A stretch of 64,000 nt of DNA from Nocardia arthritidis (lineage in GTDB: Bacteria > Actinomycetota > Actinomycetes > Mycobacteriales > Mycobacteriaceae), in contig NZ_CP046172.1 in NCBI RefSeq assembly GCF_011801145.1, positions 2,418,001 through 2,482,000 of the forward strand. The letters are read 5' to 3'. A program made the position numbers and the translations under genes. Positions 1 through 64,000 of the stretch are shown here, piece after piece. The notes under the pieces are model-generated. The model saw only the letters and a program-made list of their open reading frames with translations, searched no databases and was not told the DNA's origin. How positions within the stretch are numbered: position 1 is the first letter of the stretch; every line of letters starts with the position of its first letter.

Positions 1-1535
1 CTGAGAACTTGGCGTACCTGGTGTACACCTCCGGCTCGACCGGTCGGCCGAAGGGCATCGCCACCACGCACCGCAATATGGTCAACGGCGCTATCGCGAT
101 GGCCGCACTGCTCGGTGGCCGGGCCGCGCCGCGTTCGCTGGCCGCCACCTCGGTGTCGTTCGATGTCTCGGTATTCGAGATCTTCACCGTGCTCAGTGTC
201 GGCGGCACCGCCGAGGTGGTGCGCGACGCACTCGCGTTGAGTGAGTTCGAACGGTGGTCCGGCTGCGTACTCACCGGGGTGCCGTCGGCCTTCGAGGAAG
301 TGCTCGAGCACGCGCGCACCACGATCGTCGCGGACACGATCGTGCTCGGCGGCGAGCCGCTCACGCCCGCGATGATCGAGCGCACCAGGGCCCGCATCCC
401 CGGCGTCCAGGTGGTCAACGGCTATGGGCCGACGGAGGCGTTCTACACGACTGCGTATCCGGTCCCGGAAAACATCGAGGGCGTCGCGCCCGGCGAATCG
501 GTGCCGATCGGGCGGCCGCTGGCCAACGCCCGCATGTACGTACTCGACCCGTGGCTGCGGCCGGTCCCGCCCGGCGTCATCGGCGAGCTGTACATCGCGG
601 GCGCCGGCCTCGCCCGCGGCTACCTCGGCAGACCGGCCCTCACCGCGGCGCGTTTCATCGCCGACCCCTTCGCCGCGAACGGCCGCCTCTACCGCACCGG
701 CGACCTGGTCCGCTGGACCCGAACAGGCGACCTCGAATACGCGGGCCGCGTCGACGACCAGGTAAAGATCCGCGGCTACCGCATCGAACTAGGCGAGATA
801 GAAGCGGCCATGGCGGCCCACCCCGCAGTCGCCCAAGCCGCCGTCGTCGCACGCGAATTCGCGGGCGGCAAACGCTTGATCGGCTACGTAGTGCCGCACG
901 CAGCCGAACCGGCCGCCTCCACGCCGAACGGTACTGTTTCGGATCGCACTGCGCCGCAAGTGATTACACCGGGCACCGCCGTGCCGGATGGTGCCGTGCC
1001 GGGCAGCGCTGCGCCGAGTGGCGCTGTGTCAGCGAGCGTCGGGCCGAAGGGCTCTGCGCCGAGTGGCGTTGTGCTCCATGGCATTGCGTCGGACAGCGCC
1101 GCGCTGGACGGGACCGAGGTGCGTAGGTTCGTTGGCGGACTGTTGCCGGATTACATGGTGCCCGCGTTGGTGATGGTGATCGACGCGCTTCCGCTGACGT
1201 TGAACGGCAAGCTCGATCGGAAGGCGTTGCCGGATCCGGATTTCGCGGCGGCGACGCGGTATCGGGCACCGCGCGATCGGCTGGAGCGGTCGTTGGCGGG
1301 GTTGTTCGGTGAGGTGCTCGGCATCGACAAGGTCGGCATCTATGACGACTTCTTTCTGCTCGGCGGGCATTCGTTGCTCGCGACCAGGTTGATCGGGCGG
1401 ATCCGGGTTGAGCTCGGCGTCGAGTTGCCGATCCGCATGGTGTTCGAATCCCCGACCGTCGCCGGGTTGGCGGGCCGCTGGGCGAGCGTCGCCCCGTCCC
1501 GCAGGCCGCGGCTGCGCCGGATGGCTGAGGAGTGA
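1..1535 (+). CDS. NRPS, C-terminal part: adenylation domain and carrier protein (5' end outside window)
   Basis: Frame is open from the left edge, so the gene is truncated by the window. It activates an amino acid as the aminoacyl-AMP and loads it on the adjacent carrier. Visible are core A3 (YTSGSTG at about nt 27), a GYGPTE motif near nt 420, the A7 (YRTGDL) and A8 regions near nt 690-800, A10 (NGKLDR near nt 1204) and a PCP with LGGHSL, Ser at nt 1371. No C, E or TE follows, so the chain passes to the next protein. My manual reading of the specificity pocket is D-V-F-T-V-G-G-Y-T-K, for which I have no confident substrate. A low-complexity repeat lies between A8 and A10. The TGA is one base before the ATG of the next NRPS, so the two genes are probably translationally coupled. 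Confidence 0.93.
918..1113 (+). repeat. In-frame Ala/Ser/Gly/Pro tandem repeat inside NRPS adenylation domain
   Basis: About 65 residues of degenerate units of 8-10 residues (variants of [10 protein letters not shown]) sit between the A8 and A10 cores. Other adenylation domains have only a short linker here. The reading frame is kept throughout. Confidence 0.75.
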
Positions 1536-1536
1536 C

Positions 1537-4500
1537 ATGGTCCCGTTATCTTTCGCGCAGCGGCGCCTGTGGTTTCTGTACCGCTTCACCGGGCCATCGG
1601 CGACATACAACATTCCCGCGGTGTTCTGGCTGCGCGGCACGCTCGACGTCGACGCGCTGGTGGTGGCGATCGGTGACGTGGTCGCCCGGCACGACAGCCT
1701 GCGCACGCTGATTGTCGAGGACGATGCGGGCACCCCGATGCAGCGGGTGTTGCCGGGCGAAGACGTGGTGCTGGACGTATCCATGAAGTCGGTACCGGCC
1801 GCCGAGGTCGACGCGGTCGTCGCCGAACTGTACGGCCGCCCGTTCACCCTGGCCGCGGAGATCCCGATCCGCGCGCGGGTGCTGCGCTGTTCGGTGACCG
1901 AGCACGTGCTGGTGCTGATGATTCACCACATCTGCGCGGACGGCGGTTCGGTGGTGCCGTTTCTGCGCGATCTGGCGACCGCATACGAGGCGCGGCGCGC
2001 GGGCGAGACGCCCGACTGGACTCCGCTGCCGGTCCGGTACGTCGACTACACGCTGTGGCAGCAGGAACTGCTCGGCAGCGAATCCGATGCCGACAGCCTG
2101 CTCGCCACTCAGGTCGCCTACTGGCGGCAGGAGTTGGCGGGCATTCCGCAGCCGATTCGGTTGCCGGTGGACCGGCCGCGGCCCGCGATCATGGGCAACG
2201 GCGGCGGGGCCGTCGACCTGATCATCGAACCCGAGCTGTTCGCGGCTCTGCGAGAACTGGCCCGCGCCAACGACGTAACGGTATCCATGGTGTTCCAGGC
2301 CGCCGTCGCCGTGCTGCTGCACCGGCTCGGCGCCGGCGACGATCTGGCGATGGGTTCGCCGATCGCGGGCCGCACCGACGAGGCGCTCACCGATATGGTC
2401 GGATTCTTCGTCAACACTTGGGTTTTGCGGGTCGCGCTGGCCGGGAACCCGTCGTTCGACCGGGTGCTGCGGCAGGTGCGCGAGAAGGCGCTCGCCGCGT
2501 ACGAGAATCAGGACGCGCCGTTCGAGCGGCTCGTCGAATTGCTCAACCCGGACCGCTCGCTGGCCTACCACCCGTTCTTCCAGGTCATGTTCGCGTGGCA
2601 GAACTTCGCGCGGCTCGATCTCGAGCTGCCGGATCTGGTGATCACCCCCCAGCTGTTCGCCACCAGCACCGCGAAATTCGACCTGTTCTTCAACCTCGGC
2701 CCGGATGAATCGGGCCAGGGCGTGCGCGGCGTAATCGAGTACGCCACAGACCTTTTCGACCGAGCGACCGTCGAGCTGATCGGGATGCGGCTGTGCGGGG
2801 TGCTCCGCCGTATCGTCGCCGCACCACACGACCCGGTCGGCGCGATCGACGTGCTGCGACCGGGCGAGGCGGACTGGTTGCTCTACGCACTGAACGACAC
2901 CGCGACCCCGGCGCCGGACCTGTCGATTCACGAGGCGTTCGCCCGCCGGGCCGCCGCGGACCCGGACGCCGTCGCGGTGGAATCCGCCGACACGATCCTG
3001 AGCTATCGAGACCTAGACCATCGCTCGGATGCCATGGCGGCCGAACTCGTCCGCCACGGCGTCGGCCCGGAAACACTGGTAGCCGTCGCCCTACCGCGCT
3101 CACCCGACCTCATAATCGCCTTTCTAGCAATACTGAAAGCTGGCGGCGCTTACCTGCCTATTGATCTCAACTATCCGCCGGACCGAGTGGCGTTCATGCT
3201 GCGCGACGCCGCGCCCGCCGTAGTAATCACGGACGGGACCTTCACGCCACCAGATGGTTTGCCGCCGTTGCGGATCGATGATCTGCATGCCGCCTCCACG
3301 CCACCTCCGAATTCAATTGGTGACGAACGGCTTTCCCGCATTACCGGCGCCGAGGCCCTGTCGGATGGGTTGTCGCCGAGGGGGATCGGCGAGTCTTCTG
3401 GAGACGGAGCGGTGCCGCCGCCGGACCGTGTTGGTGGCGATCGGCCTTCCCGCATCACCGACTCCGAAGCCTCGTCGGATGGGTTGTCGCCGAGGGAAAT
3501 TGGCGAGCTGCATGGAGCTGGAGCGGTGCCGCCGGACCGTATTGGTGACGAGCGGTTTTCCCGCGCTGTCGTCGAGGATGGGAGTTCGGCTCGGCGGGTT
3601 GGATCGCCATCGGTGCGAATCGGCGAATCACACACCGCCACAAAGCCTTCAGCGGATTCTACCGGCGGCGATCGGCTCGCATACGTCATGTACACCTCCG
3701 GCTCGACGGGGGTGCCCAAAGGTATTGCGGTGACGCATCGGAACGTGGTGAGCCTGGCGGCGGATCACCGGTATCGCGTTGGTGCGCACGAACGGGTGTT
3801 GCTGCATTCGCCGCATGTTTTCGATTCGTCGACCTTCGAGCTGTGGGTTCCGCTGTTGGGTGGGGGGCGGCTGGTCGTCGCACCGGCCGGATCTTTCGAC
3901 GCGGCCGCGCTTTCCGCGCTGGTCACCGGTAAGCGGCTGACCGCGCTGTGGTTGACCGCGGGGCTGTTCGCCGCCGTCGTCGATCAGGATCCTGGTTGTT
4001 TGGCCGGGGCGCGCGAGGTGTGGGTCGGCGGTGACGTTGTCTCGCCCAGCGCCGTCGCAAAGGTGCTTGCGGCATGTCCCGGTCTTGCCGTGGTCAACGG
4101 CTACGGGCCAACGGAGACAACGGTTTTCGCTACATGCCACCGGGTGGGCGAATCCGTCGGCCCGAGTGTGCCGATCGGCGCGCCGATGGACAATATGCGG
4201 GTCTACGTGCTCGACGAGCGACTGCGGCCGGTCCCGCCGGGCGTGGTCGGTGAATTATATGTAGCGGGAACGGGTTTGGCGCGCGGATACCTGCGGCGCC
4301 CCGGCCTGAGCGCGGCCCGATTCGTGGCCTGCCCCTTCGCCGCCGATGAACGGATGTACCGCACCGGCGACCTGGTTTCCTGGAATTCGGCCGGTGAACT
4401 GGATTTTCACGGCCGGGTGGACGATCAGGTGAAGGTCAGGGGCTTCCGGATAGAGCCGGGGGAGGTGGCGGCCGCGCTGACCGAACATCCAGCCGTCGCG

Positions 4501-7500
4501 CAGGCGGTGGTGGTGGCGGGCGAGGACAGTCTGGTCGCCTACGTGGTGCCGGATCTGTCCGGCGGCTCCTCCGCCGAGCAGGTGCACGAATGGCGCGAGG
4601 TCTACGAGCGCATGTACACCGCGCGGCCCGCCGAATTCGGCGAGGACTTCGCCGGCTGGAACTCCAGCTATACCGACAAACCCATCCCGCTCGCGGAAAT
4701 GCGGGAGTGGCGTGCCGCCGCCGTCGAGCGAGTGCTGTCCACGCTGCCGCGCAAGGCGGGCGAGACGGATGCGCGATGCCGGGTGTTGGAGATCGGTGTC
4801 GGATCCGGATTGCTACTCGCACAACTGGTTTCGCATGTCGACGAATACTGGGGAACCGATTTCTCCGCGAAGGCGATCGAGCGGCTGCGGGCCCAGGTGA
4901 CCGAGGCGGGCTGGGCCGATAGGGTTCGACTGCATTGTCGAGCGGCCGACGAGCTCGCCGATCTGCCCGCGGGCGCTTTCGACACCGTCGTACTGAACTC
5001 GGTGGTCCAATACTTCCCGACGGACGACTATCTCGACAAAACCCTGACCGCGGCGATGGAGTTGCTGGCTCCCGGCGGCCGCATTTTCGTCGGCGATGTG
5101 CGCAATGCCCGCACGCTGCGACTGCTGCACACCGCCGTCTACCGGACGCGGTATCCGAGCGCCGCCGAATCCGCGGTGCGGGCCGCTGTCGAGCACGCCG
5201 TCTTCATGGAGAAGGAGTTGGTACTCGATCCGGAGTGGTTCACCCGCTGGGCCGCCCGCAACGCCGCCGGTGTCGACATTCGGTTGAAGGGTGGTTCGGC
5301 GCGCAACGAGCTGACCCAGCATCGCTACGAGGTAGTCCTGCACAAAGCCCCGATCCAGCCGGTTTCGCTGCGGGGCCTGCCGACGGCGGTCTGGGGCGCA
5401 GACGTCCACGATCTGACCGGTGCCGAGGAGTTCTGCCGACGCGTCGGCGCAGCGCGGATCGCCGGAATTCCGAATGCTCGCCTCGTCCCGTCCGGTATCG
5501 ACCCGCAGGAGCTGCGCGATCGGGCGGCGGCGCTCGGCTGGGATTCGCTCGTCACCTGGTCGGCTGCCGCCGCCGAATTCGACGCCGTGCTCCGGCTGGA
5601 AACCCTTGGCGCGGTGCGTGATTCGTATCCACTGACCGACTGCTATCGCCCCGGCGCGCGAACCGACCTGACGCTGTCCAACAATCCGGCGAGTATCCGC
5701 GAGGTCGGGCCGATGCTGTCCGCCCTGCGCGGCTACCTCGCCGAGCGACTGCCCGAATACATGGTGCCGTCGGCCGTCGTCGCCATCGGCTCGATTCCGT
5801 TGACGCCCAACGGAAAACTGGATCGCCGTGCGCTGCCCGCACCGGATTACGCGGCCGGTGGGCGGGGTGCGAGCACCCCGCAGGAGGGCATCCTGGCCGG
5901 GCTGTTCGCCGAGGTACTCGGCCTGAGCCGGGTCGGCGTCGACGACGACTTCTTCGCCATCGGCGGGCATTCCCTGCTGGCGATCCGGCTGGTCGGCCTG
6001 ATCCGGGCGGAACTGGGTGTCGAGGTGCCGGTGCGCACCGTTTTCGAGGCGAGCACCGTCGCCGAACTGGCCGCCGTCATGGACACCGGGCAGCGGACCC
6101 GGCCGCCGCTGATCCCGCAGGCCCGCCCCGAGCGGGTGCCGCTCTCCTTCGCTCAGCAGCGAGTCTGGTTCCTGCACCGCTTCGAGGATTCCTCGACCAC
6201 CTACAACATGCCGACCATGCTGCGGCTGCGCGGCGCGCTCGATGTGGCCGCGCTGCGCTCGGCGCTGCACGATGTGCTCGCAAGGCACGAGAGCCTGCGC
6301 ACGATCATCGCCGAGGACGAGGACGGCCTGCCGTACCAGCGGGTGCTGCCACCCGAGCAGGTGCGCTCCGCCATCGAGGTCCGCGATATCGCCCCGCCGG
6401 ATCTGCCCGCCGCCATGGCCGCCGCGGCCACTCACCGTTTCGACCTGGCCAGCGAAATTCCCCTGCGCGCCAAGGTGTTTCGAATCGCGGACGACGACAA
6501 TGTGCTGGCTCTCGTGCTACACCACGTGGCGGGCGACGGCAGTTCCGCGGCCCCGCTGGTGCGCGATCTCGCACTGGCGTACAGCGCGCGCGAGCAGGGC
6601 CGCTCGCCCGCCTGGCAGCCGTTGGCGGTGCAGTACGCGGACTACGCCATCTGGCAGCGATCGATGCTCGGCGACGCGTCCGATCCGGATAGCCTGCTGG
6701 CCAACCAAGTCGAGCATTGGCGGCGGGAACTGGCCGGGGTCCCGGAGCCGCTGCCGCTGCCGCTGGACCGGCCCCGGCGCGCGACCGGCGGCCTGCGCGC
6801 CGACAAGGTCGAATTCACCATCGACCCGGCCCTGCTGGCCCGCGTCGAGGAGCTGTCCCGCGACCGCAGGATGACGGTCTCGATGACATTGCAGGCCGCG
6901 CTCGCCGTGCTGCTGCACCGGATGGGCGGCGGCGCCGACATCACGATCGGCGCACCGCAGGCGGGCCGGGTCGACCATGCGCTCACCGACCTCATCGGCC
7001 TGTTCGTCAACATCTGGGTGCTGCGCGTGCGTCTGAACGGCGACCCGTCGTTCGAGCAGGTGCTCGACCAGGTGCGAGACCGGGCGCTGACGGCATACGA
7101 CAACCAGGACGTGCCGTTCGACCACCTCGTCGGCGTCCTCAACCCGAACCGCGCCGCAGGCCACCACCCGCTCTGTCAGGTGGTGCTGGCCTGGCAGAAC
7201 AGCCCGGCCGCCGAACTGCGCCTCCCCGGGCTGGCCGCGACCATCGAGCCGGTCCCCGACACCGGCGCGCCGAAGTTCGACCTCTTCTTCAACCTGGCTC
7301 CCGACCCCGGTCGCGGCGCGGCGGGCTACGTCGAATTCGATGCCGACCTCTTCGACCGAGACACAGTTACCAAGCTGGCCAACCGATTCCAGCGGGTACT
7401 GGAACAGGCGGTCGCCGATCCGGCGGCACGGACGGGCGCGTTCGACGTCTTCGAACCCGGCGAATTCGACCGATTCGTCCGCGAACCCAACGAGACGACC

Positions 7501-10443
7501 GCCCCGCTCCCGCTCGACACCATCTCCGCACTGTTCCAGAAACAGGTCGACACGGTTCCGGACGCGATCGCGGTCACCGACGGCGCCACGTCACTGACCT
7601 ACCGCGACCTCGACCACGCGGCAAACCAGATAGCCTGCACGCTAACGGAATTCGGCGTCGGCCCGGAGTCGATAGTCGCGGTCGCGCTACCGAGATCGAT
7701 CGATCTCGTGCTCGCCCTGCTGGCCGTGCTGCGGTCCGGTGGTGCATACCTGCCCATCGACCTGGGCTACCCGGCCGAGCGGGTGGAATTCATGCTGCGC
7801 GACGCCCAGCCGCTGCTGGTGCTGTGCACCGCCGACTTCGCCGAGCGACCAGCCTCGGATGGCCGCCCGCGGGTAGTCATCGATGAACTCCGCACGGCAA
7901 CAGGCGAATTGAAGCCGCCGATGGGCGATGAACTCGCGCGGGCAGGTGAATTCGCGTCGCCGTCGGCCGGTGATGATCTCCGGGCGGTGGCAGGTGAGTT
8001 TGCGTCACCGTCGGACGGTGACGAAGTCCGCGCGGTGGTGGGTGAGTGCGCATCGCCGTTGACCGGTGATGAACTCCGGGCGGCAACAGGCGAATTGAAG
8101 CCGCCGACGGGCGATGACCTTGCGCGGTCGGTAGGTGGCTCCGTTTCGTCGTCGGCCGGTGATGAAGTTCGCGGGGTGGCAGGTGAAGCCGTATCGCCAT
8201 CGACCGGTGACGAATCCCGCACGGCAACAGGTGAATTCAAGCTGCCGATGGGCGGTGATCTCGCGCGGGCGGCAGGTGGATCCGTGTCGCCGTCTATCGG
8301 TGATGGAGTCCGCGCGGTGGCGGGTGAGTTCGTATCGTCGTCGGCCGGTGACGAACCCCGCACGGCGACAGACGGATTCGTGCCGCCGCGGATCGACGGT
8401 GACCAGATGGCGTACGTCGTGTACACCTCCGGCTCGACCGGCGTCCCCAAGGGTGTTGCGGTGACGCACCGGGATGTGGTCGGGATGGCGGTGGATCGGC
8501 GTTGGCGGGGGGCGCATGAGGCGGTGCTGTTGCATTCGCCGCATTCGTTCGATGCGTCGGCGTTGGAGTTGTGGATTCCGTTGCTCGGCGGTGGGCGGGT
8601 TGTTGTCGCGCCGCAGGCGGAGTTGGATGCGAATGGGTTGGCCGACTTGGTGGTTCGTCATCGGTTGAGCGCGGTGTTCCTGATGGCCGGGTTCTTCGCG
8701 GTGTTGGTCGAACAGGATCCCGGCTGTCTGGCCGGGTTGCGCGAGGTGTGGGTGGGTGCCGATGTGGTCGCACCGGCCGCGGTGGCTCGCGCCATCGCGG
8801 CGAATCCTGGTCTGACTGTCGTCAATTTGTATGGCCCGAGTGAGGTTACCGTGCTGGCCACCCGTCATCCGGTGACCGAGGAACCGCGAGCCGCCGAGTT
8901 GCCGATCGGCCTGCCCATGGACAACATGCGGGTCTATCTGCTCGACGCCGGATTGCGGCCGGTTCCACCGGGTGTCGTCGGCGAGCTGTATGTCGCGGGC
9001 ATCGGCTTGGCGCGCGGATATCTCGGCAGGCCCGGCCGCACCGCGGAACGATTCGTCGCCTCGCCGTTCGACCCGGGCGAGCGGATGTACCGCACCGGCG
9101 ATCTGGCCGCGTGGAATCCGTTGCGGCAGTTGGTTTTCCGTGGACGAGCGGATAGTCAGGTGAAGGTGCGCGGATTCCGTATCGAACCCGGCGAGGTCGA
9201 GGCCGCCCTGCTGGAGCATCCCGCCGTCACCCAGGCCGCGGTGGTCGCCCGCGACGGCGCGGCGGGCACGCGACTGGTCGCCTATGTGGTCGCGGACCAG
9301 CCTGACGACCTGCGGGCTTACCTGGCCACGCGGCTGCCCGCCTTCATGGTGCCGTCGGCGGTGGTGCCGCTCGACCGGCTGCCGCTGGCGCCGAATCGGA
9401 AGTTGGACCGGGCCGCGCTGCCGGATCCGGAGTTCACGGCCGCCGAATACCGGCCGCCGCGCACCGCCGACGAGGCGGCGCTGGCCGCGCTGTTCGGCGA
9501 GCTGCTCGGGGTGGACCGCGTCGGCATCGATGACGATTTCTTCGACCTCGGCGGTCACTCGTTGCTGGCCATCAGGCTGGCCAGCAGGATCAAGGCGAAG
9601 CTGGGTATCCCGGTGCCGGTGCGCACGGTGTTCCAGCATTCCATCGTCGCCGATCTGGCGGCCGAAATCCGTTCCGGCGCAGGCGATTCGGAGGATCCTT
9701 TCGCGCCGGTGCTGCCGATCAGGACCGATGGGCAGTGGCCGCCGCTGTGGATGATCCGGGGCGGCGGCGGGCTCTGCTGGCCGTATCTGGCCTTCGTCAA
9801 CTATCTGCCCGACCGGCAGCTCTACGGCATCCAGGCGCGCGAATACGACCGGACCCGGCCGAAATCGACCTCGGTGGAGGAGATGGTGGACGAGTACGTC
9901 GGGCACGTGCTGGCCTGCCAGCCCGATGGGCCGTATCACCTGATGGGCTGGTCGGCCGGCGGCGCGTACGCCCATGCGATGGCCGTCGAACTGCGCCGCC
10001 GCGGACACCGGGTGGACCTGCTGGTGATGATGGACGCCTCCACCCATGCCGGGCACGGCGCCGCGGCGAGCATTTCCGATGACGAGGTGGTGCGGGACGA
10101 GGGGAACCGGCAGATGGTCCGGGACTATCTCGGATTGTCCGAGGACGAAAGGGAATTCGAGGAGCTGCTGCGCACCATCGCCGTGCTCACCAGGGAGCAG
10201 GCGGTGCTGCTCGACGAATTCTCTTCGCACACCCCGGTTTTCGACGGTGATGTGCTGTTCTTCAACGCGGTGGTCAACGATCACCACTTTCCCGAACAAT
10301 GGCGGCCCTATGTGCTCGGCGAAATCTGCGTGCACAACATCGAATGCGATCACCGCGAGATGTCCCAGCCGAAATACGCGGCGATCATCTGCGCCGAGAT
10401 CGCCCGTGCGTTCACCGATATCCGAATTCAGGAGGAGATATGA
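1537..10443 (+). CDS. Two-module NRPS with terminal thioesterase: C-A(N-methyltransferase)-PCP-C-A-PCP-TE
   Basis: A 2,968-residue assembly-line enzyme that adds the last two amino acids and releases the peptide. The start ATG 1537 begins exactly at a C-domain N-terminus and follows the previous TGA by one base. Order: C1 (HHxxxDG at residues 130-136), A1 (A3 at 719), an N-methyltransferase inserted after A8 (about 1010-1270; SAM motif LEIGVGSG near 1083), A10 near 1425, PCP1 (Ser1479), C2 (HHVAGDG 1662-1668), A2 (A3 at 2296), PCP2 (Ser2675) and TE (GWSAG, Ser2806; probable His2939). One residue should therefore be N-methylated. Manually read pocket codes are D-S-F-W-W-G-G-V-F-K for A1, near the common Val code, and D-A-L-F-W-G-L-V-L-K for A2, unassigned. 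No epimerase domain is present. Both A domains carry repeat insertions just before A3; the second has NRKLDR in place of NGKLDR at A10. Confidence 0.96.
3301..3639 (+). repeat. 38-residue (114-nt) tandem repeat inserted before A3 of the first A domain
   Basis: Units begin at 3301, 3415 and 3529, exactly 114 nt apart. The first two are about 70% identical at protein level (PPPxxxGxxRxSRIT...SDGLSPRxIGE) and the third decays after about 20 residues. The insert falls between A2 and A3, where adenylation domains normally have a few residues. Confidence 0.85.
7903..8400 (+). repeat. Ten to eleven 15-16-residue tandem repeats before A3 of the second A domain
   Basis: Units follow the pattern GEFASPSxGDxxRAVA with variants (GELKPPxGDx[18 protein letters not shown]). 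Each is 45-48 nt, kept in frame across about 500 nt. The position, immediately before the YTSGSTG core, is the same as for the insert in the first A domain although the unit is different. Confidence 0.85.
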
Positions 10444-10670
10444 GCACCAACCCGTTCGACGACGAGGACGGCGAGTTCTTCGTCTTGATCAACGCGGAGG
10501 AGCAGTACTCGCTGTGGCCGACGTTCGCCGATGTGCCCGCGGGCTGGCGGGTGGCGCTCGGCCCGGAGACCAGGCAGCGCTGCCTGGAGCACATCGAGCG
10601 GACCTGGACGGATATGCGTCCGAAAAGTCTGCGCGACGCGATGGCCGCGGACGCCGCGGGCACCGCATAA
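10440..10670 (+). CDS. MbtH-like NRPS adenylation chaperone
   Basis: A 76-residue protein starting [20 protein letters not shown] with the family's conserved core (NxExQYSLWP, VPAGW, CLxxIExxWTDMRP). MbtH-like proteins bind NRPS adenylation domains and support their folding or activity. The ATG overlaps the NRPS stop (ATGA), which indicates coupled expression with the synthetase. A gap of about 100 bp containing the first copy of the shared operator motif separates it from the P450 gene. Confidence 0.96.
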
Positions 10671-10679
10671 TGCCGCGGC

Positions 10680-10697
10680 TGTCCTGTCGACGAGACA
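10680..10697. promoter_or_regulatory. Operator motif copy A (upstream of P450 gene)
   Basis: TGTCCTGTCGACGAGACA is a near-palindrome. It lies 72 bp before the ATG at 10770. A possible promoter follows: -35 TTGTGC at 10704, 18 bp, -10 TATCGT at 10728. Related 18-mers occur at 13116, 22643 and 27712. Confidence 0.7.
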
Positions 10698-10769
10698 GCG
10701 TCCTTGTGCCGGGCGAAAATCGCTGAATATCGTTGACTTTGCGGTTCAGCTCTTCGAAGGGGTATTTCG

Positions 10770-11978
10770 ATGACAAACTATCCGATGGTCGATATGGCCG
10801 ATTGCTGGAAAATCCAGCCCGACCATTTCTGGATGCACGGCCAACCGCCGGCCGAGCCGATTCGTTTCGATGAGGCGTTCGGCCGCTGGGACGTCTACGG
10901 ATACGATGATATCGTGCGAATTTTCGGCGATACGGTGAATTTCTCGTCCGATATCAAGCGCCTGTTCAGTTCGCCGGATGTCCAGGAACACAAGGAGGGG
11001 AACCTCATCCAGCTGGACGGCGAGGAACATCGCAAACTGCGTGCGCTGGTCACCAAGGCGTTCACCCCGAAAATCGTGGCCGATCTGGAGCCGCGCATTC
11101 GCGAGGTCACCGTCGAACTGCTCGACGCCGTCGCGGGCCGGGACGAAATCGAGCTGGTCACCGCGCTCGCGTATCCGCTGCCGGTGATCGTGATCGCCGA
11201 ATTGCTCGGCATCCCGGGCTCCGACCGCGACCTTTTCCGTGACTGGGCCACGATCCTGCTGGAAAACACCTATCAGCTCTCGCTGGCCAATCAGGACGAG
11301 GAGCGCCCGCCGGAGGGTGAACGGCTCATCGACAAGGTGCAGCCGATGTTCGCCTACATGCTCGAGCACGCGAACGAGCGCAAGCGGGCGCCCCGCGAGG
11401 ATTTGCTGAGCCAACTCGTCGCGGCCGAGATCGACGGCGAGCGGCTCACCGATACCGAACTGGTGAATTTCGCGGTCATGCTGCTGCTGGTCGGGCATAT
11501 CACCACCACGATGATGCTCGGCAACACCGTGCTGTGCATGGACGCCGAGCCGGACTGGACCGCGCGGGTGCGTACGGACCGCTCGCTGCTGCCGCCATTC
11601 GTCGAGGAGACGATGCGCCTGGTCAGCCCGCTGCCCGCGGTCGCGCGATCCACCCTCGCCGAGGTGGAGATCGCGGGCCGGGTGGTGCCGAAGGATCAGA
11701 TGATCATGCTCGGTCTCGGCGCGGCGAACCGGGACGAGCGCAGATTCGCCGACCCGCACGTCTTCGACCCGACCAGGGATCCGAATCCGCATCTGACCTT
11801 CGGCCGCGGCCTGCACTTCTGCCTCGGCGGCCCGCTGTCCCGGCTGGAGGCGAAGGTCGCGCTGAACGTGCTGCTCGACCGCTACCCGGTGCTGCGCACC
11901 GATCCGGACAACCCGCCGACGTTCATCCCGAATCCCGGTATGACCGGCGTGCAGACCCTGCCGCTGCGCACGGCCTAA
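10770..11978 (+). CDS. Cytochrome P450 (first of four)
   Basis: A 402-residue soluble bacterial P450. Visible are the ExxR motif (EETMR), an I-helix read as LLVGHITTT, and the heme loop FGRGLHFCLG with the Cys ligand. The acidic residue that usually precedes the I-helix Thr is Ile here. It closely resembles the second P450 (13250) through the C-terminal half, so the two are probably paralogues. A likely role is hydroxylation or oxidation of the peptide or of a carrier-bound amino acid; the substrate cannot be read from sequence. Copy A of the operator motif sits upstream and a perfect hairpin downstream. Confidence 0.95.
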   Translation: MTNYPMVDMADCWKIQPDHFWMHGQPPAEPIRFDEAFGRWDVYGYDDIVRIFGDTVNFSSDIKRLFSSPDVQEHKEGNLIQLDGEEHRKLRALVTKAFTPKIVADLEPRIREVTVELLDAVAGRDEIELVTALAYPLPVIVIAELLGIPGSDRDLFRDWATILLENTYQLSLANQDEERPPEGERLIDKVQPMFAYMLEHANERKRAPREDLLSQLVAAEIDGERLTDTELVNFAVMLLLVGHITTTMMLGNTVLCMDAEPDWTARVRTDRSLLPPFVEETMRLVSPLPAVARSTLAEVEIAGRVVPKDQMIMLGLGAANRDERRFADPHVFDPTRDPNPHLTFGRGLHFCLGGPLSRLEAKVALNVLLDRYPVLRTDPDNPPTFIPNPGMTGVQTLPLRTA

Positions 11979-11988
11979 CCCGCTACGA

Positions 11989-12023
11989 AAAGAGCGAGTC
12001 CTCGCCAAGAGGACTCGCTCTTT
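11989..12023. terminator. Bidirectional terminator hairpin
   Basis: Perfect 15-bp stem AAAGAGCGAGTCCTC, loop GCCAA, and its exact complement ending in TTT. It sits between the convergent P450 and dioxygenase genes, with A-rich and T-rich ends serving both strands. Confidence 0.92.
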
Positions 12024-12033
12024 CCGGTGTCGG

Positions 12034-12942
12034 TTACCTGCTGACCGTTCCTTCTTGCAGCCGCTGAACCATCCGGTGCGTGGTTTGCAGCGGCGTTTCC
12101 CCCAGCGCGGGCGCGGTGAATCCGTTGCGCGCGTTGAGCTGCGCGATGCGATCGTTCCATGCGTCGTGCCCACGGAACGGAATGGTCTCCTCGGCGGAAT
12201 AGGCCGGGTAATTGCGATAATTGTTGGTCGCCGTTCCGCGCTTGCCGCGCACCAGGATCGGGTCCAGGTAGAGACCTTCGTTCGCCACCGTCGTCGAGGT
12301 CGCGATATAGCCGATGTCCAGGCCGCAGCGCCGATTGTCCGAGGCATTGGGTTCGGAATAGTGCAGGATATTCGGGTGGTGGATGGATACGTCACCGGGT
12401 GCGAGCTCGATATCGACGATGCCCGCCTTGGCCACCCATTCGTCGACCAACTCCTGGCTGGTCTGCGAATAGAGCATATTGGGGGTGTCGGTGCGCGATT
12501 CCGGCGGAATGATCGGCACCCGGTGGCTGCCCGGCACGATGCGCAGGCACCCGTTGCTCGTATTGGACGGGTCGATGGCCACCCAGACGGTCAGCGCGAC
12601 CAGCGGCCGCAATTTCCAATAGGCGCCGTCCTGATGCCACAGCACCGGCCTGCCGTCCTTAGGTGGTTTGCATACGTAGTGCGCGGTGAAGCAGGCCAGA
12701 TCCGGCCCGAGGAATAATTCGGCGATGTCAACGAGCCGGTCGTCGGTGACCAGGCGCACCCAAAAGGCGTCGTTGCGCATCAGGGGGTGGTGATACTCTT
12801 CCGGCCGCAGCTGCGGATAACGCCGGCCGAGCCATTCGACATGCGCCTGCGCCTCTTTTATCAGCTCGGCGTCCAGGACATTGCGGATTATCGCGAATCC
12901 GTTCTCTTCGTACTCCCGGACGAGGGTATCGGCGTCGAGCAT
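12034..12942 (-). CDS. Phytanoyl-CoA dioxygenase family Fe(II)/2-oxoglutarate oxygenase
   Basis: A 302-residue non-heme iron oxygenase. The HxD part of the iron triad is in WHQDGAYW, and a distal His is probable in the segment SIHHPNILHY. An Arg pair in NRRCGLDIGY is a candidate 2-oxoglutarate anchor. Enzymes of this family hydroxylate, halogenate or epimerise free or carrier-bound intermediates; its place among P450s beside an NRPS points to peptide tailoring. GGGAA precedes the ATG. It is divergent from the second P450 across 307 bp containing operator copy B. Confidence 0.92.
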   Translation of the reverse strand: MLDADTLVREYEENGFAIIRNVLDAELIKEAQAHVEWLGRRYPQLRPEEYHHPLMRNDAFWVRLVTDDRLVDIAELFLGPDLACFTAHYVCKPPKDGRPVLWHQDGAYWKLRPLVALTVWVAIDPSNTSNGCLRIVPGSHRVPIIPPESRTDTPNMLYSQTSQELVDEWVAKAGIVDIELAPGDVSIHHPNILHYSEPNASDNRRCGLDIGYIATSTTVANEGLYLDPILVRGKRGTATNNYRNYPAYSAEETIPFRGHDAWNDRIAQLNARNGFTAPALGETPLQTTHRMVQRLQEGTVSR

Positions 12943-13249
12943 TCTGAATTCCCTTCGATTATTCGGCTAACATTCTTGTACGCCGATCTGATCCATGGGC
13001 TCGCCGGTTGGCCTTCCGGGAAAATGCGAGCATCGTCGGCCGGGGACGAACCGGCTGCGCCATCGAAATTTTACCGTCGTGGGAGGGGCGGTAAGCGTGC
13101 TTGCGGGCATCCCGATGTCCTGGCGACGGGACATTTGTGAAAGGCCGTTCATATCGACACCGGCGCGGCGGATCTGAAACAATCAGTCGACATTCCGCCA
13201 CCTCGGAAACATCATGCGGGAAAATAACCAGCGAATTACGGGAGAGGCC
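12943..13249. other. Divergent intergenic region between dioxygenase and second P450
   Basis: No gene is seen in these 307 bp. The region contains operator copy B and presumably the divergent promoters. I cannot assign -10 and -35 boxes with confidence. Confidence 0.6.
13116..13133. promoter_or_regulatory. Operator motif copy B
   Basis: TGTCCTGGCGACGGGACA; 116 bp before the P450 start at 13250 and 173 bp before the divergent dioxygenase start. It differs from copy A at two positions. Confidence 0.7.
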
Positions 13250-14440
13250 ATGTCCGCACTGGCTGAGCGATGGAAATTGGATGAACAGCGCTTCTTCTGG
13301 ATTTACGGTGAGCAGGGGCGGGCGCCGAAACGGGTCGAGCTGGACGAGCGCACCGGCATCTGGAATGTGCACGGGCACGCCAACGCGCTGCAGGTGCTGA
13401 ACAATCCGGCGATCTTCTCGTCGGGGACCGGCCGCCTCATCCCGGAGCAGAGCGAATTCGACGAGGGCGCCATCACCCAGCTGGATCCGCCGCGGCATAC
13501 CAAGCTGCGCAAGCTGGTCACCGCCGCGTTCACCCCGCGGGCGATCGCCGAACTGGAACCGCGCGTGCACGCGATCGTCGACACGCTGCTGTCGAAGGTC
13601 GAAGGTGAGCGCGGATTCGATCTGATCACCGATTTCGCCTACCCGCTGCCGATCACGGTGATCACCGAACTGCTCGGGGTGCCCGCGGACGATCATGTGC
13701 TGATCCAGGGCTGGGTGGACCGAATGCTCAGCGGGACAACGGAACTGTCCCTCGTCGACCACGAGAACGACAGCGAGATCGTCGATGTGCTCGCGCAGGC
13801 CAAGCACATCACCGATTATCTGCGCGGGCTGGTGAAAGAGCGGGTGGCCAACCCGCGCGACGACATGCTCACCAAACTCGTCCAGGCCGAGGTGGACGGT
13901 GAGCGGCTGACCGAACCCGAGATCGTCAACTTCGCGAACGCGCTGCTGGTGGCGGGGCATGTCACCACGACACTGCTGATCGGCAGCACCGTGCTGTGTC
14001 TCGACGCATATCCGGAAGCAGACCGAGCGGTCCGCTCCGATCGGAGCCTGATGCCGACGCTGCTGGAGGAGACGCTGCGCTACTTCCCGCCGATCACCAT
14101 GATGGCGCGGGTCACCAATGCCGAGGTCGAGCTCGGCGGCGTCACCATCGGACCCGACCAGTTCGTCGCGGTCTGGTCGCCGACAGCCAACCGCGACGAC
14201 GAGGTCTTCGCCGACCCCTTCGCCTTCGACCCGGCGCGCGAACCGAATCCGCACCTGTCCTTCGGCCGCGGCGCGCACTTCTGCATCGGCGCCGCGCTCG
14301 CCAGGCGCGAGGGATATATCGCGATGAACGCGCTGTTCGATCGCTTTCCGAGGCTGCGCGTCGACCCGGACGGCACGCCGACGTTCATGACGAGCCCGAA
14401 CCTCAACGGCCTGACCAAACTGCCCGTCGTCGTCGACTGA
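13250..14440 (+). CDS. Cytochrome P450 (second of four)
   Basis: A 396-residue P450. ATG 13250 was chosen because GGAG lies 5 nt upstream; an in-frame ATG at 13214 would add 12 residues. The ExxR motif is EETLR, the I-helix VAGHVTTT (Val where Asp/Glu is usual) and the heme loop FGRGAHFCIG. Strong similarity to the first P450 around the TVLCxDA..P segment and the C-terminus suggests duplication. It is followed at 14 nt by a peptidase gene with its own GGAGG, so the two are likely cotranscribed, with operator copy B upstream. Confidence 0.95.
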   Translation: MSALAERWKLDEQRFFWIYGEQGRAPKRVELDERTGIWNVHGHANALQVLNNPAIFSSGTGRLIPEQSEFDEGAITQLDPPRHTKLRKLVTAAFTPRAIAELEPRVHAIVDTLLSKVEGERGFDLITDFAYPLPITVITELLGVPADDHVLIQGWVDRMLSGTTELSLVDHENDSEIVDVLAQAKHITDYLRGLVKERVANPRDDMLTKLVQAEVDGERLTEPEIVNFANALLVAGHVTTTLLIGSTVLCLDAYPEADRAVRSDRSLMPTLLEETLRYFPPITMMARVTNAEVELGGVTIGPDQFVAVWSPTANRDDEVFADPFAFDPAREPNPHLSFGRGAHFCIGAALARREGYIAMNALFDRFPRLRVDPDGTPTFMTSPNLNGLTKLPVVVD

Positions 14441-14454
14441 CCGGAGGAATCAGG

Positions 14455-16719
14455 ATGGAACTCGACGCGAGCGCCTACCGGACGGCGGAGCAGCTGCTGC
14501 GGCACAATCGGGCTGGGCTGGTGCTCGGCGGTAAGGTGCGGCCGCGCTGGACCGCCGACGGCGGCTTCTGGTACACGGTGGACACCGAGCGAGGACGGCA
14601 GTTCATCCTCGTCGACCCGGTCGAGGGTGTCCGGCGGCCCGCATTCGACCACGAGCGGCTCGCGGCGGCGCTCGCGGCCGCGTCCGGGCAGTCGGTCGAT
14701 GCCGCGGCGCTGCCGTTCGCCGCATTCGAAACAGCCGGGGACGCAATCGAATTCGATGCGTTCGGCACGCACTGGCGATGCGCGCTCGGCGAATACACCT
14801 GCGCACCGGCCGAGGCCCGCCCGGCGGTCAACCTGCTCGAAGTCGCCTCGCCCGACGGCAAAATCGCGGTCTTCCGCGCCGGATACGACCTGCGCGCCCG
14901 CTCGCTCACCGGCGGCGCGGACTGGGCGCTCACCGAGGACGGCACCCGCGAACGCGACTACGGTTCCAACCCGGACTATTTCATGTACTCGACGCTGCTG
15001 GCCTCGCTCGGGGTGCCGCATCTGCCGCCGTCGGTCGCGTGGTCGCCCGATTCGACCCGGGTGCTCACCCATCGGACCGATCAGCGCGGCGTCCGGGAAA
15101 CCCATCTGACGCGGGTCATGCCCGCGGGCGGCGGCGCACCCGAACTGCTCACCCAGCGCTTCGCGATCCCCGGTGACGAACATCAGCCGATGGCCGAACT
15201 CGTCGTGCTGGATATCGCCGCTGGCACGGTGATTCCGGCTCTCGCCGAACCGATCCCGATGTCGATGAGTTCACCGATCGCCCGGCAGTGGGCGTGGTGG
15301 TCGGACGACGGTTCGGCCGTGTACTACCTGAATACGACGCGGTACGCGAAGGAGCTGAGCCTGCACCGGCTCGACCCGGTATCCGGCGAGGTGCGCACCA
15401 TCCTGTCCGAGTCGGCGACGACCTGGATCGAACCGGCGCAGCGATTCGCGCAGGCGCCCATCGTCAAGGTGCTCGGGTCGGAGGTGCTGTGGTTCTCCCA
15501 GCGCGACGGCTGGGGGCACCTGTACCGCTACGGCATCGAGGACGGTGCGCTGCGCAACCAGGTGACCTCCGGCGAGTGGGTGGTGCAGCAGATACTGCAC
15601 GTCGACGAGCACGTCGTCTACTTCCTCGCGTCGGGCCTGATCGCGGCGGACCCCTATCGCAGGACGGTGTGCCGGGTCGGCCTCGACGGCTCGGATTTCA
15701 CCAGGCTGACCGATGACGACCTCGACCATGCGGTGACGGTCTCGCCGGACGGGTCGTACTTCATCGACTCGGCATCCACCACCGACATCGCGCCGGTGCA
15801 CACGGTGCGCGGCTGGGACGGCGGCGTGCGCGTCGAACTGGAACGGGCCGATATCTCCCGGCTCGTGGCGACCGGATGGACCCCGCCGCAGCGTTTTCGG
15901 GCGACCGCCGCCGACGGCTCCACCGACATTGACGGAATGCTTTACCTCCCACACGGATTCGATCCGGACAAGCGCTACCCGGTGCTCGACCATCCATACG
16001 GATTCCCGATCGCGAACCGCGTCGCCCCGTGCTTCGATCCCGGCTATTACGGTACCGACGCGGAAGTGCTTGCGGCGCTTGGCTTTGCGGTGATCGCGGT
16101 GGACGGGCGCGGTTCGCCGGGCCGGAGCAAGGCGTTCCACGACGCCGCGTACGGTCGGTTGGCCGACGCGGCCGGGCTCGCGGATCATGTTGCGGCGCTG
16201 CGTGAATTGGCCGCGACCCGGCCGTGGCTCGACCTGGACCGGGTCGGGGTGTTCGGCACATCCTCCGGTGGTTTCGCCGCCGCGCGGGCGCTGCTCGACT
16301 TCCCGGATGTCTTCAAGGCGGGCGTCGCCGAGACCGGCATGCACGATATGCGCTACGTCGACCTCGGTATCGCCGAGATGTACAACGGCCCGCTCGGCGA
16401 TGCGTATACGGCGGCGGCCAATGCGGAATTCGCGGACCGGCTCGTCGGCAAACTCCTGCTGGTGCACGGCGGTCTGGACGACAGCGTCTCACCCGATCTG
16501 ACGCTGCGGCTGGCCGAGGCGCTGGTGCGGGCGGACCGCGATTTCGAACTGCTCATCGTGCCCGGCGCCGACCATTTCGGCACCGGCTATCAGCACTACC
16601 TCAACCGGCGCCGCTGGGACTTCCTGGTCCGCAACGTGATGGGCGCCGAACCGCCGGCCGGGTATCGGCTCACCCCGATCCCGATGGATATGGACGCCGT
16701 CGCCGAACTGTTCGGCTGA
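14455..16719 (+). CDS. S9 family serine peptidase (dipeptidyl-peptidase IV / prolyl-oligopeptidase type)
   Basis: A 754-residue protein with an N-terminal beta-propeller-like domain and a C-terminal alpha/beta-hydrolase catalytic domain. The triad is visible as Ser in GTSSGG, Asp in HGGLDDSV and His in GADHFG. No signal peptide is evident, so it should act in the cytoplasm. GGAGG sits 8 nt before the ATG. Within an NRPS locus such an enzyme could trim a precursor peptide, hydrolyse a shunt product, or protect the producer; which one cannot be decided here. Flanked closely by P450 genes on the same strand, it looks like part of that operon. Confidence 0.9.
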   Translation: MELDASAYRTAEQLLRHNRAGLVLGGKVRPRWTADGGFWYTVDTERGRQFILVDPVEGVRRPAFDHERLAAALAAASGQSVDAAALPFAAFETAGDAIEFDAFGTHWRCALGEYTCAPAEARPAVNLLEVASPDGKIAVFRAGYDLRARSLTGGADWALTEDGTRERDYGSNPDYFMYSTLLASLGVPHLPPSVAWSPDSTRVLTHRTDQRGVRETHLTRVMPAGGGAPELLTQRFAIPGDEHQPMAELVVLDIAAGTVIPALAEPIPMSMSSPIARQWAWWSDDGSAVYYLNTTRYAKELSLHRLDPVSGEVRTILSESATTWIEPAQRFAQAPIVKVLGSEVLWFSQRDGWGHLYRYGIEDGALRNQVTSGEWVVQQILHVDEHVVYFLASGLIAADPYRRTVCRVGLDGSDFTRLTDDDLDHAVTVSPDGSYFIDSASTTDIAPVHTVRGWDGGVRVELERADISRLVATGWTPPQRFRATAADGSTDIDGMLYLPHGFDPDKRYPVLDHPYGFPIANRVAPCFDPGYYGTDAEVLAALGFAVIAVDGRGSPGRSKAFHDAAYGRLADAAGLADHVAALRELAATRPWLDLDRVGVFGTSSGGFAAARALLDFPDVFKAGVAETGMHDMRYVDLGIAEMYNGPLGDAYTAAANAEFADRLVGKLLLVHGGLDDSVSPDLTLRLAEALVRADRDFELLIVPGADHFGTGYQHYLNRRRWDFLVRNVMGAEPPAGYRLTPIPMDMDAVAELFG

Positions 16720-16752
16720 CCCCTGATCGCCTTCAGATAAGGAACGAACGAG

Positions 16753-17952
16753 ATGACCGATTCCCTGTCCGTGCCGGTGCAGCTGCCGATCATGCGCGCT
16801 GCCGACCGACCGTTCGATCCGCCGCCGGAGCTCGCCGAACTGCGCGAGCGGACGCCGCTGCGCAGGCTCGCGATGCCGGGCGGATACGGCGGGTGGTTGG
16901 TGACCAGTCACGCCCTGGTTCGCGCGGTGCTCGGGGATCAGCGCTTCAGCGTCCGGCACGAGCTCATGCACTCACCATTTCCGGGCACGGAGGGCGTCGA
17001 GGTGCCCGCGGCCCCGCCGGGGCATTTCAGCGCCTTCGATCCGCCGGAGCACACGCGTTTCCGGAAACTGTTGACGGGCAAGTTCACCGTCCGCCGGATG
17101 GCCCAGCTCACCGCCCGGCTGGAGCAGATCACCGCCGAATGTCTCGGCGCGATGGACGGTATGGAGCCGCCGGTGGATCTGGTGCAGGCGTTCGCCCGCC
17201 CGATTCCCACCGCGATGATCTGCGAGCTGCTCGGCGTGCCCGATCAGGAACAGGAGCTGTTCCACCGGCTTTCCCGGCTGAACGAACTGGACGTGACCCC
17301 GGAGGAGACCGTCGAGCTCACCACCGGGCTGGACAAATACATGCACGAGCTGGTGCTGGCCAAGCGCGCCACGCCGACCGACGATCTGCTCAGCGATGTC
17401 GCGGCGAGCGATCTCACCGAGGAGGAGCTCACCGGCGTCGGGACGCTGCTGCTCGGCACCGGCCTCGACACCACCGCCAATATGCTCGCGTTCGGCGTCT
17501 TCGCGCTGCTCGCCCATCCCGATCAGCTCGCCCTGCTGCGCCGCGGCGACGGCGATTCCGACGCGGTGGTCGAGGAACTGTTGCGCTACTTGAGCATTCA
17601 GTGGTTCTCCGCACGGGTGGCGCTGGACGACGTCGAGCTGGACGGGCAGCGGATCGAGCCGGGCGACATGGTGGTGCTCTCGCTGCACGCGGCCAACCGT
17701 GACCCGGAACGCTTCCCGGATCCCGACGCGCTGGACATCCAGCGGCGCGCCGTCGGACACCTGGCCTTCGGGCACGGCATCCACCAGTGCCTCGGCCAGC
17801 AACTGGCCCGCGTCGAAATGCGCGTCGCGTATCCGGCTCTGCTGCAACGGTTTCCGACCTTGCGCCTCGCGGTCGCGCCCGAGGAGGTGCCGCTGCGCAT
17901 CGGCGCCATGTACGGCGTGCACCGGCTGCCGGTCGCATGGGACCGGGCGTGA
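16753..17952 (+). CDS. Cytochrome P450 (third of four)
   Basis: A 399-residue P450 of more canonical type than its three neighbours: the I-helix LLGTGLDTTAN keeps the Asp-Thr pair, with ExxR as EELLR and heme loop FGHGIHQCLG. It may come from a different P450 lineage than the other three and may accept a different substrate. The start follows the peptidase stop by 33 nt, and the next gene begins 10 nt after its stop, so this is one transcription unit from 13250 to 19201. Confidence 0.94.
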   Translation: MTDSLSVPVQLPIMRAADRPFDPPPELAELRERTPLRRLAMPGGYGGWLVTSHALVRAVLGDQRFSVRHELMHSPFPGTEGVEVPAAPPGHFSAFDPPEHTRFRKLLTGKFTVRRMAQLTARLEQITAECLGAMDGMEPPVDLVQAFARPIPTAMICELLGVPDQEQELFHRLSRLNELDVTPEETVELTTGLDKYMHELVLAKRATPTDDLLSDVAASDLTEEELTGVGTLLLGTGLDTTANMLAFGVFALLAHPDQLALLRRGDGDSDAVVEELLRYLSIQWFSARVALDDVELDGQRIEPGDMVVLSLHAANRDPERFPDPDALDIQRRAVGHLAFGHGIHQCLGQQLARVEMRVAYPALLQRFPTLRLAVAPEEVPLRIGAMYGVHRLPVAWDRA

Positions 17953-17962
17953 TCGAGCGCAA

Positions 17963-19201
17963 ATGCTTGGCAGAGAAGCGAAATCGGCGATAGAGCGGCT
18001 CGCCGCCGCCATCGTCTCGGTGCGGCCGCTCGTCGCCGGGGTCGGTGCGCCGGTGCGCGTCGTGCCGAATGCCGGGCACGATTGGCCGCCCGGTCACCGG
18101 CATGCGGTGCGCCGCCTGCTCGATCGGATCGCCCGGCGCGCCGGAGTCGAGGGTTTGGTGCTGGCCGAGGATGTGGCGTTCGACGATCTCCAGGTATTCG
18201 AACGGGTGGTGAGCGAGCGGCTCGCACTCGGTGACTGCGTGCGCGCCGCCGGGATCGTTCCCGCGGATCTGCTCGGTGAGGTGGAGCGGATCGCCGCGGC
18301 GGCGGTGGCGGCCGGTTTCGACACGTTCGCTCATCAGGAGACCATCGCCTCGAATGATGGTGTGCCGCTACAGGTTTACTCCGCGGGGGTGGGGGAGGAG
18401 ACTGTCGTTCTCGTCCCCGCATGCGGTATGCCCGCCGCGCTCACGGAGTCATGGGTGCGCTTTCTTTCCCGCGACCGTCGTGTGCTGACCTGGGAGAGTC
18501 GCGGATTATTCGGTGCGGCTGAGCCTTTAGGTGACTACGCCGTGGACAGCCGGGCGCAGGCCACCGACCTGTTCACGGTCATGGCGCACTATGGTGCGCC
18601 GAGCGCGCACGTCGTCGGATTCTGCGGCGGGGCGGTCATCGCACTGCTGGCCGCCGCATTGCGGCCCAAGGCAATTCGCTCGCTCAGCCTGTGGCACGGC
18701 GCATACGGATTCGCCGACGGCGGCCCGATGACCAAGCACGAGAAGGGAATGCTCGAACTGACCACCACCGCCGCGGCCGACCGCGCCGCCGCGACGGCCG
18801 TGCACACCGCCTTCTGCGAGGTGATGCTCACCAACACGCCCACCGAGGTGGCCCACCTCGTGCTGTACCCATACGCGAGCCCGGAACTGCTCTACCGGTA
18901 CTGCCGCCTGAATTTCGCATTGACCAGCACCGACGTCGGCCGGTACCTCGCCGACGTGCCGCAGCCCACGCTCGTCGTCACCAGCCGCGACGACCACACC
19001 ACCCATCCCGCCGCTTCCGAACGAGTAGCGGCGGCCCTGCCGAACGCCCACCTCTGGCTGACCGACCACGGCGACCACATCTCGGCGTTCACCGCGGGCG
19101 ACCCCCTACTCCGCACGGCCGCCGACTTCATGACCCGAGCCGCCGAATCGCCTACGCCACAGGACGATTCCCCACGCATCGACGTGTTCACCCGGCAGTA
19201 G
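17963..19201 (+). CDS. Alpha/beta hydrolase with Cys nucleophile and extra N-terminal domain
   Basis: A 412-residue protein. Residues about 130-395 form an alpha/beta-hydrolase fold. The nucleophile elbow reads GFCGG, giving Cys221 where Ser is normal. Candidate acid and His lie in TSRDDHTTH and DHGDHISAF. About 125 N-terminal residues precede the fold and I do not recognise them. Possible roles are a type II thioesterase, a lactone- or ester-cleaving enzyme, or an acyltransferase acting on the peptide. The ATG at 17963 is the first usable start after the P450 stop; a GTG overlapping that stop runs quickly into a TAG. The 3' end is already part of a 115-bp repeat array. Confidence 0.85.
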   Translation: MLGREAKSAIERLAAAIVSVRPLVAGVGAPVRVVPNAGHDWPPGHRHAVRRLLDRIARRAGVEGLVLAEDVAFDDLQVFERVVSERLALGDCVRAAGIVPADLLGEVERIAAAAVAAGFDTFAHQETIASNDGVPLQVYSAGVGEETVVLVPACGMPAALTESWVRFLSRDRRVLTWESRGLFGAAEPLGDYAVDSRAQATDLFTVMAHYGAPSAHVVGFCGGAVIALLAAALRPKAIRSLSLWHGAYGFADGGPMTKHEKGMLELTTTAAADRAAATAVHTAFCEVMLTNTPTEVAHLVLYPYASPELLYRYCRLNFALTSTDVGRYLADVPQPTLVVTSRDDHTTHPAASERVAAALPNAHLWLTDHGDHISAFTAGDPLLRTAADFMTRAAESPTPQDDSPRIDVFTRQ

Positions 19202-19650
19202 ATCGCGCTGGGTCATCACTGAAACGCCCAGGCATAGCGGACTTCATGGTCCGCGTCGGCGATCGTTGACGGCGCGTGGCGTTTCCCCGCGCGCCGCAGT
19301 GTTCGCCTGGCGGTGGATCGCGCTGGGCCGTCACCGAAACGTTCAGGTATAGCGGACTTCATGGCTCGCGTCGGCCGATTGCCAACGGTGCGGGGCGTTT
19401 CCCGCGCACCGAGGTGCTCGCCTGGCATGGATCGGGGTGAGCCGTTACCGAAACGCCCAGGCACGGCGGACTTCATAGCCCGCGTCGGCCGATTGCCAAC
19501 GGTGCGGGGCGGTTCCCGCGAATCGACATGTTGGCCCGGCGGTAGTTCGCGATGGGCGATCACCGAAACGTTCAGGCATAGCGGACTTTATGGTCCGCGT
19601 CGGCCGATTGCCAACGGTGCGGGGCGTTTTCCCGCGAACCGGCGCATGAT
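19166..19650. repeat. Tandem array of four ~115-bp repeats with flanking partial copies
   Basis: The shared core GCGGACTT begins at 19237, 19352, 19466 and 19581, so the period is 114-115 bp. A partial unit forms the last coding bases of the hydrolase (from about 19166), and the last unit contains the acyltransferase stop codon. A shorter similar stretch recurs inside the acyltransferase near 19690. In units 1 and 4 the core forms a perfect hairpin GCGGACTTCATGGTCCGC (the loop is TTTATG in unit 4). No spacers or conserved ORF are seen, so this is not a CRISPR array. It fills the 386 bp between the two convergent genes. Confidence 0.85.
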
Positions 19651-20997
19651 CGGCACGTCGACCCAGTGATAGATCATGGCTGCCGCTGCCACCGAGACGG
19701 CCAGGCATAGTGTCGCGAATCCGGCCCAGCCGCCGAATCCGTAGCGGCCGCCGCCGATCAGGGTGCGCGTGACGATCACCATTACCGGGAACTGGATCAG
19801 GTAGAAGGCGTAGGAGATATTTCCCAGCCATACCAGTGCGGGGTTGGAGTTGAGGCCGCGGTGGCCGTTGAGGTCGCGCGTCGCGAGCGTGGCGACCACG
19901 GCTGTCGTCGGTGCGAGCAGCAGCGCCGACATTTTGTAGTTCACCGGCACCACCCATGTCGCCGCGTACGCGAGGAACAGGGCTAGCAGCGGCGGCGCTA
20001 GACGGGTGTTGTGCCAGCGTCCTTCCAGCACCATGCGGGCCGCGAGCACACCTAGGAAGAACTCCGGCAGGCGCGAGGCCGGGAAGTTGTAGCTGAGCCA
20101 ATATGACTGTGCGACAGGGATATCCGGTTGCGTGAACCAGATGGGCGCGGCGTGCAGCTCGAAATGCGGTGACAACTCACCCGGAACCAGCCGTGGCGCA
20201 AAGGCATTCGCGATGCCCTTCGGTCCGGGAACCCACAGGAAGTATGCGGTGTGCATGGCGAGAATACCGAGCAGCAGCACACCCGCGGCGGGCAGCAGCA
20301 GTCGCGCCGGTATTCGCCGCACCAGCGGCAGCATCAGCGGAAAGCTCAGGTAGAACAGCATTTCCGAGGTAAGCGACCACGAGGGCACATTCAGTCCGCC
20401 GACCGTGGTCCACTTCGGTACCCAGTTGTGTATCAGCAGCAGATCCGGCAACCACACCACCGTGCGCGCCAGCGGCGGACCCGCCGCGGCGATGAATATT
20501 GCCGCCGCCAGCAGGTGCGTCGGATAGATCTTCAGCACTCGCCGCCGGTAGAACAGCCGCACCGTCATCCCCGGCTTGTACGACCAGTAGATGATGAATC
20601 CGGAGAGCACGAAGAAGAAGGTGACGCCCGCCGCGCCCAGCTGCATCGGAAACCAATAGTGCAGCCGCCGAAAGAATTCCGACTTCTGGAACGGATATAC
20701 CGGCAGGAACACCAGCGAGTGCAGGATGAACACCGAGAAGGCCGCCCACCACCGCGCGCCGGTCAGCGATGGCAGCGCCGGACGGTCCCGCCGGGGATCC
20801 GCGACAGTGGGCTCCGAGGTCGCAATGCTCTGCGCCGCAGCGCTTTTCGATGTCGTGGCGTTGGTGACCGCGGCGGTCTCTGTCGGCGTGGCACCGTTCG
20901 CCGCCGCAGCGGATTGCGCCACCGCCCTACCGTCCGATGCGGCAGCCCGCCCCCGCGGCTCGGCGGCGGGCTCGGGTGTCACCTGCCGCCCACGCAT
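19588..20997 (-). CDS. Membrane acyltransferase (acyltransferase-3 / OafA-like)
   Basis: A 469-residue integral membrane protein. After an Ala/Ser/Thr-rich N-terminus of about 70 residues come roughly ten hydrophobic segments, starting WWAAFSVFILHSLVFLPVYP, with FFFVLSGFIIYWSY typical of acyltransferase-3 proteins that O-acylate sugars or lipids at the membrane. The ATG overlaps the TGA of the SGNH hydrolase (TGATG), so translation is coupled. An acyltransferase-3 next to an SGNH domain is a known functional pairing, often fused in one protein; here they are separate. The last codons lie within the tandem-repeat array. Confidence 0.9.
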   Translation of the reverse strand: MRGRQVTPEPAAEPRGRAAASDGRAVAQSAAAANGATPTETAAVTNATTSKSAAAQSIATSEPTVADPRRDRPALPSLTGARWWAAFSVFILHSLVFLPVYPFQKSEFFRRLHYWFPMQLGAAGVTFFFVLSGFIIYWSYKPGMTVRLFYRRRVLKIYPTHLLAAAIFIAAAGPPLARTVVWLPDLLLIHNWVPKWTTVGGLNVPSWSLTSEMLFYLSFPLMLPLVRRIPARLLLPAAGVLLLGILAMHTAYFLWVPGPKGIANAFAPRLVPGELSPHFELHAAPIWFTQPDIPVAQSYWLSYNFPASRLPEFFLGVLAARMVLEGRWHNTRLAPPLLALFLAYAATWVVPVNYKMSALLLAPTTAVVATLATRDLNGHRGLNSNPALVWLGNISYAFYLIQFPVMVIVTRTLIGGGRYGFGGWAGFATLCLAVSVAAAAMIYHWVDVPIMRRFAGKRPAPLAIGRRGP

Positions 20998-21896
20998 CAA
21001 CGCCCGGCCAGCGCGGCGAGACCGTCGGCCACCGCCGCATCGCCCGCCGCGGACGGATGGAATGCGACACCCTGGTTGACCTTCGGATCGAGGAATCCGT
21101 TCACCCACGGTTCGGCCGTGCACAGCCCGTGCCCGGCGGTCACCGCGCGCGCATCGAAGAATTCGATGCCGAGCAACTGGGCCGCTTTGCGCTGGGCCTG
21201 GTCGAGCCGATCCAGATATACGGTCAGCGCCGCACCGCGCGGCTGCACGAACGGCATTCCGAAGAAGTCGAAACACAGCGTCTGCTGGCCGGGCGGAAAG
21301 AGTTCGGGATAGCCGACAAGGACGATCCGCGCGCTCGGCGCGTAGTACTGGATGTATTCGACGACGGTCCGGATCCGCTCGGCATACAGCTCACCGGATA
21401 CCGCGTGGTAGTCGGTTATCCGGCCCTGCTGGGCCGCGTCCAGCCCGCACCCGTCGACCAGGTTGAACAGGCACGTCCCCAGTGCCGACCACACCGTCAT
21501 ATCGTTGGTGCCCCACTTGTCGTTCAGGCCGAACTGCAGGGCCACCAGCTTCGTCCGCGGGCCGAACGCGGCCGCCTGACTCGCCGACCTCGCCTGCACC
21601 AGCAGCGTGGTGCTGTGCCCGCTGTCGATCGTCGCGCCGGTGCACGACTCGTCCAGGAAATCCGGGCTGCCCGCCAGGCCGAGCCGGCCGCTGAGCTGGT
21701 TGGGCCACGAAGTCTGGCCGCGCACACAGGTATTCGTGAAACTCCAGTCCCATCCGTTCGACGTGTACGAATCGCCGAGGACGACGACCTCCCGGCCCGC
21801 GGCGGGGTCGGCCGCCGCGGTGTTCGCCGCGCTCATCGCCACGGCGACCGCTGATGCCAACGTCACCAGCAGGCGGCCTGCTCTCGTGTGCGTCAC
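20997..21896 (-). CDS. Secreted SGNH/GDSL-type esterase
   Basis: A 299-residue protein starting at GTG 21896 (VTHTRAGRLL), with a signal peptide ending near AANTAAADP. Block I GDSYTSNG carries the catalytic Ser, GLND the Asn, and DPKVNQGVAFHPS the Asp-His pair. It should be exported and hydrolyse or transfer acyl esters on the outer face. Upstream frame stays open without a recognisable domain, so the start was set at the signal peptide. It is the middle gene of a three-gene minus-strand unit: lipoprotein, esterase, acyltransferase. Confidence 0.9.
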   Translation of the reverse strand: MTHTRAGRLLVTLASAVAVAMSAANTAAADPAAGREVVVLGDSYTSNGWDWSFTNTCVRGQTSWPNQLSGRLGLAGSPDFLDESCTGATIDSGHSTTLLVQARSASQAAAFGPRTKLVALQFGLNDKWGTNDMTVWSALGTCLFNLVDGCGLDAAQQGRITDYHAVSGELYAERIRTVVEYIQYYAPSARIVLVGYPELFPPGQQTLCFDFFGMPFVQPRGAALTVYLDRLDQAQRKAAQLLGIEFFDARAVTAGHGLCTAEPWVNGFLDPKVNQGVAFHPSAAGDAAVADGLAALAGR

Positions 21897-21910
21897 TGTC
21901 GTCCTGTCTG

Positions 21911-22462
21911 TCAGTACCCGGCGTGCGGATCGAATCCCGGATCCGGCAGTGTCGGTGCGGGTTTCGCGGTCGGGGCAGGGGGTTCGGGCTTCGGCGGCGC
22001 GGGCGGCTTGGCCGGTGCGGGCTGAACCGGCGGCTCGGGTGGCACCTGTGGCGGCGGGGGTGGGGCCGCGGGCGGAGGAGCCTCGGGCGAGGGTGCGACG
22101 GGTGAGGGTGCGACGGGTGGGGGTGGGGCGGGCTGCTCGCTCGATGGCGGTGCGGCCTGCTGGGGCGTGGATGATGTCGCGACCGGCGCCACGCTCGTCG
22201 TCGTGGGGTGCGCGGGCCCGCTGTCGGAGCCGCATCCCGTCACCGCGGCCAGCACGGCGATGCCGCCGACCAGGGCGGCAACGCATCGGACCACCCCGCC
22301 ATCCCGCGGCTCGGCGAATGCCCCGGCGGCACTGTGCCGAATCGAACCGGGGCGTCGATTCGAATCGATCCGATTCACACTGTGTCGATACATATCGGGC
22401 CGATATGCATCCGGATGGACACCTGCGAGAAAGCGAGTGAAACGCGAAGCGATATTCGACAC
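21911..22462 (-). CDS. Proline-rich putative lipoprotein
   Basis: A 183-residue protein from GTG 22462, which has a good AAGGGAG 7 nt upstream. A hydrophobic stretch ends in a lipobox-like AAVTGC, after which about 100 residues are Pro/Ala-rich with repeated APSPVAPSPEAPPP-like segments. With this start about 60 basic residues precede the hydrophobic core, which is long for a lipoprotein signal. An internal GTG (VVRCVAALVGG, about 22297) would give a conventional one. Function unknown; Pro-rich cell-wall-spanning lipoproteins are common in mycolata. It lies 14 bp before the esterase. Confidence 0.65.
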   Translation of the reverse strand: MSNIASRFTRFLAGVHPDAYRPDMYRHSVNRIDSNRRPGSIRHSAAGAFAEPRDGGVVRCVAALVGGIAVLAAVTGCGSDSGPAHPTTTSVAPVATSSTPQQAAPPSSEQPAPPPPVAPSPVAPSPEAPPPAAPPPPPQVPPEPPVQPAPAKPPAPPKPEPPAPTAKPAPTLPDPGFDPHAGY

Positions 22463-23077
22463 CTGTGCTCCCTTTCCGGGTGGAACGGACGCGACCCGCC
22501 GGATCGCTATCATCGTGCGATTCGGTCGGCCGGATTGCAATACTTGTCCATATCCGACGCGGTCGTCGCCCGCTCGCCGCCGGGCCGTCGAATATTCGGA
22601 AATTCCGGTGAATGGCGTCCGGTGATCGCGTCTGTGCCGATTTGTCCTGGCAACAGGACGAGCCGCGTCGGCTCGTAAGGGGCGGCCGGAGCGATCCGGC
22701 GTTGGACACCGCGACCCGCCGCATGCCGCATCTCGGGCGAGAACGCCGGTGGTGTCGCGAAACTCGCGCACTCGGCGGTCGATTCGATTCGGATGGACGC
22801 ACGCTGCCGTACCGGCCGGACGACGTGCTCGGGACGCATTGGAAATCATCGGGGGCAATTGATCTATATACGTACCCGCGCCCGTTCCGGCAATTTCTTG
22901 GTTCACCGTAACGCCCGGTTGGTTCCGTATATCGGCGACCGCGAGCCGGACTCGGCCACATCTATATTATCGAGCCACCATGGGTGGGGTCGAATAATAC
23001 ATTCGCTGATACGAACACCTGCCGAACGATCCAGAGTAAATGGTGCGCGAATAATATTTCTCGTCGAGGAGGACCGC
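22463..23077. other. 615-bp divergent intergenic region
   Basis: No coding sequence is convincing on either strand. Operator copy D is at 22643-22660. Roughly the last 200 bp before the P450 are clearly more AT-rich than the surroundings (TATATA, TATATTAT, AATAATATTT), which suits promoter DNA, but I do not assign a specific promoter. Confidence 0.6.
22643..22660. promoter_or_regulatory. Operator motif copy D (most diverged)
   Basis: TGTCCTGGCAACAGGACG keeps the GTCCTG/CAGGAC arms as a perfect 6-4-6 inverted repeat but loses the final A of the consensus. It lies 180 bp from the lipoprotein start and 417 bp from the P450 start, so it could serve either. Confidence 0.55.
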
Positions 23078-24304
23078 ATGTCCATGACCGCCATAAATTT
23101 GATGGATCCCGAATTCACCACGAATCCGGCCGCCGCATATGGACGGCTGCGCGAGGAGGCGCCGGTCGTCCCGGTGAATTTTCCCGGAGTGGCCGCACCG
23201 GTCTGGTTGATCACGCGCTACGAGGATGTCAAGGCGGCGCTGACCGATCCGCGGTTCGTCGTCGACCGCAACAATGTGCCGGGACTGAACGAACCGAGTG
23301 CCAGGGATCAAATAATGGAGGCGATGGGCGTTCCGGAGGATCTCCGGCCGCACCTGACCACCATGGTGAATATGGATGGCCGGGCGCACTCCCGGCTGCG
23401 CACCCTGGTGAGTCCCGCCTTCACCAGCCGCCGAATGGACGCACTGCGCTCGCGCGTCGAGATCGTCGCCGCGCAATTGGCCGATGACCTGCGGCGCAAG
23501 CCGGAGCCGGATCTGCTCGCCGACTTCTCGGCGCACCTGTCCGGCACCATCATCTGCGAGCTGGTCGGCGTCGACGAGGCCGACCGGGCGGAGGTGCGCG
23601 GCTGGATTCAGGGCTTCGCGGGCGACGATCAAACCCGCATCCTGGAGCGCGCCCGACTCCTCGTGAACTACACGAAGGATCTCATCGCGCGGCGGCGCGC
23701 CGAACCCGGCGACGACACGATTTCGAAACTGCTCGCCGCCGAGGCGGATGGCGACCAGTTGACCGATACCGAGATCGTCACGATGTTCACCATGCTCATC
23801 CAGACCGGGTATGTGACCACAGCGCATTTCATCCCGAATGCCGTGGTGACTCTGCTCGATCACCCCGATCAACTGGATCGGCTGCGCGCGGATCCCGAAT
23901 TGCTGCCGCACGCCGTCGACGAGCTGCTGCGGGTCGCGGGCCCGATCACGGTCGGCACCATGATGTACGCGACCGAGGACCTGAATTTGGCGGGCACGCC
24001 CATCCGGCGCGGCGACACCTTGGCGGGCTGCCTGGTCTCCGCCAATCACGACCCCCGGGTATTCGACGATCCGGACCGTTTCGATATCGCGAGGATTCCC
24101 GCGTCCGGCCGTAACCACCTGGCCTTCTACTACGGCTCGCACTTCTGCCTCGGCGCGCGGCTGGCGGAGGTGGAGAGCGAGGTGGCGCTGCGGGAGCTGC
24201 TGCTGGCCCGCGACGGGTTATCCCTGGCTATCGAGCGGAACCAGCTCGAACACCATCCGAATCCGATCGGAAACCTGCTGGTGCGGCTGCCCGTGCACTT
24301 CTGA
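23078..24304 (+). CDS. Cytochrome P450 (fourth of four)
   Basis: A 408-residue P450. The start ATG 23078 has GAGGAGGA 4 nt upstream. The ExxR motif is DELLR. The heme loop is FYYGSHFCLG: it fits FxxGxxxCxG but has Tyr where Gly is usual at position 2. The I-helix LIQTGYVTTAH lacks both the usual Ala-Gly start and the acid. These departures suggest an unusual distal pocket, possibly binding a substrate that itself helps proton delivery. It stands alone between a divergent region and the HicB-like promoter. Confidence 0.93.
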   Translation: MSMTAINLMDPEFTTNPAAAYGRLREEAPVVPVNFPGVAAPVWLITRYEDVKAALTDPRFVVDRNNVPGLNEPSARDQIMEAMGVPEDLRPHLTTMVNMDGRAHSRLRTLVSPAFTSRRMDALRSRVEIVAAQLADDLRRKPEPDLLADFSAHLSGTIICELVGVDEADRAEVRGWIQGFAGDDQTRILERARLLVNYTKDLIARRRAEPGDDTISKLLAAEADGDQLTDTEIVTMFTMLIQTGYVTTAHFIPNAVVTLLDHPDQLDRLRADPELLPHAVDELLRVAGPITVGTMMYATEDLNLAGTPIRRGDTLAGCLVSANHDPRVFDDPDRFDIARIPASGRNHLAFYYGSHFCLGARLAEVESEVALRELLLARDGLSLAIERNQLEHHPNPIGNLLVRLPVHF

Positions 24305-24321
24305 ACCCGGCCTCTGGCGTC

Positions 24322-24374
24322 ATCATGGCACCATGATTCTTGATATGGCGCCATGATGGCGTTACGCTTGTGCC
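24322..24374 (+). promoter_or_regulatory. Promoter with two palindromes; predicted leaderless transcript
   Basis: Palindrome 1 is ATCATGGCACCATGAT (24322-24337), a perfect 7-2-7 repeat. The -35 TTGATA (24340-24345) and -10 TACGCT (24363-24368) are separated by exactly 17 bp. Palindrome 2, ATGGCGCCAT (24345-24354), lies in the spacer. The expected start of transcription falls on or next to the ATG at 24375, leaving no leader or ribosome binding site. The layout suits repression by the ribbon-helix-helix protein encoded next. Confidence 0.72.
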
Positions 24375-24899
24375 ATGGATCTAACGCCCTATGTCGACAG
24401 CCTGCAGCAAGAGCTACTGGCGGCGGCCGATTCCGGTGAGGAGACCGCGCTGGCGCAGCGCCTGTCCGCCGCCGTCGCGGCCGCCACCCGGTTGACCATG
24501 CTCGATGTGCTGTCCGCCGCCGCGGACGAGATCACCAGGGATCTGCTCCCCGGTTCGGTCGAGCTCCGGCTGCGCGGGCGTAACCCATATTTCGTGGTCG
24601 CCTCCGGCCAAACCGCTGCGGAGGACGAGGACGACGAGGTGTGGGCGTCCGCGGCGGGCGCCGGGCGGGATATCCCCGCGTCGGCGCTGAACGGCAAGGA
24701 TGGCGCCGTCTCGCGGATCAACTTCCGCCCCCCGGAACAGCTCAAGCAGCGCATCGAGGCGGCTGCGAGCGAGGCGGGGCTTTCGGTCAACGCCTGGCTG
24801 GTCCAGGCGGTCGGTGTGGCGCTCGCCGGTGATCAGCGGTCCCGGCGGGGGCGCCGGGACGGCAACCGTTCCGGGCGCTTCACCGGCTGGGTCGGCTGA
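24375..24899 (+). CDS. HicB-like / ribbon-helix-helix protein
   Basis: A 174-residue acidic protein with a basic tail. Its C-terminal part (LKQRIEAAASEAGLSVNAWLVQAVGVAL) resembles the Arc/HicB ribbon-helix-helix fold, preceded by a strand-like FRPPEQ. No HicA toxin gene is adjacent, so a toxin-antitoxin role is unlikely. In actinomycetes this type often precedes a DUF4097 gene and a drug-exporter ABC pair, exactly as here, and probably represses that operon through the palindromes in its promoter. The start is ATG 24375 at the predicted transcription start. Confidence 0.85.
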   Translation: MDLTPYVDSLQQELLAAADSGEETALAQRLSAAVAAATRLTMLDVLSAAADEITRDLLPGSVELRLRGRNPYFVVASGQTAAEDEDDEVWASAAGAGRDIPASALNGKDGAVSRINFRPPEQLKQRIEAAASEAGLSVNAWLVQAVGVALAGDQRSRRGRRDGNRSGRFTGWVG

Positions 24900-24943
24900 G
24901 CCGGCCCGACCGCCGGAACACGCACGAGAGAAGGGGATTCACC

Positions 24944-25813
24944 ATGCCCACATTCGTTACGCCGGAACCCATCGCGGTATCGGTCACGGTCACCAGCGCC
25001 GAGGTTCGGCTGGTCGCGAGCGAGCGGGCCGACACCGTGGTATCGGTCGAACCGGTCGACAAGGCGAGTAAATCCGATGTGGATACCGCCGAGCGGACGA
25101 AGGTCGAGTTCGCGACCGGTCAGCTGACGGTCACCACGCCGTCGCCCGGCATGCTGCGGGTGAGCAAGCGCAGTTCGGTCCGCGTCACCATCGAACTGCC
25201 CGCCGATTCCACCCTGCTCGCGAAGCTGATGCACGCGCGGGTGCGCACCGAGGGCAGGCTCGGCGACTGCGACGTGCGGCTGACATCGGGACAGGCGCAG
25301 CTCGATTGCGTCGGCGCGCTGCGCGCGAGCCTGATGCACGACGATATCGCGGTCGAGCACGTCACCGGCTCCGCCGAGATCGACAGCCTGTCCGGTTCGG
25401 CGCGCATCGGCGAGGTCGACGGCATCCTCCGGTTCAAGGGCACCAAGGGCGGGATCTGGATCGGCGACGCCTCCGACGATCTCGACATCCGTTCGGTGAA
25501 CGGCGATATCGAGATCGACCGCGCCGACAGCAATGTCACCGCGGTGACGGTCGATGGCGCCGTTCGGGTCGGCCGGTTGACGCACGGGCACGCCGATCTG
25601 ATGAACAGTTCGGCGAATATCGAGATCGGCATCAGCAATGGCACCGCGGCCTGGGTGGAGGCCGACAGCAAGAAGGGTGCGGTGCGCAACAACCTTCCGG
25701 TGCAACAGAATCCGGACGAGTTCGACAACACGGTCAAGGTGCGCGCCCGAACTCGCTCGGGCGACATCATCATCCGGCGCGCCGCCGATGAAAGCGGCTC
25801 CTCGGCCGATTGA
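24944..25813 (+). CDS. DUF4097 family beta-repeat protein
   Basis: A 289-residue protein predicted as a right-handed beta structure: repeated short strands such as GSARIGEVDGILRF and GDIEIDRADSNVTAV occur through residues 130-280. No signal peptide or membrane segment. The family is common in operons with HicB-like regulators and DrrAB exporters; its biochemical role is not known. GAGAGAAGGGG lies just before the ATG. Spacing of 44 bp to the regulator and 73 bp to the ATPase suggests one transcript. Confidence 0.87.
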   Translation: MPTFVTPEPIAVSVTVTSAEVRLVASERADTVVSVEPVDKASKSDVDTAERTKVEFATGQLTVTTPSPGMLRVSKRSSVRVTIELPADSTLLAKLMHARVRTEGRLGDCDVRLTSGQAQLDCVGALRASLMHDDIAVEHVTGSAEIDSLSGSARIGEVDGILRFKGTKGGIWIGDASDDLDIRSVNGDIEIDRADSNVTAVTVDGAVRVGRLTHGHADLMNSSANIEIGISNGTAAWVEADSKKGAVRNNLPVQQNPDEFDNTVKVRARTRSGDIIIRRAADESGSSAD

Positions 25814-25886
25814 AAAGCTTCTGGCACAAAGGTTTTCGGTGGTCGCGGCAGGCGAACGCCAAGAGAAGGTAAGGAAGGAGGGGGAG

Positions 25887-26849
25887 GTGGCTGATATCTC
25901 TCCGATGGCGATAATGGCGATCGGTCTACGCAAATCGTATGGCGAGCACGTGGTGCTCGACGGGATCGACCTGAGTGTCGCTCCGGGAACAGTCTTTTCG
26001 CTGCTCGGGCCGAACGGCTCCGGTAAGACGACGACGGTCAAAATCCTCACCACCCTGATCCCGGCAGACGGCGGGGATATGTGGGTGGGCGGGCACAGCG
26101 TCACCAAGGAGGGTGCGGCGGTCCGCGGCGCGATCGGCGTCACCGGGCAGTTCTCCGCGGTCGACCGCTGGCTGACCGGCGAGGAAAATCTGCTGCTCAT
26201 GGGCGATCTGAACCATCTGTCCCGCGGCGACGCGCGCAGGCGGGCCGCCGAACTGCTCGAGCGCTTCGATCTGGTGGACGCGGCCGCGCGCGTCACATCG
26301 ACCTACTCGGGCGGTATGAAACGCCGCCTGGATCTGGCGATGAGCCTGATGGGCAGGCCGAGCATCATCTTCCTCGACGAGCCGACGACGGGCCTCGATC
26401 CGCGCAGCAGGCGCACGATGTGGCAGATCATTCGGGAGCTGGTCGCCGACGGCACCACGATCTTCCTGACGACGCAGTACCTGGAGGAGGCCGATCAACT
26501 GGCCGACCATGTCGCGGTGCTCGACCAGGGCAAGCTGGTCGCCGAGGGCACGCCGGCCGAACTCAAACAGCGGGTGCCGGGCGGATACATCAGCTTGCAG
26601 TTCCCGGATGTCGAGGCGCTCGATCGCGGCGCTCGCGCGCTCGGCACGCAGGAGCGCGATCGCGACACCCTCACCGCACAGGTCACCAGCGACGGCAGCG
26701 CCGCCGCGGTCAAGGCCGCACTCGACCGGCTGTCCGATGACGCCATCCCGGTCGACAAGGTGTCGGTGCACACGCCGGATCTCGACGACGTCTTCTTCGC
26801 CCTGACCGGTCACTCCCAGCGCGAGGACGAGAAAGTGAGCATCCCATGA
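25887..26849 (+). CDS. ABC transporter ATP-binding protein, DrrA type
   Basis: A 320-residue ATPase. Walker A is GPNGSGKTT, the signature is YSGGMKRRLDLAMSLMG, and Walker B is IIFLDEPTTGLD. A C-terminal extension of about 90 residues is typical of DrrA-like drug exporters. GTG 25887 was chosen because GGAGG lies 5 nt upstream and the ABC fold starts shortly after. It energises efflux of the locus product through the permease, whose ATG overlaps its stop (ATGA). Confidence 0.94.
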   Translation: MADISPMAIMAIGLRKSYGEHVVLDGIDLSVAPGTVFSLLGPNGSGKTTTVKILTTLIPADGGDMWVGGHSVTKEGAAVRGAIGVTGQFSAVDRWLTGEENLLLMGDLNHLSRGDARRRAAELLERFDLVDAAARVTSTYSGGMKRRLDLAMSLMGRPSIIFLDEPTTGLDPRSRRTMWQIIRELVADGTTIFLTTQYLEEADQLADHVAVLDQGKLVAEGTPAELKQRVPGGYISLQFPDVEALDRGARALGTQERDRDTLTAQVTSDGSAAAVKAALDRLSDDAIPVDKVSVHTPDLDDVFFALTGHSQREDEKVSIP

Positions 26850-27619
26850 CATCCGTTGCCAGCGCGGTCGCCGATTCGACGACGATGGTGCGCCGGGAGC
26901 TGCGGCACACCATGCGCAATCCGGGCCAGCTCGCCCTCGCGATGCTGATGCCGCTGATCATGCTGCTGCTGCTCAATTTCGCATTCGGCGGCGCGCTCGA
27001 CACCAAGGGCATCAAATACATCAACTACGTGGTGCCGGGCATCGTCATGCTCGGTGCGGCCTACTCCGCGCAGGCGACGGCCCTGGCGGTGAACGCGGAT
27101 ATGACCGAGGGCATCATCGACCGGTTCCGGACCATGGCGATCGCCCGGCCCTCGGTCCTGATCGGCCATGTCATCGGCGCCACCGCTCGGTCGCTGATCG
27201 GCATCGCGATCGTCGTGCTCGTCGCGCTCGCGATCGGTTTCCGCCCGAGCGCGAACGTCGTCGAATGGCTCGGCGTGATCGGGCTGATCGCCCTGACGCT
27301 GTTCTCATTCGCTTGGCTCGCAACGGCTTTCGGCCTGATCGCGAAGAATCCGGCCGGTGCGTCCACCATGACGCTGCCGCTTTCGCTGCTGCCCTTCCTC
27401 GGCGGCGCCTTCGTGCCGACCGACACCATGCCCGGCTGGCTGCGGGTGTTCGCCGCCAACCAGCCGCTGACCCAGATCATCGAGGCGCTGCGCAGCCTGC
27501 TGCTCGGCGGCCCGATCGGCGATCACGCCTGGCTGGCGATCGCCTGGTGCCTCGGTATCGCGGTGGTCGGCTTCGTCTGGGCCACCTCGGCCTTCTCCCG
27601 CCGGACCGCCGTGCAGTAA
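26846..27619 (+). CDS. ABC transporter permease, DrrB / ABC-2 type
   Basis: A 257-residue protein with six likely membrane segments (for example LAMLMPLIMLLLLNFAFGG and LGVIGLIALTLFSFAWLATA) and the ABC-2 signature region around FLGGAFVPTDTMPGWLRVFA. It forms the membrane half of the exporter and probably gives the producer self-resistance or exports the peptide. It is translationally coupled to the ATPase and followed by a strong terminator. Confidence 0.93.
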   Translation: MTSVASAVADSTTMVRRELRHTMRNPGQLALAMLMPLIMLLLLNFAFGGALDTKGIKYINYVVPGIVMLGAAYSAQATALAVNADMTEGIIDRFRTMAIARPSVLIGHVIGATARSLIGIAIVVLVALAIGFRPSANVVEWLGVIGLIALTLFSFAWLATAFGLIAKNPAGASTMTLPLSLLPFLGGAFVPTDTMPGWLRVFAANQPLTQIIEALRSLLLGGPIGDHAWLAIAWCLGIAVVGFVWATSAFSRRTAVQ

Positions 27620-27652
27620 TCCTTCGACCGATAGCTGAACAAGAGTTACCGC

Positions 27653-27690
27653 TTTCCGGTGCCGCCATTATCTGGCGGCACCGGAAATTT
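27653..27690 (+). terminator. Terminator after the exporter operon
   Basis: Perfect 14-bp stem (TTTCCGGTGCCGCC and complement) with a 7-nt loop ATTATCT, followed by TTTAT. It separates the exporter operon from the A-PCP genes. Confidence 0.92.
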
Positions 27691-27711
27691 ATGTATAAGG
27701 AATTCGAGAAT

Positions 27712-27729
27712 TGTCCTGCTGACAAGACA
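27712..27729. promoter_or_regulatory. Operator motif copy C
   Basis: TGTCCTGCTGACAAGACA; 117 bp before the carrier-protein start, almost the same spacing as copy B has to its P450 gene (116 bp). The core also reads as TTGTC-N5-GACAA. Confidence 0.7.
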
Positions 27730-27846
27730 TCCGCTGTGTCGCACCGGCTTTCGCTTGCCAGACCGCGACGGGCCTGCCGAGAATCGAGAGCATCGGCCGA
27801 TTCCCGTGGGGGAAAACGATTCGGCCGCGTTCCGGAGCAGTGGAGT

Positions 27847-28182
27847 ATGACTGTGCCCCCTGACGATCTCGCCGCCCGGCTGGCGCGACTCTCGCCCGCC
27901 AAGCGGGCGGTGGTGGAACGCATGGTCAACGGGAATGCCGAGCCGACGCCGGTCGAGGCCGAGCTGATCCGGATCTGGCGCGAGGTCTTCGAAAACGACC
28001 GGATCGGCCTGACGGACAGTTTCCACGCGCTCGGTGGCGACTCGATCACCAGTTTGCGGGTGGTGGTTCGGGCGGCGGCCGCGGGCATCAGCATCACCTC
28101 TCGGCAGATCCTGGCGGAGGAGACGATCGAGCGGCTCGCCAGGGTCGCGGACGTGCCGGGCGACGGGACAATCGGCTCTTGA
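27847..28182 (+). CDS. Free-standing peptidyl carrier protein
   Basis: A 111-residue protein with the phosphopantetheine site in ALGGDSITSL. The N-terminal LSPAKRAVVERMVNG resembles the linker that normally precedes a carrier in NRPS proteins. The GGDS form is typical of carriers paired with condensing or tailoring partners in trans. The ATG at 27847 has GGAG just upstream. With the adenylation protein 107 bp downstream it makes a two-part loading unit, suited to presenting one aminoacyl thioester to a P450. Confidence 0.92.
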   Translation: MTVPPDDLAARLARLSPAKRAVVERMVNGNAEPTPVEAELIRIWREVFENDRIGLTDSFHALGGDSITSLRVVVRAAAAGISITSRQILAEETIERLARVADVPGDGTIGS

Positions 28183-28190
28183 CCGCATCG

Positions 28191-28277
28191 ATGGATCTGA
28201 ATGTGCTTGCGCCGCAGGGAGAACAGATGTACCGGGCGATCGGCCGCTTGCTTGCCCACGATGCTGCGCCGGAATGA
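28191..28277 (+). CDS. Possible 28-residue small ORF
   Basis: ATG to TGA encodes MDLNVLAPQGEQ followed by MYRAIGRLLAHDAAPE, in the gap between the carrier and adenylation genes. A TTG overlapping the carrier stop (TTGA, 28179) is in the same frame and would add four residues. No convincing ribosome binding site precedes the ATG, and no family is recognised. It may be chance. Confidence 0.25.
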   Translation: MDLNVLAPQGEQMYRAIGRLLAHDAAPE

Positions 28278-28289
28278 GGTGATGGGCTC

Positions 28290-29858
28290 GTGATCGAACC
28301 TGGTGATCCGAAAGCTGATGCGATACAGCAGGATTGGCTGCCAGTACACAAAATGGCGGACCGGTGGGCCGAGCGAACTCCGGACGCACCGGCGCTCTGG
28401 CACGAAGGCGGCGAGATCAGTCACCGCCAGTTGAGCGAGTGGTCGAATTCGATTGCGGCGGAACTCATTCGGCTCGGCATCGAAGCGGAACAGCTCGTCG
28501 GCGTCACCTTGCCGCGGGCACCCGAGCAGGTGGCCGCGGTGCTCGGGGTGCTGAAGGCGGGTGCGGTATATCTGCCGTTGGATCCGGCCTATCCGGCGGA
28601 ACGGCTGGAGTACATGGTGCGCGACTCCGGGCTGCGCACCCTGCTCACCCGCGGCCCCGGCCTACTGGGCCTGCCGCCGGAGGTGACCGTCATCGATATC
28701 GATGATATTGCGCCGCAAGGATATTCCCACGTCCCGGTGCGACCGGCCCAGCTCGCGTACGTGATATACACCTCCGGCACCACGGGCCTGCCGAAGGGCG
28801 TCGAACTCACCCACGCCGGGCTGGCGAACGTGATCCGGGCCTCGCTCACCGATTTCGGGCTCGACCAGTCCGCGCGGGTGCTGCAATCGGTTCCCGCGAG
28901 CTTCGACGCCGCGGTGTGGCAGCTGTTCATGGGCCTCGCGTCCGGCGGAACGCTGTGTCTGGCACCGGATCTCGCGACGGCCGACCATTCGATCGAGCGG
29001 ACGATGCGCGAGGGCCGGGTGACTATGGTCTATCTGCCGCCAGCCCTGCTCTCCACCATCGACCCGGCGGGCGTCCCCGATCTGCGGACGGTGATCACCG
29101 GCGGCGACCGGATCTCGGCCGAACTGCGCAACCGGTGGGCCGAATCGGTCCGGTTCTTCGCCGGCTACGGCCCGACCGAATGCACCATCGGGCAGACCTG
29201 GCAGGAGTGTTCGGTGCGGTCGGCGAGTGCGCCGTCGATCGGTGTGCCCATCGATGGCGTGCGGCTCTACGTCCTCGACCGCACTGGCGATCCGGTGGCG
29301 GCGGGCGAGGTGGGGGAGGTGCATGTCGGCGGCATCGCCGCCGGGCGCGGCTATCGGCATCGTCCCGGCCTCACCGCGGCCAGATTCGTCGCGGACCCGT
29401 TCGCGCCCGGCGCCCGGATGTACCGCACCGGCGATCTCGTGCGGCGCACCGCCGACGGATCGATGATCTTCGTCGCCCGCGCCGATCAGCAGGTCAAGAT
29501 CCGCGGCTACCGCATCGAACTCGGCGAGGTGGAGGCCGCGCTGCGGGCCATCGACGGTGTGGCCGACGCGGTGGCCCGCACCGAACCGGGCGCGAGCGGC
29601 CTGCCGCGCCTGATCGCGTACGCGATCGCCGCGATACCGGCCGATCTCGTGCGAAATCGGCTGCGCGACAGCCTGCCCGAGCATATGGTGCCCTCCGTCG
29701 TGCACGTCGTCGACCACTTCCCGCTGACGGTCAACGGCAAGATCGACCGCGATGCGCTGCCCGCCCTGATCCGCACCGCACCGGACCCGCTGGCACAGGC
29801 GCTCGCGGCGGTGGAGGCCATGTCCGACGAACAGGCGCGCGCCCTGCTCGACGACTGA
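28290..29858 (+). CDS. Free-standing amino acid adenylation enzyme
   Basis: A 522-residue stand-alone A domain: A3 [12 protein letters not shown]5 GYGPTECT, A7 YRTGDL, A10 NGKIDR. The protein ends shortly after, with no carrier of its own, so it should load the carrier at 27847. My manual pocket code is D-A-W-Y-I-G-G-I-G-K, for which I have no confident substrate; Asp at the first position indicates an alpha-amino acid. The GTG start at 28290 follows GAGGTGATGGG. In known pathways such A/PCP pairs prepare an amino acid for beta-hydroxylation by a P450, which four P450s in this locus make plausible. Confidence 0.93.
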
Positions 29859-29904
29859 TCGCGCCGAAATATCGAGCAACGGCGGCGTTTCCGCCGCCGA
29901 CCCC

Positions 29905-30699
29905 TCATGCTCGCTCGTCCCGGATCGTCCGGACCACCTTGATTATCTCGGCGTTGAGCAGTGCGGTCATTCGGCCGCCGTCGGCGGCGACCGCGACCGG
30001 CGGGGTGTCGAAGACGGTGACGTAGCGGCCGTCGCCGACCAGATCGCGCCAGCCGAGGTGATAGCGGGTGATCCCGCGCGGGCCGAAACGCGAACGGCCC
30101 TGCACGATTTCGATCAACCCGACGCTGTCGACGGGTGTGCTGTGGAATGCGAGCGACCGGCGGCGGAACGAATTCTCGATGGCGTCGGCATTGACCTTGG
30201 AGCGGCCGTACGCGTAGTCGAAATCGTCGTCGTCGCGCTCCTCCGATTCGACCAGGACCACATGGTCCTGCCTGCCCGCATTCGTCCGCGGCAATTCGGC
30301 GACGACGATATCGGCCAGCCGCAGCGGATCGCATTCGGTGACGACGAAGCCGCCGCTGTGCCAAATCGTCTTGCCCGGAAGCTGTTTCGCCAGATATCCG
30401 CGATCGCCGCGCCGCGCGGCCAGCAGCCGGATCAGCCCGGCGGGGTTATCCGGGTCGGCGTCGGAACCGGTGACCACCAGCCGGATATCGGGTTGGGCCA
30501 ATGCCTCGAGCACGCCGTCGAAGGCGTCGTCGAGCGTCGCGCGCATCCGCTGCCGTGCCGCCGCCTTCTCACGCTCGTGTTCGTCGTACGAGTCGGTCTC
30601 GGTGAGGTAGCTGAACGGCGCGGGGAGGAATTGCTCCGCCAATTGTTCCCAGAGGGCGGCGAATTCGATATCGGTGAAATTCCAGGTGTTGTTCATCAT
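29905..30699 (-). CDS. EspG-like type VII secretion-associated protein
   Basis: A 264-residue protein resembling the EspG family, the cytoplasmic chaperones of PE/PPE-type substrates of type VII (ESX) secretion. Support is the general layout (N-terminal strand then alpha-rich middle, RGITRYHLGWRDLVGDGRYVTV near the end), the length and the pairing with a PPE-like gene. It starts with two consecutive ATGs overlapping the upstream stop (ATGATGA). No ESX core components are in the window, so it would work with a secretion system elsewhere. Confidence 0.68.
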   Translation of the reverse strand: MMNNTWNFTDIEFAALWEQLAEQFLPAPFSYLTETDSYDEHEREKAAARQRMRATLDDAFDGVLEALAQPDIRLVVTGSDADPDNPAGLIRLLAARRGDRGYLAKQLPGKTIWHSGGFVVTECDPLRLADIVVAELPRTNAGRQDHVVLVESEERDDDDFDYAYGRSKVNADAIENSFRRRSLAFHSTPVDSVGLIEIVQGRSRFGPRGITRYHLGWRDLVGDGRYVTVFDTPPVAVAADGGRMTALLNAEIIKVVRTIRDERA

Positions 30700-32504
30700 T
30701 CCAACACCGGGGCGACGGTCGTCGTCCGCCCCAGTGCCTCGTCGAAGTGCTTGGTGGAATTGAGGTAGCTGGGTCGTGTCTGTTCCTTGCCGTGGTGCCC
30801 GGCCCCGTGCATGGGCGCGCCCGCGGCGCCGGGCGCGCCCGGCGAACCCGCGATCGGCGTGGCGGCGGCGAGTCCGCCGCTGCCGCCGGCGGCCAGCGTC
30901 GCGCGGGGAAACAGCTTGGCCTGCGCCGCTTCTCGGGCAGGCAGGGCGTTTACGCCGAGCGGTCCGCCCGGGCCGGGGCCGGGACCACCGATCTTGCCCG
31001 GGCCGCCGAGACCGGCCTTTGCGGCGTCCATGACTCCGGGCGACATGGGGTCTGCCGATGCGGGGCGCAGTTGCCCGGCTTGCTGCGCGCTCTGCAATGC
31101 CTGCTGTGCCGCCTGCAGCGCCGGATCTGCCGCGCCGGATAGCGTTGCGGGGCTGGCTTTTTCGCCGGGTTGGGTGGCAGGCCGGGGATCCGGCTGGGGC
31201 GCATCGGATTTGGGCGGCCGATGGGTCCGCGGGACTTTGCGCGGAAGCGCTTGGCGTGGACCGGATATGGCTTTCGGCCTGCCGCCCGCGCCGGGATCGA
31301 TCCAGCGTGATCGCGGGCCGCCCCGATTGTGCGCACCGTCCCTCGGCTTGCCGACGGGCCCGTGCGTGCGCTTGGGGAGTGGAATCTTCGGTACGTTGCG
31401 GGTCGTCTCGGTCAGTCCCCGCACATACCAGTTCCAGAAATTCCATTGATAGTGCTGCAGCAGCGCATTTCCGACACTGACGGGGCTGCCGATGAACGTT
31501 TCGCCGTCGGCGGTGACCCGAATAACCTTGTCGCCATTGGAAACATTGCCCGGGATATGGTGGGTCCGGCGCGCCCCGTAGGTGGGATTGATGCCGACCG
31601 AGGATTCGGCATGATCCATATTCCAGTCCCGAGTGGGCGGATGCGGGAGCAGCGGCATCCGCGTTCGCGTCATATCCACCCATTCCGCCGCGTACAACAG
31701 GTTTTCGCCCATCAGGGTCATGCTGTGGGTGAGTGTTCTTGTGCACGCGGTGTATTCGTCGACGGCGTCCTTCAGCTTCGTATGGCCCGCGCCCTCCCAG
31801 TCGCCGCCGACGGCCGCGATATCCTTGGCGAGTTTCCCGAAGGCCTGCTCCAGTTTCGTCGCCATCGCGCGCCACTCGCCACCGGCATCCCGGATCGGCG
31901 CGGCATCCATCTCGGTGAGCGCGTGCAGCTGCGGCCACGCCAGCCGCTGCGGCGGCTCCGCCGATACTTTGACGGTGTCGAGCGGCCTGATGTCCTTCCC
32001 CTTGGCCGGCGCCCAATTATGGCGCTGCCACCGGTGTTCCCACGGCTGCAGCGGATTGCTCGGATGGTCGGCCGGGTAGTCGTCGATCGAGGTATGGGTC
32101 TTGCCGATATGCGGCACCTCGGGCTTCAAATGATCGAAGGCGACAGCGGAATATTGATCCGTCCCCGGATACGCCTTTCCGGCGGCCCCGACGGCATGCG
32201 CCATCTGCTCCAGGATCTTTTGGTGCGCCCGCAATGCCTCACCGAGATTCTTGGCCGCCTCATTGAATTGACCGGCCAGCCCGATACCCGATGTCAGCGC
32301 GTTGAGATCCTTCAGCCGGATGCCGTCGAGCCGTTTCTGTACCCCCAGCACCCACCCGAGCGCGGTATTGGTGGCCTGTACCGCCCGCAAGGCCGCCTGC
32401 GGCTGGAATTTCAGCTGTCCCCGCCGCGCCTGCAGCTGAAATCCGGTCCATTTCTTCTGAATTTCCGCGATACTCGGCGGCTCGGGCTGCGCATTGGTAG
32501 TCAT
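30696..32504 (-). CDS. PPE/WXG-like type VII secretion substrate candidate
   Basis: A 602-residue protein. The helical N-terminal 290 residues contain GGDWEGAGHTKLKDAVDEYT, a WxG-type turn between helices, as in WXG100/PPE-like proteins. Residues about 400-570 are Pro/Gly/Ala-rich and probably disordered. The last 35 residues (starting GHHGKEQTRPSYLN) are compact and may hold a secretion or recognition tail. AGGAG lies before the ATG. It is coupled to the EspG-like gene and divergent from the sensor kinase. No enzymatic domain is visible. Why it lies between the two biosynthetic loci is unclear. Confidence 0.6.
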   Translation of the reverse strand: MTTNAQPEPPSIAEIQKKWTGFQLQARRGQLKFQPQAALRAVQATNTALGWVLGVQKRLDGIRLKDLNALTSGIGLAGQFNEAAKNLGEALRAHQKILEQMAHAVGAAGKAYPGTDQYSAVAFDHLKPEVPHIGKTHTSIDDYPADHPSNPLQPWEHRWQRHNWAPAKGKDIRPLDTVKVSAEPPQRLAWPQLHALTEMDAAPIRDAGGEWRAMATKLEQAFGKLAKDIAAVGGDWEGAGHTKLKDAVDEYTACTRTLTHSMTLMGENLLYAAEWVDMTRTRMPLLPHPPTRDWNMDHAESSVGINPTYGARRTHHIPGNVSNGDKVIRVTADGETFIGSPVSVGNALLQHYQWNFWNWYVRGLTETTRNVPKIPLPKRTHGPVGKPRDGAHNRGGPRSRWIDPGAGGRPKAISGPRQALPRKVPRTHRPPKSDAPQPDPRPATQPGEKASPATLSGAADPALQAAQQALQSAQQAGQLRPASADPMSPGVMDAAKAGLGGPGKIGGPGPGPGGPLGVNALPAREAAQAKLFPRATLAAGGSGGLAAATPIAGSPGAPGAAGAPMHGAGHHGKEQTRPSYLNSTKHFDEALGRTTTVAPVLE

Positions 32505-32783
32505 CGGAACAACTCCTGATTACTTCTAATTCCCTGCAATTAGCTGTGTGACTGTCCGTATCCGCGTGCTGCCACTCCTGCGTCGATATCCTGATCGCCC
32601 GACCCGATCGCTATCGCTCCACGCTATTACGCGGGTCCGTCGCGCACGTCCAACCAGCATCGGATATCCGGATAAGACTCACGTCATATCCGCGTCGCGG
32701 GGTAAACCTGGGTTGTAGTCCGACGGTGGCAGACGGTGTACGAAACACCGACACCTATTTGCGTTGTGGTGCGGGCTCATACG

Positions 32784-34007
32784 ATGAGCGATGTGATTAT
32801 CAGGCCCGGTATCCCGCTGTTCGGCGGGCGGGTGTTTCCGCGCCGGTCCGGATTCGGCAATCCACGGGTCGTCGACGCGGTGGTGGCCCTGGTCGTGTTC
32901 GCGGCGGTTTCCGTGGTCGGCGCCTGCTACACCCAGCCGGGCTGGCGGCCGTTCGACCTTTTGGCCTACGTGATCTGCGCGTTCACCTGCCTGCCGCTCG
33001 CGGCGCGCAGGCTGGCCCCGACGCCGACCCTGGTGATGACGTCCGCGGGGTACGTCGTCTATTTACTGCTGGGTTATTGCCCGAGCCTCAATTTCTATGC
33101 CCCGCTGGTGGCCTTCTACACCGTCGCCGCCGTCGCGCGGCCCGCGGTGACGGCGGCGAACGCGCTGCTGTTCGGCGCCGTGATCTTCTACAGCGGATGG
33201 GTCGCGGTGCCCGCGGTGGTGGCGGCCGCCCAGGCCGCCGCGACGCCGGGGGTGGTCTGGACCCTCGCCGGGGTGTCGCGGCGCTTGGGCCTGCGCAACC
33301 GGCAGCTGGCCGAGCTGACCGAACAGCTGCGCTGTGAGCAGCGGCTCCGGGTGGAGCATGCGGTCGCGAAGGAACGCATGCAGATCGCTCGCGAACTGCA
33401 CGACGTTGTCGCACACCATATTTCGGTGATCTCCATGCAGGCCGGGGTGGCCCGCTACGTCTTCGACAGTGATCCGCCCACCGCCCGCACCGCGGTGCGG
33501 ACCATCGGCGACACCAGCCGGGAAACGCTCGAGGAACTGCGGCGCATCCTGCACCTGCTGCGCGCCGGTGACGCGCCGCCGGAGACGGAAATCGAACCGG
33601 CTCCCGGATTCGCCGGATTGGCCGCGCTGATCGAACGGGTGCGCGGCGTCGGCGTCGACGCTGAGTTGACGGTCACCGGCGCGGTCGACGATTTGCCGTC
33701 GGGCCTGCAACTCGCGGTGTACCGGGTCATTCAGGAGGCGTTGACGAATGTGCTCAAGCATGCCGGGCCCTGCCGGGCAGGCGTTGTGGTGCACCGTGAT
33801 TCGCGGCAGCTGACGGTGACGATAACAAACGAGGGCCCGCTCGTCGCGGAAACGAAGGCCGCCAACGGAAGTCACGGTCAGGTCGGGATGCACGAGCGGG
33901 CCCGCCTGTACGGCGGGACGCTGGTGGCCGGACCGCGGCCGGAGGGCGGCTACCAGGTAATCCTCACCGTGCCTTGGCCTTTGCCGGTAGCGTCGACGCA
34001 CAGGTAA
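32784..34007 (+). CDS. Sensor histidine kinase, NarL/DesK (HisKA_3) type
   Basis: A 407-residue kinase. About five membrane segments lie in residues 25-150, a dimerisation helix carries the phospho-acceptor His206 in ELHDVVAHH, and the ATPase domain has an N-box VIQEALTNVLKHA and a G-box GQVGMHERARLYGG. There is no large extracellular sensor domain, so the signal is probably sensed in the membrane. ATG 32784 was preferred; an upstream GTG at 32736 would add 16 residues. The response regulator follows closely. Confidence 0.92.
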   Translation: MSDVIIRPGIPLFGGRVFPRRSGFGNPRVVDAVVALVVFAAVSVVGACYTQPGWRPFDLLAYVICAFTCLPLAARRLAPTPTLVMTSAGYVVYLLLGYCPSLNFYAPLVAFYTVAAVARPAVTAANALLFGAVIFYSGWVAVPAVVAAAQAAATPGVVWTLAGVSRRLGLRNRQLAELTEQLRCEQRLRVEHAVAKERMQIARELHDVVAHHISVISMQAGVARYVFDSDPPTARTAVRTIGDTSRETLEELRRILHLLRAGDAPPETEIEPAPGFAGLAALIERVRGVGVDAELTVTGAVDDLPSGLQLAVYRVIQEALTNVLKHAGPCRAGVVVHRDSRQLTVTITNEGPLVAETKAANGSHGQVGMHERARLYGGTLVAGPRPEGGYQVILTVPWPLPVASTHR

Positions 34008-34038
34008 CCGCCGCTGGCCGCAAGGAGTGACGCTGGAG

Positions 34039-34740
34039 ATGATCAGCGTACTTGTCGTCGACGATCAACCGCTGATCCGCGCCGGTCTGGTCGCGCTGCT
34101 GCGCGCGGATCCGGGGCTGACGGTCGCGGGTGAGGCGGGCGATGGAGACCAGGCCGTGCACCTTGCCGCCACCACGCGGCCGGATGTCATCGTGATGGAT
34201 ATCCGAATGCCCGGCGTCAGCGGAATCACCGCCACCCGCCGCATTCTCGCGGAGCGGGATCCGGCGCCGCGGATTCTCATACTCACCACCTTCGACCTCG
34301 ACGAGTACGTCTACGAGGCGTTGCGCGCCGGTGCGTCCGGATTCATCCTCAAGGAGGCCGAGCCGGAACGCCTTTTGGCGGCGATACACACAATTGCCAA
34401 GGGGGATATGCTTTTTGCCCCGACCGTCACCCGCAGGCTGGTCGAGGCGTATCTCGGTGGGGGAGGTGCGATCCCGCCGCTGCCCGCGAACGGCAGGCTC
34501 GGGACGCTCACCGCCCGCGAGCTCGAGGTGCTCCGGTTGGTCGGTACCGGCGCGGGCAACAACGACATCGCGAACCACTTGACCATCAGCGAGGGCACCG
34601 TCAAGACGCATCTCAACCGGGTGATGACCAAGCTCGATCTCACCAGCCGCGCGCAGGCCGTCGTCGTCGCGTACGAATCCGGCCTGATCACACCGAAATC
34701 CGCGTCCGGTGGTGCGCAGAACCGCCCGACGGCAACCTGA
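34039..34740 (+). CDS. Response regulator, NarL/LuxR family
   Basis: A 233-residue regulator: receiver domain with phospho-acceptor Asp54 (VIVMDIRMPG), followed by a LuxR-type helix-turn-helix (LTARELEVLRLVGTGAGNNDI...SEGTVKTHLNRVMTKL). ATG 34039 was chosen because an AAGGAG lies 11 nt upstream; a GTG at 34027 overlaps that sequence. It is the only complete two-component output in the window and one candidate for the protein that reads the shared 18-bp motif. No direct link is shown. Confidence 0.94.
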   Translation: MISVLVVDDQPLIRAGLVALLRADPGLTVAGEAGDGDQAVHLAATTRPDVIVMDIRMPGVSGITATRRILAERDPAPRILILTTFDLDEYVYEALRAGASGFILKEAEPERLLAAIHTIAKGDMLFAPTVTRRLVEAYLGGGGAIPPLPANGRLGTLTARELEVLRLVGTGAGNNDIANHLTISEGTVKTHLNRVMTKLDLTSRAQAVVVAYESGLITPKSASGGAQNRPTAT

Positions 34741-34783
34741 TCGGGCCGGCGCCGGCAGATATTGGCCTCTGGTCTCCTGAGTC

Positions 34784-34800
34784 CCGTTGTGTTACAACGG
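34784..34800. promoter_or_regulatory. Palindromic operator upstream of the amidotransferase
   Basis: CCGTTGTGTTACAACGG is a perfect inverted repeat of 7-bp arms with a 3-bp centre, 43 bp before the start at 34844. An AT-rich stretch (TATTACATATAG) follows, which probably includes the -10 region. Confidence 0.6.
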
Positions 34801-34843
34801 TATTACATATAGCTACCTAAGCTAACTATCTGGAGGTCCCAGG

Positions 34844-36679
34844 ATGTGTGGGATTACAGGGTGGGTTTCGTTCGACTCGGATCTCACCGGACAACGGGAA
34901 ATCCTCGACGCGATGACCGAGACCATGGCCTGCCGAGGGCCCGACGGGCGCGGTACCTTCCTGCGACGGCATGCCGGATTGGGTCATCGGCGCCTTGCCA
35001 TCATCGATCTGCCGGGCGGGACGCAGCCGATGAGCGTTTCCGAACCGGACGGCGATGTGGCGCTGGTCTACTCGGGTGAGGCGTACAACTTTCAGGAACT
35101 GCGGAAACGCCTTGTGGGACTGGGGCATACGTTCCGAACCGACAGCGACACCGAGGTGGTGCTGCGGGCGTATCTGCAGTGGGGCGAGGCGATGGTCGAC
35201 GAGCTCAACGGGATGTACGCGTTCGCCATCTGGGACCAGCGGCACGAGAAGCTGGTGATGGTCCGGGATCGGATGGGGGTCAAGCCCTTCTACTACTATC
35301 CGACGCCCGACGGTGTGCTCTTCGGGTCGGAACCGAAGGCGATCCTGGCGAATCCATTGGTGCCCAAGGTGGTCGAACTCGATGGTCTGCGGGAACTGTT
35401 CATCTTCACGAAGGCCCCAGGCTGGGCGATGTGGAAGGGTATGTCGGAGCTGCTGCCCGGCACCGTGATGACGGTGGACCGCAAGGGAATTCGCCAGCGC
35501 ACCTACTGGCGGCTGACCGCGGCCGAACATCGCGACACCCGTACCGAAACGGTGGCCCGGGTGCGCGAGCTGTTGACGGATATTGTCCAGCGGCAACTGA
35601 TTTCGGATGTGCCGCGGTGTGTGCTGCTGTCCGGCGGGCTGGATTCCAGCGCCATCACCGGTCTGGCGGCGCGCGAGCTCGCGCGCACCGGCGAACAGGT
35701 GCGCACCTTCTCGGTCGATTTCGTCGACCAGGAAAAGAATTTCATCCCCGATGAGATGCGCGACACCCCGGATTCGCCGTTCGTCCGCGACGTCGCCGCG
35801 TACGTGCAGTCCGCGCATCAGGACGTGATGCTGAATCCCGCCGATCTCTCCGATCTTTCGGTGCGGCGCACGGTGATCGGCGCCAGGGATATTCCGCTCG
35901 GCCTCGGCGATCTGGACAGCTCGCTGTATCTGCTGTTCCGGTCGATCCGCGAGCAGTCGACGGTCGCGCTCTCGGGTGAATCGGCCGACGAGGTATTCGG
36001 CGGCTATCGCTGGTTCCACGACGAAACCGCGATGTGGGCCGATACTTTCCCGTGGTTGCCGCTCAGCGAAATCGTCATGGGCGTACAGGATTTGCTACAT
36101 CCGGAGTTCCGGGAGAAGCTGCGGCTGACCGAGTACGTCGCCGATCAATACTCGGCCGCCGTCGCGGAGGTCGACCATCTGGATGGCGAATCCGAGCTCG
36201 AACATCGGATGCGCACCATCTGCCATCTGCATCTGACCCGATTCGTCCGGCAACTGCTCGACCGCAAGGACCGGATGTCCATGGCGGTCGGACTCGAGGT
36301 GCGGGTGCCGTTCTGCGACCACCGGCTCGTCGAGTACGTGTACAACACCCCGTGGTCGATGAAAACCTTCGACGGCAGAGAGAAGAGCCTGCTGCGGCAC
36401 GCCGCCAAACATGTACTGCCCGGATCCGTGGTGGAGCGGGTGAAGAGCCCCTACCCGTCCACCCAGGACCCGGGCTACGCGGCGAATCTGCAAATACTGG
36501 TGAAAGACCTGATGGGCGAGCCGGATTCGCCCCTGCTCGCCATGCTCGACCGCGACTGGCTGCAACAGGCCGTCGAACAGGACCCGACCCGAATGGCCGT
36601 CGGAACCCGCAGCGCGCTGGACCGCGCCATCGACATCGGCGTCTGGCTCGACCTCTACAAGCCGGACCTCCGACTGTGA
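34844..36679 (+). CDS. asnB: Asparagine synthase-type glutamine amidotransferase
   Basis: A 611-residue class II glutamine-dependent amidotransferase. Cys2 is the glutaminase nucleophile (MCGITGW), with the RGPDGRG and DSDTEVVLRAY motifs in the N-terminal domain. The synthetase domain has the ATP loop LLSGGLDSSAI and the SGESADEVFGGY motif. It makes an amide from a carboxylate. GGAGG lies 9 nt before the ATG. In a biosynthetic region it could amidate a peptide side chain or, as in oxytetracycline biosynthesis, help form a malonamate polyketide starter; ordinary asparagine synthesis is also possible. A strong hairpin follows. Confidence 0.93.
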   Translation: MCGITGWVSFDSDLTGQREILDAMTETMACRGPDGRGTFLRRHAGLGHRRLAIIDLPGGTQPMSVSEPDGDVALVYSGEAYNFQELRKRLVGLGHTFRTDSDTEVVLRAYLQWGEAMVDELNGMYAFAIWDQRHEKLVMVRDRMGVKPFYYYPTPDGVLFGSEPKAILANPLVPKVVELDGLRELFIFTKAPGWAMWKGMSELLPGTVMTVDRKGIRQRTYWRLTAAEHRDTRTETVARVRELLTDIVQRQLISDVPRCVLLSGGLDSSAITGLAARELARTGEQVRTFSVDFVDQEKNFIPDEMRDTPDSPFVRDVAAYVQSAHQDVMLNPADLSDLSVRRTVIGARDIPLGLGDLDSSLYLLFRSIREQSTVALSGESADEVFGGYRWFHDETAMWADTFPWLPLSEIVMGVQDLLHPEFREKLRLTEYVADQYSAAVAEVDHLDGESELEHRMRTICHLHLTRFVRQLLDRKDRMSMAVGLEVRVPFCDHRLVEYVYNTPWSMKTFDGREKSLLRHAAKHVLPGSVVERVKSPYPSTQDPGYAANLQILVKDLMGEPDSPLLAMLDRDWLQQAVEQDPTRMAVGTRSALDRAIDIGVWLDLYKPDLRL

Positions 36680-36703
36680 GATAGATAGCGGCACAATGCG
36701 TTT

Positions 36704-36734
36704 CGGCCCCGATGCGGTGGACGCATCGGGGCCG
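36704..36734 (+). terminator. Terminator hairpin after the amidotransferase
   Basis: Perfect 13-bp GC-rich stem (CGGCCCCGATGCG and complement), loop GTGGA. No U-tract follows. Confidence 0.8.
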
Positions 36735-36800
36735 AGGACGGCAGGTCCAGTGCCCCTCCACCGCCGCCAGGTCGGCGCTGGCGGGGCCGACGCCCGAGCG

Positions 36801-36957
36801 TCACAGTGTGCGCACCGCCAATTCCGTTAAACGCCAGCCTTCTTCGGTGCGGGCGGCCCGGCATTCGAATACGCTGATGGCGCGGTCGAACCGCTTGTCG
36901 TCGACGGTCCGGTAGTAGCGGACCAACAGCCTTGTCGCCGATGATCCGCACGGCCGC
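36801..36957 (-). pseudogene. Remnant of an NTF2/SnoaL-like gene (3' end only)
   Basis: The minus strand reads LLVRYYRTVDDKRFDRAISV then FECRAARTEEGWRLTELAVRTL and a TGA at 36801-36803, a C-terminus typical of NTF2-fold proteins of polyketide loci. It has no start and abuts the P450 remnant's stop. The intact SnoaL-like gene at 41337 is a different sequence. Confidence 0.6.
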
Positions 36958-37223
36958 TCACCACTTCACTGGCAGGTCGTACATGCCGTACACCAGCACG
37001 TCGTGCCGGAAACGAAGCTCGCCCGCCGGAATATCGAGCCGCAGCCCGGGAATCCTGCCGAAAATCGTTTCGAAGGCCAGCGCCAATTCGATCCGCGCCT
37101 GCTGATCACGTCGTCACCCGGTGCGCGCAACTTCTGCGCGATCAGCTCGTCGATGAAATCCCACAGGCTGAAGGCGATTTCCTGCTGCTCGGCATCGGTG
37201 TTGTCCTGGCTCAGACCGTTCAT
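36958..37223 (-). pseudogene. Remnant of a cytochrome P450, doubly truncated and frameshifted
   Basis: The ATG at 37223 overlaps the stop of the carboxylase epsilon gene. It encodes IAFSLWDFIDELIAQKLRAP and GDDVIS, a P450 region before the I-helix. The frame then shifts, and the sequence resumes as IELALAFETIFGRIPGLRLD and RHDVLVYGMYDLPVKW with TGA at 36958, which is a P450 C-terminus after the heme loop. About 160 N-terminal residues and the whole I-helix to Cys-ligand core are missing, so no active enzyme can be made. Confidence 0.8.
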
Positions 37224-37444
37224 CAGGAAACACCAACTTCGACAACAGATTTCGTGGTCAATGTGAAGGGTGCACCCGATGTGCACCGCCATCTGCGTCG
37301 GCCGTATCTGCGCCTGCGCGGCCTGCGCACCCGTGGCGGGTCCTCGGTCGCGGCGCCGTCGAGCAGCACCACGGTCAGCGCGGCCAGGCTCAGATCGTCT
37401 ATCGGACCGGCGATCCGGAATCCCACCGCTGTCTGCTCAGTCAC
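37223..37444 (-). CDS. Acyl-CoA carboxylase epsilon-like subunit
   Basis: A 73-residue protein from GTG 37444 (GGAGAG upstream). The N-terminus (AVGFRIAGPIDDLSLAALTV) followed by a basic Arg-rich middle resembles the small epsilon subunits that stabilise actinobacterial acyl-CoA carboxylases, usually encoded beside the beta subunit as here (20-bp gap). The last 25 residues do not look like the family and may be new sequence gained when the downstream region decayed. Confidence 0.65.
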   Translation of the reverse strand: MTEQTAVGFRIAGPIDDLSLAALTVVLLDGAATEDPPRVRRPRRRRYGRRRWRCTSGAPFTLTTKSVVEVGVS

Positions 37445-37464
37445 CCTTCTCTCCAATCTCGTTG

Positions 37465-39033
37465 CTACTGAGGCGGGTTGCCGTGTTTGCGATCGGGCAG
37501 GTCGACCTGTTTGGTGCGCAGCATCGCCAGACCCCTGATCAATGCCGACCTGGTGTCGGCCGGATCGATGACGTCGTCGACGAGCCCGCGCTCGGCCGCG
37601 TAGTAGGGATGCATCAGCTCGTCGGTGTAGTCGCGCACCAGCTGCTCGCGCAGCGCCGCCGGATCGTCCGCCGCCGCGATCCGCTTGCGGAAGATGACGT
37701 TGGCCGCACCCTCCGCGCCCATCACCGCGATCTCGTTGGTCGGCCAGGCCAGCGCCAAATCCGTTCCGACACTGCGCGAATCCATTACGATATAGGCGCC
37801 GCCGTATGCCTTGCGCAGCACCACCGAAATGCGCGGCACGGTGGCATTGCAGTACGCGTACAACAGTTTCGCGCCGTGCCGGATGATGCCGCCGTGCTCC
37901 TGATCGACGCCGGGCAGGAAGCCGGGCACGTCCAGCAGGGTCACCAGCGGGATATTGAACGCGTCGCACATCTGCACGAAGCGGGCCGCCTTCTCGCTGG
38001 CGTGGATATCGAGCACCCCGGCGAGCATCTGCGGCTGATTGGCGACGAATCCGGCCAGCTCGCCGTCGAGCCGGCCAAGGGCGACAACGATATTCGTCGC
38101 CCAGCCAGCGTGTACCTCGAAGTACTCGCCGTAGTCCACCAACTCGGCCAGCACCCGGCGCATATCGTACGGCCGGTTCCCGTCCGGCGGAACGATATCC
38201 GCGAGCGCCGGACAGCGCCGGTCGGCCGGATCGGTGCACAGCATCGTCGGCGGCTGCTCGCCGCTGTTCTGCGGCAGCAGCGAGAGCAGATACCGCACAT
38301 CCTCCAGACAGCTCTGCTCGTCGTCGTAGACGAAATGCGCGACACCGCTCTTGCCGCCGTGCGCATCGGCGCCGCCCAGCTCGTTCTGGCTGATCCGTTC
38401 GCCGGTAACCGCCTGCACCACATCGGGTCCGGTGATGAACATCTGCGCGATATCGCGCACCATGAAGACGAAATCGGTGAGCGCGGGGGAGTAGGCCGCT
38501 CCGCCGGCACACGGTCCGAGCATCACGCTGATCTGCGGGATCACCCCGGAGGCTGCGACATTGCGGCGGAAGATGCCACCGTAGCCCGCGAGCGCGGTGA
38601 CACCCTCCTGAATCCGCGCTCCCGCACCGTCGTTGAGCGATACCAGCGGCGCGCCCGCCTTGAGCGCCAAATCCATGATCTTGTGGATCTTCTCCGCATG
38701 CGCCTCGCCGAGCGCGCCGCCGAATATCCGGAAATCGTGCGCGTAGACGAAAACCGTTCGCCCGTATACGGTTCCCCAACCCGTGACGACGCCGTCGGTG
38801 TACGGGCGGTTGCGTTCCATGCCGAAACCCGTTGCCCGGTGCCGTCGCAGCGGTTCCACCTCGGTGAATGAACCATCGTCGAGCAGCAGCTCGATCCGTT
38901 CCCGTGCGGTCAGCTTGCCCTTGGCGTGCTGGCGCTCGGTGGCCGCCGGATCGGCGCCGGTGCGCACCGTCTCCTTGATGGCGGCCAGTTCGCCGAGCCG
39001 GTCGATCGCGGTGAGCGTTCTTCGCTGTGACAT
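37465..39033 (-). CDS. Acyl-CoA carboxylase carboxyltransferase (beta) subunit
   Basis: A 522-residue PccB/AccD-type carboxyltransferase with two crotonase-like halves. Visible are an oxyanion-hole segment (IPQISVMLGPCAGGAAYSPA) and a second-half counterpart (RKAYGGAYIVMDS). It transfers carboxyl from biotin on an alpha subunit, not found here, to acetyl-, propionyl- or similar acyl-CoA, supplying malonyl-type extenders. The start ATG 39033 follows GGGAGAG; the frame is open further upstream but encodes only remnant sequence. Beside the malonyltransferase it fits extender supply for the type II PKS. Confidence 0.94.
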   Translation of the reverse strand: MSQRRTLTAIDRLGELAAIKETVRTGADPAATERQHAKGKLTARERIELLLDDGSFTEVEPLRRHRATGFGMERNRPYTDGVVTGWGTVYGRTVFVYAHDFRIFGGALGEAHAEKIHKIMDLALKAGAPLVSLNDGAGARIQEGVTALAGYGGIFRRNVAASGVIPQISVMLGPCAGGAAYSPALTDFVFMVRDIAQMFITGPDVVQAVTGERISQNELGGADAHGGKSGVAHFVYDDEQSCLEDVRYLLSLLPQNSGEQPPTMLCTDPADRRCPALADIVPPDGNRPYDMRRVLAELVDYGEYFEVHAGWATNIVVALGRLDGELAGFVANQPQMLAGVLDIHASEKAARFVQMCDAFNIPLVTLLDVPGFLPGVDQEHGGIIRHGAKLLYAYCNATVPRISVVLRKAYGGAYIVMDSRSVGTDLALAWPTNEIAVMGAEGAANVIFRKRIAAADDPAALREQLVRDYTDELMHPYYAAERGLVDDVIDPADTRSALIRGLAMLRTKQVDLPDRKHGNPPQ

Positions 39034-39044
39034 GTCAACTCTCC

Positions 39045-39183
39045 CTAGCCGATCCGCGCCAACTGCCGACCGGCCAGGCACTCCTCGGCGAAACCGAGGG
39101 CGCGCACCGCGGCCACATGCGGCAGCCGCTCCAGCCACGCTGTTGAGGTTGGTGTCGATCACGTTGTGCCAGAGCCGTTCGCG
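39045..39183 (-). pseudogene. Remnants of a ketoreductase (SDR) and of an unidentified 3' gene end
   Basis: The minus strand reads ERLWHNVIDTNLNSV, the conserved helix region of type II PKS ketoreductases of the SDR family, which then breaks. In another frame comes AWLERLPHVAAVRALGFAEE and CLAGRQLARIG with TAG at 39045, the C-terminus of a protein I cannot name. Neither piece has a start. Together they look like the scar of a deletion between the malonyltransferase and carboxylase genes. Confidence 0.55.
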
Positions 39184-39192
39184 GCATCGGTT

Positions 39193-40182
39193 TCAAACTG
39201 GTTCAGTCGTAAGCAGGCCCTGGTTCGCCAGCTGGGCCCGCACCGCCCGCACGGCGGACCGATCCGCCTCCGGACGGCCCTGGCGCGGCGGCAACACGGG
39301 GAACACCGTCGTTCGACCGGCACGTACCGATGGATGGGTGCGCACTGCGGTAGACAGACCCTGCGACGGGCCTGCCTCGATGAGTAGATGGTCCCCGGAG
39401 GCCAGCAGGGTCTGCAGCGTCGGCCAGAAGAGCACGGGCTCGGCGGGCTGAATCGCCCAGTAGTCGGGATTCCTGGCTTCTTCGGCGCTGAGAAAGTGAC
39501 CGGTGTAGGCCGAGAGCACCGGGATCTTCGGTGGTTGCAGCCGAATCGACGCGAACAGGAGTGCGGTTTCCTCGGCCAGGCCGGCGATCGCCGAGCTGTG
39601 GAATGGGGTCTGCGCCGCGATCGGCCGACAGACGTAACCGTCGGCGCACAGTTGCTTCTGTACAGCGGCCAAGGCCTGCTCCGGTCCGGCGAGGACGGTC
39701 TGGCGGCGAGCGTTGTGCGCGCCGACCTGGATGTGGTCGTCGAGGTAACAGGCCAGTTCGCTCGGGGTGGCCGCGACGGCGAGCATGCCGCCCGCCGGGC
39801 CATCGGCCAGTCGTTTCGTGCGTTCCACCAGCAACGCGCAGATTTCCGCCGGATCGAATACGCCGGCGATGGTCGCCGCGACCACCTCGCCGACGCTGTG
39901 CCCGAGCAGCACCGCCGGCCGCACGCCCCAGCTCAGCACCATGCGCCCGAGTGCGTAATCGACCGCGAACAACAGGCCCTGCGCGGGAACCGTCGCATCG
40001 ATGGACACCGCCGGATCCGGGTTGAGCCAGAGGGCCCGCAGCATCGCACCCTGGTCACCGTAGGCCGCCAGGGTCTCGTCCAGCACCTCGGTGAAGACCG
40101 GTTCGTGCCGGTACAAACCGGCGGCCATTCGGCGGTGCTGGGCGCCCTGACCCGGGAACATCAGGGTCACCCGAGGTGTCAT
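39193..40182 (-). CDS. Malonyl-CoA:ACP acyltransferase
   Basis: A 329-residue acyltransferase: N-terminal MTPRVTLMFPGQGAQ, active-site GHSVGE with the nucleophilic Ser, and the downstream PFHS His motif (AQTPFHSSAI). It loads malonyl from CoA onto the ACP of the type II PKS. The start was set at ATG 40182; a GTG two codons upstream (40188) has better spacing to GGGGG and is an alternative. Dedicated malonyltransferases are optional in type II clusters. It begins a minus-strand unit that runs on to the carboxylase genes. Confidence 0.94.
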   Translation of the reverse strand: MTPRVTLMFPGQGAQHRRMAAGLYRHEPVFTEVLDETLAAYGDQGAMLRALWLNPDPAVSIDATVPAQGLLFAVDYALGRMVLSWGVRPAVLLGHSVGEVVAATIAGVFDPAEICALLVERTKRLADGPAGGMLAVAATPSELACYLDDHIQVGAHNARRQTVLAGPEQALAAVQKQLCADGYVCRPIAAQTPFHSSAIAGLAEETALLFASIRLQPPKIPVLSAYTGHFLSAEEARNPDYWAIQPAEPVLFWPTLQTLLASGDHLLIEAGPSQGLSTAVRTHPSVRAGRTTVFPVLPPRQGRPEADRSAVRAVRAQLANQGLLTTEPV

Positions 40183-40357
40183 GGCCACGATGGCCCCCTT
40201 TCTCGGGCCATCCGGCCCGCTGTTCGGCAGCCGAATCGTCGCCATCCCGATTCGAGGCGCGGTGGACGGCCTCTGGACTCCAATGCGACTCCGCCCGTCG
40301 TCAAAACCGGCTCATGACACTTCGAGCCGGCGCAGAACCGATGCGATGGGAGTCCAG

Positions 40358-41392
40358 ATGAGATACGACGATCTATACCTCGCGTCGGTGGCCAGTTGGC
40401 TGCCACCGACGATGAGCGCGGCCGAGGCGATCCGGCTCGATCACTGCGAGCATCGAACACCCGAGGCGACCGGGGTCATCGCGGTAACGGTGGCGTCCGA
40501 GGCGGATTCGCCACCCGAGATGGCCGCCCGAGCCGCGCGGACCGCATTGGCCCGGGCTCGGTGCAAGCCGATCGACATCGACCTCGTATTGCACGCGAAT
40601 GCCAATTTCCAGGGCCACGCCATGTGGTCGGCGGCGGCCTACGTGCAACGGTCGGCGGTCGGCAATCGGTGTCCGGCGATGGAGGTCCGGCAGAGTTCGA
40701 ACGGCGGGATGGCGGCGCTGGCGCTGGCCGCGGCGTGGCTCGGCGCCGACCCGGACCGTTCGGCGGCGTTGGTGACCGGAGGGGACCGGTGGGACATGCC
40801 CGCGGTCGACCGCTGGCGCAGCGATCCGGGGACGGTATACGGCGACGGCGCCGCCGCCTTGGTGCTCTCCCGACGCGGCGGCTTCGCGCGCCTGCGCAGT
40901 CTGGCGCTGTCGTCCGATTCCGACCTGGAGGGCATGCATCGCGAAGGCAGCGCTTGGGGACCGGCATCGATGGACTACCGGCAGCCGACCGATTTGGGCG
41001 CGCACAAACGGTCCTTCTTCGCCGAGGTAGGTCTCGAGTACAGCGCCGACCGCGCCGACGACGGCAGGCAGGAAGCGCTGAAAACGGCGCTGGCCGAGGG
41101 CGAAACCGAACTCGGCGAAATCGACTGGTTCGTGCTACCGCATTTCGGGCGGAGGCGTCTGATGTCGAGCTATCTGCGACCGCTCGGCATCGATATCGAG
41201 CGGACGAACTGGCGCAGCGGCCGGGCGATCGGGCACCTCGGCGCGTGCGATCAGTTCGTCGGTCTGGAACATTTCGCGCAGACCGGCCGATTGCGGGCCG
41301 GTACGCGTGGGCTGGTTATGGGTGTCGGCAGCGGTTTCAGCTGGTCTTCTGCGGTGATCGAAATCCTGGAAGAGCCGCGCTGGCCGCGGTGA
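40358..41392 (+). CDS. KAS III-like acyltransferase with Ser at the active-site Cys position
   Basis: A 344-residue thiolase-fold protein related to FabH/KAS III. The active-site segment reads EVRQSSNGGMAAL, so Ser114 stands where KAS III has Cys. His appears in WFVLPHFG, and the usual Asn motif is replaced by GHLGACDQ, giving an Asp as in CerJ-type acyltransferases. Such proteins (DpsC and CerJ are characterised relatives) select a starter acyl unit or transfer an acyl group onto sugars instead of doing classical decarboxylative priming. With the acyl-CoA ligase nearby, a starter or acyl-transfer role is likely. Its 3' end overlaps the convergent SnoaL-like gene by 56 bp. Confidence 0.88.
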   Translation: MRYDDLYLASVASWLPPTMSAAEAIRLDHCEHRTPEATGVIAVTVASEADSPPEMAARAARTALARARCKPIDIDLVLHANANFQGHAMWSAAAYVQRSAVGNRCPAMEVRQSSNGGMAALALAAAWLGADPDRSAALVTGGDRWDMPAVDRWRSDPGTVYGDGAAALVLSRRGGFARLRSLALSSDSDLEGMHREGSAWGPASMDYRQPTDLGAHKRSFFAEVGLEYSADRADDGRQEALKTALAEGETELGEIDWFVLPHFGRRRLMSSYLRPLGIDIERTNWRSGRAIGHLGACDQFVGLEHFAQTGRLRAGTRGLVMGVGSGFSWSSAVIEILEEPRWPR

Positions 41393-41840
41393 AGGCGGCA
41401 GGCGCCGCCAGATCGTCCCGGGTAACCGAGCGGTGTAGCACCCGAAACGCACCCGCCTCGCGCACCAGGCGGTCGGTGCAGACGCAGACCCGGTGGAGGC
41501 GGGAATCTCCGCCCAGTTTCGTGGCAAGCACCAGCGCGTAGCAGGTGACCCGCACCGAACCGTCCTGGTCCTGGTCCACGCTGATCATCCCGTGCCAGTG
41601 GCGGTGTACCTCGCCCGCCGCCGCGAGTTCGGCGATCGTTCGGCGCAGGCCTTCGGCCAGCGCGACCCTGCCGCGCACCGGCTGCGGCAGGGTCGGCGGT
41701 GCGAAGACGCCGTCTTCGGTGAATGTGGCCGCCCATTCCTCGGCCGCGCCGGAATCGAGCAGTTGGAAGTGCTGTGCGTAGAACTGCTGGACTTCGGCGT
41801 ACAGCCGTTCGAACGCGATGCCGTTCACGTCGGTGGACAC
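41337..41840 (-). CDS. SnoaL-like (NTF2-fold) protein
   Basis: A 167-residue protein with the NTF2-like pattern (an N-terminal helix AEVQQFYAQHFQLLDSGAAE, then TFTEDGVF and curved strands ending RVCVCTDRLVREAGAFRVLH). Relatives in aromatic polyketide loci act as cyclases, hydroxylases or accessory proteins. GTG 41840 is a tentative start; GTGs at 41849 and 41828 are possible and no ribosome binding site decides. It converges on and overlaps the KAS III-like gene. Confidence 0.75.
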   Translation of the reverse strand: MSTDVNGIAFERLYAEVQQFYAQHFQLLDSGAAEEWAATFTEDGVFAPPTLPQPVRGRVALAEGLRRTIAELAAAGEVHRHWHGMISVDQDQDGSVRVTCYALVLATKLGGDSRLHRVCVCTDRLVREAGAFRVLHRSVTRDDLAAPAAFTAASAALPGFRSPQKTS

Positions 41841-42051
41841 AGGATTCACCAATCTGCCGTTGGGTTTTCGCGGACGGGTGTGCGCGATGGTCGCCGACGA
41901 CCGTGCCCGATGTCCTTCGCACGGTGGTCGAGTTCGGCCGGAAGAACCTGTGCGGTGGTCGTTTTCGACGGCCGTCGACCGCGGCTCCACCGGGCTTCGA
42001 AACAGCATCGGGACCTTGGAGCGGAGCTCGCCGCCCAACGACCGGAGGAAT

Positions 42052-43005
42052 ATGGTGTCCGATTCCGTAACGCAAGTCGTCGAAGAGGCCATGACGGCCC
42101 ATGCCCCGGCGGAAGTTCTCTACGACTTGGTCCTTGATGTCGCCGCGTGGCCGCAATACCACCGTCCCGCGATACACGCCGAGGTCTCGGACCGCACCGA
42201 CCGCGGTGACTTGGTGAACCAGTGGTCCATGGCCGGCGAACACGCCGTGCGCAACTGGCAGGTACGCCGCACCTTCGACCGGGCCGGCCTGCGAATCGAA
42301 TTCGCGCACGAATCGTCCGCCTCGCCGATGTCCGGTGCACGCGGCGGATGGCGGTTCGAGCCGCTCGGGCCGGACTCGACGCGAGTGGTCATGTGGCACG
42401 AATTCGAGACGCCGGGGGCGTCGGCCGACACCGTCACTCGGCTGACCGCTACCACGCGCACGAACACCCTCGCTTACCTCGACACGCTGAAGGACACCGC
42501 GGAACGCGGGGCCGAGCTGGCGGAGCTGGTGGTGTCCTTCGAGGATCCGCTTTTCGTCGCGGGATCGGTCGAACACGCCTACGACTACCTCTACCGGGCG
42601 GACAAGTGGCCGGAACGTATTCCGCACGTCCGCAGCCTCGTGCTGACGGAGGAGATTCGGAATATCCAGTTCTTCGATATGGAGACCGTCGGACCCGACG
42701 GGAACACCCACACGACCCGCTCCGTCCGCATCTGCCTGCCGCCGAACAAGATCGTCTACAAGCAGCTGGCGGTTCCGCCGCTGCTGAGCGCGCACACCGG
42801 CCACTGGAAGTTCACCGGGACACCGGAAGGGATCATCGTCTCCGCCCGGCATACCGCGACGATCGAACCGAAGGCGCTGCACCTGCTCGGCCCCGGCACG
42901 ACCGTGCGGGACGCCCGGCGGTTCCTGCGACGGGTGCTGGCGGCCAACAGCATGACAAATCTCCGGCTGGCCAAGGAGTTCGCCGAGGAGTTCGCCGATG
43001 CCTGA
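42052..43005 (+). CDS. Type II polyketide aromatase/cyclase, di-domain (first copy)
   Basis: A 317-residue protein of two SRPBCC (START-like) domains, about residues 5-150 and 165-300; each begins with a PAEVLYDLVLDVAAWP-like helix-strand element. Di-domain enzymes of this kind close and aromatise the first ring of the poly-beta-keto chain on the ACP. GGAGG lies 3 nt before ATG 42052; GTG 42055 would have better spacing. It starts a nine-gene plus-strand run to 51324; its last codons overlap the ligase gene by 8 bp. Confidence 0.92.
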   Translation: MVSDSVTQVVEEAMTAHAPAEVLYDLVLDVAAWPQYHRPAIHAEVSDRTDRGDLVNQWSMAGEHAVRNWQVRRTFDRAGLRIEFAHESSASPMSGARGGWRFEPLGPDSTRVVMWHEFETPGASADTVTRLTATTRTNTLAYLDTLKDTAERGAELAELVVSFEDPLFVAGSVEHAYDYLYRADKWPERIPHVRSLVLTEEIRNIQFFDMETVGPDGNTHTTRSVRICLPPNKIVYKQLAVPPLLSAHTGHWKFTGTPEGIIVSARHTATIEPKALHLLGPGTTVRDARRFLRRVLAANSMTNLRLAKEFAEEFADA

Positions 43006-44557
43006 GCCGGCGTTCGAGCCGATATCCCATTCCTATCCCGAGGAACCGATCGATGGCCTGCTGCGCAGGTCCGCCCAGCGCAGCCCACATCGGACCGCGA
43101 TACGGACCGAGCGCGGTGAGATCACCTTCGCCGAACTGGACGCGCAGGCGAGCCGGCTCGCCTGCGCGCTCACCGAACTGCTGGACGAGCCCGGTTCGGC
43201 GGTGGGGGTTCCCGTTGTCCTCGATCCGAGCTTCGCCATCGTGTTCAACGCGGTTTCGCGCAGCAACAACGTGATCGTCACGATCAACCCGTTACTCCGC
43301 GAGTCCGCGCTGGAGCATATGTTCGTCACGGCCGGGGTCAGTGCGGCCTTCGTGACGACGGCCCTTTACCAGCGCATCGAACCGATGCGTCACCGGCTGC
43401 CGCGACTGCGGGCACTGATCGTCCTGGACGGTCCGGCGCCCGATGGCACATCGGCGCTCGCGGACCTGTTGGACGGGCAGGCCCGTGTCGTCCCGCCGCT
43501 GCCGCAGGCGACAACGTCGGTGGCGTGCATCCAATTCACCAGCGGCACAACGGGTATGCCGAAGGCGGTATTGCTGTCGCACCGGAATCTGGTCGTGAAC
43601 GCGGTTCAGGTGGCCGAGGCGCACGAGTTGACCGGCGACTCCGTGACATTCAACCATCTGCCCGCCTACCACCTGATGCACCTGAACTCCGCGATCTACG
43701 CGGGCGCCTGCCAGGTCCTGTGCCGCGATCCCGATCCCGTCGCATCGATCGACGCGGCCGTGGCCAACCGGGCCGGGAACTACTACGGTCTGCCGGTGCG
43801 GCTTGCCCGCCTCGCGGCGGATCCGCGTCTGTCAGGCCTGCACGCGGGTTCGCTGCGCGGTATCCATTCCGGTGGTTCGGCGCTGTCGGTCGACGTGGCC
43901 TCGGTGCTGTCCGCACAGTTCGGCATCCCGGTGATCCAGGGATACGGGCTGGCCGAGGCCGCTCCGCTGACCCACTGCGACCGTCTCGACGCACCGACAC
44001 CGGGCTCGGTCGGGCCCCCGGTCCGCGATACCGAATGCCGGATCGTCCATATCGAAACCCGGGATCCGCTTCCCGCGGGCGCCAAAGGTGAGGTCCAGGT
44101 CCGCGGTCCGCAGGTGATGCTCGGCTACCTTCAGCCGGACGAGCCGTCGCCGATCGACGCGGACGGTTGGCTGTCCACCGGCGATGTCGGCTATCAGGAC
44201 GCCAACGGCAGGCTCTTTCTCGTCGACCGGATCAAAGACGTCTTCAAATGCGACAACGAACTGGTTTCGCCCGCGGAGATAGAGCGGGTGCTCGCGGCGC
44301 ATCCGGCGGTCCGCGACTGCGTTGTCGTCGACTACCCGCACCGGTTCAGCGGGGCGGTCGCCTATGCGTTCGTGGTCCCACACGACCCCGCCGCGGCGGA
44401 CTTGGCCGAGATCACCAACTTCGTCAACGCCAAAGTGCCCTACTACCAATGCATTCATCACATGGAACTGGCTGAAGTGATCCCGCGCTCGCCGATCGGC
44501 AAGATCCAGCGCCGGGTGCTCCGGGACCGCTTACTCGCCCGAGGCCGGACCGAATAG
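42998..44557 (+). CDS. Acyl-CoA synthetase / AMP-dependent ligase
   Basis: A 519-residue ANL-family enzyme. The P-loop-like FTSGTTGMPKAVLLSH, QGYGLAEAAPL (A5 region), GWLSTGDVGY and the C-terminal PIGKIQRR Lys motif are present. It activates a carboxylic acid as an adenylate and then a thioester. Next to a KAS III-like protein it may supply an alternative starter unit; it could also act on an aryl or polyketide acid. The start overlaps the aromatase gene (coupled translation). Confidence 0.9.
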   Translation: MPEPAFEPISHSYPEEPIDGLLRRSAQRSPHRTAIRTERGEITFAELDAQASRLACALTELLDEPGSAVGVPVVLDPSFAIVFNAVSRSNNVIVTINPLLRESALEHMFVTAGVSAAFVTTALYQRIEPMRHRLPRLRALIVLDGPAPDGTSALADLLDGQARVVPPLPQATTSVACIQFTSGTTGMPKAVLLSHRNLVVNAVQVAEAHELTGDSVTFNHLPAYHLMHLNSAIYAGACQVLCRDPDPVASIDAAVANRAGNYYGLPVRLARLAADPRLSGLHAGSLRGIHSGGSALSVDVASVLSAQFGIPVIQGYGLAEAAPLTHCDRLDAPTPGSVGPPVRDTECRIVHIETRDPLPAGAKGEVQVRGPQVMLGYLQPDEPSPIDADGWLSTGDVGYQDANGRLFLVDRIKDVFKCDNELVSPAEIERVLAAHPAVRDCVVVDYPHRFSGAVAYAFVVPHDPAAADLAEITNFVNAKVPYYQCIHHMELAEVIPRSPIGKIQRRVLRDRLLARGRTE

Positions 44558-44583
44558 TTGTTCCACTCGAGAAGGAGATCATC

Positions 44584-44883
44584 ATGGTGACCCTCGTCAA
44601 CACGCTGACGGTGACCGGCGACCCCGCGGAATTCGAGGCGGTCACGGAGAACCTGACGGCCTATATGCGCCAGCAACCCGGGTACCTGCGCTACCAGCTG
44701 CTGCGTTCGATCCGCCGGGCGAACGTCTACGTGGAGATCGCCCACTGGACCGATGCCGACTCCCATCGCCAGGCCGTCCAGAGCGCGGGCTTCCGCAGCC
44801 GCGTCGAGCCGCTGGGTGCGATCGCGACGGTGGATCCCGATATGTACGAGCTCGTGCGGGAGGGCGAAGCCGGCCAGGACTGA
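44584..44883 (+). CDS. Antibiotic biosynthesis monooxygenase (ABM) family protein
   Basis: A 99-residue ferredoxin-like protein of the ABM family. The pattern FEAVTENLTAYMRQQPGYLRYQLLRS...VEIAHWTDADSHRQAVQ is typical. Members oxidise anthrone-type aromatic polyketides to quinones without metal or cofactor, and some serve as cyclases. GAGAAGGAG precedes the ATG. Quinone formation in the polyketide is the likely role. Confidence 0.9.
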   Translation: MVTLVNTLTVTGDPAEFEAVTENLTAYMRQQPGYLRYQLLRSIRRANVYVEIAHWTDADSHRQAVQSAGFRSRVEPLGAIATVDPDMYELVREGEAGQD

Positions 44884-44922
44884 TCCGCCGACGTGGCCGT
44901 GCGATTGCATCGGAGACAACAT

Positions 44923-46563
44923 ATGAGCATCACTTCCGGCGAACGGCCGGGTCCGCCGCGGATACTCGTTGTCGGTGCGGGGCCGGTCGGTCTCACACTG
45001 ACGCACGAACTCGTACGCCACGGGCTGGACGTGCGGCTGATCGACGCCGCCTCCGGTCCCGCGACGACCAGCCGCGCGATCGCCACTCATCCCAGAAGTC
45101 TGGAGACCTACGACCAGATGGGCGTGGTGGACGCAATGCTGGCCCGCGGCCAGAAGATTCAGGCCTTCACGCTATTTCGCAAGGGTAAGCGGCTGGCCCG
45201 CCTCGGCGCCGACTACTCCACCATGCCGACTCGTTTCCCTTTCACCCTCGCCATCGACCAGGTCTCCGTCGAGACGGTGCTGCGCGAGGCGCTCCACTCC
45301 CGCGGCGTCACGGTCGAATGGGGTGTCCGGCTACAGGATTTCGAGCAGGACGACGCCGTCGTCCGAGCCGTGCTGGTGCACGCCGACGGTTCCGAGGAGC
45401 GGTTCACCACGCCGTGGCTGGTCGGATGCGACGGTGGCCACAGCAGGGTGCGCAAGCTCCTCGGTTTGCCGCTGATCGGTGAGAGCAGCGAGACCTGGCT
45501 GATCGCCGACGCGCAGGTGCGCACCGAGCTGCCGCGCGACAGCATCTATTGGATCGACACCGGCGAGCAGACCTTGATGATGGCGCCGATGCGCGAGCCC
45601 GGTCGGTGGCGGATGCTGGACACCGCCGAAGTGGGCGATGGCACCGATCCGGATGTGGTCGCCGCACGATTCAGCCGCAAGTTCAGCGCCGGGATCGGCC
45701 GCACCACTGTGGTGGAAACACCCACGTGGACATCGGTATTCACGTTCCAGCAGCGCATGATCGAACAGATGCGGCGGGGGCGCTGCTTCGTCGCGGGCGA
45801 TGCCGCGCACGTGCACAGCCCGGCGTCTGGTCAGGGGTTGAACACCGGGGTCCAGGAGGCGGTCAACCTCGCATGGAAGATCGCCATGGTCGAGCAGGGA
45901 TACTCCGGGGAGCGGCTGCTCGACAGCTACAGCGTGGAGCGGGTCCCCGTCGGCCGTGCGCTCCTGCATTCGACGAAACGCGCCACATTCCTGGTGCAGT
46001 TGAAGAACAGGCTCGCGAGCTCCGCGCTGCCGGTGGTGTTCGGCGTGGTGCGCACGGTGCGCCCGATTCGGCTCCGCCTGCAGCGGAGCATTCTCGGCGG
46101 CGTCTCCGGGCTCCGGTTGACCTACGCTGACAGCCCGTTGACGGTCCCCGCGCGGCGAAGCGGCGTGCGGCCCGCCCCCGGGGAGCGGCTCAGCCAGGTC
46201 GCGGCCGCAAACCCGGAGGACGCAGGCATCCGGGCGCTTGTCGAGGAGCTGCGCAGGGCCGGTTGGTCCCTGTTGGTCGCGGCGGGTTCGCCCGCCGTGA
46301 CGGACCTGGTTTCCGAGGTCGAGGCACAGCACAAAGACTGGTTGTCGGTTCGCACGATCATCACGGACGACGCATCCGCGGCGGTGAATCCGATGGTCGA
46401 TCCGTATCGACGGCTTCGTCGCGCGCTGCGGGCGCCCGATGGCGGCTGGCTGCTCGTCCGCCCCGACGGATACCTGTCCGCGCGCGGCGATGCGCTCGAC
46501 CGCACGGTGCTGGCCGAAGCCTTTGCCCCCTTGCACCTTTCCCGGCCGGGCGCCGGGCGTTGA
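44923..46563 (+). CDS. FAD-dependent aromatic polyketide hydroxylase (PHBH-fold class A)
   Basis: A 546-residue flavoprotein. The dinucleotide fold is VGAGPVGLTL, the DG motif is VGCDGGHSRVR, and the GD motif is FVAGDAAHVHSPASGQGLNTG. A thioredoxin-like C-terminal domain (from about 420) is typical of PgaE/RdmE-type hydroxylases. It uses NAD(P)H and O2 to hydroxylate the aromatic polyketide. ATG 44923 was chosen over a GTG 30 nt upstream because it starts just before the Rossmann fold. Confidence 0.94.
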   Translation: MSITSGERPGPPRILVVGAGPVGLTLTHELVRHGLDVRLIDAASGPATTSRAIATHPRSLETYDQMGVVDAMLARGQKIQAFTLFRKGKRLARLGADYSTMPTRFPFTLAIDQVSVETVLREALHSRGVTVEWGVRLQDFEQDDAVVRAVLVHADGSEERFTTPWLVGCDGGHSRVRKLLGLPLIGESSETWLIADAQVRTELPRDSIYWIDTGEQTLMMAPMREPGRWRMLDTAEVGDGTDPDVVAARFSRKFSAGIGRTTVVETPTWTSVFTFQQRMIEQMRRGRCFVAGDAAHVHSPASGQGLNTGVQEAVNLAWKIAMVEQGYSGERLLDSYSVERVPVGRALLHSTKRATFLVQLKNRLASSALPVVFGVVRTVRPIRLRLQRSILGGVSGLRLTYADSPLTVPARRSGVRPAPGERLSQVAAANPEDAGIRALVEELRRAGWSLLVAAGSPAVTDLVSEVEAQHKDWLSVRTIITDDASAAVNPMVDPYRRLRRALRAPDGGWLLVRPDGYLSARGDALDRTVLAEAFAPLHLSRPGAGR

Positions 46564-46584
46564 CGGCGGAATTCGAGAGTCACC

Positions 46585-47346
46585 ATGGAATTCGGATTGA
46601 AGGATCGGACCGTGCTGGTCACCGGGGCGACCGGTGGCATCGGACAGGCCGTTGCGCGGGCGTTCGCCGCGCAGGGGGCGCGGGTCGCGCTCACCTACCA
46701 CGCCAACGCCGACGTCGCCGCACGACTGGCCGACGAATTGGGCGGCGCCGAAGGCCGCGCACTGGCCGTCCGGTACGCGCTGGAGGACCCGGACTCGATC
46801 GAGACGGCACTGGCCACCGTGACCGAGCACTGGGGCGGACTGGATGTGCTCGTGGCGAACGCGATCCGCTGGGGGGTGCGCCGCCCGGCGGACAAGTTGT
46901 TCGAAGACGTTCCGGCCGAGCAGTGGGAATCGTTTCTCCGGCAGAACCTTCCACCGACCCTGCGGACGGTGCAGCTGGCCGTGCCGGGTATGCGGACACG
47001 CGGCTGGGGCCGGATCGTCCTGGTGTCCTCGCACGTGGCCGTGGACGGGTACCGGGGGCAGGAGTTCTACGGCGCGGCGAAGGCGGGGTTGCACGGGTTC
47101 GCCAGGAGTCTGGCGTGGGACGTCGGACGCGACGGGGTGCTGGTGAATGTGGTCGCGCCAGGGCTCACCGCGACCGAACGGGTCCGCAACGGGCTCCCGG
47201 CGCAGATACGCGAGCAGGAGTCCGGGCGCACCCCCACCGGCAGGCTCAGCTCACCCGAGGACGTGGCGGCCGCCATCGTCTTCCTGGGGTCGGCGGCGAA
47301 CGGCAACATCAGCGGTGAGCAGCTCACCGTCGCAGGCGGCAGGTGA
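46585..47346 (+). CDS. Short-chain dehydrogenase/reductase (canonical active site)
   Basis: A 253-residue SDR: cofactor motif TGATGGIG, Ser in VLVSSHVAV, and Tyr-Lys in YGAAK. It resembles FabG and polyketide ketoreductases, so reduction of a keto group on the polyketide is likely. Because the only ketoreductase-like trace elsewhere is a remnant, this is the best complete ketoreductase candidate in the window. It lies 21 bp after the hydroxylase. Confidence 0.92.
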   Translation: MEFGLKDRTVLVTGATGGIGQAVARAFAAQGARVALTYHANADVAARLADELGGAEGRALAVRYALEDPDSIETALATVTEHWGGLDVLVANAIRWGVRRPADKLFEDVPAEQWESFLRQNLPPTLRTVQLAVPGMRTRGWGRIVLVSSHVAVDGYRGQEFYGAAKAGLHGFARSLAWDVGRDGVLVNVVAPGLTATERVRNGLPAQIREQESGRTPTGRLSSPEDVAAAIVFLGSAANGNISGEQLTVAGGR

Positions 47347-47479
47347 TGGCGTCGTTCCATCGGCGCTCCAACGGGAGTGGAACGGGACTGGCGAGAGTCG
47401 GTTCGGACGGGCCGACACCCGCCCGGCGCACGGCGTTCGGGACATATTCGATGACCGATCGGCAGGAATGAGGCATGCG

Positions 47480-48535
47480 ATGACAGCGAACATCCAAGAC
47501 ACCCCGGCGGCGGTGGCCCGCTCGCTCGTCCGGTTGAACAACGGCTATGCCGAGGCGGCCGTGCTGCACAGCGCGGTCGAGCTCGGACTGTTCGAGCAGT
47601 TGGCTTCCGGACCGGCCGATATCGGGGAACTCATGGACCGGCTGCGGCTGCATCCGCGACTTGTGCGTGACTTCCTCGACGCCCTCGTGGGATTGGGTCT
47701 GTTGGAGAAGGACGAGGGCCGATACAGCAATAGCTCGCCGGTGACGCAGTTCCTGCTGCCGACCTCGCCCTTCTACCTGGGCGGGGTGATGACGCGCAGC
47801 AGCAGCCACCACTACCGGATGTGGGGGAGGCTGACCGAGGCGCTGCGCGACGGCCAACCGAAATCCGACGGGCTCGGCGGAAAGAACGCGTTCAAGGACA
47901 AGTACGCCGATACGGAAGTCACCCGGCAGTTCCTGGCGCATATGGATTCCTACAACGGGTACGCCGGCCCACAGATCGCGCAGCGCCTGGACTGGACTCG
48001 ATTTCGATCCTTCGTCGATTGCGGCGGCGCACGAGGAAATCTCGCGGCGCAGCTCGTCACGGCCCATCCCCATTTGACCGCGGGCGTATTCGACCTCCCG
48101 GCATTGCGGCCGTACTTCGACGAGCACATGGCGCGGCTCGGGCTCGGTGACTCGGTGACCTTCCACGGCGGAGATTTCTTCGTCGACCCGCTGCCGCGGA
48201 CGGATGTCCTGATTCTCGGCCACGTGCTGCACGACTGGCCCGAGGAGAACCGCCGGCTGCTGTTGAAGCGCGCGTGGGCGGCCGTAGCTCCCGGTGGCGC
48301 TGTGGTGATCTACGACCAGATGCTCGACGCCGATCGATCCGATCCGCACAAACTGCTGGCCAGCCTGAACGTCCGGCTGGTCCGGGAGGGCGGGTCCGAG
48401 TACACGGCGGCCGAATGCGCGGACTGGGCCGAGGCGGCCGGTTTCCAGGTCACCCAGGTGGTCGAGCTGGAAACGATCGGCCGGGACACCATGGTCGTCG
48501 CGGAGCGGCCCGCGGCCGAAGGCGCCGGAGCATGA
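47480..48535 (+). CDS. O-methyltransferase (acetylserotonin/polyketide type)
   Basis: A 351-residue SAM-dependent methyltransferase with an N-terminal dimerisation/winged-helix domain (residues 15-95) and a C-terminal catalytic domain: FVDCGGARGNL for SAM, then LGHVLHDWPEENRRLLLKRA. Relatives methylate phenolic hydroxyls of aromatic polyketides. GAGG lies 6 nt before ATG 47480; an in-frame ATG at 47468 is possible. Its stop overlaps the ATG of the next SDR. Confidence 0.92.
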   Translation: MTANIQDTPAAVARSLVRLNNGYAEAAVLHSAVELGLFEQLASGPADIGELMDRLRLHPRLVRDFLDALVGLGLLEKDEGRYSNSSPVTQFLLPTSPFYLGGVMTRSSSHHYRMWGRLTEALRDGQPKSDGLGGKNAFKDKYADTEVTRQFLAHMDSYNGYAGPQIAQRLDWTRFRSFVDCGGARGNLAAQLVTAHPHLTAGVFDLPALRPYFDEHMARLGLGDSVTFHGGDFFVDPLPRTDVLILGHVLHDWPEENRRLLLKRAWAAVAPGGAVVIYDQMLDADRSDPHKLLASLNVRLVREGGSEYTAAECADWAEAAGFQVTQVVELETIGRDTMVVAERPAAEGAGA

Positions 48536-49296
48536 ACAACTCCGACGACGGTGCGCTCGGTCTGGCGGGCAAGGTCGCCGTGGTGACCGGCGGCAGCCGG
48601 GGTCTCGGGGCGGCGATCGCCCGCAAACTCTGCGCGTGCGGTTGCGACGTACTGCTCAATTACGCCAACGACGACGACGCGGCCGCACGGCTGGTGGCCG
48701 AACTCGACGAGTCGAAGGGCACCGCGTTCGCCGTCAAAGGCGATATCCGCCGGGCCGACGGCCTGGCCGGTGTGCTCGACGCGGTGCGCGGCAGGCACGG
48801 ACGAGTGGACGTCTTCGTGCACAATGTCGCGACCTGGCAGCCGATGTCCGCGGTGGGCGCGGTGGCCGAGGACCTACACGCGGATATCGCCACCGCGGTG
48901 GATCCGCTCATCCGCGCTGCCGGGCCACTGGCCGGGCTGATGCCGGCGGGCGGCCGGATCATCGCGGTATCCAGCAACGGCGCCCGGTCGGTCATCCCCC
49001 GTTACGTCAGCCTGGGACTGGCGAAAGCGGCGTTGGAGGCGCTGGTCCGATACCTCGCCGTCGAACTGGCCGATCGCGGCATCGCGGTGAACGCGGTGTC
49101 GACGGCGAAAATCGACAAGGGCCCGGGGAGCGGCGATCCGGGAATGCTCGCGGCGCTGGCCGCTCGGACACCCGCCGGACGCCTGACCAGGCCGACGGAC
49201 ATCGCCGATGTCGTGGCGCTGCTGTGCACCGCCGAAGCCGCGTGGATCCACGGTCAGGTCATCACCGCCGACGGTGGGTTGAGTTTGCGGGCTTAG
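48532..49296 (+). CDS. SDR with enoyl-reductase-type Tyr-x6-Lys active site
   Basis: A 254-residue Rossmann protein (TGGSRGLG cofactor motif). The active site reads YVSLGLAK, that is Tyr158-x6-Lys165, the spacing of FabI/FabL enoyl-ACP reductases, not the Tyr-x3-Lys of classical SDRs. The segment LAKAALEALVRYLAVELADR is also like FabI/FabL. It may reduce an enone or quinone double bond of the polyketide. The ATG overlaps the methyltransferase stop. Confidence 0.85.
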   Translation: MNNSDDGALGLAGKVAVVTGGSRGLGAAIARKLCACGCDVLLNYANDDDAAARLVAELDESKGTAFAVKGDIRRADGLAGVLDAVRGRHGRVDVFVHNVATWQPMSAVGAVAEDLHADIATAVDPLIRAAGPLAGLMPAGGRIIAVSSNGARSVIPRYVSLGLAKAALEALVRYLAVELADRGIAVNAVSTAKIDKGPGSGDPGMLAALAARTPAGRLTRPTDIADVVALLCTAEAAWIHGQVITADGGLSLRA

Positions 49297-49317
49297 CCGC
49301 TGTCAGAGGGAACGAGA

Positions 49318-50538
49318 ATGCACCAGACGGAGACCGACTTCTGTGTAGTAGGCGGCGGGCCCGCGGGACTCACCGCGGCGCTGCTCCTGCTGCGGTCCGG
49401 CGCCGGCGTCACGCTGCTGGAGCGCAGCCGCACCCTGGACCGGGAGTACCGCGGCGAGATCCTGCAACCCGGCGCGCTCGCCCTGCTCGATCAGCTGGGG
49501 GTGCTCGAAGGCGCGCGGGATCGGGGCGCATATGAGCTCACTCGATTTCAGCTCATCGAGCGGGGCAAACCCTCGCTGGACATCGACTATCGGGCGCTAC
49601 CCGGCCCGTACAACTACCTGCTGAGCCTGCCGCAGCGGCATCTTCTGGCCGAACTGCTGCTGCGGTGCGAGAAGTACGAGCGATTCGAGAATCTGGCAGG
49701 GCACCGCGCGAACGGTCTCGTCATCGACGACGGCCGTATCCGCGGTGTGGTCACCAACGCCGATCACACCGTGCTCGCACACTGCGTGCTCGGCGCGGAC
49801 GGCCGGTACTCGAAGGTTCGGCGGCTGGCCGGGATCGAGGAGCACAGACAGGATGTCTTCGATCTCGATGTGCTGTGGTTCAAGATTCCGGTGGGCGACC
49901 TTCCGGTGCCCCATGCGCGGATCTTCCGCGGTGACGGTAATCCGGTGCTGGCCTACAAGGCTTTTCCGGGCAACCTGCAGCTCGGTTGGACGCTTCCGCA
50001 CGGACGCTACCGTGATATCGCCGCGCGTGGCATCGACCATGTGCGTACGGCGATCGCCGCGGTCGTACCCGGCTACGCCGACCTCGTCCGCGAGCACCTG
50101 AACGATCTGAGCGACCTCACCCTGCTCGACGTCTTCGCGGCGGAGGCCGACCGCTGGGTCGAGGACGGGCTGATGCTGATCGGCGACAGCGCGCACACCC
50201 ACAGCCCATTGGGTGCGCAAGGCATCAATCTCGCCATTCAGGATGCCGTTGTGGCACATCCGATTCTGATCGACTCACTGCGTCGACGCGACTTCTCCGC
50301 GACCCTGCTCGATCGCTTCCCCCGGCGGCGCGGACCCGATATCGCGGCGGTCCGGCGCACACAGGTGATGCAGAGCAAGGGGATGCTCTCGTCGAGCCGG
50401 TTCGGCGCGTTCGTCCGGCCGAAGGCGATGAAGGTCATGCGTCGCACCCCCGTCTTCCGGAGGATCACCCGCGGCATCGCATTCGGGAATCCGTCGATTC
50501 GCGTGGCGACCGAACTTTTCCACACCGACCAGCGTTAG
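49318..50538 (+). CDS. FAD-dependent monooxygenase (second)
   Basis: A 406-residue class A flavoprotein: GGGPAGLTAA dinucleotide motif, LGADGRYSKVR (DG motif) and MLIGDSAHTHSPLGAQGINLA (GD motif). It is shorter than the first hydroxylase and lacks the C-terminal thioredoxin-like domain. The segment GEILQPGALALLDQLG is shared with PHBH-fold enzymes active on quinones. A second hydroxylation or an oxidative ring opening are possible. It lies between the SDR and cyclase genes on the same strand. Confidence 0.92.
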   Translation: MHQTETDFCVVGGGPAGLTAALLLLRSGAGVTLLERSRTLDREYRGEILQPGALALLDQLGVLEGARDRGAYELTRFQLIERGKPSLDIDYRALPGPYNYLLSLPQRHLLAELLLRCEKYERFENLAGHRANGLVIDDGRIRGVVTNADHTVLAHCVLGADGRYSKVRRLAGIEEHRQDVFDLDVLWFKIPVGDLPVPHARIFRGDGNPVLAYKAFPGNLQLGWTLPHGRYRDIAARGIDHVRTAIAAVVPGYADLVREHLNDLSDLTLLDVFAAEADRWVEDGLMLIGDSAHTHSPLGAQGINLAIQDAVVAHPILIDSLRRRDFSATLLDRFPRRRGPDIAAVRRTQVMQSKGMLSSSRFGAFVRPKAMKVMRRTPVFRRITRGIAFGNPSIRVATELFHTDQR

Positions 50539-50550
50539 AAGGTACTCATC

Positions 50551-51324
50551 GTGCGCCTGATCGACATCTCGTCACCGGTCGATGCCTCGCTCTTCGAACC
50601 CGACCCGGTAGAGCACCGGATACTGACCCCCGCCGAAGGGGCACGGCATATGAGCGAGGAGATGCTGACCCACCTCGGGATCGAGTTCTCCCCGGATGAG
50701 CTGCCCGACCAGGAGTTCCTTTCCCTCGACACGCTGACCCTGACCACCCACACCGGAACCCATGTCGATGCCCCGTCGCACTACGGCACGCGAGCGTCCT
50801 ACGGGGTGCCGCGCAATATCGACGAAATGCCGCTGGACTGGTTCTACCGCGCCGCCGTCGTCCTCGACCTGACCGACGCCGAGGTGGGCGCGGTGGGCGC
50901 GGACCGGATCGAGAAGGCACTGGTGCTCGCCGATTACACACCCGACCCGTTGGATATCGTGCTGCTGCACACAGGCGCGTCGCGGTGGGCGGGCACCCAG
51001 CGGTACTTCACCCACTTCACCGGGATCGACGACACCGCGGTGCACCTCCTACTGGATATGGGGGTACGGGTGATCGGAACCGACGCGTTCAGTCTGGACG
51101 CGCCGTTCGGCAATATGATCGAGCGCTACCGGGAAAGCGGGGACCGCTCGGTGTTGTGGCCCGCGCACTTCGTGGGCAGGGAACGGGAGTACTGCCAGAT
51201 CGAACGGCTGGCCAATCTCGAACAGCTACCGCGACCGCACGGCTTCAGCGTCGCCTGTTTCCCGGTCAAGATCGCGGGCGCGGGTGCCGGTTGGGCGCGG
51301 GCGGTGGCGATCGTCGACGGCTGA
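50551..51324 (+). CDS. Cyclase family protein (PF04199, kynurenine-formamidase-like fold)
   Basis: A 257-residue protein with the metal-binding signature HTGTHVDAPSHYG. In type II polyketide loci this family contributes to late ring closure; elsewhere it hydrolyses N-formylkynurenine. The location supports a cyclisation or lactone-related role. Start GTG 50551, 12 bp after the FAD monooxygenase. It is the last gene of the nine-gene run, followed by a strong hairpin. Confidence 0.9.
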   Translation: MRLIDISSPVDASLFEPDPVEHRILTPAEGARHMSEEMLTHLGIEFSPDELPDQEFLSLDTLTLTTHTGTHVDAPSHYGTRASYGVPRNIDEMPLDWFYRAAVVLDLTDAEVGAVGADRIEKALVLADYTPDPLDIVLLHTGASRWAGTQRYFTHFTGIDDTAVHLLLDMGVRVIGTDAFSLDAPFGNMIERYRESGDRSVLWPAHFVGREREYCQIERLANLEQLPRPHGFSVACFPVKIAGAGAGWARAVAIVDG

Positions 51325-51351
51325 ATGCCCGGCCGCAAAAGTCCGCCGCGG

Positions 51352-51396
51352 CAACGGGTCTCGGCTCCGCCCGGTAGGCGGGGCCGAGACCCGTTG
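51352..51396. terminator. Long bidirectional terminator hairpin
   Basis: A 20-bp stem, perfect except for one T-G wobble, starts CAACGGGTCTCGGC and closes a CGGTA loop (51372-51376). It lies between the plus-strand tailoring run and the minus-strand minimal PKS genes. Confidence 0.92.
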
Positions 51397-51416
51397 TGGG
51401 AATCGGCATCTGGGGA

Positions 51417-51680
51417 TCAGACCCGCTGCCGCGCCAGGTGCTGGTTCACCAGGGTGATGAAGGCCCCCGGGGTCTGTACTTCGGTGAGTTCCTCCTCCGG
51501 CAGCGATACCCCGAATTCGCGGGATACGCAGTTGTTCGTTTCCAACAACGCGAGTGAGTCGTAGCCGAGGTCTACGAAATCGACATCGAGGATGTCGTCG
51601 GCATCGAGCCCGGTCGAATCGTCCTCGCCCGCGCACTGCCGGATGATGCGCCTGAGGTCGTCCAATGTGAATGTCCGCAT
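51417..51680 (-). CDS. Type II PKS acyl carrier protein
   Basis: An 87-residue ACP with the phosphopantetheine Ser42 in LGYDSLALLE and the length usual for type II PKS ACPs. It carries the growing poly-beta-keto chain. It is the last of the three minimal PKS genes on the minus strand, 58 bp after the chain length factor. Confidence 0.96.
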   Translation of the reverse strand: MRTFTLDDLRRIIRQCAGEDDSTGLDADDILDVDFVDLGYDSLALLETNNCVSREFGVSLPEEELTEVQTPGAFITLVNQHLARQRV

Positions 51681-51738
51681 GCTATTTGTTACCTAATCAC
51701 TTGTAGGGGTAGGGGTTTCATGATGGTGACGCGGCCGG

Positions 51739-52956
51739 TCACGACGGTTTCTTGAGCACCATCGCCGAATTGAACCCACCCCAGCCGCGGGCCAGCACCA
51801 AGGCGGTGCGTACCGCGATACGGCGTGGTGCGTCCGTCACCAGATCCAATTCGTATTTCGCCGCGGGCTGCCCGATATTGATGCTCGGTGGAATCACTCC
51901 GTCCCGAATGGACAGCGCGGCCGTGGCCAGGTCGAGCGCGGCGCCGCCGGAATAGAGCCGTCCGGTCATGGTCTTCGGCGCCGTCACCGGGACCGCGTGC
52001 GGGCCGAAAATCTTCGCGAGCGCGAGCGCCTCGACCTGGTCCAGTTCCGGTACCCCGGCCGCGTCGGCGAACACCACGTCCACGTCGTCGGCTCCGAGCC
52101 CCGCATCGGCGAGCGCAAGCTCGGCGGCCCGGCGCAACCCCGGCTCCCGCTCGGAGGCGGGCGGCGGGTCGAAGGTCGAACCGTAACCCGCTATTTCGGC
52201 GTATCCTCCCGCACCGCGCGCACGAGCGCGGCCGGCGTCCTCGACCACCAGCATCGCCCCGCCTTCGCCCGGCACATATCCGCACGCCTCGGCACTGAAC
52301 GGGAGGTATGCGCGCCGGGGGTCGGGGCTCGGGCTGAGTCGGCCGGTCGCCAATTGCGCCGCCCAGCCGTACGGGGAGAGCGAGCCGTCCACTCCGCCGG
52401 TGAGGACCAGTTTGGCGCCCTTGCGAACCGCTCTTCTGGCGTGAGCCACCGCGTCGATACCGCCGGCCTGGTCACCGACGAAGACGCTCATCGGGCCGCG
52501 TAGGTCGTGACGTATCGATATCTGTCCCGAATTGACCGCGTAGAACCATGCGAACGACATGTACGTGCTGACGTGACTCGGGCCCTGGCGCCACAGCTTC
52601 TCGAGTTCGCGTTGGCCGAACTCGAATCCGCCCGAGGCGGCCGAGGTCGTCACGGCCATCTCGAAGGGGGACAGGCCGCCGAGGTCCGCGCCGGAATCGG
52701 CGACGGCCCATTCGGCGGCGACAAGGGAGAGTTGGGTCATCCGATCGGTCTGGGCGATCAACCTGGTCGGCAGATGGTCGGCGACGGCGAATCCGGGAAT
52801 CTCACCGGCCAGCCGCATCGGATACTGGTCGGGATCGAACCTGGTCAGCTTTCCGATGCCGTTGACGCCGCTCAACGTGGCTGTCCAGAACGCGTCGGTG
52901 CCCAGTCCGTTCGGCGCGGTAACGCCGATGCCAGTTACCAGTGCCGTCGGTGTCAT
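51739..52956 (-). CDS. Type II PKS ketosynthase beta subunit (chain length factor)
   Basis: A 405-residue KS-fold protein. The active-site Cys is replaced by Gln163 in VFVGDQAGGIDA, the hallmark of chain length factors. It pairs with KS-alpha and sets chain length. The ATG at 52956 overlaps the KS-alpha stop (ATGA). The frame is also open through KS-alpha, but that part is not coding in this frame. Confidence 0.97.
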   Translation of the reverse strand: MTPTALVTGIGVTAPNGLGTDAFWTATLSGVNGIGKLTRFDPDQYPMRLAGEIPGFAVADHLPTRLIAQTDRMTQLSLVAAEWAVADSGADLGGLSPFEMAVTTSAASGGFEFGQRELEKLWRQGPSHVSTYMSFAWFYAVNSGQISIRHDLRGPMSVFVGDQAGGIDAVAHARRAVRKGAKLVLTGGVDGSLSPYGWAAQLATGRLSPSPDPRRAYLPFSAEACGYVPGEGGAMLVVEDAGRARARGAGGYAEIAGYGSTFDPPPASEREPGLRRAAELALADAGLGADDVDVVFADAAGVPELDQVEALALAKIFGPHAVPVTAPKTMTGRLYSGGAALDLATAALSIRDGVIPPSINIGQPAAKYELDLVTDAPRRIAVRTALVLARGWGGFNSAMVLKKPS

Positions 52957-54224
52957 GCGGTCGCCCTTTCCCCCGCGGTCAGTACCATCGCGCTCTGGAA
53001 CCCGCCGAACCCACTGCCGACGGTGAGGATCGTGTTCAGGTCCTTCTCCCTCGCGACGAGCGGGACGTAGTCGAGGTCGAGCGCCGGATCGGCTTCGTTG
53101 AGATTCGCCGTCGGCGGCACAACGCCGTGGTAGCGGGCCAGTGCGCACGCGGCGATCTCGATCGAGCCCACCGCGCCGAGCGAATGCCCGATGATCGGCT
53201 TTATCGAGCTGATCGGCACGTGATAGGCGTGCGCACCGAGGCTGCGTTTGAACGCCGCGGTCTCGTGCACATCGTTCTGTTTGGTCGCGGTTCCGTGGGC
53301 GTTGACATAGTCGATCTGCTCCGCGTTTATCCGGGCCTCGGCCAATGCGGCGTCGATGGCCGAGGACATCTCCACGCCATCGGGCCGCAGCGCGGTCATG
53401 TGGTAGGCGTTGCTTCTGGAGGAGAAACCGGCGATCTCCGCGTAGATCCGGGCACCCCGCGCTCGCGCCCGTTCGAATTCCTCCAGCACGAAGATCGCCG
53501 CGCCCTCGCCGAGCACGAATCCGTTGCGGGTGCGGTCGAAGGGCCGTGCGGCGTGCGCGGGATCGTCGTTGTATGAGGAGGTCGCCTTGATCGCGTCGAA
53601 GCACGCGACGGTGACCGGGGAGATCGGCGCGTCGGTACCGCCGCTGATCATGATGTCCGCCGCGCCTTCGCGGATCAGCTCGACCGCATGTCCCACCGCG
53701 TCGAGTCCCGACGTGCAGCCATCCGACACCACGGTGACCGGCCCCTCGGCCGAGATATCGCGGGCGATCTCCGCCGCCATCGAGCTCGGTACGAAGAAGT
53801 CGTACAGGTGCGGAACCGCGTAATCGGCGTCGACCAACCAACGCCGACCGCCATTGCTGAGCACGACGTACTCGCCCTCGAGATTCATGGTGCAGCCGAC
53901 CGCGGTGCCGACGCACACTCCGGTGCGCTCGGCGGGCATGGTGTCGCGGCCCAGCCCGCTGTCGATGATCGATCGCCTGGCACACACCAACGCGAACTGG
54001 GCGGCGCGGTCGAGGCGCCTGATTTCTTGTGGGGTGAGCCCCGCCGCCGCCGGGTCGAAGTCGCATTGGGCGGCGATCCTGGAACGGAACGCGCCCGGAT
54101 CGAAGAAATCGATCTGCCGAGTCGCCGTTTCGGCGGAGCAGATGCGCTTCCAAAACTCGTCGATACCGTTTCCGCCCGGCGCCACGACCTCGATACCGGT
54201 GATGACCACTCGCCGGGAAGTCAC
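52953..54224 (-). CDS. Type II PKS ketosynthase alpha subunit
   Basis: A 423-residue ketosynthase. The triad residues are Cys170 in VVSDGCTSGLDA, His in VNAHGTATKQND and His in IIGHSLGAVG. It performs the decarboxylative condensations that build the poly-beta-keto chain. The GTG start at 54224 has only a weak ribosome binding site. It is followed by KS-beta and ACP, giving the standard minimal PKS order. Confidence 0.97.
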   Translation of the reverse strand: MTSRRVVITGIEVVAPGGNGIDEFWKRICSAETATRQIDFFDPGAFRSRIAAQCDFDPAAAGLTPQEIRRLDRAAQFALVCARRSIIDSGLGRDTMPAERTGVCVGTAVGCTMNLEGEYVVLSNGGRRWLVDADYAVPHLYDFFVPSSMAAEIARDISAEGPVTVVSDGCTSGLDAVGHAVELIREGAADIMISGGTDAPISPVTVACFDAIKATSSYNDDPAHAARPFDRTRNGFVLGEGAAIFVLEEFERARARGARIYAEIAGFSSRSNAYHMTALRPDGVEMSSAIDAALAEARINAEQIDYVNAHGTATKQNDVHETAAFKRSLGAHAYHVPISSIKPIIGHSLGAVGSIEIAACALARYHGVVPPTANLNEADPALDLDYVPLVAREKDLNTILTVGSGFGGFQSAMVLTAGERATA

Positions 54225-54494
54225 CGCGGCCCGCTTTCACTCACTCGTCCGGCCATCGTCTGTCTCCCCTGTGGTTGATATCGGTGTTCCCGCTGCCCAG
54301 CGGTCACGAGCCATCAGCATCGGCCGGGAAATTCGCAAGCCGATCGAGTCACGGTCGATCGCCCGGACGCGACCGGCTGCTCCATTCCCGCTCGAGTGAC
54401 ACCGGAATTCGCCTTGGTCAACTCACCTGGCGTCGGTTCCGCCGGTGCGTTCTCTTCGTCGGCCGTTGAGTCGGTCCCGTTCCAGTAGGTGCTG
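54225..54494. other. Divergent intergenic region between KS-alpha and epimerase
   Basis: A stretch of 270 bp presumably holding both promoters. The 18-bp motif of the NRPS half was not found here, and I see no clear palindrome. Confidence 0.5.
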
Positions 54495-55531
54495 ATGGAC
54501 AGAGAAGCGACTGCCCGAATAAGCAGCGCCGCCGTACCCGTCGCGGATTCGCCGCTCGCCGCGCGCACCAGCCCCATCGACCTGGCCGCCCTCCTCGGCC
54601 CGGCCCTGGAGCCGGCCGTACCGGTCGCGGTCTTCGGCGCGGGCGGCTTCCTCGGACGGAAGCTGGTCGCGGCGCTGCGGGCATCCGGGGTATCGACCGG
54701 ATCCTTCTTCAAATCGACGCCGTTGCCCGCTGATGGGGCGTTTTTCGACGGCTCGGCCGGTCCCGGGGTCGTCTTCTGGGTGGCCACCACGATCAATCCC
54801 GGGTTGGCGGAGCGTCATCCGGAGCGGGTCGGCTCCGATCACGAAGCCTTCCGGCGGTTGTTGGCGCGGCTCCGGGAGGCGGACCGCCCGCCGGTCGTCG
54901 TCCTGGCCAGTTCGGGCGGGGCGGTCTACTCGCCGCGCACGGCTCCGCCCTATCGGGAGGATTCGCCGTTGGGCTCGGACGTCGCCTACGGACGCGCGAA
55001 GCTGGGGCTGGAGCGGGAGCTGTTGGCGAACCGCGACAAGGTTCGGCCGGTCGTGCTCCGCATCTCCAATATGTATGGGCCCGGGCAGCGGACCGGTACC
55101 GGGCTCGGGTGGTCGCGTACTGGCTGGAGGCAGCGGCCGCGAAGCGGCCGCTGCGGGTGCTCGGCGATCCCCGCACGGTGCGGGACTACGTCTACGTCGA
55201 CGACGTCGTCGAGGTCATGGCCCGGATCCACCGGATCGCCTGCGCATCGGGGGCCGAATCGCTGCCCGATGTGCTCAATATCGGATCGGGTGTGCCGACC
55301 TCGCTGATGGACATGCTCGCGGCGGTGGTGACAACGGTGGGCGGCGTGGTTTCGGTCGAGTTCGCCGGCGGTCGTCCGTTCGACCGTTCGGATGTCTGGC
55401 TCGATGTCACCAAAGCGCGACGGTGCGTCGGCTGGTCCGCGCGTACCCCGCTGGAGCTCGGGGTTCAGCGCACTTGGGCGCATTTGACGCGGCAGCGATT
55501 GGTCAACGGACCTGATGGTCGGAACGAGTGA
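54495..55531 (+). pseudogene. NAD-dependent sugar epimerase/dehydratase, frameshifted
   Basis: The first part (54495 to about 55106) has VFGAGGFLGRKL (NAD binding), a VLASSGG segment and YGRAK (Tyr-x3-Lys) of the extended SDR family (UDP-glucose 4-epimerase type). The protein then continues one frame over as VVAYWLEAAAAKRPLRVLGD and DYVYVDDVV to a stop at 55529-55531. The break lies in GGG at 55107-55109: one extra G would restore a single product of about 345 residues. It is either a real loss or a sequence error. Intact, it would make a sugar nucleotide for glycosylation. An upstream GTG (54489) is an alternative start. Confidence 0.8.
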
Positions 55532-55547
55532 GTCGAGGAGAAGGAAA

Positions 55548-56285
55548 ATGCTGACGGAATTGATGGCCCGCGCCGGGCAAGCCGCGCTGCGGGGAACCCC
55601 GCCCAATGGCAAGGATTACTGGGCGGCGCGCTTCTGGGATCGCGAATCCGCGGAGCGGCACCCGCTCCTGGGCGATGACTTCCTCCTGCAGAAGGAGACG
55701 ATTGGCGCCTACTTGACCAGGTACGGGTGGGATCGGCGAAAGTCGATCGAATTCGCCTGTGGTACTGGCGAATTCACGGCGATGACGGCCAAGCTCACCG
55801 CGGTCGAACGGATGGTGGCCGTCGACATCTCCCAGCAGGGACTGGCGATCGCCCGCAGCCGGGTGGACCATCCGTCGGCGGAGTTCATCCACGGTGACTT
55901 CTGGGCGGATAACGCGATCGGCACCGCGGACCTCGTCATCTGCGTGGACGCCATCCACCACCTGGGCGATGTCGGGCAGGTTCTGTCCCGGATCCGTTCG
56001 TTCCTCGAACCCGGCGGAATATTCGTCGGCAATCTGTGGACCGCCGACAACTTCCACGAATTCCAGCGCAGGCGCTATGGGGCGGCGGAACACCTGGCCA
56101 GGACCGCGATGTTCCTCGGCACCGCGCTGATGATCAAATGCACCAACGGCAGGCTGCGCACCGGTTCGTATCGGACCCAGCTGCGCCGGAGCGAGGAGAC
56201 CGTTGCCATATTGCACGACGTATTCGACGCGGTCCTCGAGGTCGACACGAACCGGTACTTCATGAGCTTCGTCTGCCGGGCCTGA
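55548..56285 (+). CDS. Class I SAM-dependent methyltransferase
   Basis: A 245-residue methyltransferase: motif I IEFACGTGEFTAMTAK, acidic VVAVDIS, and ICVDAIHHLGDVGQVLSRI. The N-terminal segment GKDYWAARFWDRESAERHPL resembles methyltransferases that act on sugars or small polyketides. ATG 55548 follows GAGGAGAAGGA. A sugar N-, C- or O-methyl group is possible given the epimerase just upstream, but the substrate is not readable. Confidence 0.85.
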   Translation: MLTELMARAGQAALRGTPPNGKDYWAARFWDRESAERHPLLGDDFLLQKETIGAYLTRYGWDRRKSIEFACGTGEFTAMTAKLTAVERMVAVDISQQGLAIARSRVDHPSAEFIHGDFWADNAIGTADLVICVDAIHHLGDVGQVLSRIRSFLEPGGIFVGNLWTADNFHEFQRRRYGAAEHLARTAMFLGTALMIKCTNGRLRTGSYRTQLRRSEETVAILHDVFDAVLEVDTNRYFMSFVCRA

Positions 56286-56309
56286 CGGCCGAGGCGGCAC
56301 ACCGGCACG

Positions 56310-56341
56310 GTTTCCCGGCACCCGCGACGGTGCCGGGAAAC
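56310..56341. terminator. Bidirectional terminator hairpin
   Basis: Perfect 13-bp stem GTTTCCCGGCACC with complement and a 6-nt loop CGCGAC, between convergent methyltransferase genes. Confidence 0.88.
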
Positions 56342-56351
56342 GTCGCCGTGG

Positions 56352-57404
56352 TCAGACGCGTACCGCCTCGACCAGGTTCCATCCGCTCGGGCCGTCCGGA
56401 ATGGTCCGGATCTGCCTGACCTCGAATCCGGCGGCGGTGACCAACTCCCGGAATTCCGAAGGCGTCCGCACCTTGCCGCCGACGAGCAGCAGCACCCCGA
56501 AGTTCATCATCGCCATCGCGTCGAAGCGATCGTCGGGCGAATCCCGGTGTGGCTCGTCCGGCAGCACCGAGTCGATCACCAGCAGGGTGGCGCCGGGTTT
56601 CGTCGCATCCGCGATGGCGGCCAGTATCTTCGCCGCGCGTTCGTCATCCCAGTCGCACAGGACGCTTTTCAGGATGTAGAGGTCACCGTCGGGCGGCACC
56701 TCCTCGAAGAAGCTGCCGCCGACCAGCTCGACCCGGTCGGTCATGCCCTTACCGTCGAGGTAGGTACGGGCGTGCGGCAGCACCTCGGGCAGGTCGTGCA
56801 GCACTCCGTTGGCATGCGGGGCGGCCTCCAGGAGCTGGCTCAGCATGACTCCGTGACTGCCGCCGATGTCGACGATCCTGTTGAACCGCCCGAGGTCGAA
56901 ATTGTCGGCCAACGCGGTGCCGCTGTTGGCGGACATGAACGACATCAGCTCACCGAAGTACCTGCTCTCCTCGGGATTCGCGTCGAGGTACGCCCAGAAA
57001 CCGGCACCGAGGGCGGCCTCCGCGGCCGGCTTGCCGGTCATGACCGTCTCGGCGATCCGTGCGTACGGTAGATAGTTCTGCGGACCGGGGTAGGCGCGTG
57101 CGAGGCTGTGGAACTTCGTCCCGGTCCGCAGTTGTTCGCCGAGCGCGGTCACCCGGAAGGTCTCGGCGTTCTCTTCACGCACCAGTCCGACGGTTACGCA
57201 GGCGCGCAGGTATCGGGTGAGCCCGTCATGATTTGCACCCAATTCGGTCACCAGATCGGTGCTGGTGCGCGGTCCACTCGCCAACAGGTCCGCGAGGCGC
57301 AGCTGTGCGAAGGCCCGAATGTATTGGGCCGTCGAATAACCCATGATCATGCCCATCAGCGCGCCGGGTGAGAACTCCTCGGGGCTCGGTGACTTGTCCG
57401 GCAT
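56352..57404 (-). CDS. O-methyltransferase (polyketide type)
   Basis: A 350-residue two-domain O-methyltransferase: N-terminal helical dimerisation part, SAM site VDIGGSHGVMLSQLL, and KSVLCDWDDERAAKILAAI with the catalytic-base region. ATG 57404 has GGAGG 5 nt upstream; the longer open frame is not needed. It is a single minus-strand gene ended by a hairpin. A phenol methylation on the polyketide is expected. Confidence 0.92.
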   Translation of the reverse strand: MPDKSPSPEEFSPGALMGMIMGYSTAQYIRAFAQLRLADLLASGPRTSTDLVTELGANHDGLTRYLRACVTVGLVREENAETFRVTALGEQLRTGTKFHSLARAYPGPQNYLPYARIAETVMTGKPAAEAALGAGFWAYLDANPEESRYFGELMSFMSANSGTALADNFDLGRFNRIVDIGGSHGVMLSQLLEAAPHANGVLHDLPEVLPHARTYLDGKGMTDRVELVGGSFFEEVPPDGDLYILKSVLCDWDDERAAKILAAIADATKPGATLLVIDSVLPDEPHRDSPDDRFDAMAMMNFGVLLLVGGKVRTPSEFRELVTAAGFEVRQIRTIPDGPSGWNLVEAVRV

Positions 57405-57613
57405 TTTTCCTCCGTATCGGCTCACGCACTCGGCGGGCTCGGATGATGTGCGTGCTGGATCCGGGCCGAGCCCGGAGGCGAACATCCCACGCCGCGTTCG
57501 AAGGCCGATGGAGCGCGCATTCGGGCCCCGGTCGAGCGGGATTCCTGCGACCCTCCAAACCGGCCCGAGAGGCTGGACGATAGTTGTCGTCATCCCTTCC
57601 CGATGGAGATCCG

Positions 57614-58300
57614 ATGTCCTCTGTTCCGGAAAACCCAGTTCCGACGCCCGAGCGGGTGGCCGCCGGCGCGGCTGCGTACACGCGATGGACGCTCGCCTGG
57701 TACGACTTCTTCGTTCTCGGCCTCGTCTGCCGGTTCGTGTGGCGTTGCCGTCGGGAGTTGATGCTGGAGTCGTACCGGCGCAACATCGGCGCGCGCCACC
57801 TCGACCTCGGCCCGGGAACGGGCTATTTCCTCAACCGGTGCGGATTCACCGCCGACAGTTCCGCTCGGCTCGTGCTCGTGGATCTCAGCGCAACGGCGCT
57901 CGGCAATGCGGTATCGCGGGTCGCCCGCCTGCACCCCGTGATCTTCCGGCGGAACGTGCTCGAACCACTGGACCTCGGCGCCGAGCGATTCGATTCCGCC
58001 GGTCTCAATCTCCTCCTGCACTGCCTGCCGGGCGGGATGAAGCACAAGTGCCGGGTCTTCGATCACGTACTGGAATATGTCGAGCCGGGCGGGCGGATCT
58101 TCGGCAGTGCGGTGCTGGCCCACGGCGTATCGCATACGCGGATCGCCGAGAAGATGCTCGCCTCACTGAACGCGGACGAAACCTTCGACAACTCGGCGGA
58201 CTCGCTGGCAGAGCTCGACGCCGAACTGGCCGCCAGATTCGACGATTACCGGTTGACCGTGCACGGCTCCATCGCCCTGTTCGAGGCGACTGCCTCGTGA
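57614..58300 (+). CDS. Class I SAM-dependent methyltransferase (small)
   Basis: A 228-residue protein with motif I HLDLGPGTGYFL and downstream LVLVDLS. The N-terminus WTLAWYDFFVLGLVCRFVWRC is hydrophobic and may help bind a lipophilic substrate. ATG 57614 has GGAG 5 nt upstream. Its TGA is directly followed by the stop codon of the convergent O-methyltransferase, with no bases between. Confidence 0.85.
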   Translation: MSSVPENPVPTPERVAAGAAAYTRWTLAWYDFFVLGLVCRFVWRCRRELMLESYRRNIGARHLDLGPGTGYFLNRCGFTADSSARLVLVDLSATALGNAVSRVARLHPVIFRRNVLEPLDLGAERFDSAGLNLLLHCLPGGMKHKCRVFDHVLEYVEPGGRIFGSAVLAHGVSHTRIAEKMLASLNADETFDNSADSLAELDAELAARFDDYRLTVHGSIALFEATAS

Positions 58301-59338
58301 TCAGGCATCGCGAACGGTTCCGGTCACCAGGTGCAGGATGGTGCCGGTGGCGGTGACGCCGTCGAAGCGCAAGCCCGCGCGGTCGAGCAACTCGCGGAAG
58401 TCCGCTTCGCCGCGTTCCTTGCCGCCGGTGAGCAGCAGCATCAGCAGATCGATCGTCGCGGCGACGCGTGCGGCCGGGCTTCGGTCGAGCAGCTGTTCGA
58501 CGATCACGACACGGCTGCCCGGCCGAGCCGCCGTCACCACATTTCGCAGGACCGCAACGGCCGTATCGTCGTCCCACATGTGCAGCACGTGTTTGAGCAG
58601 GTAGACGTCGGCGGCGATCGGTATCTCGCGCAGGCAGTCGCCCGGTACGACTCGGCAGCGTCCGGCGAGCTCGCCCGCACCCGTCAGCTCCGGGTCCACT
58701 TCGGCGATGGCCGAGGGCAGGTCGAACAGCACTCCGGCCACGTCGGGATGCCGTCGCAGTACGGTCCGCAGGAGTTTGCCCTGGCCGCCGCCGATATCGG
58801 CGACCAGGCCGACACCCGTCAGGTCCAGGGCGTCGGCGACCGGACCGGCCGTGAGTGAATTCCCCGCGGTCATCGCCCGATCGAACAGGAGCGTGAACTC
58901 GGACGGATCCTCGGCGAGATGGGCCCACAGATTTTTCCCGTAGGTCGGCTCGAACATCCCCGTGCCGGTTCGTACCGCTTCCGCCAGCTTCGGCCACAGG
59001 CGCCATGCCCACGGTGCCCCCGCCAGCCGGACCATATCCCGGCGACTGCCCTCCGCGTCGTCCCGGAGCAGCAGCGACAGTTCGGTATGCGCGTATGTCG
59101 AGGCCGTCGTCTCACGGAAGACGCCGTGAACGGTCAAGGCCCGCAGCAGTCTGGCCATGGCATCGGCGTCCGCGCCGATCTTCCCGGCGAGTTCGGCGAC
59201 GCCGACCGGCTCGTCGCCGATCAGGTCGGCGATCCCGAGGTTCGCCGCCGCCTGCACCGCGGCGGCCGCCCCGAGACCGTAAGCCATCTCATGGATGACC
59301 ACCGCGGGCGGCAGGGGCGGGACCACGTTCTCCGACAT
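58301..59338 (-). CDS. O-methyltransferase (polyketide type)
   Basis: A 345-residue two-domain methyltransferase: N-terminal dimerisation domain from VIHEMAYGLGAAAAVQAAAN, SAM site VADIGGGQGKLLRTVL, and LKHVLHMWDDDTAVAVL with the catalytic His region. Third member of this type in the locus, so at least two or three hydroxyl groups are probably methylated. The start ATG 59338 follows AGAGGTG. It is divergent from the second aromatase gene. Confidence 0.92.
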   Translation of the reverse strand: MSENVVPPLPPAVVIHEMAYGLGAAAAVQAAANLGIADLIGDEPVGVAELAGKIGADADAMARLLRALTVHGVFRETTASTYAHTELSLLLRDDAEGSRRDMVRLAGAPWAWRLWPKLAEAVRTGTGMFEPTYGKNLWAHLAEDPSEFTLLFDRAMTAGNSLTAGPVADALDLTGVGLVADIGGGQGKLLRTVLRRHPDVAGVLFDLPSAIAEVDPELTGAGELAGRCRVVPGDCLREIPIAADVYLLKHVLHMWDDDTAVAVLRNVVTAARPGSRVVIVEQLLDRSPAARVAATIDLLMLLLTGGKERGEADFRELLDRAGLRFDGVTATGTILHLVTGTVRDA

Positions 59339-59518
59339 CACGAGCACCTCTTTCACCGGATTCGAGCGCTGACTGTGCGCAGCGTGCGCCGTCGCCCTCG
59401 AGCGGCCTTTGAAGCCTGGACGAACCGCATCCACTGTCCGTGCTCCACCGGCTTTCGAATCCGGTGGAGCACGGTCATCGGTGCGCGCCCGCGTGAAATC
59501 CGCCGAAAGCGAGTTGCC

Positions 59519-60439
59519 GTGTCGAATACCAGTAACGTCCATGCCGAGGCGTCCCTGACGGTCGTCGCCCCGGCGTCCACGGTCTACGACCTGATCCTCG
59601 ACGTCGCCCATTGGCCGCGCATGATCGGTCACGGCCTGCACGCCGCTCGGCTCGACTCGAGCGAGACCGAAGACCTGGTCGAATACTGGGCGCTGGCCGG
59701 CCCGGATGCGGTGCGGACCTGGCGGTCCCGCCGGGTCTTCGACGCCGTCGGCCTGCGGATCGCATTCACACACGAGCAACCGGAGCCGCCGATCGGTTCG
59801 GGGTGGGGTGAGTGGCTGCTGCGCGAGTCATCCAGCGGCGAAACACTGGTCACCCTGCGGCACGGCTTCACCGTGGACACCGGCGATCCCGAGCTGCCCG
59901 AGCGGATGCGGCAGGGCATCACCCGCAATACCGGGATCCAGCTACAGGCGCTGAAGGCTTATGCGGAAGCGACCGGGGACCGGGTGGTGGAATGGGAGGA
60001 ATCCCTGTTCCTCGCGGGGCCGATCGAACCGGTTTACGAATTCTTCCATGATGCCGACCGGTGGCCGGACCGTGTGCCGCGGGTGACGGCCGTCAGGTCG
60101 AGGGAGCAGGAATCGGATATCCAATTTCTCTCGGTCGACATGGCCGGGAGCTCGGTGCGGACCGTCGGGTCGGTTCGGCTGTGCCTGCCCGGGGATCGGA
60201 TCGTGTATCGCCTGCTGGATCCGGTCGCTCCGGTGATTTCGCACACCGGCAGCTGGGTGTTCGAATCGACGGCCGCGGGCACCACGGTCATCGGCTCGCA
60301 GCGCGCGGTCGTCGACGGGACCGATCCGGCGTTCGAGGCCTCCGGTGGACCTGTGCGACGCTTGCTCGCCGAGTGCGGGCAGACGTTCTTGCACTGCGTG
60401 CGCGACTTCGCCGCAACGCGGGCCGACGCCGCGTTCTAA
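59519..60439 (+). CDS. Type II polyketide aromatase/cyclase, di-domain (second copy)
   Basis: A 306-residue protein with two SRPBCC domains, paralogous to the protein at 42052: it shares VYDLILDVAHWP at the start of domain 1 and VYEFFHDADRWPDRVPRV at the start of domain 2. Start GTG 59519 with a weak ribosome binding site; no better start is seen. Two di-domain copies suggest closure of different rings or one redundant copy. Confidence 0.9.
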   Translation: MSNTSNVHAEASLTVVAPASTVYDLILDVAHWPRMIGHGLHAARLDSSETEDLVEYWALAGPDAVRTWRSRRVFDAVGLRIAFTHEQPEPPIGSGWGEWLLRESSSGETLVTLRHGFTVDTGDPELPERMRQGITRNTGIQLQALKAYAEATGDRVVEWEESLFLAGPIEPVYEFFHDADRWPDRVPRVTAVRSREQESDIQFLSVDMAGSSVRTVGSVRLCLPGDRIVYRLLDPVAPVISHTGSWVFESTAAGTTVIGSQRAVVDGTDPAFEASGGPVRRLLAECGQTFLHCVRDFAATRADAAF

Positions 60440-60484
60440 GCGCACTCGACCGGTCCGAGGCGGCCGGCTTCTAGCTTTCCGTTC

Positions 60485-61249
60485 GTGCGAAACGAAACGT
60501 TGACCGGAAAGATCGCGCTGATCACCGGAGCTAGCAGGGGAATCGGGGCCGCGATCGCGGTGGAGCTGGCCACATGCGGCTCCGACATCGCGGTCAACTA
60601 CCGAAGTTCGGAGGCCGAAGCCGCGAGCGTGGCCCGGGAGATCACAGCGCTCGGACGGCGAGCGCTGCCGAGCCGGGCGGATGTCACGGACGGCGACCAG
60701 GTGAAGGCGATGGTCGCACATGCCGAGCGCGAGCTCGGGCCGTTGGACGTGCTGGTTCTCAACACGTCCGGGTCCAGCGGTGTGCCGCGCGGCGCCATGA
60801 TGAGTCTGGAGCCCGAGGAACTCATCCACCACATGGCCGTCCAGGTTCGTGCGGCCCTGCTGCCCATCTATGCCGTCGTCCCCGGAATGATCGAGCGGGG
60901 CGGCGGCGCGATCGTATTCGTCTCCGATCCTTTCGCCCGGGCGCCGAGGGAGGGCACGATCGGGCACGCGCTGGCGCGGGCGCCGATCGAGGCGGTGGCC
61001 AAGACGTTGGCGCAAGAACTCGGGCCGCAAGGCGTTCGAGTGAACGTGGTCATCCCGGGAGTGACTCGCACGCCCTCGCTGGACTGGGCGGCGAAGGGAG
61101 CGTTCGACTCGATGGCCGCGCGGATACCGCTTCGACGGTTGGGCGAGCCGGAGGACATCGCACGGGCTGTCGCCATGTTGGCCTCCGACGAACTGTCTTA
61201 CGTCACGGGGGCTTTCCTTTCCGTCTCCGGCGGCAGTCTGATCCTCTGA
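60485..61249 (+). CDS. SDR-fold protein lacking the catalytic Tyr, Lys and Ser
   Basis: A 254-residue protein with an intact cofactor motif (TGASRGIG) and C-terminal SDR features (GVRVNVVIPG, FLSVSGG). The catalytic positions are changed: His161 and Arg165 (HALAR) replace Tyr-x3-Lys, and Asp148 stands where Ser is expected. Classical oxidoreductase chemistry is doubtful; it may be a structural or cyclase-like relative, or use another mechanism. Start GTG 60485. It ends 111 bp before the PadR gene, whose promoter lies in that gap. Confidence 0.85.
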   Translation: MRNETLTGKIALITGASRGIGAAIAVELATCGSDIAVNYRSSEAEAASVAREITALGRRALPSRADVTDGDQVKAMVAHAERELGPLDVLVLNTSGSSGVPRGAMMSLEPEELIHHMAVQVRAALLPIYAVVPGMIERGGGAIVFVSDPFARAPREGTIGHALARAPIEAVAKTLAQELGPQGVRVNVVIPGVTRTPSLDWAAKGAFDSMAARIPLRRLGEPEDIARAVAMLASDELSYVTGAFLSVSGGSLIL

Positions 61250-61295
61250 CCAGCGCAAACGGGCGATCCATTCGTGACCAGCGCGCCTTGAGCTC

Positions 61296-61324
61296 TTGTA
61301 TCGCAATCGTTCGCGATATATTGT
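61296..61324 (+). promoter_or_regulatory. Promoter and palindrome for the PadR-MFS operon
   Basis: -35 TTGTAT (61296-61301), 17-bp spacer, -10 TATTGT (61319-61324). An inverted repeat TATCGC-N8-GCGATA (61299-61318) covers the spacer, a position where a bound repressor would block RNA polymerase. Confidence 0.65.
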
Positions 61325-61360
61325 CAACGTGTTGCGTAACGTCGCAGAAAAGGATGGATC

Positions 61361-62146
61361 ATGACTACTCCAGACATCCCCGATCGCGGATTCGGGGGCG
61401 CGGGATTCCCGGCGTCCGGTTTTCCGTCTCCCGCGGGCCCTGGCGGCGGGCCGTCGGGCCCGTGGCCGCAGCCCGGCGGTTTTCCGGCTCCCGGTTTCCC
61501 GCCCCCCGCGGCATCCGGTCCTGGCGGTGGCCCGTCGGGCCCGTGGCCGCAGCCGGGCGGGTTCCCGCCGCCTGGTGGTTTCCCGCCGCCGGCTGGTTTT
61601 CCGCCTTCCGGTTTCCCGCCGGCCGGCGGCCCGCCCCCGGTATTTCCACCCGGCAACTTCGGCGGTCGCGCCCGCCGCGGAAAAAGCGTCCGGCGTGGTG
61701 ACGTGCGCACCGCGATCCTGGTGTTGCTCGCCGAACAGCCGCTGCACGGCTACCAGGTGATTCAGCAGATCGAGGCGCGTAGCGGCGGGGTTTGGCGGCC
61801 GAGTCCGGGGTCGGTGTACCCCACGCTGCAGCAACTGGAGGACGAGGGATTGGTCAGCGCGTCCGAGGTCGACGGCAGGAAGGTCTACCGGCTGAGCGAT
61901 TCCGGACAGGCGCTGGTCGAGGACAGGGCCGAAGAATTTTCCACCATCTGGAACTCGGTCACCCGCGACGTCGACGACGGCCTGATGGAGGTCAACGGCC
62001 TCACCCAGCAGGTCATGATCGCGGCCTCGCAGGTCACCCAGATCGGCTCCGACGCGCAGCTGACCGCGGCCGCCCAGATTCTGTCGGAGACCAGGCGGCG
62101 GCTGTATCAACTACTCGCCGACGGGGACGCCGGGAAGCAGGAATAG
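61361..62146 (+). CDS. PadR family transcriptional regulator with Gly/Pro-rich N-terminus
   Basis: A 261-residue regulator. Residues about 110-190 are a PadR winged helix (VRTAILVLLAEQPLHGYQVIQQI...GSVYPTLQQLEDEGLV). About 100 residues before it are Gly/Pro/Phe-rich low complexity (repeats of GPWPQPGGFP and PPAGFPPSGFPP), most unusual for the family but seen in some actinobacterial PadR proteins. It is followed at 30 bp by an MFS exporter, which it probably represses until the product binds. GGATGG precedes the ATG. Confidence 0.9.
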   Translation: MTTPDIPDRGFGGAGFPASGFPSPAGPGGGPSGPWPQPGGFPAPGFPPPAASGPGGGPSGPWPQPGGFPPPGGFPPPAGFPPSGFPPAGGPPPVFPPGNFGGRARRGKSVRRGDVRTAILVLLAEQPLHGYQVIQQIEARSGGVWRPSPGSVYPTLQQLEDEGLVSASEVDGRKVYRLSDSGQALVEDRAEEFSTIWNSVTRDVDDGLMEVNGLTQQVMIAASQVTQIGSDAQLTAAAQILSETRRRLYQLLADGDAGKQE

Positions 62147-62176
62147 GGCACCGGCGCACAGGGAGGGGACAACATC

Positions 62177-63745
62177 ATGAGCACGACATCTTCGACGGGG
62201 CTCGGGCAGGACGAATCGGTGGCCCCCGCGATGAGCAGGGGGCGCATCTGGCTGGTGTTCGGCGGCCTGATGCTCGGCATGCTGCTCACGGCGCTGGATC
62301 AAACGGTGTCCACCGCCATGTACACGATCGTCGGCGAACTGGATCCGGTACACGGCATCGAACGTCTGCCCTGGGTGGTGACGGCTTATCTACTCGCATC
62401 CGTCGCCACCCAGCCGCTGTTCGGCAGGTTTGCCGATTCCTACGGACCGAAGCCGCTGTACCTGGTGGCGATGGGTTTGTTCGTCGCCGGTTCGGCCTGG
62501 GCCGGCTTCGCGCACAGCCTGACCGAGCTCATCGCCGCGCGAGTGGTGCAGGGCCTCGGCGCGGGTGGTGCCATGGTCTTGGCCATGGCGGTTACCGCGA
62601 TCATGCTTCCGCCGCAGGACCGGGCGAAGTACGCGGGCATCGGTTTCCCGGTGATGACGGTGGCCAACGTGGTCGGCCCGCTGCTGGGTGGATTCTTCAC
62701 CCAGCCGCACGCCTTCCTGTGGACCTCCACCTCGTGGCGCTGGGTCTTCCTCATCAATCTGCCGCTCGGTGTGCTCGGAATCCTGCTGGTGGCCTTGCTA
62801 TTGCGGGCACCGGCCGAGCGAACTCCGCATCGGATCGACTACCTCGGAGTCGCATTCCTCGTCAGCGGTACGTCGGCACTGCTGATCGTCGCGCAGTGGG
62901 GCGGTAAGCAGTACGCCTGGAGTTCCGCCACCATCCTCGGTTTTTCCGCGGTCGGCGCGATCCTCATCGCACTGTTCGTGTGGCGCCAGGGCCGGGCCGC
63001 CGAACCCATCATTCCGTTGCGGTTGTTCCGCAACAGCACCTTCCGAGTCGCCGTGCCGATCTCGTTCATCGTCGGCTTCGCGACCTTCGGCTCCATCATC
63101 TACGTCGCGCTTTACCTCCAGGTGGCCAATGGGCTCACCCCCACCGAGGCGGGGCTGAACATGTTGCCGATGACGCTCGGCATGGGTGTCGGTTCCGTTT
63201 TCACCGGGCGGCTGATCTCGAAACTGAACCGGTACCGAATCTTCGGCATCGTGGGATCCGGGGCGGCGGCCGTCTTCCTCGGCCTGCTCGGTCTGCTCAG
63301 CCCGGATACCCCGCTGTGGTTGCTCGGCGTCGATCTGTTCCTGTTCGGCGTCGGTCTCAGCCAGATCATGCAGGTTCCGGTACTGGCCGTGCAGAACTCG
63401 GTGCCGATCACCGAAATGGGTACGGCCATGGCCGGCGTGATGTTTCCCCGAGTGGTCGGCGGCGCCTTCGGGACCGCCGTGCTCAGCGCGCTGCTGCTGA
63501 ACCTGCTCTCGGCGAATCTGCCGGAGCAGCTCAGGGCCGATGCGAGCAATACGGTGAGCCCCAGCGTGCTCGGCACGCTACCGGCCGATCTGCGCAAGGT
63601 CGTCGTCGACGCGTTCGTCAGTGCGACGAATACGGTGTTCGTCGTGGCCGCGCTGCTGATGGTGCTGGCCTTCCTACTCACCCTTTTGCTGAAAGAACCG
63701 TCGGGCGGACTACGCGGCCGCCCGGCCCCGCCCCCGGCGGACTGA
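62177..63745 (+). CDS. MFS drug:H+ antiporter, DHA2 / EmrB-QacA type
   Basis: A 522-residue transporter with about 14 membrane segments and MFS motifs (LDQTVSTAMYTIVGEL, GRFADSYGPKPLY, RVVQGLGAGGAM). It probably exports the polyketide and gives self-resistance. GGGAGGGGA lies before the ATG. Cotranscribed with the PadR gene and followed by a hairpin. Confidence 0.95.
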   Translation: MSTTSSTGLGQDESVAPAMSRGRIWLVFGGLMLGMLLTALDQTVSTAMYTIVGELDPVHGIERLPWVVTAYLLASVATQPLFGRFADSYGPKPLYLVAMGLFVAGSAWAGFAHSLTELIAARVVQGLGAGGAMVLAMAVTAIMLPPQDRAKYAGIGFPVMTVANVVGPLLGGFFTQPHAFLWTSTSWRWVFLINLPLGVLGILLVALLLRAPAERTPHRIDYLGVAFLVSGTSALLIVAQWGGKQYAWSSATILGFSAVGAILIALFVWRQGRAAEPIIPLRLFRNSTFRVAVPISFIVGFATFGSIIYVALYLQVANGLTPTEAGLNMLPMTLGMGVGSVFTGRLISKLNRYRIFGIVGSGAAAVFLGLLGLLSPDTPLWLLGVDLFLFGVGLSQIMQVPVLAVQNSVPITEMGTAMAGVMFPRVVGGAFGTAVLSALLLNLLSANLPEQLRADASNTVSPSVLGTLPADLRKVVVDAFVSATNTVFVVAALLMVLAFLLTLLLKEPSGGLRGRPAPPPAD

Positions 63746-63749
63746 ATGC

Positions 63750-63785
63750 CGCGGTCGGCAGCACCCGGGGGCGCTGCCGACCGCG
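63750..63785 (+). terminator. Terminator after the MFS gene
   Basis: Perfect 13-bp stem CGCGGTCGGCAGC with complement and a 10-nt loop. Confidence 0.85.
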
Positions 63786-63871
63786 TCTGGATCGGTGTTC
63801 GAATCGCTGTTGCCAGCATCGGGTCGATATTCGTCAGGCGGATCACGCCTCGGCTGAAATGGGGATAAGCA

Positions 63872-64000
63872 ATGCGGGTCTTGTTCACGTCGTTCGCGTG
63901 GCCGTCGCACTACTATCCGATGGCACCGCTCGGATGGGCCCTGCGTGCCGCCGGACACGAGGTCCGGGTCGCGAGTACGCCGGCGCTCACCGAAACGATC
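63872..64000 (+). CDS. Glycosyltransferase-like protein, N-terminal fragment
   Basis: The first 43 residues begin MRVLFTSFAWPSHYYPM and continue LGWALRAAGHEVRVAST, the N-terminal beta-alpha unit of GT-B macrolide/polyketide glycosyltransferases and of their P450-like activator relatives' partners. The window cuts the gene. It supports a glycosylated product, in line with the epimerase gene. Confidence 0.85.
   Translation, partial: MRVLFTSFAWPSHYYPMAPLGWALRAAGHEVRVASTPALTETI

Follow-up and report, generated by a model that had tools for sequence, protein, structure and literature searches.

We interpret the 18-bp near-palindrome that recurs between the genes of a PKS-NRPS cluster in Nocardia arthritidis as the putative operator of an LmbU-family transcription regulator, with a probability of about 90%, and infer that it is bound by the Nocardia LmbU protein encoded in the same cluster. 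The published docking site of LmbU appears to be only the middle part of an 18-bp palindrome, TGTC-N10-GACA. The family operator reads approximately YGTCCYG-TCGA-CRGGACR. A second form is built around GCCGGC, and the published CGCCGGCG is its centre.

Putative operator sites in Nocardia arthritidis

The window is a stretch of 64,000 nucleotides (contig NZ_CP046172.1, positions 2,418,001 to 2,482,000). All four 18-mers of the sequence-only reading were recovered at the positions it had given, with 0 mismatches to TGTCCTGNYRACRRGACR. With up to 2 mismatches to TGTCCTGNYRACRRGACR, 8 matches were obtained, which represent the four sites on both strands, as compared to 0.31 expected, and none of 100 shuffles reached 8 matches. 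This confirms that the four sites are real and far above the chance level. The sites and the genes next to them are as follows, in window coordinates unless otherwise indicated.

1..1535, + strand, 3' end of the NRPS gene g043 (whole gene: chromosome 2400879-2419535), with site 2400666 in its upstream region (domain scan of the first 2000 residues)
1537..10443, + strand, NRPS (domain scan: C, A, PP-binding, methyltransferase, TE)
10440..10670, + strand, MbtH-like protein
10680..10697, + strand, putative operator site TGTCCTGTCGACGAGACA, intergenic between the MbtH gene and a P450 gene, 72 bp to the P450 start at 10770
10770..11978, + strand, cytochrome P450, probably controlled from site 10680
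13116..13133, + strand, putative operator site TGTCCTGGCGACGGGACA, 116 bp to the P450 start at 13250
13250..14440, + strand, cytochrome P450, probably controlled from site 13116 and first gene of a run (S9-type peptidase 14455-16719, P450 16753-17952, hydrolase 17963-19201)
22643..22660, + strand, putative operator site TGTCCTGGCAACAGGACG, divergent lipobox-protein/P450 region, 417 bp to the called P450 start at 23078
23078..24304, + strand, cytochrome P450, possibly controlled from site 22643, with g056, the LiaG-like g057 and DrrA/DrrB-type ABC genes after it up to 27619
27712..27729, + strand, putative operator site TGTCCTGCTGACAAGACA, 117 bp to the carrier start ATG at 27847
27847..28182, + strand, free-standing carrier protein, probably controlled from site 27712, with an AMP-ligase (28290-29858) after it

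The neighbor of site 22643 on the opposite strand is a lipobox-like protein. Of the two gene distances given earlier, 116 bp is true for site 13116, while 117 bp belongs to site 27712 and not to site 22643. As in the sequence-only reading, the scans detected no copy of the 18-mer in the polyketide half.

A genome scan had been proposed as the check that might refute the operator. When it was run by pattern, TGTCCTGNNNACNNGACN was found exactly six times in the 10.01-Mb chromosome, all inside 71 kb: the four window sites and chromosome positions 2374772 and 2400666. Of 18 places with one mismatch, 3 were nearby (2376307, 2397248, 2487689) and the remaining 15 were scattered. In a scan with a symmetric matrix, which covered the surrounding 180 kb (the whole-chromosome figures come from pattern matching), nine sites scored 17.0-25.8 and the next best 13.1. 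These nine sites span 113 kb, and eight are located inside the PKS-NRPS cluster, which starts upstream of the window. A matrix built from non-Nocardia sites gave the same nine, with scores of 18.9-30.4 and 6.5 for the next best, in a test that is not fully independent because its sites were chosen with the Nocardia matrix. Seven of the nine precede genes, and site 2397248 sits between convergent genes. None contains CGCCGGCG, and the centres among them include GTCGAC, GTTGAC and GGCGAC. The relaxed palindrome NGTCCNGNYRNCNGGACN matched the genome 21 times, as compared to 6 times for the control, with 6 of the 21 at the nine sites. Among the stray matches, the one at 8635671 belongs to a longer hairpin, and the one at 5857344 is flanked by genes for an ArsR-type protein and an M23 peptidase.

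The earlier proposal of a pathway-specific operator for the NRPS tailoring genes is well supported in that nine intergenic sites lie before most of the biosynthetic units, but the regulon exceeds the tailoring genes. It extends to three units that start upstream of the window, namely an ornithine/lysine N-monooxygenase, a P450-PKS unit and the NRPS g043. Nor does the sequence seem private to the pathway; it looks like an operator used by a whole regulator family, and the 18-mer tracks LmbU genes elsewhere.

The candidate regulator and the known LmbU system

Two LmbU-family genes lie among or close to the sites.

chromosome 2397380-2398045, - strand, g041, LmbU-family regulator (NF038070), outside the window, 20 kb upstream, between two sites
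chromosome 2488380-2488991, second LmbU gene (paralog; NF038070, 224.2 bits), 673 bp after the ninth site

The score of g041 against NCBIfam NF038070 was 225.2 bits (curated cut-off 125), and the two paralogs are 49.5% identical; either might act at a given site. The identity of g041 to LmbU of Streptomyces lincolnensis, the regulator of lincomycin, is 48%, with a nearly unchanged recognition helix. The central helix-turn-helix of LmbU comprises aa 80-102, and its Arg101 is reported to be essential (PMC6510168). This residue is conserved: the VARR of LmbU aligns with VSRR in g041, and the paralog again has VARR. Ahead of the family profile, g041 has 33 residues; the auto-inhibitory N-terminal domain of LmbU corresponds to aa 1-57. 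FMN_bind_2 and aminotransferase genes adjoin g041, with PKS and NRPS genes on either side, which places it inside the biosynthetic cluster, as reported for about two thirds of the known LmbU members (PMC7014725). The HicB-like helix protein g056 (24375-24899), considered as a further LmbU, was rejected as it had no NCBIfam match.

In the 10.3-Mb genome of S. lincolnensis (identity of the genome: Lmr(A), 1077.4 bits), the CGCCGGCG-centred 18-mer had exactly 2 matches and none with 1 mismatch. These copies, TGTCTCGCCGGCGAGACA and TGTCTCGCCGGCGGGACA, are located before lmbA and before lmbW (lmbV/lmbW) and have the frame TGTC-N10-GACA. According to published reports, LmbU binds the lmbA and lmbW promoters via CGCCGGCG, and the motif is described as no more than CGCCGGCG or TCGCCGGCGA (PMC6510168, PMC10763038). 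Since the 18-mer is unique to these two promoters, the published 8-mer would be the centre of an 18-bp palindrome. The number of TCGCCGGCGA sites in the genome, 176, is the number printed in PMC10763038. The looser family pattern YGTCYYGNYRNCRRGACR had 7 matches, of which 5 were outside the cluster, none of them with T and A at both ends.

Binding in EMSA has been reported for targets outside the lmb cluster that were selected by TCGCCGGCGA (PMC10763038), and truncated LmbU is reported to bind the lmbU promoter (PMC6510168). The CGCCGGCG-centred 18-mer was absent from these targets and from the lmbU promoter at 0-1 mismatch, and the arms may therefore not be absolutely required in vitro. Also, all 28 lmb genes are reported to be activated by LmbU (PMC7014725), as compared to only two 18-mer sites found in the genome. 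The Nocardia sites thus share the regulator family and the frame TGTC-N10-GACA, with arm variants, but differ in their centres (GTCGAC, GTTGAC or GGCGAC versus GCCGGC) and in number (nine versus two).

Other LmbU homologs, such as NovE, HmtD, HrmB, Lun18 and Kutzneria Orf10, are reported from antibiotic clusters, mainly for nonribosomal peptides, and operators for these five were not seen in the available text of the same papers (PMC7014725, PMC9866976, PMC3878487). Next to its LmbU, a region of Kutzneria sp. 744 contains 7 sites over 73 kb. Six GTCGAC-type strings, comprising four 18-mers, one string with N and one 16-mer, had no match in the literature searched; with one of five CGCCGGCG-type strings, PMC10763038 was by its title the only paper on LmbU among the matches listed.

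The 18-mer in other LmbU loci and alternative explanations

We compared the nine-site matrix to 78 LmbU loci of other actinomycetes. In total, 164 matches scored >15 in 73 loci, counts that are not independent because many of the loci are related, and 5 loci had no match in the DNA scanned; six column-permuted matrices gave 1-9 matches. Almost all matches (158) were intergenic, as compared to 20.5% of the DNA, and 150 face a start codon at a median distance of 151 bp. Without 22 matches in longer stems (possible terminators), 142 remained in 71 loci, of which 136 were intergenic, with the same median of 151 bp. Of the spacers, 8 alone was enriched, the flanks contributed at most 0.14 bit per position, and the information stops at 18 bp. 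The CGCCGGCG core was present in 10 of the 164 sites, and GTCGAC was the commonest centre where the LmbU is closely related to that of the Nocardia. In 13 whole genomes chosen from the 78 loci, 71 sites were identified in 123 Mb, as compared to 5 for the reversed pattern, and 57 of these lie at most 75 kb from an LmbU gene (2.0 expected). No -10/-35 element at a fixed spacing was found after the sites in a non-redundant set of 61, each facing a single gene and 6 of them our own.

The strict pattern TGTCCYGTCGACRGGACA matched only our own genome among 296 genomes of the class, although 14 have an LmbU match. Thirteen of these were over the cut-off, including our own, and the 12 others yielded 14 stretches with 15 LmbU genes. 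The best family-matrix score was at least 14.9 in 13 of the 14 stretches, while a score of at least 12 at an intergenic position was found in 11 only. Five intergenic matches (L156:17967, L162:11557, L163:2394, L164:8764, L165:7186) are located at junctions of convergent or tightly spaced tandem genes, which makes a terminator equally likely, and three matches (L157, L165, L166) fall inside the lmbU frame. Within the genus, an LmbU match was found in 9 of 150 Nocardia genomes (main type in 5) and TGTCCYGNYRNCRGGACA in 6, with both in 4. The TGTCCYGNYRNCRGGACA match lies within the lmbU frame in G066, on a different contig from the LmbU gene in G131 and, as a single exact match in a longer stem, 18 kb from LmbU in N. 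transvalensis G136. Because of these three, only our own genome is clean, and the test therefore adds little. No strong site was found in the 40 kb to each side of the gene for the LmbU of N. panacis, which is the closest relative (69%).

The 18-mer might instead be bound by a different regulator that accompanies the LmbU genes, such as the SARP-like g098, with LmbU as a mere neighbor, and a SARP-like gene does end 21 bp before site 2487689. We regard this as very improbable, as LmbU itself is reported to bind the lmbA and lmbW promoters (PMC6510168, PMC10763038), to which the CGCCGGCG-centred 18-mer is confined in S. lincolnensis, and as a two-fold palindrome with one favored spacer fits a homodimer. 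The palindromes might also be RNA hairpins (terminators or attenuators) rather than protein operators. They are inverted repeats, and the longer stems at 22 family matches and at the G136 site, together with some GCTGGC-centred class matches in convergent or tight tandem junctions, point in that direction. However, the nine own and two lmb sites are not part of longer stems, as no more than 2 contiguous pairs could be added to any of them. Seven of the nine lie before genes, a start codon is faced by 131 of the 142 family matches outside long stems, and the information ends at 18 bp, which makes hairpins an even more remote prospect. The NarL-type response regulator at 34039, an earlier candidate that adjoins a histidine kinase, can practically be dismissed as the binder, being favored only by nearness (within the window, at 6 kb from site 27712), since its operon has no strong site nearby and the 18-mer both follows LmbU genes in other genomes and marks the two S. 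lincolnensis promoters reported to be LmbU-bound; the LmbU-family g041 is the likely regulator.

Proposed action of LmbU and meaning for the family

With LmbU as the binder, each TGTC half would be contacted by one ParB-like helix-turn-helix of a homodimer, and LmbU might jointly switch on the units of the Orn/Lys N-monooxygenase, P450-PKS, NRPS, P450, exporter and carrier, an activation modelled on its action at the lmb genes. The predicted structure of LmbU weakly resembles ParB/Noc DNA-binding domains; the best E value in Foldseek against ParB/Spo0J/Noc was 0.019, a weak match of a kind that helical models often reach by chance at such Z, and the best obtained for the LmbU profile against PDB sequences was 0.083. 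An N-terminal CTP-binding ParB domain was not found in g041, which has no Pfam domain and only the 33 residues before the profile, and the 18-bp operator has a different core from the parS/NBS sites of ParB/Noc. It seems improbable that LmbU is a ParB-type DNA-binding domain turned cluster activator, which nucleates on parS-like 18-bp sites and bridges a 70-110-kb array, so that distant promoters of a cluster would be brought together and co-activated instead of being switched on singly.

LmbU regulators occur in many NRPS-type antibiotic clusters. The published 8-mer is common in these genomes, with 437 copies in the 78 loci and no enrichment between genes (19.5% intergenic versus 20.5% of the DNA); the 18-bp operator would be the precise code. 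It offers a reason for the differing affinity of LmbU for perfect 10-mer sites, a puzzle raised in PMC10763038. The putative operator predicts the promoters that a regulator touches, marks cluster borders, as in Nocardia, where it stops ahead of the polyketide half, and indicates clusters that a single regulator could switch on.

Nine 18-bp sites and their genes

The four 18-bp near-palindromes that the sequence-only reading had placed in the NRPS half (window positions 10680, 13116, 22643 and 27712) were all found exactly there. We also performed the genome scan that this reading had called for, searching the whole chromosome, a single molecule of 10,014,015 bp in which the window spans 2418001-2482000, by pattern. 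Exact copies of TGTCCTGNNNACNNGACN occur six times, all within 2374772-2445728, and 3 of the 18 one-mismatch matches in the chromosome fall in or near the same stretch. A symmetric matrix scanned over 180 kb of the chromosome yielded nine clear sites (scores 17.0-25.8; next-best score 13.1), none of them in the polyketide half, where the sequence-only reading had found no copy either. The observation is confirmed.

Sites from the matrix scan over 180 kb (chromosome coordinates; surrounding genes called by script and named via Pfam)
2374772, matrix site
2376307, matrix site
2397248, 10 bp past the FMN_bind_2 gene; g041 (LmbU family, minus strand) has its stop 114 bp away
2400666, matrix site; a 6218-aa protein follows at 195 bp
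2428680, matrix site, 72 bp ahead of the P450 gene at window 10770
2431116, matrix site, 116 bp ahead of the P450 gene at window 13250
2440643, matrix site in a divergent region, 417 bp ahead of the P450 gene at window 23078
2445712, matrix site, 117 bp ahead of the carrier gene
2487689, 21 bp past a SARP-like gene and 673 bp ahead of a second LmbU gene

The FMN_bind_2 gene and g041 converge on site 2397248. One of the nine sites lies 134 bp upstream of an Orn/Lys N-monooxygenase gene, and one lies 156 bp upstream of a P450 gene leading into a 4921-aa protein, of which residues 1-786 are a ketosynthase; residues 1-2000 of the 6218-aa protein are NRPS domains. We take FMN_bind_2 to be the family of piperazate synthase. 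The gene set (N-monooxygenase, FMN_bind_2, PKS, NRPS, MbtH, DrrA/DrrB and LiaG-like) resembles piperazate cyclodepsipeptide clusters such as those of polyoxypeptin and lunaemycin (PMC3943440, PMC9866976).

Three further features were noted. Two genes for type VII secretion parts, one of the EspG family and one WXG100/PPE-like, lie between the NRPS and polyketide halves (window 29905-32504, minus strand). The exporter gene run includes g056 (window 24375-24899; 174 aa), with a HicB-like C-terminal helix by a weak Pfam match. About 1.2 kb between g041 and the aminotransferase gene g042 (chromosome 2398046-2399221) contains no called gene in an otherwise dense cluster.

LmbU proteins and their reported targets

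The product of g041 has no Pfam match and was identified as an LmbU-family regulator by NCBIfam, with 48% identity to LmbU of S. lincolnensis. A paralog encoded outside the window (chromosome 2488380-2488991, plus strand; L034:8380-8991) is 49.5% identical to g041, and Arg101, reported as essential for LmbU binding (PMC6510168), is kept in both. The paralog gene, downstream of both the SARP-like gene and the ninth site, has a TTA codon at position 164, as compared to none in g041, and bldA-type control or cross-talk may act through it.

The published LmbU motif is CGCCGGCG, for which the lmbA promoter provided the extension to TCGCCGGCGA (PMC6510168, PMC10763038). In the genus of genome G424, YGTCTCGCCGGCGAGACR was present in 11 of 392 genomes; a LmbU gene was found for six (G743, G606, G720, G625, G611 and G753, in the last 27 kb away), and the other five were covered as 3-kb loci. 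Genome G753 is S. lincolnensis, because it contains a full-length Lmr(A) (1077.4 bits) with an adjoining GGT gene, LmbU (246.6 bits) and 176 TCGCCGGCGA sites, the same count as in PMC10763038.

In this genome of 10.3 Mb, YGTCYCGCCGGCGRGACR occurs exactly twice, with no one-mismatch match:
292102, 166 bp ahead of the start called for lmbA, the GGT gene
315165, between two genes: mycothiol-isomerase-like (minus strand, 246 bp away) and methyltransferase (plus strand, 53 bp away)

From the known gene order, we take the latter two genes to be lmbV and lmbW. The two promoters with YGTCYCGCCGGCGRGACR, lmbA and lmbW, are those reported to be bound by LmbU (PMC6510168, PMC10763038). The looser YGTCYYGNYRNCRRGACR gave seven matches in the genome (reversed control, 0), namely the two lmb sites and five that lie beyond the cluster; the latter all have C or G at one outer end or at both. 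The surrounding 80 kb holds 25 copies of CGCCGGCG; perfect 10-mer sites are described as bound with unequal affinity, and flanks may matter (PMC10763038).

Binding has, however, also been reported for sites without arms, which counts against an LmbU operator of 18 bp: none of the three new targets in PMC10763038 can carry a CGCCGGCG-centred 18-mer, as searched with 0-1 mismatches in the S. lincolnensis genome. The same paper states that RNA-seq by another group, in a different strain, did not show these three targets. Matches in the class and genus samples were also weak or ambiguous, and in the genus test the second clean genome was lost; neither this nor the five loose matches in S. lincolnensis altered the likelihood that we assign to the LmbU reading.

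Distribution of the sites across LmbU loci and genomes

We scanned 78 loci with LmbU relatives, in which close relatives are over-represented because the selection took only the best 80 of 390 relatives. The nine-site matrix gave 164 matches scoring >15 in 1.41 Mb, as compared to 9, 4, 6, 1, 5 and 2 for six column-permuted symmetric matrices. At least one match was found in 73 loci, at least two in 53 and at least three in 26. The matches occupy promoter positions: 158 are intergenic, versus 20.5% of the DNA, and 150 face a start codon at a median distance of 151 bp. The centre is GTCGAC in 61, GTCGGC/GCCGAC in 43 and GCCGGC in 12, and positions flanking the 18-mer carry at most 0.14 bit each. 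The arms YGTCC-N-GGACR occurred 165 times with spacer 8, versus 14-48 times with other spacers (4 to 14).

Some matches belong to longer stems, as terminators would, but removal of these 22 left 142 matches in 71 loci; 136 of the remaining matches lie between genes and 131 face a start, at a median distance of 151 bp, and neither the nine Nocardia sites nor the two lmb sites lie in long stems. The five loci without a match above 15 also speak against the LmbU-operator reading, as does N. panacis, which has the closest LmbU relative and no strong site within 40 kb on either side.

In 13 whole genomes, hand-picked from the 78 loci, YGTCCYGNYRNCRGGACR gave 71 matches (reversed control, 5), which cluster near LmbU genes: 57 lie within 75 kb of one (expected, 2.0). 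In Kutzneria sp. 744 (11.6 Mb), seven of eight sites are gathered in 73 kb next to the genome's only LmbU gene, in a stretch with NRPS, P450 and PhyH genes that is presumably the kutzneride cluster; one of these sites reaches into the end of a called gene. Orf10 of this strain has been named as a LmbU homolog (PMC3878487).

Operators in tandem exactly 24 bp apart were seen in L074, L081, L117, L119, L120 and L139 (e.g., L139:2768 and 2792), and 27 bp apart in L104, suggesting that two dimers may bind cooperatively in that subgroup. Streptomyces loci L107, L139 and L074 share, at about +1470 to +1490 relative to the lmbU match, the order lmbU, convergent gene (200-214 aa), operator and a 438-450-aa gene, and no gene of NRPS size is present in the 20 kb. 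Palindrome copies inside the lmbU frame (G066 C1:4965553, perfect; L157:10133; L165:10389, weaker; L166:10385) could arise by chance from the codons or mark an autoregulatory site within the gene; the copy in G066 spans codons of the conserved arginine stretch past the HTH.

Proposed regulation of the cluster

LmbU is described as an HTH-bearing homodimer that activates all 28 lmb genes (PMC6510168, PMC7014725). By analogy, a dimer of g041 or of its paralog would occupy the nine sites and activate the Nocardia cluster. Regulation by LmbU is already known; searches of open-licence papers turned up no description of the 18-bp operator, of its GTCGAC form or of such an operator in Nocardia. The shared 18-mer is more important than the sequence-only reading could see.
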